Shown piece after piece: positions 1 through 51,701 of a stretch of DNA of 51,701 nt; position 1 is the first letter of the stretch; each line of letters opens with the position of its first letter. Made by a program: the position numbers and the translations under genes. Source of the stretch: Chitinophagaceae bacterium (GTDB taxonomy: Bacteria; Bacteroidota; Bacteroidia; Chitinophagales; Chitinophagaceae); assembly GCA_025449645.1 (NCBI GenBank), contig JANWIY010000125.1, positions 1 to 51,701 of the forward strand. The letters run 5' to 3'. The notes below the pieces were generated by a model. It ran no database searches. It was given only the letters and a program-made list of their open reading frames with translations, and was not told the DNA's origin.

Positions 1-267
1 CATTGTTGCAGGTTGTATGGGAGGTTGGAAATTGATTTTATGAAAACATCAACAGGCTATGCAGAAAAAGGAGCTTCCGTAGCCGATGTGCAACTGATGA
101 GAAAAGAACTTCCGCCAGGGGTACGGATCAAGGCATCCGGGGGAATAAGAACTTATGCATTCGCGAGGGAATTGGTGGAATCAGGGGCTGCACGGATCGG
201 ATGCAGCGCCAGTCTGGCTATTGTATCCCAGGAAAAAGATTGGTTAACAAAGGAAAGAAGCATATGA
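1..267 (+). CDS. deoC: Deoxyribose-phosphate aldolase, C-terminal part (truncated by window edge)
   Basis: The reading frame is open from the first base, so the gene begins outside the window. DeoC cleaves 2-deoxy-D-ribose 5-phosphate to glyceraldehyde 3-phosphate and acetaldehyde in deoxynucleoside salvage. The visible part carries the Schiff-base lysine motif FMKTSTGY (family form: VKTSTGF) near residue 15, followed by the phosphate-binding KASGGIRT and the helix that closes the TIM barrel. The TGA stop overlaps the ATG of the following SPOR gene by 4 bp (ATGA), which suggests translational coupling. Family assignment is secure; nothing can be said about its start or promoter. Confidence 0.9.
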   Translation, partial: HCCRLYGRLEIDFMKTSTGYAEKGASVADVQLMRKELPPGVRIKASGGIRTYAFARELVESGAARIGCSASLAIVSQEKDWLTKERSI

Positions 268-680
268 GAGTTTTGTTTATTATAGGCATATTGTTTACGG
301 GCACGGCCTATGCGCAGGATTCGGCTGTGACATCTGCTGCAATACATAAAGACCCGAGGTTGGATTCCCTGATAAAAGTCCAGATCCGGATTAATGAGGT
401 AACTACCAGGGATAGCAGAAGAAGCCAGCCGGGCTATCGCATTCAGGTAGCGAATTCAACTGACAGGAACCAGGTTTTTGCCATTAAGACCAGGATCTAT
501 CAGCAATATCCTGAGCTGAAACCCTACCTGATTTACCAGCCGCCGTATTATAAATTGAATGTTGGGAATTTCAAAACGCCTGAAGAAGCACAACCCTATA
601 TTGATAAGCTGACAAAATATTTCTCATCCGGCGTTTATCTTATTCACGATATTATTGAAGTGAACCCGAGTAATCCATAG
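264..680 (+). CDS. Secreted SPOR-domain protein
   Basis: A 138-residue protein. Residues 1-18 form a signal peptide (hydrophobic stretch ending TAYA before QDS), so it should be exported. Residues from about 55 to 135 resemble a SPOR domain: GYRIQVANS at the start, a middle helix beginning AIKTRIYQQ, then YYKLNVGNFKTPEEAQ and a final strand. SPOR domains bind denuded peptidoglycan glycan strands, often at division sites. I start it at the ATG that overlaps the deoC stop, because the longer upstream frame would lie inside deoC and would lack the signal peptide at its N terminus. Two bases separate it from the amidohydrolase, so the two are probably co-transcribed. The domain call is by pattern; the cellular role is not known. 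Confidence 0.82.
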   Translation: MRVLFIIGILFTGTAYAQDSAVTSAAIHKDPRLDSLIKVQIRINEVTTRDSRRSQPGYRIQVANSTDRNQVFAIKTRIYQQYPELKPYLIYQPPYYKLNVGNFKTPEEAQPYIDKLTKYFSSGVYLIHDIIEVNPSNP

Positions 681-682
681 TT

Positions 683-1867
683 ATGCTGAAAGAAAAAATT
701 CATCAACTGGCAAAACAATATGCGCCCGAAACGATTGATATCCGCCGCCACCTTCATGCACATCCCGAACTCAGCTATAAGGAATTTAAAACGTCTGCCT
801 TTGTTCAGGAAAAATTACAGGCGCTGAAGATTCCATTCGAAATAAAAGCAACGACCGGCGTCGTGGGCATGATCCAGGGAAGGAATCCGGAAAAGCGAGT
901 GATAGCACTCAGGGCGGATATGGATGCACTGCCGATCCGGGAAGAAAATACCGTTTCTTACAAGTCACAAAATGAAGGCATAATGCATGCCTGCGGGCAT
1001 GATGCACATACGAGTATCCTGCTTGGAGCTTCTAAAATTCTGAACGAATTAAAGGAGCAATGGGAAGGAACGATCAAGCTTATCTTCCAGCCCGGCGAAG
1101 AAAAAAATCCCGGCGGAGCCAGCCTGTTAATCAAAGAAGGTGTATTGCACAATCCCAAGCCCCAGGCTATTTTCGGGCTACATGTGCATCCGGGTCTGGA
1201 GATCGGGAAACTGAGTTTCCGCAGCGGCCCCTCTATGGCAAGTGCGGATGAAATTTATATTACCGTTCGCGGAAAAGGAGGTCATGCTGCTTCGGCGCAT
1301 TTGACTGTGGATACAATCCTTGTTGCATCCCAGCTGGTTGTTTCTTTACAGCAGATCATCAGCCGGAACAAAGATCCATTTTCGCCATCCGTACTTACCA
1401 TCAGCTCTTTTCAGGGCGGGTATACAACCAATGTGATCCCGTCTGAAGTGAAGCTCATGGGCACTTTTCGCGCCATGGATGAAACCTGGCGATTCCAGGC
1501 GCATAGCCTGATCAGAAAGATGGCAAAGGGGTTGGCCATATCTACAGGTGCAGAAATCGATGTGCTGGTAGATGTAGGGTATCCGGTAGTGAATAATGAT
1601 GAAAGCCTTTATCCTGTTGCAAGGGCAAGGGCGGAAGAATATGCAGGGAAAGAAAATATCCTGGAAACAGAAGTGAGGATGGGAGCGGAAGATTTCGGAT
1701 ATTATACGCAGGAAATTCCGGGATGTTTCTATCGTCTCGGTGTTATGAACACTGCCAAGGGAATTACTTCCAGCGTTCATACACCCACTTTTAATATTGA
1801 TGAATCTGCCATTGAAACCGGCATGGGCATGATGGCCTGGCTGGGAGCGAGTATTTATTCTTCTTAA
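683..1867 (+). CDS. M20-family amidohydrolase (N-acyl amino acid / hippurate hydrolase type)
   Basis: A 394-residue cytosolic metallohydrolase of the peptidase M20D group, whose members cleave N-acyl amino acids or related amides using a two-metal centre. Metal ligands and the catalytic region are visible: [10 protein letters not shown] near residue 75, HACGHDAHT near 103 (Cys and His ligands), the catalytic Glu pair in [11 protein letters not shown] near 137, HVHPG near 168, and the late VHTP His near 370. The dimerisation (lid) domain lies between about 185 and 300. Length matches the family norm. It begins 2 bp after the SPOR gene and ends 8 bp before maeB, so it belongs to the same operon. 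The substrate cannot be told from sequence. Confidence 0.9.
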
Positions 1868-1875
1868 ATTATTCC

Positions 1876-4206
1876 ATGCAAAAAAAGCAATTCAGGAAGG
1901 AAGAAGCACTCGATTACCACTCTTCGGGAAGACCCGGTAAAATTGAAGTGGTTCCAACAAAAGAAGCCAAAACACAGCGGGACCTTTCGCTTGCCTACTC
2001 TCCCGGTGTAGCAGAGCCCTGCAAGGAAATCATGCACAATATTGAAGACGTGTATAAATACACGGCCAAGGGCAATCTGGTTGCAGTGATTACCAACGGT
2101 ACTGCTGTGCTGGGTCTTGGAAATATCGGACCCGAAGCGGCGAAGCCTGTCATGGAAGGAAAGGGGGTACTGTTTAAGATCTTTGCAGACATAGATGTGT
2201 TCGACATCGAGATTAACGAAAAGGATCCTGAGAAATTCGTTCAGATTGTAAAATCGCTTGAACCGACTTTTGGCGGTATTAATCTCGAAGATATCAAAGC
2301 GCCTGAATGCTTTTACATTGAAAAACAACTGCGGGCTTCCCTGAAGATACCCGTGATGCATGATGATCAGCACGGCACGGCCATAATCAGCAGCGCGGCA
2401 CTGATCAACGCCCTGGAATTGCAGCGCAAGAAAATCGACAGGGTAAAGTTTGTCGTTAACGGGGCAGGGGCGGCAGCCGTGGCTTGCATAAAATTATATC
2501 TGGCACTTGGTGCCCGGGCAGGAAATTTTATTGTATTTGACAAAGATGGGGTTATTCACAAAAACCGGACAGATCTCGACGAAGACAGTCTTATGTTCGC
2601 GGTTGAAAAAGCGGACCTGACCTTGGAAAAAGCCATGAAAGATGCCGATGTTTTTGTTGGTTTAAGTGTCGGCAATACAGTAACTCAGGAAATGATAAAG
2701 AGCATGGCGAAAAAGCCCATTGTGTTTGCCATGGCAAATCCTGATCCGGAAATCACCTATGAAATGGCTATGGAAGTGCGTGACGATCTCATCATGGCTA
2801 CCGGCCGGAGTGATTTCCCTAACCAGGTGAACAACGTACTGGGTTTTCCTTTCATTTTTCGGGGCGCATTGGACGTGCGCGCAACGCAGATCAATGAAGC
2901 GATGAAACTGGCAGCTGTACGGGCCCTGGCGGAGCTTGCGAAAACGCCCGTTCCGGATATCGTGAATATGGCTTACAATGAGAAAAATATCAGCTTCGGC
3001 CCATTATATATTATTCCGAAACCCCTGGATCCGCGCCTGCTTTCCACAGTTGCTCCGGCCGTGGCAAAAGCGGCTATTGAAAGCCAGGTAGCACAAGCCA
3101 GCATCACGAACTGGGATACGTATGCCATTGAATTAAACAAAAGACTCGGCCTGGATAACCAATTGATCCGGGTATTGGGAAGCAAAGCCAGGCGAGACCC
3201 AAGACGGCTTGTGTTTGCAGAAGCAGATAATCTCAAGATCCTGAAAGTGGCCCAGATACTATTTGATGAAGGGGTTGCCTTTCCGATCCTGCTCGGTAAT
3301 AAGGAAAGGATTCATTCCATCGCAGCCATAAACAAAATTGAGATTGATGGATTGCCGATTGTGGATCCCCGCTCGGATGATCAGAAAGAAAGGAGAAAAA
3401 ATTATGCGGAAATTTTCTTCAGTAAGCGGCAGCGCCGGGGCTTTAATAAATATGAATCCCAAAAAATCATGCGTGACCGCAATTATTTCGGATGTATGAT
3501 GGTAGAAACGGGAGAGGCGGATGCAATGATATCCGGTCTTACAAAAAATTATCCTGACACGATCCGGCCTGCCATCGAGATCATCGGGACGGAGGATGAC
3601 GTAAAAAAAATTGCGGGCATGTACCTTTTACTTACTAAAAAAGGACCCCTTTTTTTGGCCGATACGACCGTCAACTTCAATCCTACTGCTGAAGAATTGG
3701 CCGACATCACCCTGCTCGTGGCGAAAGAAGTGAAACACTTCAATCTGGTACCCCGCATTGCCATGCTGAGCTATTCCAATTTCGGAACCAGCAATTCGCC
3801 GGAAGCAAGGCTCGTAGCAAGAGCCACGGAGATCGTTAAGCAAAAAGATCCGGATCTGATCGTAGATGGAGAAATGCAGGCAAGCATCGCATTGAATAGT
3901 GAAATTCTCCGCGAGAACTATCCATTCAGTTCCCTGGTTGACCAGGAAGTGAACACACTAATTTTCCCCAACCTCGCCGCAGGTAATGTGGCTTATAACC
4001 TCCTGAAGGAAGTGGGCGGCGCAGATGCGATCGGTCCCATTCTGCTCGGAATGAAAAAACCGGTGCATGTTCTTCAGCTGGGCAGCTCGGTGAGAAGCAT
4101 TTATAATATGGCGCTGGTAGCTGTAATTGATGCACAGATCAAGTGCGCATCATCAACCAGTGAAACGCTTCGCCCGTCGGGCGCATGGAACCGAAGCAAA
4201 AAATAA
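1876..4206 (+). CDS. maeB: NADP-dependent malic enzyme fused to a phosphotransacetylase-like domain
   Basis: A 776-residue protein with the architecture of large MaeB enzymes: malic enzyme N-terminal domain (about 20-155, with the [11 protein letters not shown] motif), NAD(P)-binding domain (about 165-405, with [12 protein letters not shown] as the Rossmann loop and the metal-site region [11 protein letters not shown] just before it), and a C-terminal phosphate acetyl/butyryltransferase-like domain (about 430-765). It oxidatively decarboxylates malate to pyruvate and CO2, supplying NADPH. In characterised MaeB proteins the C-terminal domain has a regulatory role (acetyl-CoA response) and lacks transacetylase activity. 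Length is normal for the family. It lies in the deoC-to-sucD run. Confidence 0.95.
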
Positions 4207-4233
4207 ATTGTACTTTCATTCCAGCAATCATCC

Positions 4234-4971
4234 ATGAATATATTTACAGAATTCGGGCGTTATTTACTGATGCTGAAGGATATGTTTTCCAAACCGGAAA
4301 ACTTCAAAATGTACTGGAAAGAACTTATGCATCAGTGCGTGGAGATAGGTATTCGCTCATTGGGTATAGTCGTCATCATTTCCTTTTTCATGGGTGCAGT
4401 TTCCGCACTTCAAACGGCTTATCAGCTGGTGAGCCCGCTTCTACCGAGGTCCACGATTGCCATGATTGTTCGGGATACCGTCATACTCGAATTTTCGCCG
4501 ACCCTGGTGTGTATTGTACTTGCAGGTGTTGTGGGCAGCAAGATAGCGGGTGAATTGGGCAATATGCGCGTCAGTGAACAGATTGACGCTTTGGAAATCA
4601 TGGGAATCAATACCCGCACCTACCTTGTCCTTCCTAAGATTCTGGCCGCGATGATCACAATTCCCTTGCTGGTGGTTATTTCGATGGTATTGGGCATCTG
4701 GGGCGGCAGGCTGGCCAGCGTAGCTACCGGAATCGTTGCGGCTTCCCAGTTCGATAAAGGATTATTTCAGGATTTTATTCCTTACAACGTGTTTTTTGCC
4801 CTGGCAAAAGCCTATACTTTTTCGTTCATCATTTCAAGCATCTCTTCATTTTATGGATATTACGTAAACGGCGGGGCGCTGGAAATTGGAAGGGCAAGCA
4901 CCCAATCCGTAATCGTAAGTTGTGTCCTCATCCTGCTGGCGGACTATGTTCTTTCAGCCGTATTACTATAA
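4234..4971 (+). CDS. mlaE: MlaE-family lipid ABC transporter permease
   Basis: A 245-residue inner-membrane protein with five or so hydrophobic segments (roughly 48-75, 90-110, 145-170, 190-215, 225-245). The MlaE core signature is visible around residues 85-130: a conserved stretch with VLEFSPTLVCIVLAGVVGSK and the following GELGNMRVSEQIDALE, the coupling-helix region that docks on MlaF. MlaE with MlaF and an MCE-domain protein (MlaD) moves phospholipids between inner and outer membranes. It starts 27 bp after maeB and is followed 11 bp later by its ATPase. The MCE protein is not in this window. Confidence 0.92.
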   Translation: MNIFTEFGRYLLMLKDMFSKPENFKMYWKELMHQCVEIGIRSLGIVVIISFFMGAVSALQTAYQLVSPLLPRSTIAMIVRDTVILEFSPTLVCIVLAGVVGSKIAGELGNMRVSEQIDALEIMGINTRTYLVLPKILAAMITIPLLVVISMVLGIWGGRLASVATGIVAASQFDKGLFQDFIPYNVFFALAKAYTFSFIISSISSFYGYYVNGGALEIGRASTQSVIVSCVLILLADYVLSAVLL

Positions 4972-4982
4972 GAACCCAGTTC

Positions 4983-5792
4983 ATGATCGAAATAAAAAAT
5001 TTAAAAAAGGCATTTGAGGGCAAAACGGTTATCAATGGTGTCAGTGCGGTGATGCAGTCTGGTAAGTGCAACCTGATCATCGGCTCCAGTGGAAGCGGGA
5101 AAACAGTTTTTATGAAATGCCTGGTCGGCTTGTTTGAACCGGACTCGGGCGAAATCAGTTACGGAGGTCAGAATTTCACGACGATGAATGAGGAGGAAAG
5201 GAAAATTCTGCGTCAGCAGATCGGCATGCTTTTTCAGGGTTCGGCTTTGTTCGACAGCATGACTGTAGAGCAAAACATAATGTTCCCGTTGGATATGTTT
5301 ACAAAAGATTCTTTTTCAGCGAAACAGAAAAGGGTCAACGAGGTGCTTGCCAGGGTAAATCTGGAAGAAGTGAATGATAAGTTTCCTGCAGAGATCTCGG
5401 GAGGAATGAAAAAGCGCGTGGGTATTGCCCGGGCCATCGTGCTCAATCCGAAATATCTTTTTTGTGATGAGCCGAATTCGGGGCTCGATCCGCAAACCTC
5501 CATCCTGATTGACAAGCTCATTAAAGAGATTACACTTGAATTTAAGATTACAACGGTAGTTAATACACACGACATGAATAGTGTAATGGAAACCGGGGAT
5601 CACATTATCTATATGGATCAGGGCGTAAAGGAATGGGAGGGAAGTAACAGGGAAATTATCTTCAGTAAGAATAAAAAACTCAATGATTTCATTTTTGCTT
5701 CAGAATTTCTGCAGGATGCAAAGGATATGCGTATGTTGGAAATGAAAGGCAAAATTGATAACAACCGGAACATGGATGAATTGCTGAAATAG
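4983..5792 (+). CDS. mlaF: MlaF-type ABC transporter ATP-binding protein
   Basis: A 269-residue ABC ATPase. I see the Walker A GSSGSGKTV near residue 38, a Q-loop GMLFQGSALFDS near 84, the signature SGGMKKRVGIARA near 140, Walker B LFCDEPNSGLDP near 162, and the H-loop NTHDM near 196. SGGMKKRV and the serine-rich DEPNSGLDP (instead of DEPTSGLD) are usual in MlaF-type ATPases. I use the ATG 11 bp after mlaE; the longer upstream frame overlaps mlaE. It powers the adjacent permease. A perfect -7 promoter box for sucD (5794-5801) starts immediately after its stop. Confidence 0.92.
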   Translation: MIEIKNLKKAFEGKTVINGVSAVMQSGKCNLIIGSSGSGKTVFMKCLVGLFEPDSGEISYGGQNFTTMNEEERKILRQQIGMLFQGSALFDSMTVEQNIMFPLDMFTKDSFSAKQKRVNEVLARVNLEEVNDKFPAEISGGMKKRVGIARAIVLNPKYLFCDEPNSGLDPQTSILIDKLIKEITLEFKITTVVNTHDMNSVMETGDHIIYMDQGVKEWEGSNREIIFSKNKKLNDFIFASEFLQDAKDMRMLEMKGKIDNNRNMDELLK

Positions 5793-5793
5793 C

Positions 5794-5801
5794 TAATTTT
5801 G
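5794..5801 (+). promoter_or_regulatory. Bacteroidota -7 element upstream of sucD
   Basis: TAATTTTG is a perfect match to the Bacteroidota -7 consensus TAnnTTTG, 34 bp before the sucD ATG. No good TTTG -33 box is seen at the usual distance. It would allow sucD to be expressed independently of the upstream operon. Confidence 0.4.
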
Positions 5802-5835
5802 CGCCACAAGTAAAAAACGATATAAACAAAAATAA

Positions 5836-6705
5836 ATGGCAGTTTTAGTCAATAAGGGATCGAAGATTATCGTGCAGGGCTTTACCGGTACCGAAGGGAG
5901 TTTTCATGCAGCACAGATGATCGAATATGGAACCCAGGTAGTTGGCGGGGTTACTCCGGGTAAAGGAGGCAGTAGTCATCTGGACAGGCCCGTATTCAAC
6001 ACAGTGGCGGGCGCAGTTAAAGAAACCGGAGCAAATGTGTCTATTATTTTTGTGCCTCCGGCATTTGCAGCAGACGCCATCATGGAGGCGGGTGAGGCTG
6101 GTCTGGAACTTGTTGTTTGTATAACTGAAGGTATTCCGGTACAGGACATGGTCAAGGTGAAAAATTATTTATCCGGAAAAAGCACGCGTTTGATTGGACC
6201 CAATTGTCCGGGCGTCATTACCGCCGGTGAATGTAAAGTAGGTATCATGCCTGGCTTTGTATTCAAAAAGGGAAAGATTGGAATAGTATCCAAGTCGGGT
6301 ACGCTCACCTACGAAGCTGCTGACCAGGTTGCCAAAGCTGGTCTCGGCATTTCAACGGCTATTGGAATTGGCGGAGACCCCATCATCGGGACCACAACCA
6401 GGGAAGCGGTGGAATTATTGATGAATGATCCCGGAACTGAAGGCATCGTGATGATAGGCGAAATAGGCGGAAACATGGAGGCGGAAGCCGCCCGCTGGAT
6501 CAGGGCAAATAATATGAAACCGGTGGTTGGCTTTATAGCCGGACAAACTGCTCCTGCCGGACGGAGGATGGGTCATGCGGGTGCAATCATCGGTGGCGCG
6601 GAAGATACTGCCGCTGCAAAAATGAAGATCCTGGGCGAATGCGGGATTCATGTGGTGCAGAGTCCCGCGGATATCGGAGCAATCATGGCTAAAGTAATAA
6701 AATAA
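5836..6705 (+). CDS. sucD: Succinyl-CoA synthetase (ADP-forming) alpha subunit
   Basis: A 289-residue TCA-cycle enzyme subunit that, with SucB/SucC beta, interconverts succinyl-CoA and succinate with substrate-level phosphorylation. Seen in the sequence: the N-terminal CoA-binding Rossmann domain starting VQGFTGTEG near residue 15, the [12 protein letters not shown] motif near 122, and the phosphorylated-histidine loop GHAGAIIGG near 246. Full length for the family. The beta subunit is not in the window. A strong hairpin terminator follows the stop within 5 bp. An 8-bp promoter-like box precedes it, so it may be a separate transcription unit from mlaEF. Confidence 0.96.
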
Positions 6706-6709
6706 CAAA

Positions 6710-6736
6710 AAACCCGGCTGCCCGCCGGGTTTTTTT
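6710..6736. terminator. Bidirectional intrinsic terminator between sucD and the His-rich peptide gene
   Basis: A perfect 9-bp stem (AAACCCGGC / GCCGGGTTT, loop TGCCC) ends in a T-run on the plus strand and, read on the minus strand, also ends in TTTTTT. It sits 5 bp after the sucD stop and serves the convergent short gene too. Confidence 0.85.
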
Positions 6737-6738
6737 CA

Positions 6739-6754
6739 CCCGCCATTTGGCGGG
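6739..6754. repeat. Small GC-rich palindrome
   Basis: CCCGCC ATTT GGCGGG, a 6-bp stem with a 4-nt loop, directly beside the sucD terminator. The same stem sequence recurs in the second of two hairpins at 44051-44106, so it may be a minimal copy of a dispersed palindrome. It has no T-run of its own. Confidence 0.45.
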
Positions 6755-6782
6755 GTCATATTCATATGAACGGAATTCGGTT

Positions 6783-6917
6783 TTAAATTGCGCGATGGGA
6801 ATGTCCGTGATGGTGATGGTGGTGGTGGTGACGAAGGTCGTTTCCGCGAAGTTGTGCCTGGGATACTGAAGCCAGGAATAAACAGGCTGAAACCAGGATA
6901 ATAAATTTGGCTTTCAT
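6783..6917 (-). CDS. Secreted polyhistidine micropeptide (44 aa)
   Basis: A short open frame on the minus strand encodes 44 residues. Residues 1-21 are a clear signal peptide: MKAKF, a hydrophobic core (IILVSACLFLASV), then SQAQ, a typical Bacteroidota type I cleavage site. The mature part is about 23 residues: LRGNDLR, eight consecutive histidines (CAC and CAT mixed), then GHSHRAI. Ten of the mature residues are histidine. The gene ends in the bidirectional terminator shared with sucD, which supports it being a real transcription unit. I do not recognise a family. A metal-binding role (Zn, Ni, Cu) is inference from composition only; a lipoprotein is excluded because no lipobox cysteine follows the core. 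No perfect -7 box was found upstream. Confidence 0.72.
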   Translation of the reverse strand: MKAKFIILVSACLFLASVSQAQLRGNDLRHHHHHHHHGHSHRAI

Positions 6918-7053
6918 AATCATTATTTTTAATTGTGGGGAATGAATGTTTCCGTTTGAGCGTATGCACTTCTAAATGTTTAAGCCTGCTTTGTTACAAT
7001 AACGTTAAAGAATATGAAGCCAGGGAGTTTCCGGCCGAAACGAAATAATATTT

Positions 7054-8112
7054 ATGGATTCGACGGAAGTATTGATCATTGGCCAGGGCCTTGCGGGCAC
7101 CTGGTTAAGCTGGTGGCTGGAACGGGCAGGGATTTCTTTTATCATCATCGATGACGCCGATATTTCAGGGGCCTCTAGGCATGCAGCCGGGCTCATCAAC
7201 CCGGTAACCGGGAGAAGGCTGGTAAAAACCTGGTTGATTGATGAGATGATGCCTTTTACCCTGAAGGCTTATCAGGCTATGGGATCATTTCTTCAGACTG
7301 ATCTGATATCGGAAACAACCATAATAGACTTCTTTCCCACGGTTCACATGATGCAGGCATTTGAGGAGAAGTGTGAATCGGATTCCGTTTACCTGCATAA
7401 AGGAGAAGATGCCTCTGCATTTGAGTTCTGGTTCCGCTACGATATGGGCTGGGGATCCATCAGGCCATCCTATCTTGTACACACAGAAAAATTACTCAGC
7501 AGCTGGCGCGGCCACCTTCTGAAGAAGGGCCATTTAAGAGATGAAAGATTTGACATCAGCAGACTTGTTCTTCAGGATTCATTTCTCGAATATGCAAACA
7601 TCCATGCCAGTTATATTATTTTTTGTGATGGAATCGGATCTGCCACGAATACATTTTTTGGAAAACTTCCTTTTGCCCTGAATAAAGGTGAAGGATTACT
7701 GGCGGAGATAAATGATATTCCTGCGAATACCGTTTTCAAAAAAGGGATGAGCATTGTTCCCTGGAAAGAGAATATTTTTTGGATTGGGTCCTCTTATCAA
7801 TGGGAATACTCAAATGTTGAGATATCGGAAACGTTCAGGCAATTTGCGGAAAACTGGTTAAGGAATTTCCTCAAGGTTCCATTTAGAATAATAGATCATT
7901 TTGTCGCTCTGCGCCCAGCAACATTGGAAAGAAGACCCTTTGTCGGCTTTCATCCGAAATGGAATAAGGTTGGAATACTCAATGGGCTGGGCACCAAGGG
8001 TTGTTCCCTCGCACCCTATTTTGCTGCGCAACTGACAGGGAAAATAGCTCGTGAAGCAGAAATTGATCCGCTTGCGGATATCAGGCGTTTCGAAAGAATA
8101 TTATTGAAATAA
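7054..8112 (+). CDS. FAD-dependent oxidoreductase (DAO family)
   Basis: A 352-residue protein with an N-terminal FAD-binding Rossmann motif VLIIGQGLAGTWLSWWLE (GxGxxG variant, residues about 6-23), the acidic end of strand beta-2 (IIDDAD), and the HAAGLINPVTGRR segment typical of D-amino-acid-oxidase-like proteins. A C-terminal FAD contact region is seen in GLGTKGCSLAPYFAAQL. DAO-family enzymes oxidise amines or amino acids such as glycine, sarcosine or D-amino acids; the substrate here is unknown. It stands alone, divergent from the micropeptide gene and convergent with the metallopeptidase. No obvious terminator follows. Confidence 0.85.
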   Translation: MDSTEVLIIGQGLAGTWLSWWLERAGISFIIIDDADISGASRHAAGLINPVTGRRLVKTWLIDEMMPFTLKAYQAMGSFLQTDLISETTIIDFFPTVHMMQAFEEKCESDSVYLHKGEDASAFEFWFRYDMGWGSIRPSYLVHTEKLLSSWRGHLLKKGHLRDERFDISRLVLQDSFLEYANIHASYIIFCDGIGSATNTFFGKLPFALNKGEGLLAEINDIPANTVFKKGMSIVPWKENIFWIGSSYQWEYSNVEISETFRQFAENWLRNFLKVPFRIIDHFVALRPATLERRPFVGFHPKWNKVGILNGLGTKGCSLAPYFAAQLTGKIAREAEIDPLADIRRFERILLK

Positions 8113-8240
8113 TGACGCGGCCATGGTTGTGCTCGCCCTTTTGAATTTCTGAACTTTATTTTCAGGAATATCAGTCAGACCTTTATCAAGGGTAAATTGA
8201 AGAAATGAAATGAATGTTAGGAAAACGGGGATTCAGGTAA

Positions 8241-9077
8241 CTAGTTCATGCTTCCCGCTTCCTGTTTAACGGCCTTGAGCACAAAGGTTGTTTTCCCGCT
8301 GCGCATTTGTAGCGGATCCTGTCTCAGGAGTCTGGACATGGCTTCATAAAGCTCGGGCAGGTCCTGGCGGAGGCATACGGGGTTTTCGAAAAAGGTTTCA
8401 ACGGCGACTGCCCAGAATTCATGGTAGTTCACGGCCGCATATTCTCCCAGCAGATTTCGCCTTCCCTGCTGCATGGAGGTAAAAATCGGCCTTGCTACTT
8501 TGGAAAAGTTCTTGAATTCCTTCTTGAAATGCTTGTCTTCTTCGGTTTCAGTGATGAAAGTGACATATGCCAGCGCATGGCCCATTTCGTGCAGTCCCAC
8601 ATTGCAATAAGGGGTCTGTCCGCTGATCCCCTTGATGAAATTATCCCAGGAAAGGTAAATGCCGCTCTGATCTACATGCCCCATAAAGGGCCGGGAATAA
8701 AACCCGTAATGGTAATCATCCTTTAACACAAAAACATCACTGAAATAATTCAGCATGAATTTATCCAGTCCGAAAGTGAGCTGAACGGCTACTGCGCTGA
8801 TCAGGATAGGCATTTCCGCGCTTTCTTTCACTTCAATGTAATGGAACTTCCGTGCTTTCTTGAAGAGAAAGGTCCGAAACAGGAATTTGCGCTGATCCTC
8901 CAGACCCAGTTTATTGTAAAAACGGATATATCTGGAAACAATGCTATGGTAAAAGGTTTCGTTGGCTATGAATTTCCGCTGCTGCCGCCGGACATAAAAC
9001 TTGTTAAAAAGCTCGGAAAGTGTCCGGTGCAGTATCAGTACACCCACCACAAGTGAAACAATGATGATGATCTCCAT
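8241..9077 (-). CDS. MtfA-like zinc-dependent peptidase (M90)
   Basis: A 278-residue protein with one N-terminal membrane segment (residues about 2-18) and a cytosolic or periplasmic peptidase domain. The zinc motif HEMGH lies in GLHEMGHALAYV near residue 163, and a downstream Glu-containing helix (NYHEFWAVAVETFFENP) matches the position of the third ligand in the MtfA/M90 family. In E. coli MtfA links glucose transport regulation (Mlc) to proteolysis; Bacteroidota lack that pathway in the same form, so the role here is unknown. Single gene, divergent from aspS. The 265 bp between them hold only the aspS promoter box. Confidence 0.85.
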   Translation of the reverse strand: MEIIIIVSLVVGVLILHRTLSELFNKFYVRRQQRKFIANETFYHSIVSRYIRFYNKLGLEDQRKFLFRTFLFKKARKFHYIEVKESAEMPILISAVAVQLTFGLDKFMLNYFSDVFVLKDDYHYGFYSRPFMGHVDQSGIYLSWDNFIKGISGQTPYCNVGLHEMGHALAYVTFITETEEDKHFKKEFKNFSKVARPIFTSMQQGRRNLLGEYAAVNYHEFWAVAVETFFENPVCLRQDLPELYEAMSRLLRQDPLQMRSGKTTFVLKAVKQEAGSMN

Positions 9078-9312
9078 AAGGTCCGTTTTTCTTTTTCTTG
9101 CTTCAGGTCGGTCCGATCAGGAATAAATGGCCTTACATAGTAGTTGGATGCAAAGGGCTTCAGGTAAGAGTGGTGTTACCTGTGAAAGTTTAATCATAAG
9201 GAGAGTGAATCGTGCGGATGTTACAAGGTATTAACTATTTTTTAAAAATGAAAGTGGATGGGGGCGGTTTTTTAATTTTTTTTAAACCTCCTGCCACTAC
9301 GTGGCATTGCCA

Positions 9313-9320
9313 TACCTTTG
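9313..9320 (+). promoter_or_regulatory. Bacteroidota -7 element upstream of aspS
   Basis: TACCTTTG fits the TAnnTTTG consensus exactly and ends 22 bp before the aspS start codon. The -33 position is poor, so this rests on the -7 box alone. Confidence 0.4.
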
Positions 9321-9342
9321 CCCGCTGAATCAAGGTTGAAAT

Positions 9343-11166
9343 ATGTATAGAACGCATGACTGTGGCGAGTTACGGCTGGTTGATGTGGGCCGCGAAGTCA
9401 CCCTGGCCGGCTGGGTGCAAAGCCTTAGGAAGTTTGGCAGTATCAGCTTTGTTGATCTGCGCGACCGGTATGGGATTACCCAGTTGCTTTTGGGGGAGGC
9501 CCTGAACGAAAAACTGGCTTTGAATCCTTTGGGCCGGGAATTCGTGATCCAGGCAACCGGAATCGTTTCTGAGAGATCAAACAAAAACCAACAAATCCCA
9601 ACCGGGGAAATTGAAATCAAAGTGGGCCAGTTTACCATTTTGAATAAATCGGCTACGCCCCCCTTTACGATACAGGATGATACGGACGGGGGCGAGGACC
9701 TCCGCATGAAATTCCGGTACCTTGACCTTCGCCGAAATACGATCAAGAAAAATCTGGAATTAAGGTATGCTGTAAACCGGGCAGCCCGGAATTATCTCGG
9801 TGAACACCGCTTCATAGAAATTGAAACTCCGTTCCTCATCAGATCGACGCCGGAGGGAGCCCGCGATTTTGTAGTCCCTTCCCGCATGAACCCCGGTCAG
9901 TTCTACGCACTTCCCCAGAGTCCGCAGACATTCAAACAACTCCTTATGGTGAGCGGATACGACCGTTATTACCAGGTAGTGAAATGCTTCAGGGATGAGG
10001 ATTTAAGGGCCGACCGCCAACCGGAATTCACCCAGATCGACTGTGAAATGAGTTTCGTTGAACAGGAAGATATCCTGTCTATGTTTGAAGGCCTCATCAA
10101 ATTCATTTTCAAGGAGGTAAAAAATATAGAGTATACCGTGGAGGTGGAAAGGATGAGCTGGGATGATGCCATGTGGAATTATGGGAACGATAAACCCGAT
10201 ATCCGGTTCGGGATGAAAATAGCAAATATCAAATCCCCCCTTAAAAGAAAAGGGGCGCAGGAAGCTGAGGGGCTTCTCATCGGTAAAGCGGGCTTTACCA
10301 TATTCGATCAGGCGGAAACAGTTTTGGCCATAGCTGTTCCGGGAGGGGCCGCCTGGACGCGTAAGCAATTTGACGCTGTCACAGATTGGGTGAAACGCCC
10401 GCAGATCGGCATGCTCGGTTTGGTTTATATCCGCTTTCAGGAAGATGGAACAATTAAAAGCAGCGTCGATAAATATTATAATGAAGAAAGGCTGAAATCC
10501 ATTGCCGTTTTTTGTAATGCTAAAAAAGGAGAAGCCATTCTGTTATTGGCAGGACGGGAAGAAAGGACCCGCAAAGCAATCAGCGAATTGAGGCTCTGGA
10601 TTGGCGAACAACTCGGACTCCGCAAACCAGATGAATTTAAATTGCTATGGGTGGTCGATTTTCCTTTATTTGAATACAATGCCGAAGATAACCGGTGGTT
10701 GGCCCGCCATCATCCTTTTACTGCTCCGAAACCTGACCAGATCCCACTGATGATAAATAATGACCCAACCATTCCTGACCCGGAAGAATTCATGCAGCAT
10801 CCTTATGCCGATATCAAAGCAAATGCATATGATATGGTGTTGAACGGGAATGAAATTGGTGGTGGTTCAATACGCATTTACCAGCGGGAACTTCAGGAAA
10901 AGATGTTCGACGCCCTTGGTATGAGTCGCGAAGAAGCAAACTACAAATTTGGGTTTCTGATGAGCGCGTTCGAATATGGAGCACCTCCTCACGGAGGCAT
11001 TGCATTTGGATTCGACAGACTTTGCGCTTTACTCAGCGGAAGCGAAAGTATCCGGGATTTTATTGCATTCCCCAAGAATAACAGTGGACGCGATGTGATG
11101 CTCGATGCGCCTTCGTCTATTGACAGGAAGCAACTGGATGAGCTTTCGATTGAAATTAAAAATTAA
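9343..11166 (+). CDS. aspS: Aspartate-tRNA ligase
   Basis: A 607-residue bacterial-type class IIb synthetase. An N-terminal OB-fold anticodon domain (1-110, [14 protein letters not shown]) is followed by the class II core: motif 2 region [18 protein letters not shown] near 223, the bacterial GAD insertion domain (about 290-430), and motif 3 [10 protein letters not shown] near 555. It charges tRNA-Asp. A GatC subunit is encoded at 14647-14946, so tRNA-dependent amidation may also occur in this cell and this AspRS could be non-discriminating; sequence alone does not settle that. The last codons (EIKN and the TAA stop) lie inside a 7-bp repeat array, so the C-terminal tail is partly encoded by that element. 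Confidence 0.97.
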
Positions 11167-11240
11167 AAATTAAAAAGTAAAAAGTAAAAAGTAAAAACCG
11201 AACCTCCATTTTTTAATTTTTAATTTTTAATTTTTACTTT
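11155..11240. repeat. AT-rich heptad hairpin array a (aspS/fabI)
   Basis: The left arm holds six tandem 7-bp units (three ATTAAAA then three AGTAAAA, 11155-11196). The right arm (about 11208-11240) is the inverse complement of such units. They flank a short unrelated loop. The first unit overlaps the last codons and stop of aspS. A long A-T hairpin of this kind could terminate transcription. Confidence 0.75.
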
Positions 11241-11317
11241 AATCTGCGTAAAAAGGTTTAGCCCCCGCTGTTGGAAATATCTTCTTATTTTTACCGCCAT
11301 AAAATTTATCAGGTGTT

Positions 11318-12151
11318 ATGGCCTATCAACTGCTTAAAGGGAAAAAAGGAATCATCTTCGGCGCACTCGATGACAAGTCGCTTGCCTGGAGAACGGCTTT
11401 AAGATGCCACGAAGAAGGGGCTTCCCTGTTATTGACCAATGCACCCGTTGCCCTTCGCATGGGCGAGATCAACAAGTTGGCTATTGAAGTGAATGCGCCG
11501 TTAATTGGTGCCGATGTCACCAATATGGATGACCTGAATAAACTTTTTACCGGGGCAATGGATCATTTTGGCGGTAAGATCGATTTCATTCTGCATTCTG
11601 TTGGAATGAGCGTTAATATGCGAAAAGGCAAACCGTATACCGGACTGGATTACGGGTTTAACCAGAAGACGCTGGATATCTCGGCCACGTCCTTGCACCG
11701 GGTCTTGCAAACAGCGTATGAAATGGACGCCATCAGCAAGTGGGGCAGCGTGGTAGCATATAGTTATATTGCTGCTCAACGTGTATTCCCCGACTATAAT
11801 GAAATGGCAGACGCCAAGGCCCTCCTTGAAAGCGTTGCCAGGAGCTTTGGATATTATTATGGCATTAAAAATAAAGTCAGGGTGAATACCATATCGCAGT
11901 CGCCGACAAAAACCACCGCCGGCAGTGGGGTGAAGGGTTTTGACGGATTTCAGGCCTATGCCGAAAAGATGAGCCCGCTCGGAAATGCCAGTGCTGATGA
12001 TTGCGCGGGTTTCTGCGCAGTTTTATTCAGTGATCTGACCAGGATGGTGACGATGCAAAATCTATTTCACGATGGGGGCTTTTCCTTTACAGGCGTTACC
12101 GAAGCAGTAGTACGCGAATTTGAAAAGAATTCTGATATTCCGGTAAAATAA
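11318..12151 (+). CDS. fabI: Enoyl-[acyl-carrier-protein] reductase (FabI)
   Basis: A 277-residue short-chain dehydrogenase/reductase that reduces the trans-2 double bond of enoyl-ACP in the last step of each fatty-acid elongation cycle, using NADH or NADPH. Seen: the N-terminal cofactor region KKGIIFGALDDKSLAW, which is the FabI type rather than the usual GxxxGxG, and the catalytic YNEMADAK (Tyr-x6-Lys) near residue 155-162 with the FabI-specific upstream tyrosine in YSYIAAQRV. The SPTKTTAGSGVKGF loop matches the substrate-binding loop. Full length. It stands between a repeat array and a convergent DUF2795 gene. Confidence 0.94.
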   Translation: MAYQLLKGKKGIIFGALDDKSLAWRTALRCHEEGASLLLTNAPVALRMGEINKLAIEVNAPLIGADVTNMDDLNKLFTGAMDHFGGKIDFILHSVGMSVNMRKGKPYTGLDYGFNQKTLDISATSLHRVLQTAYEMDAISKWGSVVAYSYIAAQRVFPDYNEMADAKALLESVARSFGYYYGIKNKVRVNTISQSPTKTTAGSGVKGFDGFQAYAEKMSPLGNASADDCAGFCAVLFSDLTRMVTMQNLFHDGGFSFTGVTEAVVREFEKNSDIPVK

Positions 12152-12160
12152 ATGATATAA

Positions 12161-12382
12161 CTAATATTCGTCCTCGTTAAAAAAGAAATCCTCCTGGGAA
12201 GGGTAATCCGGCCAGATATCATCTATTCCTTCATAAATCTCACCCTCATCTTCCAGTTCCTGCAGGTTCTCGACCACTTCAATCGGTGCTCCGGACCTGA
12301 TAGCATAATCAATCAATTCATCTTTGGTTGCGGGCCACGGTGCGTCTTCAAGGTAACTGGCTAATTCGAGTGTCCAAAACAT
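12161..12382 (-). CDS. DUF2795 family small acidic protein
   Basis: A 73-residue, strongly acidic protein. The first two thirds (WTLELASYLEDAPWPATKDELIDYAIRSGAP) match the DUF2795 pattern: a short helix, the WPATKDEL turn, then a helix and a VVENLQELEDEGEIYEG segment. The tail is rich in Asp, Glu and aromatics. This family is common and near-universal in Bacteroidota but its function is unknown. It is convergent with fabI, with 9 bp between the stops. Confidence 0.8.
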   Translation of the reverse strand: MFWTLELASYLEDAPWPATKDELIDYAIRSGAPIEVVENLQELEDEGEIYEGIDDIWPDYPSQEDFFFNEDEY

Positions 12383-12558
12383 CTTTAATCCTGTATTTTA
12401 ATTCTGAATTGTTTCTATTAAGGTCAGATCAATGGAAGCTTCCCGGAGAATAAGGGGAACCCTGCCTTTAATTTTTCGCAAAAGTAATTTTTATAATGGA
12501 ACCACCAAATACCATTTATTTGGGATAAATACCGGAATTTCTGCTTAACCAAGCTCGT

Positions 12559-12566
12559 TATATTTG
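12559..12566 (+). promoter_or_regulatory. Bacteroidota -7 element at the lolD-like gene
   Basis: TATATTTG fits TAnnTTTG exactly and ends 3 bp before the ATG at 12570, so transcripts would be nearly leaderless. It overlaps the TTG that would extend the frame, which argues for the ATG start. Confidence 0.3.
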
Positions 12567-12569
12567 CTG

Positions 12570-13247
12570 ATGATGCCATCAGAACCCGATCAGCCGATCC
12601 TTTCAGCCAGAAATATCCAGAAATATTATGGTGAATTGCATGTTTTGAAGGGTGTAAACCTCGATATCTACAAGGGTGAGATTGTGAGTATGGTAGGCCC
12701 TTCCGGTTCTGGCAAAAGCACCCTTTTGCATATTCTGGGCACCCTGGATGAGCCTGCATCCGGAGAGATCCTTCTGAATAACCGCCGCCTGCAGATCCTT
12801 AAAGGAAGCACCCTTGCAGCTTTGCGAAACCGGCATATCGGGTTTGTTTTTCAATTCCATCACCTGCTACCGGAATTTTCAGCCCTGGAAAATGTCTGCA
12901 TTCCGGGATGGATTGCCGGCAAAAAAAAATCAGAAGTAAGAACGCGGGCAGTGAAACTGCTGGAAATCCTTGACCTGAGCCAAAGGATGGAAAACAAACC
13001 CTCCGCTTTGTCCGGAGGTGAACAGCAACGCGTTGCCGTTTGCCGGGCCCTTATCAATAATCCGGATATTGTCTTTGCCGACGAGCCCACCGGCAACCTT
13101 GACTCTGCAAATGCGCGGGAATTGCATCAGCTATTTTTAGATCTGCGGAAACAATTCAATCAGACCTTCCTGATCGTGACGCATAATGAGCAACTGGCCG
13201 AGCAGAGCGATAGAATTTTGCATATGAAGGATGGGGTGATAATTTGA
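12570..13247 (+). CDS. lolD: LolD-like ABC transporter ATP-binding protein
   Basis: A 225-residue ATPase of the LolD/MacB group. Walker [10 protein letters not shown] (about residue 40), Q-loop [18 protein letters not shown] (near 93; the [10 protein letters not shown] form is typical of LolD), signature [15 protein letters not shown] (near 143), Walker [14 protein letters not shown] and H-loop VTHNE are all present. LolD with LolC/LolE extracts lipoproteins from the inner membrane toward LolA. No LolC/E-type permease is adjacent. Two consecutive ATGs start it; I take the first. The last codons (ATA ATT TGA) are the first unit of repeat array b. Confidence 0.82.
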
Positions 13248-13328
13248 AAATATGAAAATGTGTAAATGTGCTGATGAATGCACCCTGGCTCCTGCCTTTC
13301 ATTTACACATTTTCAAATTATCAAATTA
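13240..13328. repeat. Octad hairpin array b (lolD-like gene / cobalamin adenosyltransferase, convergent)
   Basis: Both arms are made of 8-bp units of the TAATTTGA / AAATGTGY kind, about 41 bp on the left and 33 bp on the right, with a loop of roughly 15 bp. The outermost unit of each arm carries the stop codon of the flanking gene: TGA of the lolD-like gene at 13245-13247 and TAA of the adenosyltransferase at 13328-13326. It is well placed to act as a bidirectional terminator. Confidence 0.8.
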
Positions 13329-13895
13329 CCCCCCGCCCCTTCTTGCGACCCAAACAGTTTCCTCCGCCCCTAACAGATAGCCGGCAAATCTTGCCAGCAC
13401 GAACAAGTAATCGCTCAGGCGGTTGAGATACTTAATGATCAGAGGCTGATTGACTGCTTCTGCTGCATCCAGCTCAACGGTCACGCGTTCGGCACGGCGG
13501 CAAATGCAACGGCAGATGTGGGCCGTTGAAACCACAACGTGACCACCGGGTAAAATAAAAGATTTCAATGGCGGTAACTTTCCATCCATATAGTCTATTT
13601 CTTTTTCAAGCAACAACACGTCCTCCTCAACCAGATCGGGAATCTTTAATGCAATTTCTTTATGCGGATCGCAGGCCAGGGCTGATCCAATGGTAAAGAG
13701 CCGATCCTGGATTTCTTTTAACACGGTGCGGCAGCGTTCATCCGGATACTGATCGCCCAGTAGGCCGACAAATGAATTCAGTTCATCAATGTTTCCGTAT
13801 GCTTCTATGCGGATGTTTGATTTGGACACTTTGGTTCCACCCAGCAGACTGGTTTTGCCTGCATCACCTGTTTTTGTATAGATCTTGAGCGACAT
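13326..13895 (-). CDS. Cob(I)yrinic acid a,c-diamide adenosyltransferase (PduO type)
   Basis: A 189-residue ATP:cob(I)alamin adenosyltransferase that makes adenosylcobalamin from ATP and reduced corrinoid. The N-terminal ATP-binding motif KIYTKTGDAGKTSLLGG is plain (residues 4-20), followed by RIEAYGNIDELNSFVG (near 29-44), and the late RLSDYLFVLAR helix with the ATP- and cobalamin-contacting Arg and Asp residues. Length matches PduO/MMAB proteins. It is the last gene of a gatC-ATPase-adenosyltransferase operon, starting 11 bp after the ATPase. Confidence 0.93.
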   Translation of the reverse strand: MSLKIYTKTGDAGKTSLLGGTKVSKSNIRIEAYGNIDELNSFVGLLGDQYPDERCRTVLKEIQDRLFTIGSALACDPHKEIALKIPDLVEEDVLLLEKEIDYMDGKLPPLKSFILPGGHVVVSTAHICRCICRRAERVTVELDAAEAVNQPLIIKYLNRLSDYLFVLARFAGYLLGAEETVWVARRGGG

Positions 13896-13906
13896 GATAC
13901 AAAAAA

Positions 13907-14620
13907 TTATATGGCCGGTTCGTATATGCTTTCTCTCCTTTTGTCGGTTTCGATAATACCATCCCTTAATCTCACAACCCGGTGTGCATATTTTGAAATG
14001 TCTTCTTCATGGGTAACGAGGACTACGGTGTTTCCCGCAGCCTGAATGGTGTTGAAGATTTCCATGATCTCGATAGAAGTCTTTGAATCGAGGTTGCCCG
14101 TCGGCTCATCAGCCAGGATAAGGGAAGGATTATTAACCAACGCCCTTGCAATAGCTACGCGCTGGGCCTGGCCGCCTGATAGTTCATTGGGTTTATGATG
14201 GCTTCTGTCTGTCAGACTGACTTTTTCCAACACGCTCATTGCCATTTCCATCCGGATCTTTTTAGCGATCCCGGCATAAACAAGGGGAAGAGCAACATTC
14301 TCTGCTGCAGTGAGCCTCGGCAATAAATTGAATTGCTGAAATACAAACCCGATTTCCTTATTCCTCACTTCCGCCAGATCATCGTCTGGCATCGTACTGA
14401 CGTCCAGTCCATTCAGTATGTATGTTCCGGCAGTTGGAGAATCCAGGCAACCCAGGATGTTCATGAGTGTACTCTTGCCTGAACCCGAAGGCCCCATCAG
14501 GGCAACGTATTCGTTCTTTAATATTTCCAGACTGATCCCTTTCAATACCGGAACAGCCTGCTTCCCCATGAAATAACTTTTGTAGATCCTGTCAAGATTA
14601 ATAATCGTGTTTGCACTCAT
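13907..14620 (-). CDS. ABC transporter ATP-binding protein (MacB/LolD group)
   Basis: A 237-residue ATPase with Walker [11 protein letters not shown]-loop [18 protein letters not shown], signature [15 protein letters not shown], Walker [14 protein letters not shown] and H-loop VTHEED. These ATPases usually partner FtsX/MacB-type permeases in efflux or lipoprotein transport. No permease lies beside it: its neighbours are gatC (26 bp upstream) and a cobalamin adenosyltransferase (11 bp downstream). The partner must be encoded elsewhere, so the transported substrate is unknown. Confidence 0.9.
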
Positions 14621-14646
14621 AGGCTGGTTATTCAGTTTAGCTCAGA

Positions 14647-14946
14647 TTACGCAGAAGGATTTTTAACAACCCTTGGCACCTTAAAATATTCTTCGTCAGC
14701 CAGAGCTGAATTTTTCAACGCATCTGCACGGCTAATGGATGGTTCGAAAATATCCTCCCGCAGAATATCCGTTTCCTCTCCCATATATAGCAATGGCTCA
14801 ATTCCGGTAACATCGAGCGCATTTAGTTTTTCAACAAAACCGATCATTTTTTCGAGATCTTTTTTTATTTCTTGTTTTCCCGCTCCATCAAATTCCAGAT
14901 TGGACAATTTGCATAAATGCTCAATAAGGGCGTCGTTTACTTCCAT
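14647..14946 (-). CDS. gatC: Asp-tRNA(Asn)/Glu-tRNA(Gln) amidotransferase subunit C
   Basis: A 99-residue GatC. The conserved pattern LCKLSNLEFD near residue 10, the helical segment IKKDLEKMIGFVEKLNALDVTGIEPL, and the C-terminal LREDIFEPSISRADALKNS followed by YFKVPRVV are diagnostic. GatC stabilises the GatA-GatB complex that converts misacylated Glu-tRNA(Gln) or Asp-tRNA(Asn) to the amide form. GatA and GatB are not in this window, as is common when gatC lies apart. It heads a three-gene minus-strand operon and has a perfect -7 box 16 bp upstream. Confidence 0.92.
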   Translation of the reverse strand: MEVNDALIEHLCKLSNLEFDGAGKQEIKKDLEKMIGFVEKLNALDVTGIEPLLYMGEETDILREDIFEPSISRADALKNSALADEEYFKVPRVVKNPSA

Positions 14947-14962
14947 GAAGAAAGATTAGGGA

Positions 14963-14970
14963 CAAAAATA
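14963..14970 (-). promoter_or_regulatory. Promoter of the gatC operon
   Basis: On the minus strand TATTTTTG is a perfect -7 box ending 16 bp before the gatC ATG, with TTCG (3 of 4 matches to TTTG) 20 bp further upstream. This is among the better -33/-7 pairs in the window. Confidence 0.45.
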
Positions 14971-15037
14971 ACGGATTCGGGGACATTTTACGAAGTTCCG
15001 GCCAAATCCGGAACGGTTTTAACATGGTGCCCGGTAT

Positions 15038-15178
15038 TTAATGGTTGATGGTTGATGGTAGATGGTTGATGGATTGTCGTTGACCTGGTACTACTGACCG
15101 ATTTTTTTGTGAGGTCCGACTTATTTTTGGTCTCACAACTTTAGGGCCTTCCATCAACCATCAACTATCTACCATCAA
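15038..15178. repeat. Heptad hairpin array c (gatC/trpS divergent region)
   Basis: The left arm has five 7-bp TTGATGG-type units (15038-15072). The right arm has four complementary units (15151-15178). They flank a 78-nt loop that itself contains an inverted repeat, TTGTGAG at 15108-15114 with CTCACAA about 18 bp on. The element fills the shared upstream region of two divergent genes, so it is not simply a terminator. The putative trpS promoter lies just beyond the right arm. Confidence 0.75.
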
Positions 15179-15183
15179 CAGTA

Positions 15184-15214
15184 ATTGTACCCTTCCCCAC
15201 TTTTATTATCTTCG
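15184..15214 (+). promoter_or_regulatory. Candidate trpS promoter
   Basis: ATTG, 19 bp, then TATCTTCG approximates TTTG-N19-TAnnTTTG with one mismatch in each box. The -7 box ends 8 bp before the trpS ATG. Confidence 0.33.
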
Positions 15215-15222
15215 TCTTTCTC

Positions 15223-16218
15223 ATGGAAAATAAAAAAGAAATCGTTCTGAGTGGTATCCGCCCAACAGGTTTCCTTCACCTGGGTAATTACTATGGCGCT
15301 TTGCGGAATTGGGCCCGCATGCAGTATGAATATGACTGTTATTTTTTTATTGCCGACTGGCATAGTCTGACCACGCACGCAGATACAAAAGAGCTGAAAA
15401 CAAATACACGCCGGATGGTATCGGAACTTGTTGCGGGCGGCCTGGATCCTGAAAAGTGTGTACTCTATTTGCAGAGTGATATTCCGGAAATAGCCGAGCT
15501 CTACCTATATCTCAATATGCTTGCTTACCGGGGCGAATTGGAAAAAACCGCGACTTTCAAAGACAAGGTCCGCCAGCAGCCTGAGAATGTCAATGCAGGG
15601 TTGATCACCTATCCTGTATTGCAGGCTGCCGATATTCTTATCCACAGGGCATTGAAAGTTCCTGTTGGAAAAGACCAGGAGCAGCACGTGGAAATGACCC
15701 GCAATTTTGCAGAACGGTTTAATCACCGATATGGCGAAGTGTTTCCCCTTCCTGTGGCGTTCAGCTATGGAGGTGAACTGCTAAGGATCCTCAATCTGGA
15801 CGGCACCGGAAAAATGAGCAAGAGCGAGAATCAGATGAATACAATTTTTCTGAATGACGATGATGCATTGATTACGAAAAAGATCATGAAGGCTAAAACA
15901 GACCAGGGACCAGTTTCGGTCAATAGTAAAAAACCAAATTTTATCCAAGGTTTATTCACCCTCCTCAGCCTCGTAAGTAAGAAGGATACGGTGGATAAAT
16001 TCGAAGACGATTTCAACCAGTGCAGGATCCGTTACAGTGATATGAAAAAACAGCTGGCAGAAGATATGGTCAGCTTTATCCGACCCTTGCGGGAAAAGGC
16101 TCAAAGCCTTCAGCAAAACCCGGCACATATAGATGGAATCCTGGCCGATGGCGCAGGCAGGGCGAGAAAAAGCGCTAAGGCCACCCTGATTAAAGTAAGG
16201 GAAGCAATAGGCTTTTAA
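15223..16218 (+). CDS. trpS: Tryptophan-tRNA ligase
   Basis: A 331-residue class I synthetase that charges tRNA-Trp. The HIGH-like motif lies in SGIRPTGFLHLGNYYGAL (HLGN, residues about 9-26) and the KMSKS motif is GTGKMSKSENQ near residue 195. The Rossmann core between them includes GKDQEQHVEMTRNFAERFN, the adenylate and tryptophan site region. Length is normal for bacterial TrpRS. Single gene; 59 bp separate it from the kinase gene downstream, which runs the same way. Confidence 0.96.
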   Translation: MENKKEIVLSGIRPTGFLHLGNYYGALRNWARMQYEYDCYFFIADWHSLTTHADTKELKTNTRRMVSELVAGGLDPEKCVLYLQSDIPEIAELYLYLNMLAYRGELEKTATFKDKVRQQPENVNAGLITYPVLQAADILIHRALKVPVGKDQEQHVEMTRNFAERFNHRYGEVFPLPVAFSYGGELLRILNLDGTGKMSKSENQMNTIFLNDDDALITKKIMKAKTDQGPVSVNSKKPNFIQGLFTLLSLVSKKDTVDKFEDDFNQCRIRYSDMKKQLAEDMVSFIRPLREKAQSLQQNPAHIDGILADGAGRARKSAKATLIKVREAIGF

Positions 16219-16277
16219 GGCCGCGTTTTGCCAAACGATTCTTTTTATATTTCGATGATAAGACTTTACATTTAGGC

Positions 16278-16913
16278 ATGGCAAAATCGAAGAAACCAAA
16301 ACATATTGCTGTGGCCGGCAATATTGGTGCGGGGAAAACGACCCTTACTGAATTGCTGAGTAAACATTATAAATGGATCCCGCAGTTTGAAGATGCTGAC
16401 CATAATCCTTACCTGAATGATTTTTATGAAGACATGCCGCGCTGGAGTTTCAATCTTCAAATACATTTCCTGAACGGAAGGCTGAATCAGTTGCTTGAGA
16501 TCTACAGCGGAACGGAAACGGTAATTCAGGACCGGACGATTTACGAGGATGCCCATATTTTTGCGCCCAATCTCCACGATATGGGATTAATGAGCAAGCG
16601 GGATTATAATAATTATTTTCAGTTCTTCCAGACCCTGAAACGCATGGTGCAGCCGCCTGATTTGCTGATTTACCTTCAGGCTTCCGTGCCTACCCTGGTA
16701 GGCCAGATTCAGAAAAGAGGCCGGGAATATGAAGAAAATATCCGGCTGGATTACCTTAAAAGGCTGAATGACCTATATAATAAATGGATTGACGGATATA
16801 AGGAAGGCGGCCTCCTGGTTATCAATGTGGACAAAAATAAATTCCCCGAAAATGAAGAGCATCTGGGGGAGATTATTTCGCGCATTGATGCGCAATTGTA
16901 TGGCTTATTTTAG
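16278..16913 (+). CDS. Deoxynucleoside kinase
   Basis: A 211-residue P-loop kinase of the deoxynucleoside kinase / thymidylate kinase-like superfamily. Walker A AVAGNIGAGKTTLTELL is at residues 11-27, the DRTIYED motif (the DRS-type catalytic motif) lies near 82-88, and the arginine-rich lid QKRGREYEENIRLDYL lies near 148-163. It phosphorylates deoxynucleosides for DNA precursor salvage; base specificity cannot be read from sequence. The nearby partial deoC also belongs to deoxynucleoside metabolism, but at 16 kb it is not an operon partner. A hairpin array and a terminator follow. Confidence 0.9.
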   Translation: MAKSKKPKHIAVAGNIGAGKTTLTELLSKHYKWIPQFEDADHNPYLNDFYEDMPRWSFNLQIHFLNGRLNQLLEIYSGTETVIQDRTIYEDAHIFAPNLHDMGLMSKRDYNNYFQFFQTLKRMVQPPDLLIYLQASVPTLVGQIQKRGREYEENIRLDYLKRLNDLYNKWIDGYKEGGLLVINVDKNKFPENEEHLGEIISRIDAQLYGLF

Positions 16914-16931
16914 AAACCTCATTATCGTTCG

Positions 16932-16997
16932 TTGACGGTTGACAGTTGACCGTTGACGGTGTTCAAACGTAAAAATCCGTCAACCGTCAACTGTCTA
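16932..16997. repeat. Heptad hairpin array d (deoxynucleoside kinase / pckA, convergent)
   Basis: The left arm is four 7-bp units of TTGACNG type (16932-16959). The right arm has three complementary units (16977-16997). The loop is 17 nt and matches the right-hand part of the loop in array l (TTCAAAC then A-rich), as if 11 nt were deleted. All units in this copy carry C at the variable position. Confidence 0.8.
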
Positions 16998-17026
16998 CCA
17001 ATTTGGTACTTACTTCCAAACCAAAA

Positions 17027-17052
17027 AAAAGCTCTTTTTGAAAAGAGCTTTT
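17027..17052. terminator. Bidirectional intrinsic terminator before pckA 3' end
   Basis: A 12-bp perfect stem (AAAAGCTCTTTT and its complement) with a 2-nt loop, T-rich on both strands, in the convergent region between the deoxynucleoside kinase and pckA. Confidence 0.8.
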
Positions 17053-17147
17053 AAGAGCAAACAATGTTAAAGGCCGTTAGATGAAATAGCAATGAGCTGA
17101 CAAGATGGTGAATTTATTTTTAATTTTACAGGTTTTCCCGATCTTTT

Positions 17148-18743
17148 TTAAGAGCCTGGTGCTCCGCTCAATATTTCTGCGGGAACCTGATGCTCATATT
17201 TTTTAAAATTATCTATGAACTGATTAGCCAGTTCCTGTGCTTTGGCCTGATATTCAATAGGATCTTTCCAGGTTTTTTCGGGGTTAAGGATATCATCCGG
17301 TACCCCAGGACAGGTCTCGGGTACAGCAAAGTGGAAAACCTGGTGGACGTTCCAGTTACAATTTCCCAGCTTACCGTCCAGTACTGCACTTACTATTGAC
17401 CGCGTAAAATGTAAAGGTATCCTTTTCCCTTTTCCATACGCACCGCCGCTCCATCCTGTATTGATTAGCCACACGCAAACCTGGTGCCTTCGGATTTTCT
17501 CGCCCAGCATCTTTGCATAATATGCGGGATGTAATGGAAGAAAAGGTGCCCCGAAACAAGCACTGAAAGTGGACTTAGGCTCTTTTACACCAGCTTCGGT
17601 CCCGGCAATCTTTGCCGTGTATCCCGAAATGAACTGGTACATTGCCTGTTCTGGCGTTAGTCTGGAAACTGGTGGTAATACGCCTGAGGCATCGCAAGTA
17701 AGGAAAAAAATATTCGAAGGCGCTTTTCCAACAGAAGGTATGACTGCATTCCGGATATAATTAAGCGGATAGGAGACTCGTGTGTTTTCAGTTCGGGAGG
17801 CATCCTCATAATTCACTTTGTTTGTTCCCGGGAAAAATTCTGTATTCTCCAGTAAAGCACCCTCACGGATGGCAAGGTAAATATCTGGTTCGCTCGCTTC
17901 ATTCAGATGAATGCATTTTGCATAGCATCCTCCTTCAAAATTAAATATGCCATGCGGTGTCCATCCATGCTCGTCGTCACCGATCAGTCTCCTGCTCCTG
18001 TCTGCACTCAGTGTGGTTTTTCCTGTACCGCTCAAACCAAAGAAAACAGCTGTATCGCCCGATTTTCCCATATTGGCTGCACAATGCATGCTGAGCACCT
18101 GCTTCTGAAAAGGCAGCATGTAGTTCAATACAGAGAATACGGATTTTTTAACTTCTCCGGTATAGCCCGTGCCTGCCAAAAGAATCACATGATGTTTCAA
18201 TGAAATAATGACCGCGTTCTGTTGACGGATACCGCAGCGGGACGGATCAAGTTTCAAACCTGGAGCAATCAGCAGATGCCAGGCCGTTTTAAACTCCGGA
18301 TCTCCGGGCCTCAAAAACATATTATAGGCAAACAGGTCCATTACCGGCGTTTCCGAGATCACCCGAAGGTTGAGCCGGTATTCAGGATCGGCACAAACCG
18401 CACTGTCGCGCACCCATATCTCAGGAAGCAGGTTCAGATAGTCAGTCACTTTTTTAAAAATCAGGTCAAACTGTTTTTCTTCCATTGGCTGGTTGTACTG
18501 ATTCCAATCCACCGCATCGGCGGAGATTTCATCCTTTACCATGTACCTGTCTTTTGGGCTGCGACCGGTAAATTCACCTGTGTTAATCGCAAGGGCACCA
18601 GAGTCTGTCAGCCTGCCTTCATTTCTTCCTATACACTGACTCACGAGCTCTGCCGGGCTCAGCTGGTAATGGATGCTGCCACTCACTTTCAGTCCGAGGT
18701 TCATTAATTTTTTCAACGGTAGACCCATAACAGGTGCTGACAT
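17148..18743 (-). CDS. pckA: Phosphoenolpyruvate carboxykinase (ATP)
   Basis: A 531-residue gluconeogenic enzyme that turns oxaloacetate and ATP into PEP, CO2 and ADP. The kinase-1a P-loop GLSGTGKTTLSAD lies near residue 237, the metal-binding LIGDDEHGW follows near 256, and the substrate and PEPCK-specific sites TGEFTGRSPKDRYMV (near 56) and NTGWSGGAYGKGKRI (near 438) are intact. Full length for the ATP type. It is a single gene with its own promoter-like box at 18761-18768 and a bidirectional terminator. With maeB and citrate synthase it gives the window much of the PEP-pyruvate-oxaloacetate node. Confidence 0.97.
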   Translation of the reverse strand: MSAPVMGLPLKKLMNLGLKVSGSIHYQLSPAELVSQCIGRNEGRLTDSGALAINTGEFTGRSPKDRYMVKDEISADAVDWNQYNQPMEEKQFDLIFKKVTDYLNLLPEIWVRDSAVCADPEYRLNLRVISETPVMDLFAYNMFLRPGDPEFKTAWHLLIAPGLKLDPSRCGIRQQNAVIISLKHHVILLAGTGYTGEVKKSVFSVLNYMLPFQKQVLSMHCAANMGKSGDTAVFFGLSGTGKTTLSADRSRRLIGDDEHGWTPHGIFNFEGGCYAKCIHLNEASEPDIYLAIREGALLENTEFFPGTNKVNYEDASRTENTRVSYPLNYIRNAVIPSVGKAPSNIFFLTCDASGVLPPVSRLTPEQAMYQFISGYTAKIAGTEAGVKEPKSTFSACFGAPFLPLHPAYYAKMLGEKIRRHQVCVWLINTGWSGGAYGKGKRIPLHFTRSIVSAVLDGKLGNCNWNVHQVFHFAVPETCPGVPDDILNPEKTWKDPIEYQAKAQELANQFIDNFKKYEHQVPAEILSGAPGS

Positions 18744-18760
18744 ATTAATCGTTTAAGCCC

Positions 18761-18768
18761 CAAAACTA
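18761..18768 (-). promoter_or_regulatory. Bacteroidota -7 element upstream of pckA
   Basis: On the minus strand TAGTTTTG is a perfect TAnnTTTG box ending 17 bp before the pckA ATG. The -33 region is A-rich without a clear TTTG. Confidence 0.4.
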
Positions 18769-18947
18769 AAATTTAATCTTTTCTAAAAAAAGCCTTTTTT
18801 AAGAACCATAATTTAGAAAATATTCATAAAATAGAGGTTTTACTATATCTTACTCTAAATCCTGATCTTACAGAGTGCTTCTGCTTTGAAGTTTTCAGTT
18901 TTCTTTGTCCTGTTGCGGTCTCATCAATCCTCCCTACTTTTACATTG

Positions 18948-20237
18948 ATGAAATACCTGCCGCTCAATCCATTGATATTTAAGCAGAACCGGCAAAGATT
19001 CCAAAAGGAAATGCTGCCTTCATCAATAGCTATTTTCGTAAGCAACGATGAAATGCCTTCCAATGGCGATGCACTGTATCCATTTAAGCAGAATAGCAAT
19101 CTTTACTGGCTTACGGGCATTGTTCAGGAAGACAGCATGTTAGTCCTTTTTCCCGATCATCCTGATCCGAAATACCGGGAAGTACTTGTGCTGGCAAGGC
19201 CGGATGAACTGAAGGAAAAATGGGATGGAAAAAGACTGCGTGCGGAGGAAGGCCAAGCCATTTCAGGGATCATGACGATCGTTTGGATGGATACTCTTGA
19301 CCCTTTGCTGCAAGTGTGGATTCACCTGGCAAAGAATATTTATTTGCCCTCAAACGAAAATGATCGTAAAAATACCCAGATTCAAACCCGGGAATACCGT
19401 TTCATTGAAGAAACCAGAAAGCGATTTCCACTACATCAATACCTCCGTGCTGCACCCATACTGAAAGAGCTGAGGTCTGTCAAAACTGCCGAGGAAGTCA
19501 AGGTTTTGCAACAGGCAATCCATATAACGCACCTTGCATTTGAACGGGTAATGAAATTTATGGGTCCTGGAGTTTTTGAGTTTGAAGTGGAGGCTGAAAT
19601 CCAATATGCTTTTCTTTTACAAAGGGCAACGGGTCCGGCTTATGGCAGCATCCTGGCTTCAGGTGGAAATGCATGTACACTCCACTATGTATCCAACAAT
19701 GCAGAATGCAGGAACGGGGATATGATCCTTATGGATTTTGGCGCAGAGTATGGCGGCTATTGTGCAGATCTTACACGGACGATCCCAGTGAATGGAAAAT
19801 TTACCAGGCGTCAGAAAGAAGTGTACAACGCCTGCTATCATCTGCACCGGTTTGCCAAAAGCCTGCTGAAGCCTGGAGCCATTTTAAACGAATATCATAA
19901 GCAGGTGGGCAAGGAAGCGGACATCATTTTTCAGAAAATTGGTTTGCTCAGCAAATCTGATGTCAAAAATGCAACGCCCGAGAATCCAGCATACTGGAAA
20001 TATATGTACCACGGCATTTCCCACCATATTGGCATTGATGTACATGACCTGGGAACACGCACCGAACCCCTGCGTGCCGGCATGGTGCTGACTGTGGAAC
20101 CCGGTATATATATCAGGGAAGAGAACCTGGGCATCCGGATTGAAAATAATGTATGGCTCACAAAGAATGGTAATCAGGATCTGATGAAAGACATACCCAT
20201 TACCGTGGAAGAGATCGAGGCGAGCATGAAAAAATGA
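18948..20237 (+). CDS. pepP: Aminopeptidase P family protein (Xaa-Pro aminopeptidase)
   Basis: A 429-residue M24B metallopeptidase that removes N-terminal residues preceding proline. The N-terminal creatinase-like domain (1-165) contains the PepP hallmark SNDEMPSNGDALYPFKQN. The pita-bread domain has the five dinuclear metal ligands: Asp in MILMDFGAEYGG, Asp in CADLTRT, His in GISHHIGIDVHD, Glu in TVEPGIYI and Glu in GIRIENN. The frame is open from a TTG at 18945, but the ATG directly after it is the better start. A weak promoter pair (GTTG, 19 bp, TACTTTTA) ends 5 bp before this ATG. Single gene. Confidence 0.92.
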   Translation: MKYLPLNPLIFKQNRQRFQKEMLPSSIAIFVSNDEMPSNGDALYPFKQNSNLYWLTGIVQEDSMLVLFPDHPDPKYREVLVLARPDELKEKWDGKRLRAEEGQAISGIMTIVWMDTLDPLLQVWIHLAKNIYLPSNENDRKNTQIQTREYRFIEETRKRFPLHQYLRAAPILKELRSVKTAEEVKVLQQAIHITHLAFERVMKFMGPGVFEFEVEAEIQYAFLLQRATGPAYGSILASGGNACTLHYVSNNAECRNGDMILMDFGAEYGGYCADLTRTIPVNGKFTRRQKEVYNACYHLHRFAKSLLKPGAILNEYHKQVGKEADIIFQKIGLLSKSDVKNATPENPAYWKYMYHGISHHIGIDVHDLGTRTEPLRAGMVLTVEPGIYIREENLGIRIENNVWLTKNGNQDLMKDIPITVEEIEASMKK

Positions 20238-20320
20238 GGCCCGCCCCAATAGGGGATAAGACGGAATGCCTTAGAATAAAATAATCATTGACCCTAAACC
20301 GAGCCAAACCTGTTTACTTC

Positions 20321-21085
20321 ATGAAGCAACTACCCCATTTTTTCACCTTACTGAATTTATTTTTCGGCTGCGTTGCACTGATCTGCATTTTACAGAACGG
20401 GATCACCATCATGTATTTAAATGACGGTACACAATATGTCGACATCCCGGAAAAGATCTGGCTCGCTCCGCTGTTCATGGGCCTCGCGGCCCTGGCAGAT
20501 TTTATTGACGGCTTTTTGGCAAGATGGCTAAAGGCGGGTTCCACGCTCGGGCGCGAGCTGGATTCCCTGGCGGACCTCGTAAGTTTTGGAGTGGCTCCGG
20601 GCATGATCCTCTACCAGTTTTTAAGGATGAGCTATATGCGCCAGGCGGATGGTACAGATGTGTCCATGCTCCTGCTCCTTCCTGCGATGATCCTTCCCTG
20701 CGCGGCCGCATTCAGGCTGGCCGTGTTTAATCTCGATCAATCACAATCGCTTTCATTCAGGGGGATTCCCGTTCCTGCAGTTGGACTGATGGTTGCTTCA
20801 TTTCCTTTGATTTACTGGACAAAAAACAGCAACTGGGTAATCAATCTTTTATTAAATAAATGGGTTTTATACATTCTCATATTGTTATTGGGTTTTGTGA
20901 TGGTCAGCCGTTTCCGTGTCATGTCTATGAAATTTAGCAAGGGTACTTCCGGTCAAAATCTGCCGCGAATAATTCTCTTCCTTATTGCACTGGCCTCGAT
21001 ATTCATTTTTCAATGGCTTGCCGTACCGGTCATCTTCCTTTTTTACATTGTATTATCTTTGATCTTTAAAAACAGGATTGTATGA
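20321..21085 (+). CDS. pssA: CDP-diacylglycerol-serine O-phosphatidyltransferase
   Basis: A 254-residue integral membrane protein that makes phosphatidylserine, the precursor of phosphatidylethanolamine. The CDP-alcohol phosphotransferase signature DG-x2-AR-x8-G-x3-D-x3-D is perfect (DGFLARWLKAGSTLGRELD plus a further Asp, residues about 65-87). About seven membrane helices follow the usual layout. An upstream TTG at 20288 would add 11 residues. I prefer the ATG because the protein then begins MKQLPHFFTLLNLFFGC, as PssA proteins do. It overlaps purS by 4 bp (ATGA), suggesting coupling of the two. Confidence 0.93.
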   Translation: MKQLPHFFTLLNLFFGCVALICILQNGITIMYLNDGTQYVDIPEKIWLAPLFMGLAALADFIDGFLARWLKAGSTLGRELDSLADLVSFGVAPGMILYQFLRMSYMRQADGTDVSMLLLLPAMILPCAAAFRLAVFNLDQSQSLSFRGIPVPAVGLMVASFPLIYWTKNSNWVINLLLNKWVLYILILLLGFVMVSRFRVMSMKFSKGTSGQNLPRIILFLIALASIFIFQWLAVPVIFLFYIVLSLIFKNRIV

Positions 21086-21330
21086 ATTTTTCGGTTCAGG
21101 TTAAGGTGATGCCTTTGAAGGAATTATTGGATCCGCAGGGAAAAGCTGTTATGGGCGGCCTCCGCAATCTGGGTTTGCAATCGGTTAGCGACGTTCGCAT
21201 CGGGAAGACCATACAACTTCAGGTGGAAGCCCAAAATGAGGCGCAGGCAAAAAAGATTGGTGAAGAAGCGAGTAAGAAACTGCTCGCAAATCCGGTGATG
21301 GAGTATTTTGAGGTGTCTGTGGGCGAATAA
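21082..21330 (+). CDS. purS: Phosphoribosylformylglycinamidine synthase subunit PurS
   Basis: An 82-residue subunit of the PurSQL complex in de novo purine synthesis; PurS bridges PurL and PurQ and helps channel ammonia. The sequence shows the full PurS pattern: VKVMPLKELLDPQGKAVMGGLRNLGLQSVSDVRIGK, then QLQVEAQNEAQAKKIGEEASKKLLANPVMEYFEV. Its presence implies the split PurL/PurQ/PurS system in this organism. Its ATG overlaps the pssA stop. The TAA stop is directly followed by the first TAATTTGA unit of array e. Confidence 0.95.
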   Translation: MNFSVQVKVMPLKELLDPQGKAVMGGLRNLGLQSVSDVRIGKTIQLQVEAQNEAQAKKIGEEASKKLLANPVMEYFEVSVGE

Positions 21331-21466
21331 TAATTTGATAATTTGATAATTTGAAAATAGGGTATGCCGGAACCCTCGCGGAAAATTAACACAGCGGACT
21401 TAATTTTGTTTTCACCTCCCAGCTTTCATTCATTTTCAAATTTTCAAATGAGCACATTTTCAAATT
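21331..21466. repeat. Octad hairpin array e (purS/rsmI)
   Basis: Three perfect TAATTTGA units (21331-21354) start right after the purS stop. The right arm (21426-21466) is the inverse of AATTTGA and AAATGTGC type units and ends 4 bp before the rsmI ATG. The loop of about 70 bp is unrelated to the other copies. Confidence 0.75.
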
Positions 21467-21470
21467 CCCC

Positions 21471-22136
21471 ATGCTTTATCTCGTTCCTTCTCCCATAGGC
21501 AATCTGCAGGACATTAGCTTTCGGGCGCTGGAAACACTGAAAAAAGCAGACCTGATTCTGGCGGAGGATACCAGGACCTCGCTCAAGCTGCTGAACCATT
21601 ACCAGATCATCAGGCCACTCACCTCATTTCATCAGCACAATGAGCATAAAGTGCTTCGCCACCTGGTAGATCAGTTGCTTCAGGGAAAGACCATGGCATT
21701 ACTGACCGATGCCGGCACTCCAGGGATTTCTGATCCGGCTTATCTGCTCGTAAGGGAATGCATTCAGGTAAACATCCGCGTGGAATGCCTGCCCGGCGCA
21801 ACCGCATTCGTTCCTGCGCTTGTAAATAGCGGATTGCCTATGAACCGGTTTTGTTTTGAAGGATTTTTGCCTTTGAAAAAGGGCCGCCAGACCCTGCTGA
21901 AAAAACTTGCTGCTGAACAAAGAACCATGGTCTTCTATGAATCACCGCTCAGGCTTCTGAAAACCCTTCAGGAATTCATATTGTATTTTGGCCCGGAGAG
22001 AAAATGCTGTGTCAGCCGGGAACTCACTAAATTGTTTGAAGAAAATATCCGCGGTTCGCTGCAGGAAGTAGCGAATCACTTTATGGAAAAAGGAGTCAAA
22101 GGGGAAATTGTAATCGTTTTAGAAGGTACAGGATAA
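21471..22136 (+). CDS. rsmI: 16S rRNA (cytidine(1402)-2'-O)-methyltransferase
   Basis: A 221-residue SAM-dependent enzyme of the tetrapyrrole methylase fold that methylates the ribose of C1402 in 16S rRNA. Signatures: LYLVPSPIGNLQDISFRALETL at the N terminus, LILAEDTRTSLKLLNHY near 23-39, the SAM loop LTDAGTPGISDPAYLLVRE near 80-98, and FEGFLPLKKGRQTLLKKL near 123-140. It lacks the extra C-terminal domain of the E. coli protein, as expected for shorter family members. It runs with the M1 peptidase gene, 31 bp upstream of it. Confidence 0.95.
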   Translation: MLYLVPSPIGNLQDISFRALETLKKADLILAEDTRTSLKLLNHYQIIRPLTSFHQHNEHKVLRHLVDQLLQGKTMALLTDAGTPGISDPAYLLVRECIQVNIRVECLPGATAFVPALVNSGLPMNRFCFEGFLPLKKGRQTLLKKLAAEQRTMVFYESPLRLLKTLQEFILYFGPERKCCVSRELTKLFEENIRGSLQEVANHFMEKGVKGEIVIVLEGTG

Positions 22137-22167
22137 ACTTTTATTATTTATTATCATCTGCTGAATT

Positions 22168-24045
22168 ATGAAACACCCACATACCTTGTTTAATAGGATT
22201 TTTCAAACGGCCATCTGTTTGATCCTCGCCCAGGGCATTGTCAATTTTGTTTTTGCGCAGCCTGACCGCTGGCAGCAACGAGTAAAGTATTTCATGGACA
22301 TTGATGTGAATGTGATCAGCAACCGGTTTAAAGGAAAACAGCATCTCGAGTACAGCAATCATTCTCCGGATACCCTAAAAAGAGTTTTCTACCATTTATA
22401 CTGGAATGCATTTCAGCCGAACAGCATGATGGATAACCGGAGCCGCGTCCTCGGGCAGGTCATGATCGGCGGAAACCCCGACTGGGATGAACGCGTCCGT
22501 GACAGGATCCAGCATTTAAAACCGGATGAAGTCGGATATCAGAAAATACTATCCCTCAAGATGAATGGTGTTTCGCAAACGTTTAAAATAGAAGAAACCA
22601 TTCTCGAGGTAAATCTTACCACGCCCATTCTTCCCAACAGTACGGTTAGTTTGGATATGGAATTTGAAGCCCAGACACCCTTGCAAATCCGCAGGAGCGG
22701 TCGCGACAATCCCGAAACCCAGGTTCGGTATTCAATGAGCCAGTGGTATCCAAAGATCTGTGAATATGACTATGCGGGATGGCATGCAACGCCTTATGTG
22801 GCCAGGGAATTCTATGGTGTGTGGGGAGACTTTGATGTAAAAATCCATATTGATAAAACCTATATCCTGGGAGGAACCGGATATTTGCAAAACGCCAATC
22901 AGATCGGCTATGGATATGAATCGCCGGGCACGAAAGTTATACGGCCACCCGGTGATAAACTTACCTGGCATTTTTTTGCACCGAACGTGCACGATTTTGT
23001 TTGGGCCGCTGATCCGGGCTTTAAGCATGCAAGCAAAAAAATCCGCAGTGATCTGACGCTTCACGTGCTCTATAAAACAACGAATGCGCCGGAAAAAAAA
23101 TGGTTGAATATCCTGGATCAGGCTGCACGCGCGCTGCCTTTTATTGAAAAGACCTTTGGCCCCTATCCTTACAAACAATATTCTTTTATTCACGGTGGTG
23201 ACGGGGGAATGGAATATCCCATGGCAACACTTTTGGCTGATGGCAGCGGCTGGATGCACGAATTTATGCATAGCTGGTACCAGGGTATGCTGGGCACTAA
23301 TGAATTGAAATATCCCTGGATGGATGAGGGATTCACGCAATATGCGGCAGCGCGGATCTGGGGCCATTTAAATAACGACAGTTCCGCAGATCAGACCTAT
23401 AAACATGAATACGATGGGTATTTCTCCCTTGCCAAAAGTAATTTCCAGGAACCTTTGAGTACTTATGCAGATTTTTTCAGCACTAACCGGGGATACGAGC
23501 TTTCATCCTATTATAAGGGAACCGTATTTATGGTACAGTTGGGATATATTGTCGGCGATGAGGTGCTGGACAAAATCTTACTGGAATATTACCGGGAATG
23601 GAGATTCAAACATCCGAATGCGGATGATTTTATGCGCATTGCAGAAAAAGTCAGCGGCATGCAGCTGGATTGGTACAAGGATTTTTGGATCAACAGCACG
23701 AAGAGCATCGACTACGGGATCGATAGTTTATGGGAAGAAAATGGAAAAACGAAGATCCGTTTGCGTATGATCGGAAAGACACCCATGCCGATTGATGTGT
23801 TCCTGCAATTCAAAGACGGCAGCCGGGAGCTGGCTTATATTCCGCAATACCTCATGTTTGGCTTGAAACCCGAAGAAAATAAATTGATACCCCGGATCAC
23901 ATATGATCCCTGGAAATGGACGAGTCCCGATTATGAATTCGAAATCAATCACCGGCTCACGGATCTGAAAATAATAGAAATAGATCCATCCCACCGGATG
24001 GCGGATATTGACCGGGCAAATAACCGGCTGGAATTGAATTGGTAA
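22168..24045 (+). CDS. Secreted M1-family metallopeptidase (aminopeptidase N-like)
   Basis: A 625-residue gluzincin. Residues 1-30 form a signal peptide ending VFAQ. An N-terminal beta-domain is followed by the catalytic domain with a GGMEYPMATLL exopeptidase motif (GAMEN equivalent, near 347) and zinc site HEFMHSWY (HExxH, near 362) with the third ligand Glu in WMDEGFTQYAA about 18 residues later. M1 enzymes release N-terminal amino acids; in Bacteroidota many are periplasmic or surface peptidases. A second M1 protein of the same layout is encoded at 29534-31483, so this strain has at least two. No sorting domain is seen at the C terminus. Confidence 0.92.
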   Translation: MKHPHTLFNRIFQTAICLILAQGIVNFVFAQPDRWQQRVKYFMDIDVNVISNRFKGKQHLEYSNHSPDTLKRVFYHLYWNAFQPNSMMDNRSRVLGQVMIGGNPDWDERVRDRIQHLKPDEVGYQKILSLKMNGVSQTFKIEETILEVNLTTPILPNSTVSLDMEFEAQTPLQIRRSGRDNPETQVRYSMSQWYPKICEYDYAGWHATPYVAREFYGVWGDFDVKIHIDKTYILGGTGYLQNANQIGYGYESPGTKVIRPPGDKLTWHFFAPNVHDFVWAADPGFKHASKKIRSDLTLHVLYKTTNAPEKKWLNILDQAARALPFIEKTFGPYPYKQYSFIHGGDGGMEYPMATLLADGSGWMHEFMHSWYQGMLGTNELKYPWMDEGFTQYAAARIWGHLNNDSSADQTYKHEYDGYFSLAKSNFQEPLSTYADFFSTNRGYELSSYYKGTVFMVQLGYIVGDEVLDKILLEYYREWRFKHPNADDFMRIAEKVSGMQLDWYKDFWINSTKSIDYGIDSLWEENGKTKIRLRMIGKTPMPIDVFLQFKDGSRELAYIPQYLMFGLKPEENKLIPRITYDPWKWTSPDYEFEINHRLTDLKIIEIDPSHRMADIDRANNRLELNW

Positions 24046-24062
24046 TCACCGCGGACAAAAGC

Positions 24063-24725
24063 CTATCTTCTGAAATATTTATTGATGGCCTCTACCCGGT
24101 TGCCAACATGCAGTTTTTCATAGATGTGATAAACGTGCTTACGGACTGTTTCCTGACTGATATAAAGGTTGGCAGCAATCTCCTTATACAAAAGTCCGCG
24201 GGAAAGGTGCTGAAGGATTTCATTTTCCCGGCCCGATAAAGCTGGCAGGGGCCTTGTTTTTCCCGGAAAGGATCCGGCCCATAAGCTGCTACCGGAATCG
24301 GGGTATTGAAAAACCCGTACTACTCTTCTGGCAATCTGACTGCTCATAGGTGCGCCACCTTCCATAATTTGCCTAATGGCATCCAGCAAACATCCCGGAA
24401 GGGTCTTCTTGAGAATGTACCCGTTGGCCCCTGCATGCAGCGCTTCGAATATTTTTTCGTCATCCTCATATACGGTGCACATTAAAAATTGTATGCCGGG
24501 ATATTTTGGTTTGAGTTCACGAATGATATCCGTACCATTTTCCTCATTACCCAGATTGATATCCATCAATACGACCTGGGGTCTCAGGGCCGGGATCAGT
24601 ATCATTGCTTCCCGAAAACAACTGCAACTTCCTGCAAGTTCAAATCCATCTGCCTTCAGGATTATCAATTCCAGTACATTTCGTATTTCTGTGTTGTCAT
24701 CTACAATGCATACGGTGATGGACAT
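24063..24725 (-). CDS. NarL/FixJ-type response regulator
   Basis: A 220-residue two-component regulator. The receiver domain (4-120) has the acidic pair VDDNTE, the phosphorylated Asp in VVLMDINLG (near 55), the Thr in MCTVYEDDE and the Lys in LKKTLPG. A linker precedes a LuxR-type HTH (about 150-215) with LSGRENEILQHLSRG and EIAANLYISQETVRKHVYHIYEKL. It binds DNA as a dimer after phosphorylation. No histidine kinase is adjacent, so it is an orphan here. Its upstream region is filled by array f. Confidence 0.92.
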   Translation of the reverse strand: MSITVCIVDDNTEIRNVLELIILKADGFELAGSCSCFREAMILIPALRPQVVLMDINLGNEENGTDIIRELKPKYPGIQFLMCTVYEDDEKIFEALHAGANGYILKKTLPGCLLDAIRQIMEGGAPMSSQIARRVVRVFQYPDSGSSLWAGSFPGKTRPLPALSGRENEILQHLSRGLLYKEIAANLYISQETVRKHVYHIYEKLHVGNRVEAINKYFRR

Positions 24726-24756
24726 GGGTTTGAATTTGAAGTGCAGGATATTTTCG

Positions 24757-24842
24757 TTGACGGTTGACGGTTGATGGTTGACGGACTTTAAGTGCGAATT
24801 CGCACCAGATATCCGTCAACAATCAACTGTCAACCGTCAACC
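24757..24842. repeat. Heptad hairpin array f with 28-nt loop (response regulator / gntP, divergent)
   Basis: Four TTGAYGG-type units on the left (24757-24784) and four complementary units on the right (24813-24840). The loop is exactly 28 nt and contains the perfect palindrome GTGCGAATTCGCAC (24792-24805). The loop length and several bases are shared with arrays h, i and l. It occupies the divergent promoter region. Confidence 0.85.
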
Positions 24843-24913
24843 TTTCTCACGGAACGCTTAAATTTACCCTGGCTCCTGTAGGCCAACAAAGTATAATCAC
24901 CCTAAAGCACCCC

Positions 24914-26242
24914 ATGCATACCCTTTTCTTACCTGCACTGATCAGCTTATGCATAGGAATTCTGCTGATTGTTATTCTCACGACGAAATTCAGGGTCCAC
25001 GCATTTTTCGCTTTGATGATTTCATGTTTTGTAGTTGGTTTAGGCGTACAGCTACCTGCCGGGGAAATCATTGCATCCGTGAAAGATGGTTTTGGAAACA
25101 TCATGAAATCGATCGGACTGATTATTGTTTTCGGAACTACTCTGGGTGTGATACTGGAGCATACCGGCAGCACCCGGGTAATGGCTAATTATATATTAAA
25201 AAAGCTAGGGGAAAAACGAGCTCCTGTTGCCATGACCCTTACAGGATTGCTGGTGGGATTGCCTATATTTTGCGATTCCGGATATATCGTGTTAAGCGGT
25301 CTCAGCAATTCCCTCGCAAAGCGGACAGGCATGCCTGTTACCATACTGGCCATTTCTCTGGCCACCGGCTTATATGCCATTCACTGCCTGGTTCCTCCCC
25401 ATCCGGGTGCTGCTGGTGCTGCAGGAATTTTTGCTGTTGATTTCGGAAGATTGATTTTTTCCGGTGTACTGATTGCAATCCCTGCTGCGGTTGTCGGGCA
25501 TCTCTGGACCAGATATGCGGGTAAAAAAAACACGGATGTTTTAAAAAAGAATTCAGATGAAAAGGAAATTGCTGGTCCTTTACCCGGTGTGTTAAATGCC
25601 TTCCTGCCCGTGCTGGTGCCGATCCTGCTCATAGCAATCAAATCCTTTCTTACTATTGAAAATGCTGGAACAGGCTGGAGGTCAGTTTTCTTTTTACTGG
25701 GTGATCCGGAGCTCGCCCTGGCCATTGGGATACTGCTGGCATTAACAGCAAAGCGAACCTGGAAAAAAATAGAACTGGGCGCATTATTGCAGGATTCAGC
25801 AGAAAAAGCAGGTGGCATTCTCGTTATCATAGGCGCCGGCGGTGCTTTTGGTGCCGTATTGGCTGCAACACGTTTGGGCGAACAAATAAGTGTATCACTA
25901 CCTCTCGGGAGTCTGGGAATATTTTTTCCTTTTTTGCTGACCTTCATTCTGAAAACTGCCCAGGGATCTTCTACCGTTGCTATCATCACCGCGGCCTCAA
26001 TTGTTCATCCCCTGATACCTTCCCTCGGTCTTTCAAATACAAATGGCCCACTCCTATGCGTTTTATCCATGGGTGCGGGTTCCATGATGATCTCCCATGC
26101 CAACGATGCTTATTTCTGGGTCATCGCCAAATTTTCCGGCCTGGATATGAGGACCATGCTACGGGTTTATACGGTGTCTACTATACTTATGGGACTCACT
26201 TCCTTTGTAATGGTCTGGATTTTGTATTTGTTATTAAAATAG
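24914..26242 (+). CDS. GntP-family gluconate/organic acid:H+ symporter
   Basis: A 442-residue inner-membrane carrier with about twelve hydrophobic segments. Family features include GLPIFCDSGYIVLSGLSNSLAKRTG near 113, the HCLVPPHPGAAGAAG loop near 157-171, and the late TAQGSSTVAIITAASI stretch near 350-365, the substrate-site region in GntP/DsdX proteins. Substrate may be gluconate, another aldonate, D-serine or fructuronate; sequence does not decide. It stands alone, without gluconate kinase or a catabolic gene nearby. Confidence 0.9.
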   Translation: MHTLFLPALISLCIGILLIVILTTKFRVHAFFALMISCFVVGLGVQLPAGEIIASVKDGFGNIMKSIGLIIVFGTTLGVILEHTGSTRVMANYILKKLGEKRAPVAMTLTGLLVGLPIFCDSGYIVLSGLSNSLAKRTGMPVTILAISLATGLYAIHCLVPPHPGAAGAAGIFAVDFGRLIFSGVLIAIPAAVVGHLWTRYAGKKNTDVLKKNSDEKEIAGPLPGVLNAFLPVLVPILLIAIKSFLTIENAGTGWRSVFFLLGDPELALAIGILLALTAKRTWKKIELGALLQDSAEKAGGILVIIGAGGAFGAVLAATRLGEQISVSLPLGSLGIFFPFLLTFILKTAQGSSTVAIITAASIVHPLIPSLGLSNTNGPLLCVLSMGAGSMMISHANDAYFWVIAKFSGLDMRTMLRVYTVSTILMGLTSFVMVWILYLLLK

Positions 26243-26250
26243 GTAGTGAT

Positions 26251-26471
26251 TGATGGGTGATGAGTTATAGTTGATGGGTGATGAATTATGAATGATGAGT
26301 TATGGGTTTATGGATAATGGTGCACTATGGATGAAAGGAGAGGACTTCCGGTGCAAGCCGATGACTAATCCTTATTATCCATTATTTTAAAGAATTGGTG
26401 AACCAGCGGAGCTAAGCATAACTCATAATTCATAATTCAAAACTCATATGCACTCATAACTCCTAATTCAT
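26251..26471. repeat. Heptad array g, TGATGRR/TTATGRR type (gntP/rsmG, convergent)
   Basis: The left arm has about ten in-phase 7-bp units (TGATGGG, TGATGAG, TTATGAA, TTATGGG types, 26251-26320). The right arm has complementary CATAACT / CATAATT units (26417-26471) and covers the rsmG stop codon and its last codons. The loop of about 95 bp looks unrelated to the other copies. This is the longest array in the window. Confidence 0.75.
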
Positions 26472-27104
26472 CCGCACCTGCACAATATATTTTCCGCGGA
26501 ATGATTCTTCCGGGAGGAACTGATGGATCTCCCTGATTTTTGGCTTAGTTGCAGAATCCGCGATCTCGGCAGATAAATCGCCGCCTTTTAAACAGATCAG
26601 TCCGTTGGCATATGGCAATCCTGCTCCGGGTTCCTGCGGTTTTGTTTTAAGCAGCGGTTTAGACCATTTCCATAAATCTTTTAGTGGAGCGACTGCGCGG
26701 GAAACGGCCACATCAAATTTTCTTCCGGTGATTTCTTCTGCCCTGATCTGCTTTGTAGTCACATTTTTCAATCCCAGTGATTCCTTTACAGCCTCCACTA
26801 CCCTGAGTTTTTTGCCTATGCTATCAACCAGGTGAAATTGTACTTCGGGAAAATAAATGGCCAGCGGAATTCCCGGGAAGCCGCCGCCCGTCCCAATATC
26901 GATCACCTGGCTTCCGGCACGGAAATTAAAAACGGCCGCTATACTCAGCGAATGCAGCACGTGCTTATCATACAGGCTTCCAATATCCTTGCGTGAAATC
27001 ACATTTATTTGTGCATTCCAATGACCATAAAGTGCTTGCAGCGCAGCGAACTGTTCCAGTTGCAACTTTGTAAAGTCAGCAAAATAACGGGTGACTATCT
27101 CCAT
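26463..27104 (-). CDS. rsmG: 16S rRNA (guanine(527)-N7)-methyltransferase
   Basis: A 213-residue SAM-dependent methyltransferase modifying G527 of 16S rRNA. The SAM motif VIDIGTGGGFPGIPLAIYFP is typical of RsmG, preceded by WNAQINVISRKDIGSLYDKHVLHSL and followed by the SRAVAPL motif. The open frame extends upstream to 27179, but that lies inside the glycosyltransferase gene; the ATG at 27104 gives the normal N terminus and a 10-bp overlap with the glycosyltransferase stop. Loss of RsmG is known to give low-level streptomycin resistance. Its 3' end is inside array g. Confidence 0.94.
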   Translation of the reverse strand: MEIVTRYFADFTKLQLEQFAALQALYGHWNAQINVISRKDIGSLYDKHVLHSLSIAAVFNFRAGSQVIDIGTGGGFPGIPLAIYFPEVQFHLVDSIGKKLRVVEAVKESLGLKNVTTKQIRAEEITGRKFDVAVSRAVAPLKDLWKWSKPLLKTKPQEPGAGLPYANGLICLKGGDLSAEIADSATKPKIREIHQFLPEESFRGKYIVQVRMN

Positions 27105-28228
27105 TCCATGCGTGGCTTCTTCCATAATGAAGGTGCAAAAATGAGATAATATGCGATCATCCAGATATCCAGCAACCACCAGAAAGGGAAGAGATCAAGC
27201 TCGTTCAGCTTTTTCATGGCTTTGAAAAAAACAAGTCCCTGAATCAGGAAACGCAGCCCAAATACGGAAAGGGTCCAGGTCCATGGTGAATAAATGAGAC
27301 TGATGATGAATGCGGGATAAAATAGAAAATGAGTAACTGAATATATTCCGAGCATCCATTGTTGTTTGCCCCGGTAAAATTTTCCGGTGCTATGATGCCG
27401 GCTTTTTTGTTTGACCCATTCACGGAATGTCTTTTTGGGTTCGGACAAAGTAAAAGCTTCCGGATCAACAACGATCCGTGTATTCCTGCCATTAGCCACC
27501 TGGTTGATGAAGAGATCATCATCTCCTCCCGGCAAATGATTCACCGAGGAAAATCCTTTATTCTTAAAAAACAATTCTTTTTTATATGAAAGATTTCTTC
27601 CTACGCCCATATAGGGCTGACCCGCAAGCGCATACGATAAATACTGCAATGCGGAGTGAAAAGTCTCAAACCGGATGAGCTTATTGAGCAGGCCGGCCCG
27701 CTTCTGATAAGGGCTATAACCCAGCACCACCTGAATGCCGTCTTCATATCCGTCCTGCATTTTTTCAATCCAAAATTCACTGGCTGGGACGCAATCCGTG
27801 TCTGTAAGCAGCACTACTTCATGCTTTGCTTCCTTGATGCCCATGCTGAGCGGATATTTCTTGCCGGGAATTCCCTTTGCCTCGTACTCCAGGTTTACAA
27901 TATGCAATCCCTTAAAGGTTTTTTTGAATTCTTCAAGCAGATAGCGGGTATCGTCCTGGCTGTTGTGATTAACGACGATCACTTCATGGGTGCTTGGATA
28001 TGTTTGCACCAGGGCCCCTGGAAGATTTGCGGCGAGGTTGGGCGCTTCATCACGCGCACAGATTATTACACTCACGGGATGGTGCTGGGATTTTTCTTTC
28101 GAAGTCTTGCGGAAGAACGCGAGCCTCTGGAAAAACCATAAATAGTAGAAAACCTGAGCGGCGGTGATTACACAGAAAATCACAAACCAGATCTCACTCC
28201 ACGATAAATAAGGCGGAAGCTTATGCAT
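27095..28228 (-). CDS. Membrane glycosyltransferase, family 2
   Basis: A 377-residue GT-A fold glycosyltransferase anchored by an N-terminal helix (about 10-32) and two or three C-terminal helices (about 290-365). Catalytic motifs: VSVIICARDEAPNLAANL near 48, the DxD-like LLTDTDCVPAS near 140, and GGDDDLFINQVA near 238 (ED/QxxRW region replaced by the QKSRHHSTGKFY stretch). It probably transfers a sugar to a lipid or polymer at the inner membrane; donor and acceptor are unknown. It overlaps rsmG by 10 bp and so probably is co-transcribed with it. Confidence 0.88.
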   Translation of the reverse strand: MHKLPPYLSWSEIWFVIFCVITAAQVFYYLWFFQRLAFFRKTSKEKSQHHPVSVIICARDEAPNLAANLPGALVQTYPSTHEVIVVNHNSQDDTRYLLEEFKKTFKGLHIVNLEYEAKGIPGKKYPLSMGIKEAKHEVVLLTDTDCVPASEFWIEKMQDGYEDGIQVVLGYSPYQKRAGLLNKLIRFETFHSALQYLSYALAGQPYMGVGRNLSYKKELFFKNKGFSSVNHLPGGDDDLFINQVANGRNTRIVVDPEAFTLSEPKKTFREWVKQKSRHHSTGKFYRGKQQWMLGIYSVTHFLFYPAFIISLIYSPWTWTLSVFGLRFLIQGLVFFKAMKKLNELDLFPFWWLLDIWMIAYYLIFAPSLWKKPRMEWR

Positions 28229-28286
28229 TCAAGGCTACAGTTAGTTGGGGATGGTAAATTTATGTAATAATACGGTTTCCTTGCGG

Positions 28287-28377
28287 TTAATAGTTGATGG
28301 TTGATAGCTGATTGTTGATGGAATTTAGTGGAAAATTCCCGATCGAGATCCGTCAACCATCAACCATCAACCATAAC
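28287..28377. repeat. Heptad hairpin array h with 28-nt loop (glycosyltransferase / tgt, divergent)
   Basis: Five 7-bp TTGATGG-like units on the left (28287-28321), four on the right (28350-28377), and a loop of exactly 28 nt. The right arm ends about 17 bp before the tgt start, so it lies where the promoters of two divergent genes must be. Confidence 0.83.
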
Positions 28378-28393
28378 TTGCACCCTTTACAAT

Positions 28394-29533
28394 ATGTCCC
28401 AATTATCTTTTGAACTTATTGCACAAGACCCTCTTACCCAGGCCCGCGCGGGACTCATGCGAACAGATCACGGAGAAATTCTTACACCAGTTTTTATGCC
28501 GGTAGGAACTGCGGGCTGTGTGAAAGCGGTTACTTCCAGCCAACTGAAACGGGAAATACATGCCAGGATCATTCTGGGGAATACATATCATCTCTACCTC
28601 CGCCCAGGCACTTCCGTACTGGAAAATGCCGGAGGAATCCATAAGTTCATGAACTGGGAGGGGCCGGTTTTAACAGACAGCGGAGGGTACCAGGTTTTTT
28701 CTCTGTCCGGGACCAGGAAGATCACAGAAGAAGGCGTAGTTTTTAAATCCCATATTGACGGCTCGCCTCATTTGTTCACGCCGGAAAAAGTGATGGATAT
28801 TCAGCGTAGTATCGGCGGAGATATCATTATGGCATTCGATGAATGCACCGCTTTTGGTGCTGGATATGAATATGCTAAAACCTCCATGGAACTTACCCAT
28901 CGATGGCTGGACCGCTGCATTGGTCAGTTCGGGAACACAGCTGACAAATATGGATATACGCAAAATCTTTTTCCCATTGTTCAGGGTGGTGTTTTTGAGG
29001 ATCTGCGCAAACAATCCTGTGCGTTTGTTGCTTCCAGGGATGCTTTGGGAATTGCCATTGGAGGATTGAGTGTTGGAGAGCCGGATGAAGAATTGTACGG
29101 GATGACAGCCCTTTGCTGCGCCCATCTTCCCGCCAGGAAACCGCGTTACCTGATGGGTGTTGGAACTCCCTGGAACCTCCTGGAATGCATTGGACTTGGC
29201 GTGGATATGTTTGATTGCGTAATGCCTACGCGAAATGGCAGGAATGGAATGCTCTTCACTTCGAAAGGGATAATTAATATTGACAATAAAAAATGGGAGA
29301 ACGATTTTTCTCCAATCGACGATGATATAGAATGCAGCCTGAGCAACGAGTACAGCAAAGCTTATCTCCGGCACCTGATGAAAAGCAGGGAATTTACAGC
29401 ACTGACCATTGCAAGTGTACACAATCTTTCGTTCTATCTGCATCTTATAAGGCAGGCACGCGCGCACATACTGCTGGGAGATTTTGCAAGCTGGAAAAAT
29501 CAGCAAAAGGAAATATTGAAAGAGAGGCTTTGA
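28394..29533 (+). CDS. tgt: Queuine tRNA-ribosyltransferase (tRNA-guanine transglycosylase)
   Basis: A 379-residue TIM-barrel enzyme that swaps guanine-34 for preQ1 in GUN-anticodon tRNAs. Active-site motifs are intact: LTDSGGYQVFSL near 93 (general acid/base Asp), IVQGGVFEDLR near 201 and DCVMPTRNGRNG (nucleophile Asp) near 273. The zinc site is unusual: where the family has three closely spaced cysteines before a YSRAYLRHL-like helix, this protein has IECSLSNEYSKAYLRHL, keeping one of the three Cys plus the later His (SVHNLSFYL). This may be a Bacteroidota trait. I start at the ATG giving MSQLSFELIA; the longer frame begins in array h. Confidence 0.94.
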   Translation: MSQLSFELIAQDPLTQARAGLMRTDHGEILTPVFMPVGTAGCVKAVTSSQLKREIHARIILGNTYHLYLRPGTSVLENAGGIHKFMNWEGPVLTDSGGYQVFSLSGTRKITEEGVVFKSHIDGSPHLFTPEKVMDIQRSIGGDIIMAFDECTAFGAGYEYAKTSMELTHRWLDRCIGQFGNTADKYGYTQNLFPIVQGGVFEDLRKQSCAFVASRDALGIAIGGLSVGEPDEELYGMTALCCAHLPARKPRYLMGVGTPWNLLECIGLGVDMFDCVMPTRNGRNGMLFTSKGIINIDNKKWENDFSPIDDDIECSLSNEYSKAYLRHLMKSREFTALTIASVHNLSFYLHLIRQARAHILLGDFASWKNQQKEILKERL

Positions 29534-31483
29534 TTAGTTCGCTTTCCAAACATTATTGTCCTCGTCGCTGTCCGGTAGATTTCCATCCGGATCAATGGTA
29601 ACCTTTTCTATCTTCCTGGTTGAAGGATAATAAAATTTCCAGACGGGTCCGCGTTGCCAGATTTCAACCGGAAATTTTACGCGACTCGTTTTGCCATTGA
29701 TCTCTTTTATTTCGACAGTTGCCGGCATGGGGAGCTGTTCGAGATTTTCAATGGTAATAAAAGCACCGTTCGCAGGATTGGATTCCTGGTATTCCACATT
29801 TGTTACGGCCTGATCTACTTTCCAATTATTGAAAAACCATCCCCTCCAGAACCAGTCAAGGGTTTCTCCGCTATAATTTTCAATGGCATGAAAGAAATCC
29901 CATGGGGTCGGATGTTTATATGCCCAGCTCTTGATATAAAATCGAAATGCGGCGTCGAACCTTTCCTCTCCCAAAACCTGTTCCCTCAGAATCTGCAACC
30001 CGATCGCAGGTTTTTCATATGCATTTGCAGCCAGATAGCGCGGGTTGGTCACTTCCGGGATAGTCATGATACTTTCTGAACCGGGTTGAAAAAAGCGTTC
30101 CGAAAGCGACCTGATCCGGGGGGACTCATAAAATTCGCCGTGATTGAAATACTTGTTCGCTACAGAATTGATGAATGTATTAAATCCTTCGTCCATCCAT
30201 GCATATTTTCTTTCATTACTTCCAACGATCATGGGAAACCAGGTATGGCCAAATTCATGATTGACCACGCTCCAAAGGTTTTTCCTTTGATCATATGCGC
30301 TGCAAAAAACTATTCCAGGATATTCCATCCCGCTAACGGACCCGGCCACGTCGACTGCGTTCGGATAAGGATAGGGTAACCATTTCTCGGAATAATGTTC
30401 AATGGCGCCCTTGGTAAATTCGGTGGAGCGTTTCCAACCGGAATCGAGCGCAGATTCAATGGGGTAAACCGACATAGCCAGGGATTTTTTGCCAGACGGC
30501 AAATTGATTCTGGCTGCATCCCATACAAAGGCTGAAGACGCCGCCCAGGCAGCATCCCTGGCGTTCCGGCAACGGAAATGCCAGTCCAGCCTCCCTTTTG
30601 GTGGTTTTGCAGCCCGGGCTTTCACGTCTTTTTCTGTCCGGATCATTACGGTTTTATCACTGTTCCTGGCCTCATCCAGTCTTTTCATTTCCCCTTCGCT
30701 CAGCACGTCTGAAGGATTCAGTAATTCCCCTGTTGCCACCACCAGTTCTTTTTCGGATGTATTAATGGTAAAATCGTAATTCCCATAATCAAGGTAGAAT
30801 TCTCCTGCACCCAGGTAGGGAAGGGTATTCCATCCCTGAACATTGTCATATACGCACATGCGTGGAAACCACTGTGCAATTTCATAGATCCAGCCGTAAT
30901 CAGTTTCCACCCTGCCCATACGGTCCGATCCTTTTTCAGGTATGCCGAAATTATATTCGATCCGGATCCTCAGGGAATCTCCGCGGGCATTCAGTGTATC
31001 GGGCAACAGGATCTGCATGCGGGTATCATAAACCTTATATTCAGCTATTTCTTCTCTTCCTCCATGCTCTATTCTAACCGATTGGATATGATATCCTCCG
31101 TCAAAGCCCAGATTCGCATAACGACCACCAGTGGGTGCTGTGGTGGCCTGTGCACGGGAATCCGGCTTATAAATATTCTGATCCAGTTGTAGCCATACAA
31201 AAGGCATTGGTTCAGGACTGTTGTTCTTATAGGTTATAGCTACGGTGGCTGTTATTTTTTGGCTTTCGTCATCCAGCCTTGCCTGAATAGAATAATCAGC
31301 CTCGTTCTGCCAGTATTTCGGGCCCGGAGTTCCTTCTGCAGTTCTTACTTCGTCACCGAAAGCAGGATAGAATATGGGGGCAAAAGCTTCATGCTGATCA
31401 TAGTTACCGGAATTCTGGGTAAAGCCGTATACTGAAACCAGGAGCATGCAACCAGTGGTCAAAATCCATCTCTTTGAAAGCAT
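29534..31483 (-). CDS. Secreted M1-family metallopeptidase, second copy
   Basis: A 649-residue gluzincin. A signal peptide (1-22, ending YGFTQ) precedes a beta-domain, then the catalytic domain with SGMEYPGIVFC near 375 (exopeptidase motif), zinc motif NHEFGHTWFP (HExxH) near 402 and the third ligand Glu in YAWMDEGFNTF. The C-terminal third forms the usual TPR-free domain of short M1 enzymes, ending PDGNLPDSDEDNNVW. It shares architecture with the peptidase at 22168-24045. It is convergent with tgt; the two stops abut with no spacer. Confidence 0.92.
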   Translation of the reverse strand: MLSKRWILTTGCMLLVSVYGFTQNSGNYDQHEAFAPIFYPAFGDEVRTAEGTPGPKYWQNEADYSIQARLDDESQKITATVAITYKNNSPEPMPFVWLQLDQNIYKPDSRAQATTAPTGGRYANLGFDGGYHIQSVRIEHGGREEIAEYKVYDTRMQILLPDTLNARGDSLRIRIEYNFGIPEKGSDRMGRVETDYGWIYEIAQWFPRMCVYDNVQGWNTLPYLGAGEFYLDYGNYDFTINTSEKELVVATGELLNPSDVLSEGEMKRLDEARNSDKTVMIRTEKDVKARAAKPPKGRLDWHFRCRNARDAAWAASSAFVWDAARINLPSGKKSLAMSVYPIESALDSGWKRSTEFTKGAIEHYSEKWLPYPYPNAVDVAGSVSGMEYPGIVFCSAYDQRKNLWSVVNHEFGHTWFPMIVGSNERKYAWMDEGFNTFINSVANKYFNHGEFYESPRIRSLSERFFQPGSESIMTIPEVTNPRYLAANAYEKPAIGLQILREQVLGEERFDAAFRFYIKSWAYKHPTPWDFFHAIENYSGETLDWFWRGWFFNNWKVDQAVTNVEYQESNPANGAFITIENLEQLPMPATVEIKEINGKTSRVKFPVEIWQRGPVWKFYYPSTRKIEKVTIDPDGNLPDSDEDNNVWKAN

Positions 31484-31594
31484 TTTCTTCTTTTATGCCG
31501 GCGAAGGTATATTTTTCAGGGTTTTTTCCCCTGATGATTGTGACAGGTGGTTTAGGATTTAACAGCCGGATTCAATTCCCAGACCGCATTGCAG

Positions 31595-31602
31595 TACTTT
31601 TG
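31595..31602 (+). promoter_or_regulatory. Bacteroidota -7 element upstream of lptG
   Basis: TACTTTTG is a perfect -7 box that ends 14 bp before the ATG. No clear TTTG lies at the -33 distance. Confidence 0.38.
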
Positions 31603-31616
31603 CAGCTGTTTGTAAC

Positions 31617-32708
31617 ATGAAAAAACTGGATTGGTATATACTGCGCAAATTCCTGAGCACATTTGTGTTTACGATACTCACGATCACGGTAATTGCCGTG
31701 GTGATAGACACCAGCGAGAAGGCCGATGATTTCGTGAAATCGGGCCTCAGCTCCTGGCAGATTGTCACCCATTATTTTATCGGTTTTGTTCCTTTTATCA
31801 TGGCCATGATCTTTCCGCTCATGGTTTTTATTGCCTGCATATATTTCAGCTCCAAAATGGCAGGGCAGTCCGAGTTCATTGCAATTCTGGCCGGGGGTAT
31901 CCGGTATCCCAGGATGCTCAGGCCTTATATTGTCGGAGCGGTGCTGCTCGGAGTGATATATTGGTACGCCAGCCAGTTCTGGGTTCCAAAAGCTGAAGAG
32001 ATAAGGACCAACTTTCAGGCTACTTATATTGACCGGAACAGCTCCTATAACGGAGATCCATACCGCACCAATAATTTTTATCTGCGGGTGAATTCCTATA
32101 CATATGTCGGTCTGAAATACTACGATACCGCACGCAAATCCGCAAGTAATTTTTTTCTCTTTAAGGTTAAGGACAACAAGATCTATTATAACCTCCGTGC
32201 GGAATTTGTGAAATGGGATACGGCTAAAAAAGAATGGCAGCTTACAGGCTGCGTGGAGCATACAAACGATGGATTGAAAGAAACCGCCCGCCTCATTCCC
32301 AAAATGTTTATCAACCTGAATGTTCGTCCTGAGGAAATGAGAAGGGATGAATACCTCAAAGACAAATTGACGACCCCGGAGTTAAAACGTTTCATTAAAA
32401 TGGAGGAAGTGCGGGGGAGTGAAGGGCTCAATACGTATAAGGAGGAAAGATATCACCGTGATGCTTCTCCTTTTTCCGTGATCATTCTAACGGTGATCGG
32501 CGCGGTGATTGCAACGCGTAAAGTGAGGGGAGGAAGCGGATTGCACCTCGCTATCGGACTGGTCATGGCCGCCGTTTTTGTGATCATGGACAAGTTCTCC
32601 GTGACCTTTGCAACAAAAGGAAATTTTTCTCCCATGCTTGCTGCCTGGGTGCCCAATATTATTTTTGCAGTCCTTGCTGTTTGGCTTTATTGGCGTGCGC
32701 CGAAGTAG
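31617..32708 (+). CDS. lptG: LptF/LptG family LPS export permease
   Basis: A 363-residue inner-membrane protein with six helices: an N-terminal set (about 12-32, 52-85, 98-120), a large periplasmic beta-jellyroll domain (about 125-275), and a C-terminal set (about 280-360). The N-terminal LDWYILRKFLSTFVFTI and the FPLMVFIACIYFSSKMAGQSEFIAILAGGI segment are typical of YjgP/YjgQ proteins. LptF and LptG with the LptB ATPase extract lipopolysaccharide from the inner membrane. I prefer LptG-like over LptF, with moderate confidence; only one such gene is here. Its TAG stop is immediately followed by array i. Confidence 0.88.
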   Translation: MKKLDWYILRKFLSTFVFTILTITVIAVVIDTSEKADDFVKSGLSSWQIVTHYFIGFVPFIMAMIFPLMVFIACIYFSSKMAGQSEFIAILAGGIRYPRMLRPYIVGAVLLGVIYWYASQFWVPKAEEIRTNFQATYIDRNSSYNGDPYRTNNFYLRVNSYTYVGLKYYDTARKSASNFFLFKVKDNKIYYNLRAEFVKWDTAKKEWQLTGCVEHTNDGLKETARLIPKMFINLNVRPEEMRRDEYLKDKLTTPELKRFIKMEEVRGSEGLNTYKEERYHRDASPFSVIILTVIGAVIATRKVRGGSGLHLAIGLVMAAVFVIMDKFSVTFATKGNFSPMLAAWVPNIIFAVLAVWLYWRAPK

Positions 32709-32709
32709 G

Positions 32710-32795
32710 TTGACCGTTGATAGTTGATTGTGTATGGACTTTATTTGGAAATCCGAACCTGATATCCATCAACCATCAACTATTAACCATCAACC
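32710..32795. repeat. Heptad hairpin array i with 28-nt loop (lptG/citrate synthase)
   Basis: Four 7-bp TTGATNG-like units (32710-32737) begin one base after the lptG stop. The right arm is four complementary units (32766-32793). The loop is exactly 28 nt and closely resembles the loop of array f, sharing ACTTTA at the left end and GATAT at the right. Confidence 0.85.
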
Positions 32796-32829
32796 TGTAC
32801 CCTGCTCTCCAAACTTTACCATCCATTCT

Positions 32830-32861
32830 TTTGTTCTAACAGCATTCATGAATTAACTTTA
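32830..32861 (+). promoter_or_regulatory. Citrate synthase promoter
   Basis: TTTG, 20 bp, then TAACTTTA: a full -33 box and a -7 box with one mismatch to TAnnTTTG. It is the best two-box promoter in the window. The -7 box ends 34 bp before the chosen ATG. Confidence 0.5.
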
Positions 32862-32895
32862 GCCATCTTATCCCGGAAAAATTTAATTGCCTGGT

Positions 32896-34218
32896 ATGAC
32901 CATCAAAGAAAAGTTTAAAATCAAGGCCGAGGGCCTCAGTGCAGAAATTAAGGATATCCTCAAAGAGCACGGATCAAAGAAAATCGGAGACACAACCCTT
33001 TCCCAGATCTATGCCGGCATGCGGGGAATGACCGGGCTGGTTACAGAAACCTCTTTACTGGATGCACAGGAAGGCATCCGGTTCCGCGGATATTCCATTC
33101 CCGAAATCCAGCAAAAACTTCCGAAAGCATCGGGCGGCAGCGAACCCCTGCCGGAAGGTTTGTTTTTCCTGATGCTGATAGGAGAGCTTCCGGACGAAAA
33201 AGATGTTCAGGAACTAACGGCCAATTGGCAACGCCGCAGTCATGTTCCAAATCATGTATTTGATGCTATCGAGGCCCTGCCGGTGGGGACCCATCCCATG
33301 ACACAATTTGTGATTGCCATTATGGCGCTTCAAACGGAAAGCCAGTTTGCAAAAAAATACGCAGAGGGCCTCAATAAAAAAGATTATTGGGATGCCATAT
33401 TCGATGATTCCATGAATCTGATTGCCCGGCTTCCGCGGGTTGCCGCCTATATCTATCGCAGAAAATATAAGCACGGCGACCATATTCAGCCTAACGGGTT
33501 ACTCGACTGGGCCGGGAATTTCGCCCACATGTTGGGATACCGCGACGATACTTTTCAGGAGCTGATGCGTTTGTATATGACCATACACGCAGATCATGAA
33601 GGAGGAAACGTCAGTGCACACACCACCCACCTGGTTGGTTCAGCGCTGAGTGATCCATACCTCTGCCTCGCCGCCGGCATGAATGGCCTCGCTGGCCCTT
33701 TGCACGGCCTTGCCAACCAGGAAGTGATCAAATGGATCCTGGAGATGCGCGATGAGCTGAAGACCGAACTGCCCAGCAAGGAGCAGATCGTGGAATATGT
33801 ACAGAAAACATTAAATGAAGGGAAAGTGGTTCCGGGTTACGGGCACGCTGTGCTTCGCAAGACCGATCCCCGCTTCGCGGCCCAGATGGAATTCGGGAAA
33901 AAACATCTGCCGGATGATCCGCTCGTAAAAACGGTCTGGAATATTTATGAGGCGGTCCCGCCCGTATTGCAGTCACTGGGGAAAATTAAAAACCCCTGGC
34001 CCAATGTGGATGCGCACAGCGGAGCACTCCTGGTTCATTTCGGACTTGTGGAATATGAATTTTACACCGTTCTTTTCGGAGTCAGCCGTTCCCTTGGTGT
34101 GCTCGCAAGCCTTTGCTGGGACAGGGCCCTGGGCTACCCGCTGGAAAGACCCAAGTCCGTCACCACAGATTCCGTCAAAGGCTGGATTGAAGGGAAGGCC
34201 GATATTTGGGGGGACTGA
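32896..34218 (+). CDS. gltA: Citrate synthase (mitochondrial type)
   Basis: A 440-residue enzyme joining acetyl-CoA and oxaloacetate. It is of the long eukaryotic-like type rather than the hexameric Gram-negative type. Catalytic residues are evident: His in HADHEGGNVSAHTTHLVGS (near 230), His in GYGHAVLRKTDPRF (near 316) and Asp in NVDAHSGALL (near 370). A frame open from a TTG three codons upstream exists; the ATG giving MTIKEKFKIKAEG is more likely. It is a single gene with its own promoter, and a hairpin array follows its stop by about ten bases. Confidence 0.95.
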   Translation: MTIKEKFKIKAEGLSAEIKDILKEHGSKKIGDTTLSQIYAGMRGMTGLVTETSLLDAQEGIRFRGYSIPEIQQKLPKASGGSEPLPEGLFFLMLIGELPDEKDVQELTANWQRRSHVPNHVFDAIEALPVGTHPMTQFVIAIMALQTESQFAKKYAEGLNKKDYWDAIFDDSMNLIARLPRVAAYIYRRKYKHGDHIQPNGLLDWAGNFAHMLGYRDDTFQELMRLYMTIHADHEGGNVSAHTTHLVGSALSDPYLCLAAGMNGLAGPLHGLANQEVIKWILEMRDELKTELPSKEQIVEYVQKTLNEGKVVPGYGHAVLRKTDPRFAAQMEFGKKHLPDDPLVKTVWNIYEAVPPVLQSLGKIKNPWPNVDAHSGALLVHFGLVEYEFYTVLFGVSRSLGVLASLCWDRALGYPLERPKSVTTDSVKGWIEGKADIWGD

Positions 34219-34228
34219 GGGAATGTGG

Positions 34229-34416
34229 TAATTTGAAAATGTGCTAATTTGAAAATCTTCTAATGTGAGAATGAGCAAGAAAAAACTGAAACAGTACAAA
34301 AAGAGAAATCCATTATTTGGAAAGATTTATTTGACTCAGCCATTTTTTACATAAGCTCATTTTCCCCCCTGCATTTTCACATGAGCACATTTTCAAATTG
34401 GCACATTAACCCATTA
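34229..34416. repeat. Octad hairpin array j (citrate synthase / metZ, convergent)
   Basis: Left arm: six 8-bp units alternating TAATTTGA-like and AAATGTGC-like (34229-34276), in effect a 16-bp period. Right arm: six inverse units (34369-34416), the outermost carrying the metZ TAA stop. The loop is about 90 bp. Confidence 0.8.
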
Positions 34417-35580
34417 GCCCTCCATTGCCTGCAATATATCTGCGAGAATATCCTCCCTGTGTTCCAGTCCCACGGAAATGCGTATAAGCCCGGGCGTTAT
34501 ATTTACTTCCATTCTTTCCTGTTCACTTAATTTTCCGTGCGTTGTGCTTGCCGGATGAGAGGCGATGCTGCGTGTGTCTCCAAGGTTGGCTGTACGGGAA
34601 ATCATTTTCAGGCTGTCGAGAAATTTTCTTCCGCTTTCCAGCCCTCCTTTTAATTCAAAACACAAAAGGCCACCGCCATTTTGCATTTGCTTTTTAGCTA
34701 TGGCGTATTGTGGATGGGTTGTCAGAACAGGATACTTAAGCCAGCTGATGGCCTTGTTATGCTCGAGCTGCTGAGCCAGATAATAGGCATTGGACGCGTG
34801 GCGCTCCATACGCACTTCCAGTGTTTCCAGACTTCTGCTGAGTACCCAGGCGTTAAAAGGGGAAAGGGCGGGACCTGTACTTCGGCAGAATAGGTAAATA
34901 TCATGGATGAGTTTTTTGTTTCCCAGCACGATGCCGCCCAGTACACGACCCTGGCCGTCAAGCCATTTTGTTGCAGAATGGATCACCAGATCGGCTCCGA
35001 ACCGGCCGGGACCCTGACCGATCGGCGTGGCAAAACAATTGTCCACGCAAAAGATCAGGTTATGCTTTTTTGCGAGTCTTCCAGCCGCCTCCAGATCAAT
35101 GATGTCCAATCCCGGATTGGTTGGAGTTTCTACAAAAATCATTTTCGTATTGGGCCGGATGGCATTTTCCCAACCCCTCATGTCCTCTGCAGATACATAA
35201 CTGTGTTCGATTCCGTATCCGGGCAGAATTTTCGTGATCACACTGTGCGTGCTTCCGAAAACGGCCCTGCAGGACAAGAGATGATCTCCCTGCTTTAAAA
35301 AAGTCAGAAAAGAGGCAAATACCGCACTCATCCCCGAGGCGCTGGCAAATCCGGCTTCCATTTCTTCCAGAACGCACATCCGGTCAGTGAATTCCTGAAC
35401 GCTGGGATTGGAAAAACGACTGTAAATATTATCGTCATTCTCGTCTGCAAATGCGGCGCGCATTTCTTCTGCATTGTCAAAACAAAAACTGCTGGTGAGA
35501 AATAAAGGAGATGAATGCTCCATTTCTTCCGTTTGCTTTACCCTGGTTCTGATCATTTGGGTAATAGGATGTACATGCAT
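34414..35580 (-). CDS. metZ: O-acylhomoserine sulfhydrylase (MetZ-type, PLP-dependent)
   Basis: A 388-residue PLP enzyme of the cystathionine gamma-synthase family. YSRFSNPSVQEF near residue 50, the PLP aspartate region NLIFCVDNCFATPIGQGPG near 180, and the Schiff-base lysine in HSATKWLDGQGRVLGG near 207 are present; SATKYLDGQGR-type sequences are usual in O-succinyl/acetylhomoserine sulfhydrylases. With metX divergent at 36259 it probably makes homocysteine directly from acylhomoserine and sulfide. A methionine gamma-lyase or cystathionine enzyme is a less likely alternative. The open frame extends to 35763 but would overlap the OsmC gene; MHVHPITQ at 35580 is the natural start. Confidence 0.86.
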   Translation of the reverse strand: MHVHPITQMIRTRVKQTEEMEHSSPLFLTSSFCFDNAEEMRAAFADENDDNIYSRFSNPSVQEFTDRMCVLEEMEAGFASASGMSAVFASFLTFLKQGDHLLSCRAVFGSTHSVITKILPGYGIEHSYVSAEDMRGWENAIRPNTKMIFVETPTNPGLDIIDLEAAGRLAKKHNLIFCVDNCFATPIGQGPGRFGADLVIHSATKWLDGQGRVLGGIVLGNKKLIHDIYLFCRSTGPALSPFNAWVLSRSLETLEVRMERHASNAYYLAQQLEHNKAISWLKYPVLTTHPQYAIAKKQMQNGGGLLCFELKGGLESGRKFLDSLKMISRTANLGDTRSIASHPASTTHGKLSEQERMEVNITPGLIRISVGLEHREDILADILQAMEG

Positions 35581-35671
35581 GCTTAGGTTTTTTGTAAATG
35601 ATTTTATTTGGCTGCCGGGTATTGCAGCTGGTGATCGACCAGGCCGCATCCCGAAGGGGAAAGAGGGTATT

Positions 35672-36094
35672 TCAGGAAATGATCTTCGTTTCCCAATGAA
35701 TCTTGCAGCCTGCCCCCATGAGGGTTGCCGATACGGAACAATATTTATCAATGGAGAGGGCACAGGCCCTCTTCGCCTTTTCGGGATCTATTGATCCTTT
35801 CAACTCAAAAACAATGTGGATTTTCTTCCATAAGGAAGGATGTTTTCCCGGTTCTCTTTCACCGTCAATGTTCATCCTGAATCCTTCAACTACCTGTTTT
35901 TGCTTTTTAAGAATGGAAACGATGTCAATTCCGCTGCAGGCACCCAGGCCCATGAGCAGCATCTGCATCGGACGGATTCCGTATTCATGGCCGCCGCTTT
36001 CCAAACTGGAATCCATCCTGACCCGATGACCGTAAGCATCGGTTCCTTCAAAGCCGAAATCATTGCTTGTGCGGATTACCTCAACATGGGCCAT
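35672..36094 (-). CDS. OsmC family protein
   Basis: A 140-residue OsmC/Ohr-fold protein. Both redox cysteines of the family are present, in GLGACSGIDIVSIL (near 53) and IDKYCSVSATL (near 119). Members reduce organic hydroperoxides or have unknown thiol chemistry; this one is closer to OsmC/YhfA than to Ohr (inference from the GACSGIDI form). It precedes metZ by 91 bp on the same strand and is divergent from metX. The -7 box at 36109-36116 could drive it and perhaps metZ. Confidence 0.88.
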   Translation of the reverse strand: MAHVEVIRTSNDFGFEGTDAYGHRVRMDSSLESGGHEYGIRPMQMLLMGLGACSGIDIVSILKKQKQVVEGFRMNIDGEREPGKHPSLWKKIHIVFELKGSIDPEKAKRACALSIDKYCSVSATLMGAGCKIHWETKIIS

Positions 36095-36108
36095 AAAATA
36101 AATTTTTC

Positions 36109-36116
36109 CAAAGGTA
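36109..36116 (-). promoter_or_regulatory. Bacteroidota -7 element upstream of the OsmC gene
   Basis: On the minus strand TACCTTTG is a perfect -7 box, 14 bp before the OsmC ATG. The -33 box is not evident. Confidence 0.4.
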
Positions 36117-36258
36117 ATTCATCCGGGTGCATTTTTTTTGTTTGCCATACATCGCCGGCCAGGGCCCAACGTATTATGGTTTTCTGCCATAAAAAGAAAT
36201 TTCGTGTCAGGATTCATGCATGTCCTTATTTTGCATCCTAAATTTTCTAGCCGGACGC

Positions 36259-37272
36259 ATGGATGAATTTCATATTGATCAATCCTTTAAACTGGAAAAT
36301 GGCGGAACGCTGCCTGGCATAAAGATCGCGTATCACACGTATGGCCATTTGAATGATGCGGCCGATAATGCAGTCTGGATCTGCCATGCCCTCACAGCCA
36401 ATTCAAATGTAACGAGATGGTGGCCCGGCATGGTGGGGGAGAACCATTTTATAAATCCCAAAACCCATTTCATCGTTTGCGCCAATATTCTCGGCTCCTG
36501 TTATGGCACTTCAGGCCCGCTGAGCCAGGATCCGGATTCGGGTGATATTTACTTCAGCCGTTTTCCGCTCATCACTATCAGGGACATGGTGAACGCCCAT
36601 ATCCTGCTGCGGAAGCATTTGGGTATCCGGCAGATCGCACTGATGATGGGAGGAAGCATGGGCGGTTACCAGGCGTTGGAATGGTGCGTAATGGAACCGG
36701 AAATGATCAGGGATCTTTTTCTGATCGCCACATCTGCTGCTGAGACCGCCTGGGGCGTCGCAGTGCACACTGCCCAGCGGCTTGCGATTGAGGCTGATCC
36801 TTCCTGGAAAGACTTGAATGAGGATGCGGGAGCTGCGGGATTAAAAGCAGCAAGAGCCGTTGGCATCCTTACCTACAGGAACTATACCATCATGAAGGAA
36901 AAGCAATCTGAAGGCGATCAGGAAAAGCTGGACGATTTCAGGGCATCGTCTTATATTAATTACCAGGGCGACAAACTGGTTCAGCGTTTCAATGCTTATA
37001 GTTACTGGCTGCTCACCAAGGCGATGGACACCCATAATTTATCGCGGGGCCGCGGCGGGGACCTTAAAAAAGTATTATCTGCAATCCGGCAGCGAACCCT
37101 GATTATCGGTATCACCAGCGATATCCTTTGTCCCCTTGATGAACAAAAGTTCATCGCCGACTACATACCCGATTGCCGGTTAGTCACGATCGACTCCATA
37201 TACGGTCACGATGGTTTTATGGTGGAATCTGAGAAAGTAGGAAATAGTTTGCTGAGGTGGTTGAGGAAGTAA
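36259..37272 (+). CDS. metX: Homoserine O-acetyltransferase (MetX)
   Basis: A 337-residue alpha/beta-hydrolase that acylates homoserine for methionine synthesis. The N-terminal FKLENGGTLPGIKIAYHTYG, the NILGSCYGTSGP oxyanion region, the nucleophile elbow GGSMGGYQALEW (near 132), the late Asp in GITSDILCPLDEQ and His in YGHDGFMVE complete the triad. Acetyl versus succinyl specificity needs the residues discussed for the MetX family and was not resolved. The frame extends 13 codons upstream, but MDEFHIDQSF is the usual form. No SAM riboswitch was recognised upstream. The stop lies at the edge of array k. Confidence 0.92.
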   Translation: MDEFHIDQSFKLENGGTLPGIKIAYHTYGHLNDAADNAVWICHALTANSNVTRWWPGMVGENHFINPKTHFIVCANILGSCYGTSGPLSQDPDSGDIYFSRFPLITIRDMVNAHILLRKHLGIRQIALMMGGSMGGYQALEWCVMEPEMIRDLFLIATSAAETAWGVAVHTAQRLAIEADPSWKDLNEDAGAAGLKAARAVGILTYRNYTIMKEKQSEGDQEKLDDFRASSYINYQGDKLVQRFNAYSYWLLTKAMDTHNLSRGRGGDLKKVLSAIRQRTLIIGITSDILCPLDEQKFIADYIPDCRLVTIDSIYGHDGFMVESEKVGNSLLRWLRK

Positions 37273-37361
37273 ATTAAAAATTAAAAAGTAAAAAATGGTA
37301 CCTGATTGGGAGTCTAAGTAAAAATTAAGGCTCCAATTTTTACTTTTTACTTTTCAACCTT
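37271..37361. repeat. AT-rich heptad hairpin array k (metX / tolC, convergent)
   Basis: Left units AAATTAA, AAATTAA, AAAGTAA (37271-37291) overlap the metX TAA stop. The right arm (about 37334-37358) has the inverse of AAAAGT-type units and ends 3 bp from the TolC stop. Confidence 0.75.
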
Positions 37362-38801
37362 TTACCAAGTTAGTCTCCCCTGATAATAATCCAAAATTTT
37401 CGTTCTGAAAATATAATTATAGCGTGCGGCTGAAAGGTTGATATTGGCGCGGTCGACATTATTTTTGGCGATCACATAAACGTCTGAGGTGATAACGCCG
37501 TTATTAAAACGAACTTCGGCTGCCTTAAAGGATTGACTATAGGCGTTTACCTGATCCGTATAGCCTTTGTATTGTCCGTATGCCGCAATCATATTCTGCC
37601 AGGCCTGCTCAACCATTTGCTGCAACTGATTACGGGATGCGGTGGCCATAATGCGGGCATTCACCAGATTTATTTTTGCCTGTTTAATATTATTTCTTGT
37701 AGTGAGATAATTTAAAATCGGAATATTCAATTGAAGGCCGATGGATTCATAACGATTATTCTTGAACTGGTCCGCAAAAGAAATCTTCTGCGAAAGTGCG
37801 CCCTGGGTATTGACGAAATAATCCGTACCGTTATAAGTAATATAATCAGAAGTCTGCACCGGGAAGGCGGATCCCGGGATCGTACTCGTGGCGATGCTGG
37901 AATAATTTGAGTTGATGCTGGCGCCAAAATAAAGTGAGGGATACAACTTGCCCCTGGCTGCAGCAACGCCTTTTTCAAAAGACCTCACCCGGAGGTCGAC
38001 TGCTTTAATATTCGGAATAACATGTAATGCAGTTTGAAAAATGCTATCGGAACTGCCCCCGTATTGCAAGGTATTAGCATCCATGGGAACCATTTCGTAG
38101 GTCGCGTCCTTATCATATGGAATATTAAGTAAGTTAAAGAGGCTAACCTTTGAAATCTCGAGCGCATTCACCGCATTGACGATGTTCACCAGGTCACTTG
38201 CATACTGGCCCTGGAGGTCGGTTAAAGTATAAGGAGCGATAGCGCCTGCACGGTTTTGTATCTCCAGACGATCAACCTGCACCGAATCCACAGCGGCCTG
38301 CTGTCTGGCAATATCAAGCTGATCCCTATTGCTCAGTACCAACAGGTAACCCGTTATTACAAGTAGTGTGATATTATCCTTTTGCTGTTGCAAATCCATT
38401 TTGCTGGCATCAAAACTCAATGAATTCGCCCTGATCGCCTGCTGCAAGGTCAGACCATTGAATAAAAGTAAGCTGGCATTCAACCCGTAGTTGCCGGATC
38501 CGTTTTTCTCATCTACATATCCGTTGTTGCTGCTATTGATACTTCTGCCGTAGTTCAGTCCCTCACTCAGCGTGCCGTTAATCGCCGGCAGGAGATTGTC
38601 CTTCGCCTGCTTGAACTGAACGCCGTTCGTTTGCATTTGAATTTCACTTTGCTTCACCTGTAGGTTATTCTTTATGGCTATGTCAATGCACTGCTTAAGA
38701 TTGAGGCTTTGCGCACCGGTATTCTGACCAAATCCGGCCAAATGAGAAACCAGGGCCGCAAGAAATATACAAATACGAAACCGCTTCATTGTTATCATCA
38801 T
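37362..38801 (-). CDS. TolC-family outer membrane channel
   Basis: A 479-residue protein with a signal peptide (MKRFRICIFLAALVSHLAGFG) and two repeats of the outer membrane efflux protein domain, with long helices alternating with short beta segments. LNLKQCIDIAIKNNLQVKQSEIQ is the usual start of the first repeat. It would form the outer-membrane end of a tripartite exporter with the HlyD-like adaptor and MacB-type ATPases upstream. It starts directly after the stop of the ATPase gene; an internal ATG four codons on (38789) is the alternative start. Last gene of the exporter operon. Confidence 0.92.
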   Translation of the reverse strand: MMITMKRFRICIFLAALVSHLAGFGQNTGAQSLNLKQCIDIAIKNNLQVKQSEIQMQTNGVQFKQAKDNLLPAINGTLSEGLNYGRSINSSNNGYVDEKNGSGNYGLNASLLLFNGLTLQQAIRANSLSFDASKMDLQQQKDNITLLVITGYLLVLSNRDQLDIARQQAAVDSVQVDRLEIQNRAGAIAPYTLTDLQGQYASDLVNIVNAVNALEISKVSLFNLLNIPYDKDATYEMVPMDANTLQYGGSSDSIFQTALHVIPNIKAVDLRVRSFEKGVAAARGKLYPSLYFGASINSNYSSIATSTIPGSAFPVQTSDYITYNGTDYFVNTQGALSQKISFADQFKNNRYESIGLQLNIPILNYLTTRNNIKQAKINLVNARIMATASRNQLQQMVEQAWQNMIAAYGQYKGYTDQVNAYSQSFKAAEVRFNNGVITSDVYVIAKNNVDRANINLSAARYNYIFRTKILDYYQGRLTW

Positions 38802-39479
38802 TTATTTTGTCTCCGTTTTTTCAATGCGCCCGTCCAGCAGATGGATGATCCGCTTTCCGTAGCTGGCATTTTTTTCAGAATGAGTTACCTGAATGATAGT
38901 TACGCCGTCCTGCTTATTGAGCGTAGTGAATAATTCCATAATTTCTTCTCCCTGCTTGGAGTTAAGATTTCCCGTGGGTTCGTCGGCCAGGATCAGTTTG
39001 GGCTTGGCCACCAGGGCGCGGGCAATACCTACCAACTGCTGTTGTCCGCCAGACAACTGTGTAGGGAACAAATCTTTTTTTCCCACCATCTGAAACCGGT
39101 CGATGATATCCGCCACGATGGCCTTGCGTTCAGAATTTTTGATGTTCTGATAAATAAGTGGTGTTTCAATATTTTCGTACACCGTAAGTTCATCGATCAG
39201 GTGATATGCCTGAAAAACAAATCCAATATGCGTCTTGTAAAGATTGGACCTTTGTTTTTCTTTTAGCTTATATACATCGCTGTCCATGAACTGGTAATCG
39301 CCTTCCGAAGGAGAATCCAGCATCCCGATAATATTTAGCAAGGTTGATTTCCCTGAGCCCGAAGGCCCCATGACAGAAATGAATTCCCCTTCCGCGATAT
39401 TCAGATTGATATCCTTCAGAATAAAATTCCGGATATTCCCAAGGTTAATCCATTTGGATATATGTTCGATCTTGATCAT
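38802..39479 (-). CDS. ABC exporter ATP-binding protein (MacB type), copy 2
   Basis: A 225-residue ATPase: Walker [10 protein letters not shown] near 37, Q-loop FVFQAYHLIDELTVYENI near 88, signature LSGGQQQLVGIARAL near 142 (QLV where QRV is usual), Walker [14 protein letters not shown] (Asn instead of Asp after GNL), H-loop VTHSE. The GNLNS and QLV changes near the catalytic site may mean reduced or altered ATPase activity, since its paralogue at 40400 keeps the consensus. It lies between the shortened permease (upstream, separated by array l) and tolC. Confidence 0.9.
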   Translation of the reverse strand: MIKIEHISKWINLGNIRNFILKDINLNIAEGEFISVMGPSGSGKSTLLNIIGMLDSPSEGDYQFMDSDVYKLKEKQRSNLYKTHIGFVFQAYHLIDELTVYENIETPLIYQNIKNSERKAIVADIIDRFQMVGKKDLFPTQLSGGQQQLVGIARALVAKPKLILADEPTGNLNSKQGEEIMELFTTLNKQDGVTIIQVTHSEKNASYGKRIIHLLDGRIEKTETK

Positions 39480-39511
39480 ACTTAATTATTATGTTATGTT
39501 ATATTCATTGG

Positions 39512-39592
39512 TTGATAGTTGATAGTTGATGGAAATCAGGTGCGAATTCAAACATAAAATCCATCAACCATCAACTATCAACCATCAACCAA
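39512..39592. repeat. Heptad hairpin array l with 28-nt loop (inside the exporter operon)
   Basis: Three TTGATRG units (39512-39532) and a degenerate fourth on the left, four complementary units on the right (39561-39588), and a loop of exactly 28 nt containing GTGCGAATTC as in array f. It separates the shortened permease from the downstream ATPase and could attenuate expression of ATPase and tolC. Confidence 0.85.
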
Positions 39593-39607
39593 CTTACTTC
39601 CTTCCAT

Positions 39608-40378
39608 TCATTCCACTCTCAGGCTTTTTACCGGATTAGCTATTGCCGCTTTCATGGCCTGGTAACTTACGGTTGCTATGGCGATCAATACTGCCATAAT
39701 CCCGGCTATGACAAATATCCACCAACCGATCCCGATCCTGTAGGCAAAATCCAGCAGCCAGCCATGCATGGCATACCAGGCAATAGGTGAGGCAATCAGG
39801 ATAGCAATGGCTACCAGCTTCAAAAAATCCCTGGACAGCAGGTTAACAATATTCGGTACCGATGCGCCCAGTACCTTGCGAATTCCAATTTCCCGGGTGC
39901 GTTGCATAGTGCTGTAGGAGGCGAGACCCAATAATCCCAAACATGAAATGATAATGGCAAGCACAGAAAAATTAAGAAATAGTTTTCCAAGCCTTTCTTC
40001 GGAACGAAATTGCTTATCGAAAAATTCATCGAGAAAATAATAGCTGAACGGTCTGGCAGGGATCAGGGCATTCCATTTGTTTTCGATTGATGCAATGGTT
40101 TTTGGCAGGTTTTGAGTGGAAAGTTTTATGGAAACCAGGCTGCATCCGTTTGGCCCGGCTGCTTTAATTACTTCGGTGGGGGTTTTGATATCACTGACCA
40201 CACGGTAAATGCGGTCTGTGTTGCTGTGAAAAGAATCATAGCTTAATTCAAAACGGACATACAGAAAAATCAGGAAGCCTGCCGTCATTCCAACCGTTAA
40301 TCCCAGGATATTAATGAATGAGAATACCCGGTGCCGCCAGAGATTCCGGAAGGCAATTTTGAAATAATTCTTCAGCAT
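39608..40378 (-). CDS. Internally shortened FtsX/MacB-type ABC permease
   Basis: A 256-residue, in-frame protein matching the two ends of a family whose members are usually near 780-800 residues. Residues 1-80 resemble the N terminus of the family (YFKIAFRNLWRHRVFSFINILGLTVGM, first membrane helix at about 20-42). Residues from about 83 resemble the last 175 (LPKTIASIENKWNALIPARPFSYYFLDEFFD, then three helices and TREIGIRKVLGASVPNIVNLLSRDF, ending IANPVKSLRVE). The intervening 500 or so residues, with two periplasmic domains and internal helices, are absent. The junction is near residue 80. With four helices and a small periplasmic domain, it still has the layout of a single FtsX unit. It could be functional or a decayed remnant. 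Confidence 0.78.
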   Translation of the reverse strand: MLKNYFKIAFRNLWRHRVFSFINILGLTVGMTAGFLIFLYVRFELSYDSFHSNTDRIYRVVSDIKTPTEVIKAAGPNGCSLVSIKLSTQNLPKTIASIENKWNALIPARPFSYYFLDEFFDKQFRSEERLGKLFLNFSVLAIIISCLGLLGLASYSTMQRTREIGIRKVLGASVPNIVNLLSRDFLKLVAIAILIASPIAWYAMHGWLLDFAYRIGIGWWIFVIAGIMAVLIAIATVSYQAMKAAIANPVKSLRVE

Positions 40379-40399
40379 GATTCTGTCATTATGCGATGA

Positions 40400-41077
40400 T
40401 CAGGCAAGAATATTCTCGGTAACGGTTTGTCCGTCCAGCATGCGAATGATCCGGTGGCTGTAACGGGCATCGTGTTCTGAGTGCGTAACCATGATGATGG
40501 TTGTTCCCTGTTCATTCAGATCGGTAAGCAGTTCCATTACTTCATTCCCATTGGATGAATCCAGGTTACCCGTAGGTTCATCCGCGAGGATTAATTTTGG
40601 CTTATTCACTACGGCGCGGGCAACGGCAACTCTTTGCTGCTGACCTCCGGATAGCTGCTGGGGGTAGTGATTCCGCCGGTGCATGATCTGCATCTTGTCC
40701 AGCATTTCTTCCACTCTTTTCTTTCTTTCATCACTTTTCACCCCAAGGTAAATCAGGGGCAACTCCACGTTTTCAAAAACGGTAAGCTCATCGATCAGAT
40801 TAAAGCTCTGGAACACGAATCCGATATTTCTTTTTCGAAGATCGGCTCTTTTTCTTTCGTTGAAATGGGCTACTTCGATGCCGTTGAACAGGAAGCTGCC
40901 ACTATCCGGATCATCCAGCAGGCCCAGGATATTTAATAAGGTTGACTTGCCGCAACCGGAAGGACCCATCACAGCCACGAATTCTCCATCGTTCACCTGG
41001 AACGAAAGTTTATTCAGGGCAATGGTTTCAACTTCTTCTGTTTTGTAAATTTTTTCCAGATCATTAATCCGTATCAT
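40400..41077 (-). CDS. ABC exporter ATP-binding protein (MacB type), copy 1
   Basis: A 225-residue ATPase with consensus motifs throughout: Walker A GPSGCGKST near 37, Q-loop FVFQSFNLIDELTVFENV near 88, signature LSGGQQQRVAVARAV near 142, Walker [14 protein letters not shown] near 162, H-loop VTHSEHD near 195. It is closely similar in layout to the ATPase at 38802 and likely arose with it by duplication. It is placed between the HlyD adaptor and the shortened permease, the usual order in Bacteroidota MacAB-like exporters. Confidence 0.93.
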   Translation of the reverse strand: MIRINDLEKIYKTEEVETIALNKLSFQVNDGEFVAVMGPSGCGKSTLLNILGLLDDPDSGSFLFNGIEVAHFNERKRADLRKRNIGFVFQSFNLIDELTVFENVELPLIYLGVKSDERKKRVEEMLDKMQIMHRRNHYPQQLSGGQQQRVAVARAVVNKPKLILADEPTGNLDSSNGNEVMELLTDLNEQGTTIIMVTHSEHDARYSHRIIRMLDGQTVTENILA

Positions 41078-41109
41078 TTTTTTTATTTTAAACTGTTAAT
41101 GTGGGTATT

Positions 41110-42363
41110 TTATTTAAGAATGAGTTCCTGCATGGTTCCGTAATTCTCATAGCTGCTTGTGACCACTTTGTCACCCGGCTTGAGGCCAGACAGCACTTCA
41201 TAATAATCCTGGTTTTGATTGCCCAGTTGAATATCCGTTCGGAAAGCGGTCTTGCCGTCATCGCTCACCTTGAATATCCAGTTGCCGCCTGTCTGTTGAT
41301 AAAAACCTCCGCGCGCTACGAGGATGGACTGCCTTTCATCGCTCAGGGCAAGCAATATCTGAAGGGTTTGCCCTCTCCTGATGCCCTTGGGGACAGAACC
41401 GACAAACTGCATGTCCACCTGGAATTTTCCGGAGGTAACCTGCGTATAAACCTTAAATATTTTAAGATCGTAGTTACTGTCGGCAAAGGTAAACTTACCC
41501 CTGAGTCCGTTGTAGATTCTGGATATATAGTGCTCGTCAACATCCACGCGGACTTTAAAACCACTTAATACGTCGATCTGGCCCAACCGGTCACCTTCTT
41601 TTTTGGACTGGCCCACTTCCGCGTCTAAAGAAGTCAGCTGCCCTTCGATCGGTGAGCGGAGAATCAGATCTCCCACCTTTTTTTGCATGATCTTCAGACC
41701 CTCCTGGGCGTGAGCATAGGATTCCTTGTCCTGTTCGGCCTGTTGCTTGGTTGAGACTGAATCCTGCTTTAGTATCTCCCTGGCGAGCTGTGTCTTTTCA
41801 AGATAATAATTGTAGTTATTTTTGGCTGACTGGAAATCCTGGGATCCGAGGGCCCCCTTTTCATATAAAAGCTTGTCCAGGTTATAAATACGCTCTGCTT
41901 CTTTGAAACTGCTCTCAACATCTGCCATCTGGGTTAGCTTCGATACCGTATTCTGCTGGGCATTGATTCGCGCAAGTTGCATTTGTGACAGCTGACTAAA
42001 TACGCCAGTCTCCTGACCGGCAAGGCTTAGTTCAAGGTTTGTGTTGGAAAGCTTCAGGATAGGTTCGCCTTTTTTCATAAAAGTGCCATCCTCCACATAT
42101 CTTTCCTCTACTCTTCCTCCTTCCGTGGCATCAAGATAGATGCTTGTTATAGGCAGAACGACCCCGTTAACCGGAATGGTCTCCTGAAACGGCCCCTTTG
42201 AAACCGTAGAAATAGTGATCCGGTCCAGATCCACATTTAAACGCGACTTGCCTGAAGTGAAATAATAACTTCCAAAAGCAAGGAGAACCAAGGCGGTTAT
42301 GCCCGCGATCGTAAGGATCTTCTTGGGCGGCCACTTCTTTTTCTTGATAACCCTGTCTACCAT
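41110..42363 (-). CDS. HlyD/MacA-type periplasmic adaptor
   Basis: A 417-residue membrane fusion protein. One N-terminal helix (about 16-34) is followed by the lipoyl-like beta domain (SIYLDATEGGRVEERYVEDG near 65-85), a long coiled-coil hairpin (about 110-235) rich in Gln, Glu and Ala, then the second half of the lipoyl domain (LILRSPIEGQLTSLDAEVGQ near 240) and a C-terminal beta-barrel region. It links the inner-membrane ABC part to TolC. First gene of the exporter operon; a possible sigma-54 promoter and an inverted-repeat site lie upstream. Confidence 0.92.
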   Translation of the reverse strand: MVDRVIKKKKWPPKKILTIAGITALVLLAFGSYYFTSGKSRLNVDLDRITISTVSKGPFQETIPVNGVVLPITSIYLDATEGGRVEERYVEDGTFMKKGEPILKLSNTNLELSLAGQETGVFSQLSQMQLARINAQQNTVSKLTQMADVESSFKEAERIYNLDKLLYEKGALGSQDFQSAKNNYNYYLEKTQLAREILKQDSVSTKQQAEQDKESYAHAQEGLKIMQKKVGDLILRSPIEGQLTSLDAEVGQSKKEGDRLGQIDVLSGFKVRVDVDEHYISRIYNGLRGKFTFADSNYDLKIFKVYTQVTSGKFQVDMQFVGSVPKGIRRGQTLQILLALSDERQSILVARGGFYQQTGGNWIFKVSDDGKTAFRTDIQLGNQNQDYYEVLSGLKPGDKVVTSSYENYGTMQELILK

Positions 42364-42449
42364 TTTTACATTATTTTTTTAAAAGCACCCGCTATGAAAA
42401 TACCCCGTGCGTTTTATTTAGCTGAAACTGAGAAATACATGACAAATAA

Positions 42450-42465
42450 ATGAAACCACGTGCCA
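42450..42465 (-). promoter_or_regulatory. Weak sigma-54-like promoter for the exporter operon
   Basis: On the minus strand TTCTGGCACG matches the -24 half of a sigma-54 promoter exactly, but at correct spacing the -12 half reads TTCAT rather than TTGCA. It is placed about 87 bp before the HlyD ATG, downstream of the candidate activator sites. Confidence 0.25.
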
Positions 42466-42528
42466 GAACCAAAGCGGAATGATTTACAATCATTTAGGAA
42501 TCCACGGCTGATGCGGCCGGTCGTTTCC

Positions 42529-42558
42529 GATACAGGAACTGTACGGTTTTGATACAGG
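42529..42558. promoter_or_regulatory. Candidate activator binding site (TACAG/CTGTA half-sites)
   Basis: A perfect inverted repeat TACAG-GAA-CTGTA (42531-42543) is followed by a third half-site, TACAG, at 42553-42557, forming CTGTA-N9-TACAG. GATACAGG occurs twice, 22 bp apart (two helical turns). The site lies between the divergent exporter operon and the NtrC-type regulator, at a distance usual for an enhancer of a sigma-54 activator. Confidence 0.5.
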
Positions 42559-42665
42559 TGCGGAAAGGCCGGATTCGTTAAAAAATTAATTGTCACCAGA
42601 TTATATTAGAGTAAACTTGTGGCACTGTTTTGTTGCATACCTGTTCAAATTATTTATAATTCAGC

Positions 42666-44027
42666 ATGGTACTTAGAAACGCTTCGATCCTGGCAATTGA
42701 CGACGATGTAGATATCCTAACTGCGGTAAGACTCTTACTAAAGACCGAAGCAGCCGAGGTAATCACTGAAAAAAATCCTGAAAACATCAGGTCGCTTCTT
42801 TATAAAAAGAGGTTTGACATCATTTTACTGGACATGAATTTTAATAGCGCCATCAATACCGGCAATGAAGGTCTGTATTGGCTCCGCAAGATAAGGGAAT
42901 GGGACGCAGCCTCTTCCGTAATTATGATCACAGCCTATGGAGATATTGACCTGGCCGTGCGTTCCCTGAAGGATGGTGCTGTGGATTTTGTTGTTAAGCC
43001 CTGGCATAATGAGAAGTTGATCAATATTATCCGGGAAACCCTGCAGCGAAAGGACGGATCCCCGGCAATGAAAGTGGCCGAAATCACACAGAACGGAGAA
43101 AATACGCCGGTTATCGGGCAATCACCTGCCATCCGCGAAATATTAAGTAAGGTAGAAAAGATAGCGCCTACTGAAGCCAACATCCTGATCCTTGGTGAAA
43201 ACGGTACCGGAAAAGACCTGATGGCACGCATGATACACGAAAAATCGCTGCGGTCGGCCAAACAGTTCGTGAAAGTGGACGTCGGCGCTCTCACGGAAAC
43301 ATTATTTGAAAGTGAATTATTCGGGCACAAGAAAGGGGCTTTTACTGATGCCCGTGATGATCGCACAGGCCGGTTTGAAATGGCTTCGGGCGGAACTTTG
43401 TTTTTGGATGAGATCGGTAATATCAGCCTGCAGCAGCAGGCCAAGTTATTATCGGTTCTCCAGAGCAGGCAGGTATCCAGGCTGGGATCCAACCTCCTGA
43501 TACCCATAGATATCCGGCTGATTTGCGCCACCAACCTGCCACTTTCTGAGCTCGCCAACGAGGCGCGTTTCCGAAAAGACCTGATCTACCGTATCAACAC
43601 AGTTGAAATCGTGATGCCGCCGCTCAGGAAAAGGCCGGAAGACATAACCTCCCTGGCCCATGAATTTGCCCACCTGTATTCAGGGAAATATCTCAAACGC
43701 ACGCTGGAGCTTGATAACAGGGCAATCGAAAAACTCAAGGGATACCACTTTCCAGGCAATGTGCGCGAATTGCAATACAGCATTGAGCGGGCTGTGATCA
43801 TGAGTGAAGGCGATGAGATCCATGCTGAAGATATTATTTTCTCCCCGCTTGAAACCGTGCGGGAAGTGGAGGATGCACCGGACAGGGACCTTACACTGAG
43901 CACCATGGAAAAAAATACCATACTAAAAGTGATCGAGAAACACCATGGCAATATTTCAAGGGCTGCCCGTGAACTCGGGCTTACCCGAACCGCACTATAC
44001 CGCCGGCTAAGCAAATACGATATTTAA
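42666..44027 (+). CDS. NtrC-family (sigma-54-dependent) response regulator
   Basis: A 453-residue regulator with three domains. Receiver (about 8-125): LAIDDDVDI, phospho-Asp in IILLDMNFN near 56, and Lys in VVKPWHNEK. AAA+ central domain (about 145-375): Walker A ILGENGTGKDLMARMIH near 176, the sigma-54 contact loop KKGAFTDARDDRTGRFE near 222, Walker B GGTLFLDEIGN near 242, and the arginine-finger region RFRKDLIYRIN. Fis-type HTH at the C terminus: NISRAARELGLTRTALYRRL. The contact loop reads GAFTDA instead of the canonical GAFTGA. It precedes its kinase by 96 bp and is divergent from the exporter operon, which is its likely target. Confidence 0.92.
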   Translation: MVLRNASILAIDDDVDILTAVRLLLKTEAAEVITEKNPENIRSLLYKKRFDIILLDMNFNSAINTGNEGLYWLRKIREWDAASSVIMITAYGDIDLAVRSLKDGAVDFVVKPWHNEKLINIIRETLQRKDGSPAMKVAEITQNGENTPVIGQSPAIREILSKVEKIAPTEANILILGENGTGKDLMARMIHEKSLRSAKQFVKVDVGALTETLFESELFGHKKGAFTDARDDRTGRFEMASGGTLFLDEIGNISLQQQAKLLSVLQSRQVSRLGSNLLIPIDIRLICATNLPLSELANEARFRKDLIYRINTVEIVMPPLRKRPEDITSLAHEFAHLYSGKYLKRTLELDNRAIEKLKGYHFPGNVRELQYSIERAVIMSEGDEIHAEDIIFSPLETVREVEDAPDRDLTLSTMEKNTILKVIEKHHGNISRAARELGLTRTALYRRLSKYDI

Positions 44028-44050
44028 TTAAATTGAAACCAACAGTCTTC

Positions 44051-44106
44051 GTCCGCCCAAACCTTAGCGCAGGCGGACCGCCCGCCTTGGCCAGGATTCC
44101 GGCGGG
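44051..44106. repeat. Pair of GC-rich hairpins between regulator and kinase genes
   Basis: Two consecutive inverted repeats: GTCCGCC / GGCGGAC (44051-44057 with 44072-44078) and CCCGCC / GGCGGG (44081-44086 with 44101-44106), each with a 14-nt loop. They resemble REP-type palindromes and would form stable RNA hairpins between two co-transcribed genes. Confidence 0.6.
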
Positions 44107-44123
44107 TAAATTAAAAAAAAACC

Positions 44124-45464
44124 ATGTTCAAAAAATTTGAACTTCGAATACTCATCCGTGTTATAATCCTTTTTGCCGTGCTTTGTCTCACGGCCGTTGT
44201 CGTCATTCAGGCCCAGTTTATTTACCTGATCATTCTCCTCCCTGTGCTGGCTTACGAATTCAGTGATTTTTACCGGTTCTTCCGTAAAACCCAGGACGAG
44301 CTGGAACAATTTGTCGAGTCGGTGCATTACCGTGATTTTTCAAGGCATTTTGATGTAAACCGGGCACCTGTTGAACTCAAAACGATGCGCAGGGGCTTTA
44401 ACGACATCAACAGTACGTTTAAAGTGATCAGCCGTGAAAGGGAAACACAGTTCCTTTATCTGCAGAAGATCCTGGAATTGGTGGAAACGGGTATTTTGTC
44501 CTATGAAGTGGCCAGCGGAGATGTTGTCTGGATGAATGAGTCCCTGAAAAAAATCCTCGGCATACCATATCTGAAAACCATGCACTCCCTTGAAAAAAGA
44601 GACCCTTATTTATTCAAAGAGATTCAGCAGCTGCAGCCGGGAATGGGCAAGATCGTTTCCATTTCCAGGGACAACGGCATCGTAAAAGTGCTGGCCTCGG
44701 CAACCGGTTTTCAAACCGACAATAAAATGTTCAAACTGGCCGCATTCCAGAATGTAAATGAGGCGCTGGACGAAACGGAGGCCAGGGCCTGGCAGAAATT
44801 GCTGAGCGTGATGACCCACGAGATCATGAATTCAGTAGCACCCATTTCTTCACTGGCGGACACGATGCTGGACAGGCTTAAGAAGGCCACCGAACTCATG
44901 CGTGAACAACCAGCGGCCATCGAAGACCTGGAACTGGGCATCGATACCATCCGGCGGAGGAGCGAAGGCCTGCTTAAGTTTGCCGAAACCTATCGCAATC
45001 TCAATAAGATCATTTCGCCCACCCTGAAAAAAGTTTTGCTCCGCGATTTATTTGAAAACCTGAACCAGCTGATGCTGCCTACACTTGAGCAAAAAAATGT
45101 AAAGCTCGAGATCACACTACAAAACCCGGAACTGTGCTATGAAATGGATGCGGCCCTGATTGAACAGGTGCTGATCAACCTGCTGGTGAACGCTATCGAA
45201 GCCGCAAAAGATAAGCCGCATCCCCGAATTCAGCTTTCAGCATTCAATGCCAACAATAATAAGATCAATATTAAGGTAGCCGACAATGGTTGCGGAATCC
45301 CCCCGGGCCTGATGGACAGGATTTTTATTCCTTTTTTCAGTACCAGGAAAAACGGAAGCGGTATCGGGCTCAGTCTAAGCCAGCAGATCCTGATGTTGCA
45401 TAAAGGAAGCATTCAGGTGCAATCTGTCGAAAATGAAGGATCTGTATTTACCTTGCATTTATGA
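44124..45464 (+). CDS. Sensor histidine kinase (NtrB-like)
   Basis: A 446-residue kinase with two adjacent N-terminal membrane helices (about 10-50) and almost no periplasmic loop, so it likely senses membrane or cytosolic signals. A PAS-like segment (about 105-215) precedes the H-box VMTHEIMNSVAPISSLADT (phosphorylated His near 234) and the ATPase domain: N-box EQVLINLLVNAIEA, G1 VADNGCGIPPG, G2 NGSGIGLSLSQQI. It should phosphorylate the NtrC-type regulator just upstream. Two GC-rich hairpins lie between the two genes and could set their relative expression. Confidence 0.92.
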   Translation: MFKKFELRILIRVIILFAVLCLTAVVVIQAQFIYLIILLPVLAYEFSDFYRFFRKTQDELEQFVESVHYRDFSRHFDVNRAPVELKTMRRGFNDINSTFKVISRERETQFLYLQKILELVETGILSYEVASGDVVWMNESLKKILGIPYLKTMHSLEKRDPYLFKEIQQLQPGMGKIVSISRDNGIVKVLASATGFQTDNKMFKLAAFQNVNEALDETEARAWQKLLSVMTHEIMNSVAPISSLADTMLDRLKKATELMREQPAAIEDLELGIDTIRRRSEGLLKFAETYRNLNKIISPTLKKVLLRDLFENLNQLMLPTLEQKNVKLEITLQNPELCYEMDAALIEQVLINLLVNAIEAAKDKPHPRIQLSAFNANNNKINIKVADNGCGIPPGLMDRIFIPFFSTRKNGSGIGLSLSQQILMLHKGSIQVQSVENEGSVFTLHL

Positions 45465-45503
45465 TTTTTTACTGTTGACTTCCTCATTTTTACTTTGAAC
45501 AGC

Positions 45504-46256
45504 ATGAACGAGAAATTGCGCATCGGCATAACATCATGCGGAAAGTATGATAATTACCGGCTCTGGATAGAAGGATCCGGTGAGGCTGAAGCTGTTCGCC
45601 TCAGCCATTCCCTGAACAATGCGGATGAATTTGCCAAATGTAATGGCCTGGTGCTGACCGGTGGCGAGGATGTGAGTCCGGAATTGTACGGCAGACCCGA
45701 ATATACCAGGGAATATGTGCTGAAAGAAATTATCCCGGAACGTGACTATTTTGAATTTGGAGTGATCAGGCAGGCACTGGATCAGAAAAAGCCCATCCTG
45801 GGAATTTGCCGGGGGCTGCAGGTGATGAACGTTTATCTGGGTGGAACGCTTATACCTGACATTCCCGCTCTCCTGCATTCCGCTTTTCATGGAAAAATAA
45901 GCGGCTCAGATCAGCCGCACATGATAACCATAGTACCTGACTCCCTGCTTCAGCTGGTTAGCGGCGTGGAAACAGGTCTCGTGAATTCCGCCCACCACCA
46001 ATCTGCCGACAGGCCGGGCAAAGATTTAAAAGTAACAGCGTTTGGGGATACTGATATCGTAGAAGCCATGGAATGGACAAAATCAGGGGGGCAATCCTGG
46101 CTTTTGCTGATTCAATGGCACCCGGAAAGAATGCCTGATCAAACCAGCCCGCTTACGCAACGCATACGGAATGCTTTTCTTGAGGCCTGCCGGAGCTTCC
46201 GGATAACTAACGAGAATACCTATCTGAATCCTGCCCGGCGTGCTGCAAGGACCTGA
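45504..46256 (+). CDS. Class-I glutamine amidotransferase-like hydrolase (PuuD type)
   Basis: A 250-residue protein of the peptidase C26 / gamma-glutamyl-gamma-aminobutyrate hydrolase group. The nucleophile Cys lies in KPILGICRGLQVMNVYLGGTL (near 97), and the catalytic His-Glu pair lies in IQWHPERM (near 212). LTGGEDVSPELYG near 52 is typical of the group. It may hydrolyse gamma-glutamyl conjugates, but no putrescine pathway gene is near, so the substrate is open. The frame opens at a TTG at 45495; I take the ATG. It starts 39 bp after the kinase stop on the same strand and could be in the same transcript. Confidence 0.86.
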   Translation: MNEKLRIGITSCGKYDNYRLWIEGSGEAEAVRLSHSLNNADEFAKCNGLVLTGGEDVSPELYGRPEYTREYVLKEIIPERDYFEFGVIRQALDQKKPILGICRGLQVMNVYLGGTLIPDIPALLHSAFHGKISGSDQPHMITIVPDSLLQLVSGVETGLVNSAHHQSADRPGKDLKVTAFGDTDIVEAMEWTKSGGQSWLLLIQWHPERMPDQTSPLTQRIRNAFLEACRSFRITNENTYLNPARRAART

Positions 46257-46640
46257 GTTCCGGCAAGACCAGAAAAGATTGATTCATAGGATATTTCAAT
46301 TGGAAGGTTAGGTTTTTTCCCTGAACAGGACAATTCGAAGGGTCTTTTCCCAGGCGTCTGGCAAAAGAATTGATGGAAAAAAGGATGAGGGTTTTCGGAA
46401 AATGTAGATAAATTTGAAAAGTCGAATGGTTTTTATTCAGTCGAGAATCTTATTTTTGTCACATATCCTGTCAATTTCCACCGGTTCCTTCAAAATCCCA
46501 TCCACTTAAAGCCACGCATCGTCCCCAACTGAAATCTGTCCCATACCTGTTGCAGACCTTTTTTGTCATTAAAGAATCTGATCAAGATTTCTGTTAAAGA
46601 TCTCTGTGGATAAACCGATTAACAGTTTAATGAAATGATT
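46257..46640. other. Intergenic region before the T9SS protein gene
   Basis: 384 bp without a gene. A weak hairpin with one mismatch lies at 46344-46367 (CTTTT...AAAAG, no T-run after it). A perfect -7 box sits at 46451-46458. Between that box and the gene I see no open frame, repeat array or recognised riboswitch. Confidence 0.55.
46451..46458 (+). promoter_or_regulatory. Bacteroidota -7 element upstream of the T9SS protein
   Basis: TATTTTTG fits TAnnTTTG exactly, but the -33 position is poor. It would give an untranslated leader of about 180 nt. Confidence 0.33.
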
Positions 46641-47915
46641 ATGAAAAAATTTTACCTACTGATTCTCACAACGGGTTTTTTACTTACTTCTTTAATTTCG
46701 CAGGCGCAATTTGCAGGCGTATTTTCGACAATTCCAAATGACGGGAACAATCATATTTTATCAGATGTTTCCATCTGGGAACCACCGGGAGAGCCCCCGG
46801 CTCATTGCAACAATTGCGAAATTATTATTAACTGCGATGTCACTTTAGATGCGACATCTGTCGATATCCAGTTATCCAATAATTCCCTTGTTCAGATAAA
46901 CGGAGGCGTTACTTTTACCATTGATAACTACCTCCAGCTTTTTAATACACAGATTATCGTTGGGAGCGATGCGACAACAGCTGCTTCGGTCATTGTAAAT
47001 GACCAGGTGGACCTGAATGGCACTTCCAGCGTTCAACTAGCAAATGTCAACACCTTTATCGATGCAAACAATGCCGCTTTGAATCCCATTAGCGGACCTC
47101 ATTTTGTATATGGTAGTGCAACAAACAAGGTTGCGGGGCTTTATTTTATTACCCCTACTGATCCTTTTGGCTTTACATTTACTTTGAGTGCCATTGGGAT
47201 TGGCAGTTCAACTGCTAGTATGGCTCAATACAACCTCAATTGCTTCCCTGCTATTCCTGCATCACCCAACAATTGCGCATCTGGTATTGTATTCGGTCCC
47301 GCCACAACATCACTGGATCCCTCAGTTCCCTCAGAAGGTCTGATATTTATGGAATCGGCCACACTGCCTGTTGAACTCGTGCAATTCGTCGCCACCAGGA
47401 ATCCGGACCAGACCATCCGCCTCTCATGGGCGACGGCTCAGGAAATCAATTCAGGTTCATTTGATGTGGAAAGAAGCGCGGATCTGGTCAGCTGGACAAA
47501 AATTGGCAACGTTAAGGCCAAAGGATATGCGTCAACTACAACCAACTATAGCTATACTGATGAATTTCCGCTCGCGGGCACAGGCTATTACCGGTTGAAA
47601 ATGATTGACCTGGATGGTAAATTCCTGTACAGCAAGATACTGACCGTTTCTTCCGATAACAGCATTCAGCCGCTCGTGGTTTATAGCAACCCATTCAGCG
47701 ATGCGATCAGGGTGAAAGTAAATGTGGACAGGGCTGAAAACCTGACCCTTATTGTATCTGACATTATTGGCAAAACCTATTTAAAACAATCATATAACGC
47801 CCAGGCAGGCGATAACCTGATCAACCTGGTGCCGGCCGGTGCTGCCAGCGGAATGTACATTCTGCATATTCAGGGAAACACCTATGAGCAGACCGTTAAA
47901 CTGGTTAAGCAGTAA
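46641..47915 (+). CDS. Secreted protein with T9SS type A sorting domain
   Basis: About 424 residues. A signal peptide (MKKFYLLILTTGFLLTSLISQAQ) is followed by a beta-strand-rich region (about 25-240), perhaps a beta-helix or sheet with many Asn, Thr and Val. An FN3-like segment (LPVELVQFVATRNPDQTIRL, about 248-345) follows, of the sort that often precedes sorting domains. The last 75 residues (YSNPFSDAIRVKV ... SGMYILHIQGNTYEQTVKLVKQ) are the type A C-terminal sorting domain used by the type IX secretion system, which carries cargo to the cell surface. Function of the passenger is unknown. An alternative ATG two codons upstream (46635) exists. Confidence 0.88.
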   Translation: MKKFYLLILTTGFLLTSLISQAQFAGVFSTIPNDGNNHILSDVSIWEPPGEPPAHCNNCEIIINCDVTLDATSVDIQLSNNSLVQINGGVTFTIDNYLQLFNTQIIVGSDATTAASVIVNDQVDLNGTSSVQLANVNTFIDANNAALNPISGPHFVYGSATNKVAGLYFITPTDPFGFTFTLSAIGIGSSTASMAQYNLNCFPAIPASPNNCASGIVFGPATTSLDPSVPSEGLIFMESATLPVELVQFVATRNPDQTIRLSWATAQEINSGSFDVERSADLVSWTKIGNVKAKGYASTTTNYSYTDEFPLAGTGYYRLKMIDLDGKFLYSKILTVSSDNSIQPLVVYSNPFSDAIRVKVNVDRAENLTLIVSDIIGKTYLKQSYNAQAGDNLINLVPAGAASGMYILHIQGNTYEQTVKLVKQ

Positions 47916-47944
47916 TATGATTTGATAATCACTGTTCAGTTGTC

Positions 47945-47985
47945 TGCCACTGTTCGGGAGGAATAAGAGTCCCCTGACAGTGGCA
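47945..47985 (+). terminator. Probable intrinsic terminator of the T9SS gene
   Basis: A 9-bp perfect outer stem, TGCCACTGT / ACAGTGGCA, encloses an inner GGGA/TCCC pairing and is followed by a T-rich stretch, 30 bp after the stop codon. Confidence 0.6.
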
Positions 47986-48023
47986 TTTCGTTTTGACTAA
48001 CGGTAATGGAGAACCGATTTTTC

Positions 48024-48104
48024 AAAGTAAAAAGTAAAAAGTAAAAATATGAGCGCATTTTTGCTCATATTTTTACTTTTTAATTTTTACTTTTTACTTT
48101 TTAA
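48024..48104. repeat. AT-rich heptad hairpin array n
   Basis: Left units of AAAGTAA type lead into a stem ending ATGAGC; the right arm begins GCTCAT and continues with TTTTTAC and TTTTTAA units. Stem and loop are near perfect, making this the most complete hairpin of the AT-rich class. It lies downstream of the T9SS gene terminator. Confidence 0.8.
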
Positions 48105-48222
48105 TGGGAAAAATGATCCCAAATCAGGAACAAAAATGAGCCTGGCAATGTGACAATTCCTTCATTATCATATTCCGAATGTCTGGTATAGAACTTGAAA
48201 GAAGGGGGGAAACTCAGCCACC

Positions 48223-48765
48223 ATGATACAGGATATGTCAGTTCAGGTACTCGGCGAAAAGATGAAGGAATTGGAAAATGCCCTCTTTGTTTCTGAAGCG
48301 GGCTCCTTGTCAAGGCTTCCCACCCATATCGTGCAGATTGCAGAAGTGGACGAGGAAGGGAACGCTTGGTTCATCATACCAAGGCCTACGCAGGTAATAG
48401 AATCTTTCGATGAGGACATGCCCGCCAAACTGGATTTCTTTAAGAAAGGGAAAGGCTTTTATTTAAAATTGCGGGGATTGGCCACCCTTGTTCATGCAGA
48501 AGCCGGACTGCCGAAGACCCGGATTTTCCAGGAATTAGCAGAATCTTTTAAAAAGAAAAAATTGGTTGCAGTGAAACTTAAAATGCAATCCGCTGAATAT
48601 TTTGAAAATACACCCAGAACAGGCATGAACCCTGTCAGGAGCATTGCCACCCTGATGATTAACTGGCTGATCGACCCATTATTTGAAATGAAAGAGCAGG
48701 AATGGGTGACGATACCTGTTTATGCAAACGGTCACGGTCAACTGGCAACTTCACAGGAGGGTTGA
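48223..48765 (+). CDS. Small protein, possibly PNPOx-like flavin split-barrel
   Basis: A 180-residue protein I do not recognise with certainty. VQIAEVDEEGNAWFIIPRPTQVIESF (near 37-62), LDFFKKGKGFYLKLRGLATLVHAEAG (near 70-95) and LVAVKLKMQSAEYFEN (near 113-128) resemble the strand order of general stress proteins of the pyridoxamine 5'-phosphate oxidase-like fold: substrate, spin-like strand, then the YFE/YWE end. FMN binding cannot be confirmed. Its last 28 bp overlap the convergent OsmC gene. A second ATG at 48235 is a possible start. Confidence 0.6.
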   Translation: MIQDMSVQVLGEKMKELENALFVSEAGSLSRLPTHIVQIAEVDEEGNAWFIIPRPTQVIESFDEDMPAKLDFFKKGKGFYLKLRGLATLVHAEAGLPKTRIFQELAESFKKKKLVAVKLKMQSAEYFENTPRTGMNPVRSIATLMINWLIDPLFEMKEQEWVTIPVYANGHGQLATSQEG

Positions 48766-49211
48766 TGGCGAACTGGAAAATTGCAACTATTCGCAATAAA
48801 ACAATACTGATGCGCTTTATCGTGAAGCGCATTTACTTTTTCAATCATGGAAGCTTCTTTTACGATGACGCGCGGCCTTAGCATAACTTCCGTAAATCTT
48901 CCATTGCCATCTGCTGCTTCTTCCATGGTACCTGAGGCAGCATCCGAATATTCCATAACGATCACGGAAGACGCCGAGCAGAAATGCAGAAACGAAAGCA
49001 TGTGGCATGCGGATAACGCAGCGACCAGCATTTCCTCAGGATTATATTTGCCTGGATCGCCCCGAAAAACAGGATCAGAAGAACCCTCAATGACAGGTTT
49101 GCCATTAGTTGTCACTGTGTAGGCTCTTTCATAGGCCCGGTAGGTCTCGGTTCCTTTTCCGGTATTGCCGGTCCAGCAGAGAGTGGTATTGTATTGATGG
49201 AGTTTGGACAA
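48738..49211 (-). CDS. OsmC family protein, second copy
   Basis: About 157 residues. Family features: TGNTGKGTETYRAYERAY near 14, DPGKYNPEEMLVAALSACHMLSFLHFC near 55 (reactive Cys), AHQYCFIANSCNFPV near 138 (second Cys). The form SACHMLSFLH is the YhfA-like or general OsmC kind. The open frame runs to an ATG at 49277, but that extension would be translated repeat sequence of array o; the TTG at 49211, giving SKLHQYNTTLCWTGN, fits the family. It overlaps the upstream convergent gene by 28 bp at the 3' end. Confidence 0.85.
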   Translation of the reverse strand: MSKLHQYNTTLCWTGNTGKGTETYRAYERAYTVTTNGKPVIEGSSDPVFRGDPGKYNPEEMLVAALSACHMLSFLHFCSASSVIVMEYSDAASGTMEEAADGNGRFTEVMLRPRVIVKEASMIEKVNALHDKAHQYCFIANSCNFPVRHQPSCEVAS

Positions 49212-49303
49212 TTGATAATTTGATAATTTGAAAATGTGTAAATATGAAAATGAAAGGTTATCCTTCGGGAAATCCAATCGACCATCAACTGTCAGCCATC
49301 AAC
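49212..49303. repeat. Chimeric array o (OsmC / mnmA)
   Basis: The left part (49212-49253) is of the octad class: TAATTTGA twice, then AAATGTGT and AAATATGA units. The right part (49283-49303) is of the heptad class: CCATCAA-like units. The two halves cannot pair with each other, unlike in every other element in this window. It lies directly upstream of the OsmC start and 5-10 bp after the mnmA stop. Confidence 0.7.
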
Positions 49304-49308
49304 GGAAT

Positions 49309-50409
49309 TCACACCCTGACCGCATTACGAATAATCCCTCCTCCAATCACATCGTTCCCTTCATAGAAAACGGCACTTTGCCCGGGCGCAATACTTTTAA
49401 CGGGTTCGTAAAATTGAACGCGCACCTGATTATCTGCGGGATATAGGTTACTGAGGGTTCCCTTATCCTTATACCTGATTTTTGTGAGCGCTTCGAGACC
49501 ATCGGGAATCAATTCGTACTTCATGAGGTTAAGCCCTGCGACCAATAAGCTTTGGCCGGCCAGGTCGCTTTCTTCGCCGAGTACAATCGTATTATTTTCC
49601 GGATGGATTTCTGTTACATAAACCGGTCTGCCCAGCGCCAGGTCAAGGCCCTTCCGCTGGCCGATTGTATAGAAGGGATAACCACGGTGCTTGCCAATGA
49701 TATTCCCCTTGCTGTCAACAAAGCTTCCCCCTTCCACAGCGGATTCCAGCGCAGGATTTTTTTTCTTCAGAAAATTGCGGTAGTCGTTATCAGGCACAAA
49801 ACAAATCTCATAGCTTTCGCTTTTAAGTGCAAGCTCCGGATATCCATAGTCTATGGCCATTTGCCTTATCAGCGTCTTTCGGAAATTTCCCAGCGGCAGC
49901 AGGGTACGACTGAGCAGATCCTGCTGCAGACCCCAGAGCACATAACTCTGATCCTTCAATTCATCAATTCCCCTGCTAAGGAAATACCTGTCACCACGCC
50001 GCTGTATATTGGCATAATGACCGGTAGCAATAAAATCGCATTCTAATGCATCGGCTCTTTTTAAAAGCGCCCTCCATTTGATATGGGTATTGCACATTAC
50101 GCAGGGATTGGGCGTTCGGCCCGCAAGATATTCTTCGACGAAATTGTCAATAACCGCTGTTCCGAATTCGTCCCGGATATCGAGTACAAAATGCGGAAAT
50201 CCGTGCTGGACGGCGGCCATACGTGCGTCATTAAAACTATCCAGGTTGCAGCAACCGGTTTCTTTTTTGGAAGATCCCGACCTGGCATAATCCCAGGTCT
50301 TCATTGTAATGCCAATCACTTCATAACCCTGGTCATGAAGCATCAGCGCGGTAATGGTACTGTCAATACCCCCGCTCATCGCTACCAACACTTTTCCATT
50401 ACGGCTCAT
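49309..50409 (-). CDS. mnmA: tRNA-specific 2-thiouridylase
   Basis: A 366-residue enzyme that thiolates U34 in tRNAs for Lys, Glu and Gln. The PP-loop VLVAMSGGIDSTITALML (residues 5-22), the first catalytic Cys in TPNPCVMCN (near 92) and the second in SESYEICFVPD (near 192) are present, with the IGQRKGL segment and C-terminal beta-barrel. The frame is open to 50433, but the ATG at 50409 gives MSRNGKVLVAM and lies 5 bp from a perfect -7 box, so I take it. The MnmA reaction needs a sulfur relay from a cysteine desulfurase, not encoded here. Confidence 0.95.
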   Translation of the reverse strand: MSRNGKVLVAMSGGIDSTITALMLHDQGYEVIGITMKTWDYARSGSSKKETGCCNLDSFNDARMAAVQHGFPHFVLDIRDEFGTAVIDNFVEEYLAGRTPNPCVMCNTHIKWRALLKRADALECDFIATGHYANIQRRGDRYFLSRGIDELKDQSYVLWGLQQDLLSRTLLPLGNFRKTLIRQMAIDYGYPELALKSESYEICFVPDNDYRNFLKKKNPALESAVEGGSFVDSKGNIIGKHRGYPFYTIGQRKGLDLALGRPVYVTEIHPENNTIVLGEESDLAGQSLLVAGLNLMKYELIPDGLEALTKIRYKDKGTLSNLYPADNQVRVQFYEPVKSIAPGQSAVFYEGNDVIGGGIIRNAVRV

Positions 50410-50414
50410 GGGCG

Positions 50415-50422
50415 CAAAGATA
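50415..50422 (-). promoter_or_regulatory. Bacteroidota -7 element at mnmA
   Basis: Minus-strand TATCTTTG is a perfect -7 box, 5 bp before the ATG at 50409. It would give a nearly leaderless message and supports that start over 50433. Confidence 0.38.
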
Positions 50423-50513
50423 CTTATTCCCACAAAATAGTATTTTCTCAGCTCGCTAAATCCTGTAAATTGCCATTTCTAACAATTTTAAGTACGCAGC
50501 TAAATTTTAAGTT

Positions 50514-50948
50514 ATGATCAAATTGCAAGTCATCGGAAATCTCGGAAAAGATTGTGTGACCAATCTTGTGAATGGTAAAAATGTGATCAATTTCAATGTG
50601 GCACATACGGAAAAGTTCCGCGATGCGCAGGGAAATCAAAAGGAAAAAACGGTGTGGGTGGATTGTGCGTATTGGACAGACAAAACCGCCATTGCTCCTT
50701 ATCTGAAAAAAGGAACGCAGGTGTATGCAGAAGGCTCACCTGATTTGCGTACCTACCAGAAAACGGATGGAACGCAGGGTGTTTCTTTAACACTGCGTGT
50801 ACAGAGTGTTCAATTGCTCGGCAGCCGGAATACGAATGATAGTGCTGGTTACGGAAACGAAACCCATGGCCAGACTTCCGCCGGAAGTATGTCAGGCATT
50901 CCTTCTCCGGGCGAGATCTCTGCCCCGGTTGACGATCTGCCATTCTAA
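50514..50948 (+). CDS. ssb: Single-stranded DNA-binding protein
   Basis: A 144-residue SSB. The OB-fold spans about residues 1-105 (IKLQVIGNLGKDCVTN at the start; KTVWVDCAYWTDK and KKGTQVYAEGSPDLRTYQ further on). A flexible Gly/Ser/Asn-rich linker (about 108-135) leads to the acidic tip VDDLPF, which binds partner proteins of replication and repair. It is shorter than the main SSB of many bacteria, but within the family range. A strong terminator follows. Confidence 0.95.
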   Translation: MIKLQVIGNLGKDCVTNLVNGKNVINFNVAHTEKFRDAQGNQKEKTVWVDCAYWTDKTAIAPYLKKGTQVYAEGSPDLRTYQKTDGTQGVSLTLRVQSVQLLGSRNTNDSAGYGNETHGQTSAGSMSGIPSPGEISAPVDDLPF

Positions 50949-50960
50949 GCTTTCCGATAA

Positions 50961-50993
50961 AAAAATGCTCTCATAAAGAATGGGAGCATTTTT
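50961..50993 (+). terminator. Intrinsic terminator of ssb
   Basis: A 13-bp stem with one G-T pair (AAAAATGCTCTCA with its partner), a 7-nt loop and a T-run, 12 bp after the ssb stop. Confidence 0.85.
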
Positions 50994-51038
50994 TATTCTC
51001 CTTATCCTGGATTCATTTAAAATTTTAAAACATCAAAT

Positions 51039-51701
51039 ATGAAAGGATCTTCTTCCCGTCGCCGTTTCCTTCAGCAGATGAGCGGCACGGCGCTGGCAAT
51101 GGCTGCTGCCAATTCTTCACTCGCAATTGCTGACCAATGGCAAAATCGTGTGGACAGCTATTCCCGTGAGATTTCGGCTAACGATAAAATCCGGATTGGC
51201 GTCATCGGCATTGGTATCCAGGGTAACAATGATCTGGAAGCAGCGTTGAAAGTACCCGGAACCGAAATGGTTGCAGCATGCGACCTGTATGACGGAAGAT
51301 TGGAACGGGCTAAGGAAGTGTATGGCAAAAATATTTTTGTAACGAGGGATTACAGGGAACTTTTGCATAAGAAGGATATTGATGCTGTGATTATAGCTAC
51401 GAGCGATCATTGGCATTCCCGGATTTCCATCGATGCGCTGCAGAGCGGAAAAGGAGTTTATTGTGAAAAACCGATGGTTCACAAGATCAGTCAGGGTCAT
51501 GATGTAATCGATGCATGGAAAAAAAGTAAGAAGACTATGCAGGTGGGGAGTCAGCGCGTGAGCAGTATTGCTACGATAAAAGCTCAGGAAGCTTTTCGTT
51601 CCGGAGTTATCGGGCAGTTGTCCTGCGTTGAAGCAAATTTTGACCGTCAAAGTGCCTTGGGTGCATGGGAGTATACCATGCCAACGGATGGTTCCCCCGA
51701 A
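51039..51701 (+). CDS. Tat-exported Gfo/Idh/MocA-family oxidoreductase, N-terminal part
   Basis: The frame runs off the end of the window with no stop after 221 codons. The N terminus has a twin-arginine signal (SSRRRFLQQMSG followed by an Ala-rich hydrophobic run), then the NAD(P)-binding Rossmann motif IRIGVIGIGIQGN near 50 (GxGxxG variant). The ATSDHWHSRISIDAL and YCEKPMVHK motifs follow, the latter being the family EKP motif. Members reduce or oxidise sugars and related compounds; exported ones in Bacteroidota often act on glycans in the periplasm. The specific substrate is unknown. Confidence 0.9.
   Translation, partial: MKGSSSRRRFLQQMSGTALAMAAANSSLAIADQWQNRVDSYSREISANDKIRIGVIGIGIQGNNDLEAALKVPGTEMVAACDLYDGRLERAKEVYGKNIFVTRDYRELLHKKDIDAVIIATSDHWHSRISIDALQSGKGVYCEKPMVHKISQGHDVIDAWKKSKKTMQVGSQRVSSIATIKAQEAFRSGVIGQLSCVEANFDRQSALGAWEYTMPTDGSPE

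Follow-up and report, generated by a model that had tools for sequence, protein, structure and literature searches.

Tandem-arm hairpins in the window

The window, by which we mean the whole 51,701-nt stretch of Chitinophagaceae DNA that was analysed, contains genes (called with an in-house dicodon script) and long hairpins whose arms are tandem arrays of 7- or 8-nt units (Table 1). Twelve long hairpins were counted in the real window, compared to 0 or 1 in shuffled windows; likewise, TTGAYGGTTGAYGG with up to two mismatches matched 39 times against 1.66 expected, a number reached in 0 of 100 shuffles. Rfam gave no matches at gathering score within the window. Arrays f, h, i, and l lie where the original prediction had placed them, with deviations of no more than one outer unit or a few bases, and its 28-nt gap between the arms was recovered in all four, in i only if the arm is taken to include the degenerate inner unit TGTATGG (35 nt otherwise).

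Table 1. Tandem-arm hairpins in the window. Families are named by short motif rules of our own; R1 is a sequence-only model of the 28-nt-loop element.
Feature	Position	Strand	R1 score	Context and orthologous sites
AAAAAKT heptad hairpin	11153..11240	.		overlaps a gene's stop
AATGTGNN octad hairpin	13240..13328	.		spans a 78-nt convergent region
Heptad hairpin with 78-nt interior	15038..15178	.		28-nt form at the orthologous sites compared, in G242 (L166:6685) and G250 (L267:1808)
Array d, heptad hairpin with 17-nt loop TGTTCAAACGTAAAAAT	16932..16999	.		
AATGTGNN octad hairpin	21332..21466	.		
Element f, full: G(TTGAYGG)4, 28-nt loop ACTTTAAGTGCGAATTCGCACCAGATAT, (CCRTCAA)4C	24756..24841	.	55.3 bits	divergent intergenic region; orthologous copy in G242
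GTTATGR heptad hairpin	26282..26439	.		
Element h, loop AATTTAGTGGAAAATTCCCGATCGAGAT, degenerate outer units	28287..28377 (strict arms 28294-28370)	.	36.8 bits	copies at this border in G242 and G250, the latter with a 17-nt gap
Element i, loop ACTTTATTTGGAAATCCGAACCTGATAT	32710..32794	.	40.4 bits	starts 2 nt past the stop codon of ORF 31617-32708; orthologous loop 28 nt in G250, 63 nt in G242
AATGTGNN octad hairpin with 16-nt super-repeat	34222..34407	.		spans a convergent region
AAAAAKT hairpin	37277..37354	.		spans a convergent region
Element l, loop AAATCAGGTGCGAATTCAAACATAAAAT, reversed relative to f	39508..39592	.	54.7 bits, minus strand	G242 copy is of the other heptad flavour
AAAAAKT hairpin	48024..48093	.		

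The full unit is a near-palindrome of 86 bp, G(TTGAYGG)4-28 nt-(CCRTCAA)4C. In 901 kb of stretches from the window's own genome (G000), 78 of 98 inverted heptad pairs have a gap of exactly 28 nt, as do 49/65 and 25/27 pairs in two congeners; gaps other than 28 nt also occur, and array lengths are variable. Most stretches from the three genomes were picked for bearing elements, which inflates densities and shared fractions; exceptions are the window itself and the syntenic stretches of G242 (L166-L168). The outer border is sharp: of 192 full-arm flanks, 96% have C as the border base, and only 43% have C at the next position. Inside genes, one-sided heptad arrays occur. With regard to a possible role as uptake sequence, an idea that was set aside, TTGATGG is enriched outside arrays (195 occurrences, rank 7 of 140 7-mers of the same composition, median 82.5), with no enrichment of TTGACGG (98 occurrences, rank 123 of 420).

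The loop has a consensus of its own. The four window loops bear out the columns originally predicted to be invariant; across 152 copies, these columns are conserved but do vary, with A1 at 82%, T4 at 94%, A6 at 68%, G10 at 76%, A13 at 76%, A14 at 93%, T15 at 84%, C17 at 89%, A25 at 82%, A27 at 66%, and T28 at 88%. The small palindrome described at the loop center is part of a near-palindrome that spans the entire 28 nt. Because its two halves differ, the loop has a direction. Array d is possibly a derivative of the same element: its loop resembles, by eye, the right part of the loop of l (TTCAAACRTAAAA), as had been proposed, but kinship is weakly founded because R1 finds no match there at E values up to 1. 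R1 was built on sequence alone since RNAalifold gave no pairs in the first alignment, and it scored only 150 candidates per genome.

Distribution among genus members

Copies are carried by 3 of 33 genus members, G000, G242, and G250. The strict pattern was counted 33 times in G000, 24 times in G250, and 12 times in G242; each of the other 30 members has 0 or 1 hits, and these have unrelated loops. At orthologous borders, we found shared, extra, and missing copies, some unique to one species. Hence, the fixed 28-nt gap, the loop consensus shared by 152 copies in three species, the narrow distribution, and the presence/absence differences identify one dispersed family, as originally predicted; the loops are not random, and copies extend well beyond the window. 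The carrier genomes come as metagenome bins or as fragmented assemblies (completeness of 99% for G242, 86% for G000, and 80% for G250), array lengths vary, and non-28-nt gaps exist, all of which could speak for independent slippage at each site or for an assembly artefact. However, gap and consensus recur at orthologous borders in three separately assembled genomes, and shuffled windows do not produce such numbers of long hairpins. This explanation has next to no probability and, on the cross-species sequence comparison, can be regarded as refuted. The argument that independent slippage would not produce such copies holds for the loop, but the arms do evolve within each copy.

In other collections, heptad hairpins were also seen in one viral contig and in five contigs named as cyanobacteria, Alphaproteobacteria, Planctomycetota, and Verrucomicrobia, where R1 matches chiefly the arms, with one weak fuller match (L201). 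A search of viral contigs with the loop pattern and a search of plasmids with element f gave no matches, and nothing recognized as the 86-bp element turned up in the open-access literature searched.

Arm covariation and an inverted allele pair

Two observations are new here. One is that, within a copy, positions of one arm covary with their partners in the other, and the loop halves show no such covariation. In 108 copies, Watson-Crick pairing of the three inner units amounts to 18.67 of 21 positions, compared to 16.57 after shuffling (0 of 5,000 shuffles), and 52 of 170 noncanonical units are identical to their mirror unit, versus 6/91, 13/142, 18/142, and 6/86 (7 to 13%) at control offsets of −2, −1, +1, and +2. 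Arm conservation as such is inflated because the detector demands good arms; stretches L296-L311 were left out of the covariation and ortholog counts. The loop halves (152 copies) pair at 7.51 positions, compared to 7.59 after shuffling, and a selected stem within the loop was rejected on this ground. The other observation is a locus with two assembled alleles, on contigs C52 and C83, that differ by an inverted interior. Flanks of 81 nt and 88 nt are identical, and the 79-nt interiors agree at 72 of 79 positions, only after inversion; the arms match their mirror perfectly in C83 (28/28) and at 25/28 positions in C52. This is a single case, on assembled contigs, and a second overlapping contig pair showed scattered differences only.

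Both observations are compatible with template switching during replication. Arm homogenization and spacer inversion are described as products of template switching between short inverted repeats (PMC8604942), and homogenization at mirror positions is what the arms show here. The DNA polymerase would switch template between the arms and copy one arm onto the other, sometimes flipping the loop; as one arm is copied onto the other, the arms would stay complementary while the heptad flavor changes. Slippage inside an arm may then spread one heptad variant along that arm. Loop identity is nearly the same for pairs of like and unlike flavor (17.97 of 28 for T-T, 18.74 for C-C, and 18.22 for T-C), and flavor is species-biased; since identity barely depends on flavor, replacement of whole elements is not favored as the cause of flavor switching. 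Against template switching, orthologous loops of opposite orientation favor inversion in only one of three species pairs, G242-G250 (3 pairs, P = 0.016), whereas in G000-G250 (5 pairs, P = 0.31) and in G000-G242 (9 pairs, P = 0.59) their similarity does not exceed that of random pairs. Furthermore, selection on a paired structure could also yield the mirror covariation.

Placement, mobility, and meaning

Such selection would be expected if the hairpins were functional 3′-end structures, that is, bidirectional terminators or mRNA stabilizers, with the mirror covariation as compensatory evolution. The copies are intergenic, at a median of 10, 7, and 7 nt from the neighboring stop codon in the three carriers and mostly 3 to 22 nt past it; in many bacteria, stem-loops are reported to be concentrated at the 3′ ends of genes (PMC1590033). 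Predicted folds are strong (−27 to −64 kcal/mol in 12 copies), and in stretches picked for elements, convergent regions of 60 to 600 nt hold a long hairpin in 32/57, 26/44, and 8/16 cases, in contrast to 13/100, 12/75, and 2/31 divergent regions. However, divergent regions still contain seven, six, and two elements, and 67 of 99 convergent regions in the G000 stretches are without such a hairpin. Selection at the RNA level via wobble pairs was rejected, as there is no signal: 38 G·U stand against 28 A·C mispairs in the mRNA sense of tandem genes. A clear T tract, which together with a hairpin would define an intrinsic terminator, is absent, with at least 5 T in 6 nt in 24 of 192 outward flanks. 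Moreover, array d adjoins an ordinary terminator-like hairpin downstream (17027-17052) that G242 keeps without array d. We consider a 3′-end function unlikely; on the reading that we favor, the proximity to stop codons would mark the places where insertion does the least harm.

As to dispersal, the original description as REP- or MITE-like agrees with anatomy and niche. Mobilization of a REP/REPIN family by a RAYT (Y1 tyrosine transposase) would account for a hairpin doublet with fixed-length spacer and compensatory changes, as described for REPINs (PMC3116915). However, none of the three carriers has a match to Y1_Tnp (PF01797), though G000 and G250 are incomplete, and 23 of the 30 other genus members do; three other heptad-rich genomes also have 0 matches, compared to 23/27 of the remaining members. 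RAYT mobilization is thus highly improbable. Somewhat less doubtful than a 3′-end function, although still unlikely, is a MITE of a DDE-type transposon, mobilized in trans by a putative transposase. The terminal inverted repeats, precise ends, high copy number, and presence/absence at orthologous borders fit a MITE, but there is no consistent target site duplication: direct matches of 2 to 7 nt flank 7, 3, 3, 1, 0, and 0 of 68 full copies, and those of at least 3 nt flank 3 of 68, with 6 and 3 inverted control matches for 2 and 3 nt. The three 4-nt direct matches may exceed chance, and a duplication could have been lost from old copies. Among arrays separated by 90 to 4,000 nt, no autonomous copy was seen in 61 stretches of G000, which make up roughly one-quarter of that genome, and no other transposase was identified in the carriers, the transposase profile searched being PF01797. 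Dense array clusters were rejected as a source, as the ORFs in L106 and L074 look like ordinary genes (the names being our reading, except for PheS).

Among known systems, REPINs and REP doublets, as described in PMC3116915 and PMC3733652, share two inverted conserved ends, a spacer of conserved length, extragenic sites, many copies, solitary ends, and compensatory changes. Their ends, however, are a 16-mer with a GTAG tag, whereas here they are tandem heptads that terminate in GTTGAYGG...CCRTCAAC, with CGTC inside C-type units and not at the terminus as a tag; the spacer sequence is conserved here, and no RAYT was found in the carriers. The BrickBuilt MITE of Porphyromonas gingivalis (PMC4596501) is also an intergenic, small inverted-repeat element with tandem repeats in Bacteroidota, but its 23-nt units are described as forming a direct array with inverted ends that are short, whereas here the inverted arms themselves consist of the tandem arrays. 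Heptamer direct repeats (TAACTGA) of Beggiatoaceae, cyanobacteria, and some Bacteroidetes are likewise 7-nt units, mostly intergenic, and their one-sided arrays resemble those inside genes here; unlike the hairpins, they are portrayed as direct arrays near start codons, with one inverted case and no shared loop in that account (PMC4679880). Known template switches between short inverted repeats also give identical arms, inverted spacers, and multibase compensatory changes in one event, but the cases described are 2- to 5-bp spacer inversions in yeast genes and RNA genes (PMC8604942, PMC8794818), compared to interiors of 28 to 79 nt in a dispersed bacterial family.

Further families of hairpins occupy the same niche in the carriers, likewise with arms built of tandem 7- or 8-nt units, and none were found in stretches of three outgroups. 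It is imaginable, and we hold this tentatively, that a process of this clade makes hairpins whatever the sequence of the units. It would start from tandem blocks of 7- or 8-mers, which are one-sided inside genes and would still be so in sister species, and turn these blocks into inverted pairs at the 3′ ends of genes; template switching would then keep the pairs matched and flip them. The products would be four or five unrelated families (TTGAYGG, AAAAAKT, AATGTGNN, GTTATGR, and TGGACAA), the 28-nt-loop element being the only one also dispersed.

In sum, we propose, with a probability of roughly 0.6, that the hairpins are a nonautonomous, dispersed palindromic element of 86 bp that spread among the ancestors of three sister species belonging to a single uncultured genus of Chitinophagaceae, REPIN/MITE-like in anatomy and place, with arms and loop probably reshaped by template switching. 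Against this reading, no dispersing enzyme was found, nor an autonomous parent in the stretches searched. If it is true, the family is a dispersed palindromic one without RAYT, the usual explanation for such families, and roughly a hundred sister loci across the three genomes would be a natural record of template switching, with arms corrected, interiors flipped, and loops drifting. Sequence alone would then suffice to read off the rules by which arms are copied and spacers inverted. A general question would also become testable: compensatory changes in hairpins need not imply a selected RNA structure.

Copy number and anatomy of the 28-nt-loop element

The TTGAYGG element is real and multicopy. 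Four hairpins of 7-nt units in the window (arrays f, h, i and l) have the 28-nt middle described for them, and two more TTGAYGG heptad hairpins have middles of other lengths (see the table). A general inverted-repeat scan of the window (arm ≥18, identity ≥0.82) returned 12 hairpins, vs. 0 or 1 in each of 20 dinucleotide shuffles; hairpin i, with its degenerate arms, was missed. Five of the 12 belong to the TTGAYGG family, and the other seven, mostly at 3' ends of genes, have arms built from different tandem repeats. Downstream of array d lies a terminator-like hairpin of the ordinary type, which is kept in the congener G242, where array d is absent.

Hairpins in the window
Feature	Position	Middle (nt)	Type
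f	24756-24841	28	TTGAYGG heptads
h	28287-28377	28	TTGAYGG heptads
i	32710-32794	28	TTGAYGG heptads
l	39508-39592	28	TTGAYGG heptads
d	16932-16999	17	TTGAYGG heptads
	15038-15178	78	TTGAYGG heptads
	17027-17052		terminator-like, ordinary
	11153-11240		long, arms tandem 7- or 8-mers other than TTGAYGG
	13240-13328		long, arms tandem 7- or 8-mers other than TTGAYGG
	21332-21466		long, arms tandem 7- or 8-mers other than TTGAYGG
	26282-26439		long, arms tandem 7- or 8-mers other than TTGAYGG
	34222-34407		long, arms tandem 7- or 8-mers other than TTGAYGG
	37277-37354		long, arms tandem 7- or 8-mers other than TTGAYGG
	48024-48093		long, arms tandem 7- or 8-mers other than TTGAYGG

Exact copies of TTGAYGGTTGAYGG number 207 in the element's own genome (G000; 3.59 Mb, 190 contigs, 86% complete), and the reversed control has none. 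Of 2,242 candidates, the 150 that were scored with a profile built from 25 copies (R1) all matched and, since most match on both strands, represent at least ~85 distinct places, counted by eye. Sixty stretches fetched around these places, together with the window (901,083 bases), contain 98 pairs of inverted heptad arrays with a gap of up to 45 nt (71 before degenerate inner units were recognized), 78 of them with a gap of exactly 28 nt; the further copies anticipated outside the window thus exist in number, and their gaps are not random. The same exact gap was found in 49/65 pairs in G242 and 25/27 in G250, a second congener, and no pair was found in six stretches (92,005 bases) of congeners G035, G127, and G194, all without the element. 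Four units are the commonest arm length (89/176, 71/112, and 32/50 arms in G000, G242, and G250; gaps of 26 to 30 nt). Directly outward of such arms, 96% of 192 flanks have a C, compared with only 43% at the following base, and therefore, the unit is G(TTGAYGG)4-28-(CCRTCAA)4C, 86 bp in length.

The consensus of 152 loops, oriented by an iterative matrix that flipped 77 of them, is ACTTTAGTTGCGAATTCGCACCTGATAT. Mean identity is 0.766 between copy and consensus and 0.649 between random pairs, with column conservation from 37% to 94%; the near-palindrome is directional, as its halves differ (ACTTTA.. vs. ATATCAGG..). Gap and loop consensus, in 152 copies from three genomes, bear out the proposal that these are copies of one dispersed element. 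A minority of heptad hairpins with 4-nt loops (L300:7-31, L302:3425-3456, L306:4964-5002, and L113:4711-4770; ACGC, ATGT, AGGT, and ACGT) are perhaps deletion derivatives. The region L074:16154-16477 has a 16-heptad array and then three nested blocks of four heptads; the ORF that comes next, at 16510, we take from reading its sequence to encode an NADH dehydrogenase subunit.

Genomic placement, orthologous sites, and distribution

According to our own gene caller, no element lies deep inside a called gene in the G000, G242, and G250 stretches (in this order hereafter), and called start regions are overlapped by 10/88, 7/56, and 4/25 elements. Median distances are 10, 7, and 7 nt to the adjoining stop codon and 64, 45, and 77 nt to the adjoining start. 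In G000, convergent regions hold 28/72 placed elements (vs. 75/523 of regions ≥20 nt) and divergent regions 7/72 (vs. 117/523). What does occur deep in genes (10 of them) are 13 one-sided blocks of three or four units (7, 5, and 1), all of which read CCRTCAA in the sense of the gene, the direction free of stop codons (peptides such as PSTINHQ). None of the 13 has a paired partner, and none of 344 paired arms is deep inside a gene. Two four-heptad blocks in a methionine-synthase-like gene (L069:8219-8281) fall where the protein has 18 residues more than a solved structure. The four-heptad block in pheS of both G000 and G242 (L106:4752-4779 and L182:3669-3696), also in the stop-free direction, adds no net length and is part of a linker that is variable.

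Mapping of orthologous borders, as originally suggested, revealed occupied, extra, empty, and reduced sites. Synteny links window positions 21567 to 41493 to G242 contig C35 (main pieces 72 to 82% identical); this contig has a counterpart of f, h, i, and l at the same border in all four cases and two extra copies, near 29540 and 40390. By their flanks, 40 G000 elements could be located in the fetched stretches of G242 and 20 in those of G250; an element was detected at 26 and 17 of these sites, fractions inflated by how the stretches were chosen. Some of the other sites are empty or reduced, one of them to TTGATGG-TATA-CCATCAA (L279). Heptad flavor can switch as a set at a common site (l is TTGATGG, or T-type, in the window and TTGACGG, or C-type, in G242) and is species biased, with C-type in 32/49 G242 copies and T-type in 61/78 G000 and 21/25 G250 copies.

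Among 244 drawn family genomes, strict TTGAYGG-N28-CCRTCAA occurs 33 times in G000, 12 times in G242, and once in each of 14 others, whose loops are unrelated by eye; among 33 genus members, G250 has 24 matches, five have one each, and 25 none. G248, G254, and G255 have 31, 55, and 23 heptad triplets, and inverted pairs no more frequent than in the reversed control; R1 matches them at a single place, in G255. Since these genomes have many one-sided TTGAYGG arrays and almost no hairpins, the arrays may be older than the element. A hairpin with two T-type heptads per arm was not found outside G000 in 395 drawn phylum genomes, which included G000 and one other genus member. L193, L201, L205, L208, L210, and L316, on contigs labeled cyanobacteria, Alphaproteobacteria, Planctomycetota, Verrucomicrobia, and, in one case, viral, also contain heptad hairpins; their loops are unrelated, and they may reflect convergence or misbinning.

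Arm covariation and possible loop inversion

The arms of a copy covary. In the three inner units of 108 copies, 18.67 of 21 positions form Watson-Crick pairs vs. 16.57 after shuffling among copies (sd 0.16; 0/5,000); flavor common to both arms accounts for part of the signal, and the remainder is position specific. Noncanonical units are identical to the mirror unit in 52/170 cases (6.4% in other copies), with offset controls of 6/91 (−2), 13/142 (−1), 18/142 (+1), and 6/86 (+2). Loop halves show no pairing excess (7.51 of 14 vs. 7.59 shuffled; sd 0.08; 152 copies). Wobble pairs are not in excess among arm mispairs (73 T.G, 89 A.C, and 172 other in 3,213 pairs) or in the mRNA sense of tandem genes (38 G.U vs. 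28 A.C).

Two contigs, C52 at its end (L078) and C83 at its start (L085), have flanks of 81 nt (left) and 88 nt (right) in common without a difference, and the 79-nt interior of their 135-nt element is inverted (identity 72/79 inverted, 34 forward), with mirror matches of the arms of 28/28 in C83 and 25/28 in C52. They appear to represent two alleles of the same locus, in a single case on assembled contigs; a second overlapping pair, C80/C130, has no inversion and seven scattered differences in 245 nt. Orthologous 28-nt loops point in the same/opposite direction in 10/5 (G000-G250), 13/9 (G000-G242), and 3/3 (G242-G250) pairs, with oriented identities of 0.743, 0.631, and 0.774 (random pairs, 0.662, 0.640, and 0.669); opposite-direction pairs exceed random only in G242-G250 (three pairs).

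Origin and relation to known elements

A strict inverted-repeat scan of the stretches (arm ≥20, identity ≥0.85) gave 107, 87, and 44 repeats, of which only 19, 9, and 3 have no tandem period in the arm; in nearly all others, the period is 7, 8, or a multiple. At looser limits, G000 has TTGAYGG (83), AATGTGNN (18), AAAAAKT (12), and GTTATGR (5) families with 15 unassigned; G242 has TTGAYGG (60), AATGTGNN (25), and TGGACAA (6) with 13 unassigned; and G250 has TTGAYGG (31), AATGTGNN (10), GTTATGR (5), and AAAAAKT (3) with 2 unassigned. Median stop distances of the named families are −1 to 9.5 nt, except for GTTATGR in G000 (31 nt). Outgroup stretches contain no such hairpins, and 0/15 of their convergent regions carry one. 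That the several families are products of one hairpin-making process, whatever the unit, is a tentative idea that we consider somewhat improbable. Loop lengths of the AATGTGNN and AAAAAKT hairpins vary, so that the fixed 28-nt loop sets the TTGAYGG family apart.

The anatomy resembles that of REPINs and MITEs, in line with the REP- or MITE-like element originally inferred, but membership in either does not follow. The three carriers and three other heptad-rich genomes gave no match to the Y1_Tnp domain (PF01797) of RAYT transposases, and 23/27 remaining genus members did, which speaks against the RAYT lead; by hand calculation, random draw would give this absence about 2 times in 10,000, for genomes that are related and in part incomplete. 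Of 68 full copies, 7, 3, 3, 1, 0, and 0 show a direct match across their ends of 2 to 7 nt, respectively, and 6 and 3 show the inverted control match of 2 and 3 nt; hence, there is no consistent target duplication of the kind expected of a MITE. An element of this kind was not found in the literature searched.

The data agree with a model in which copies would have spread before the three species parted, after which the loop would drift and the arms would repeatedly be copied onto each other. The likeness of orthologous G000-G242 loops is at the random level, which a rough estimate finds compatible with neutral decay if the spread occurred near the split of these species; the loop need not be under strong selection, although some is conceivable given the uneven conservation of its columns. 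Two products of template switching between inverted repeats have been described, arm homogenization and spacer inversion (PMC8604942; PMC8794818); the matched arms of the element fit the first, and its one candidate allele pair fits the second. We regard the element as a strong natural candidate for this mode of inverted-repeat evolution.
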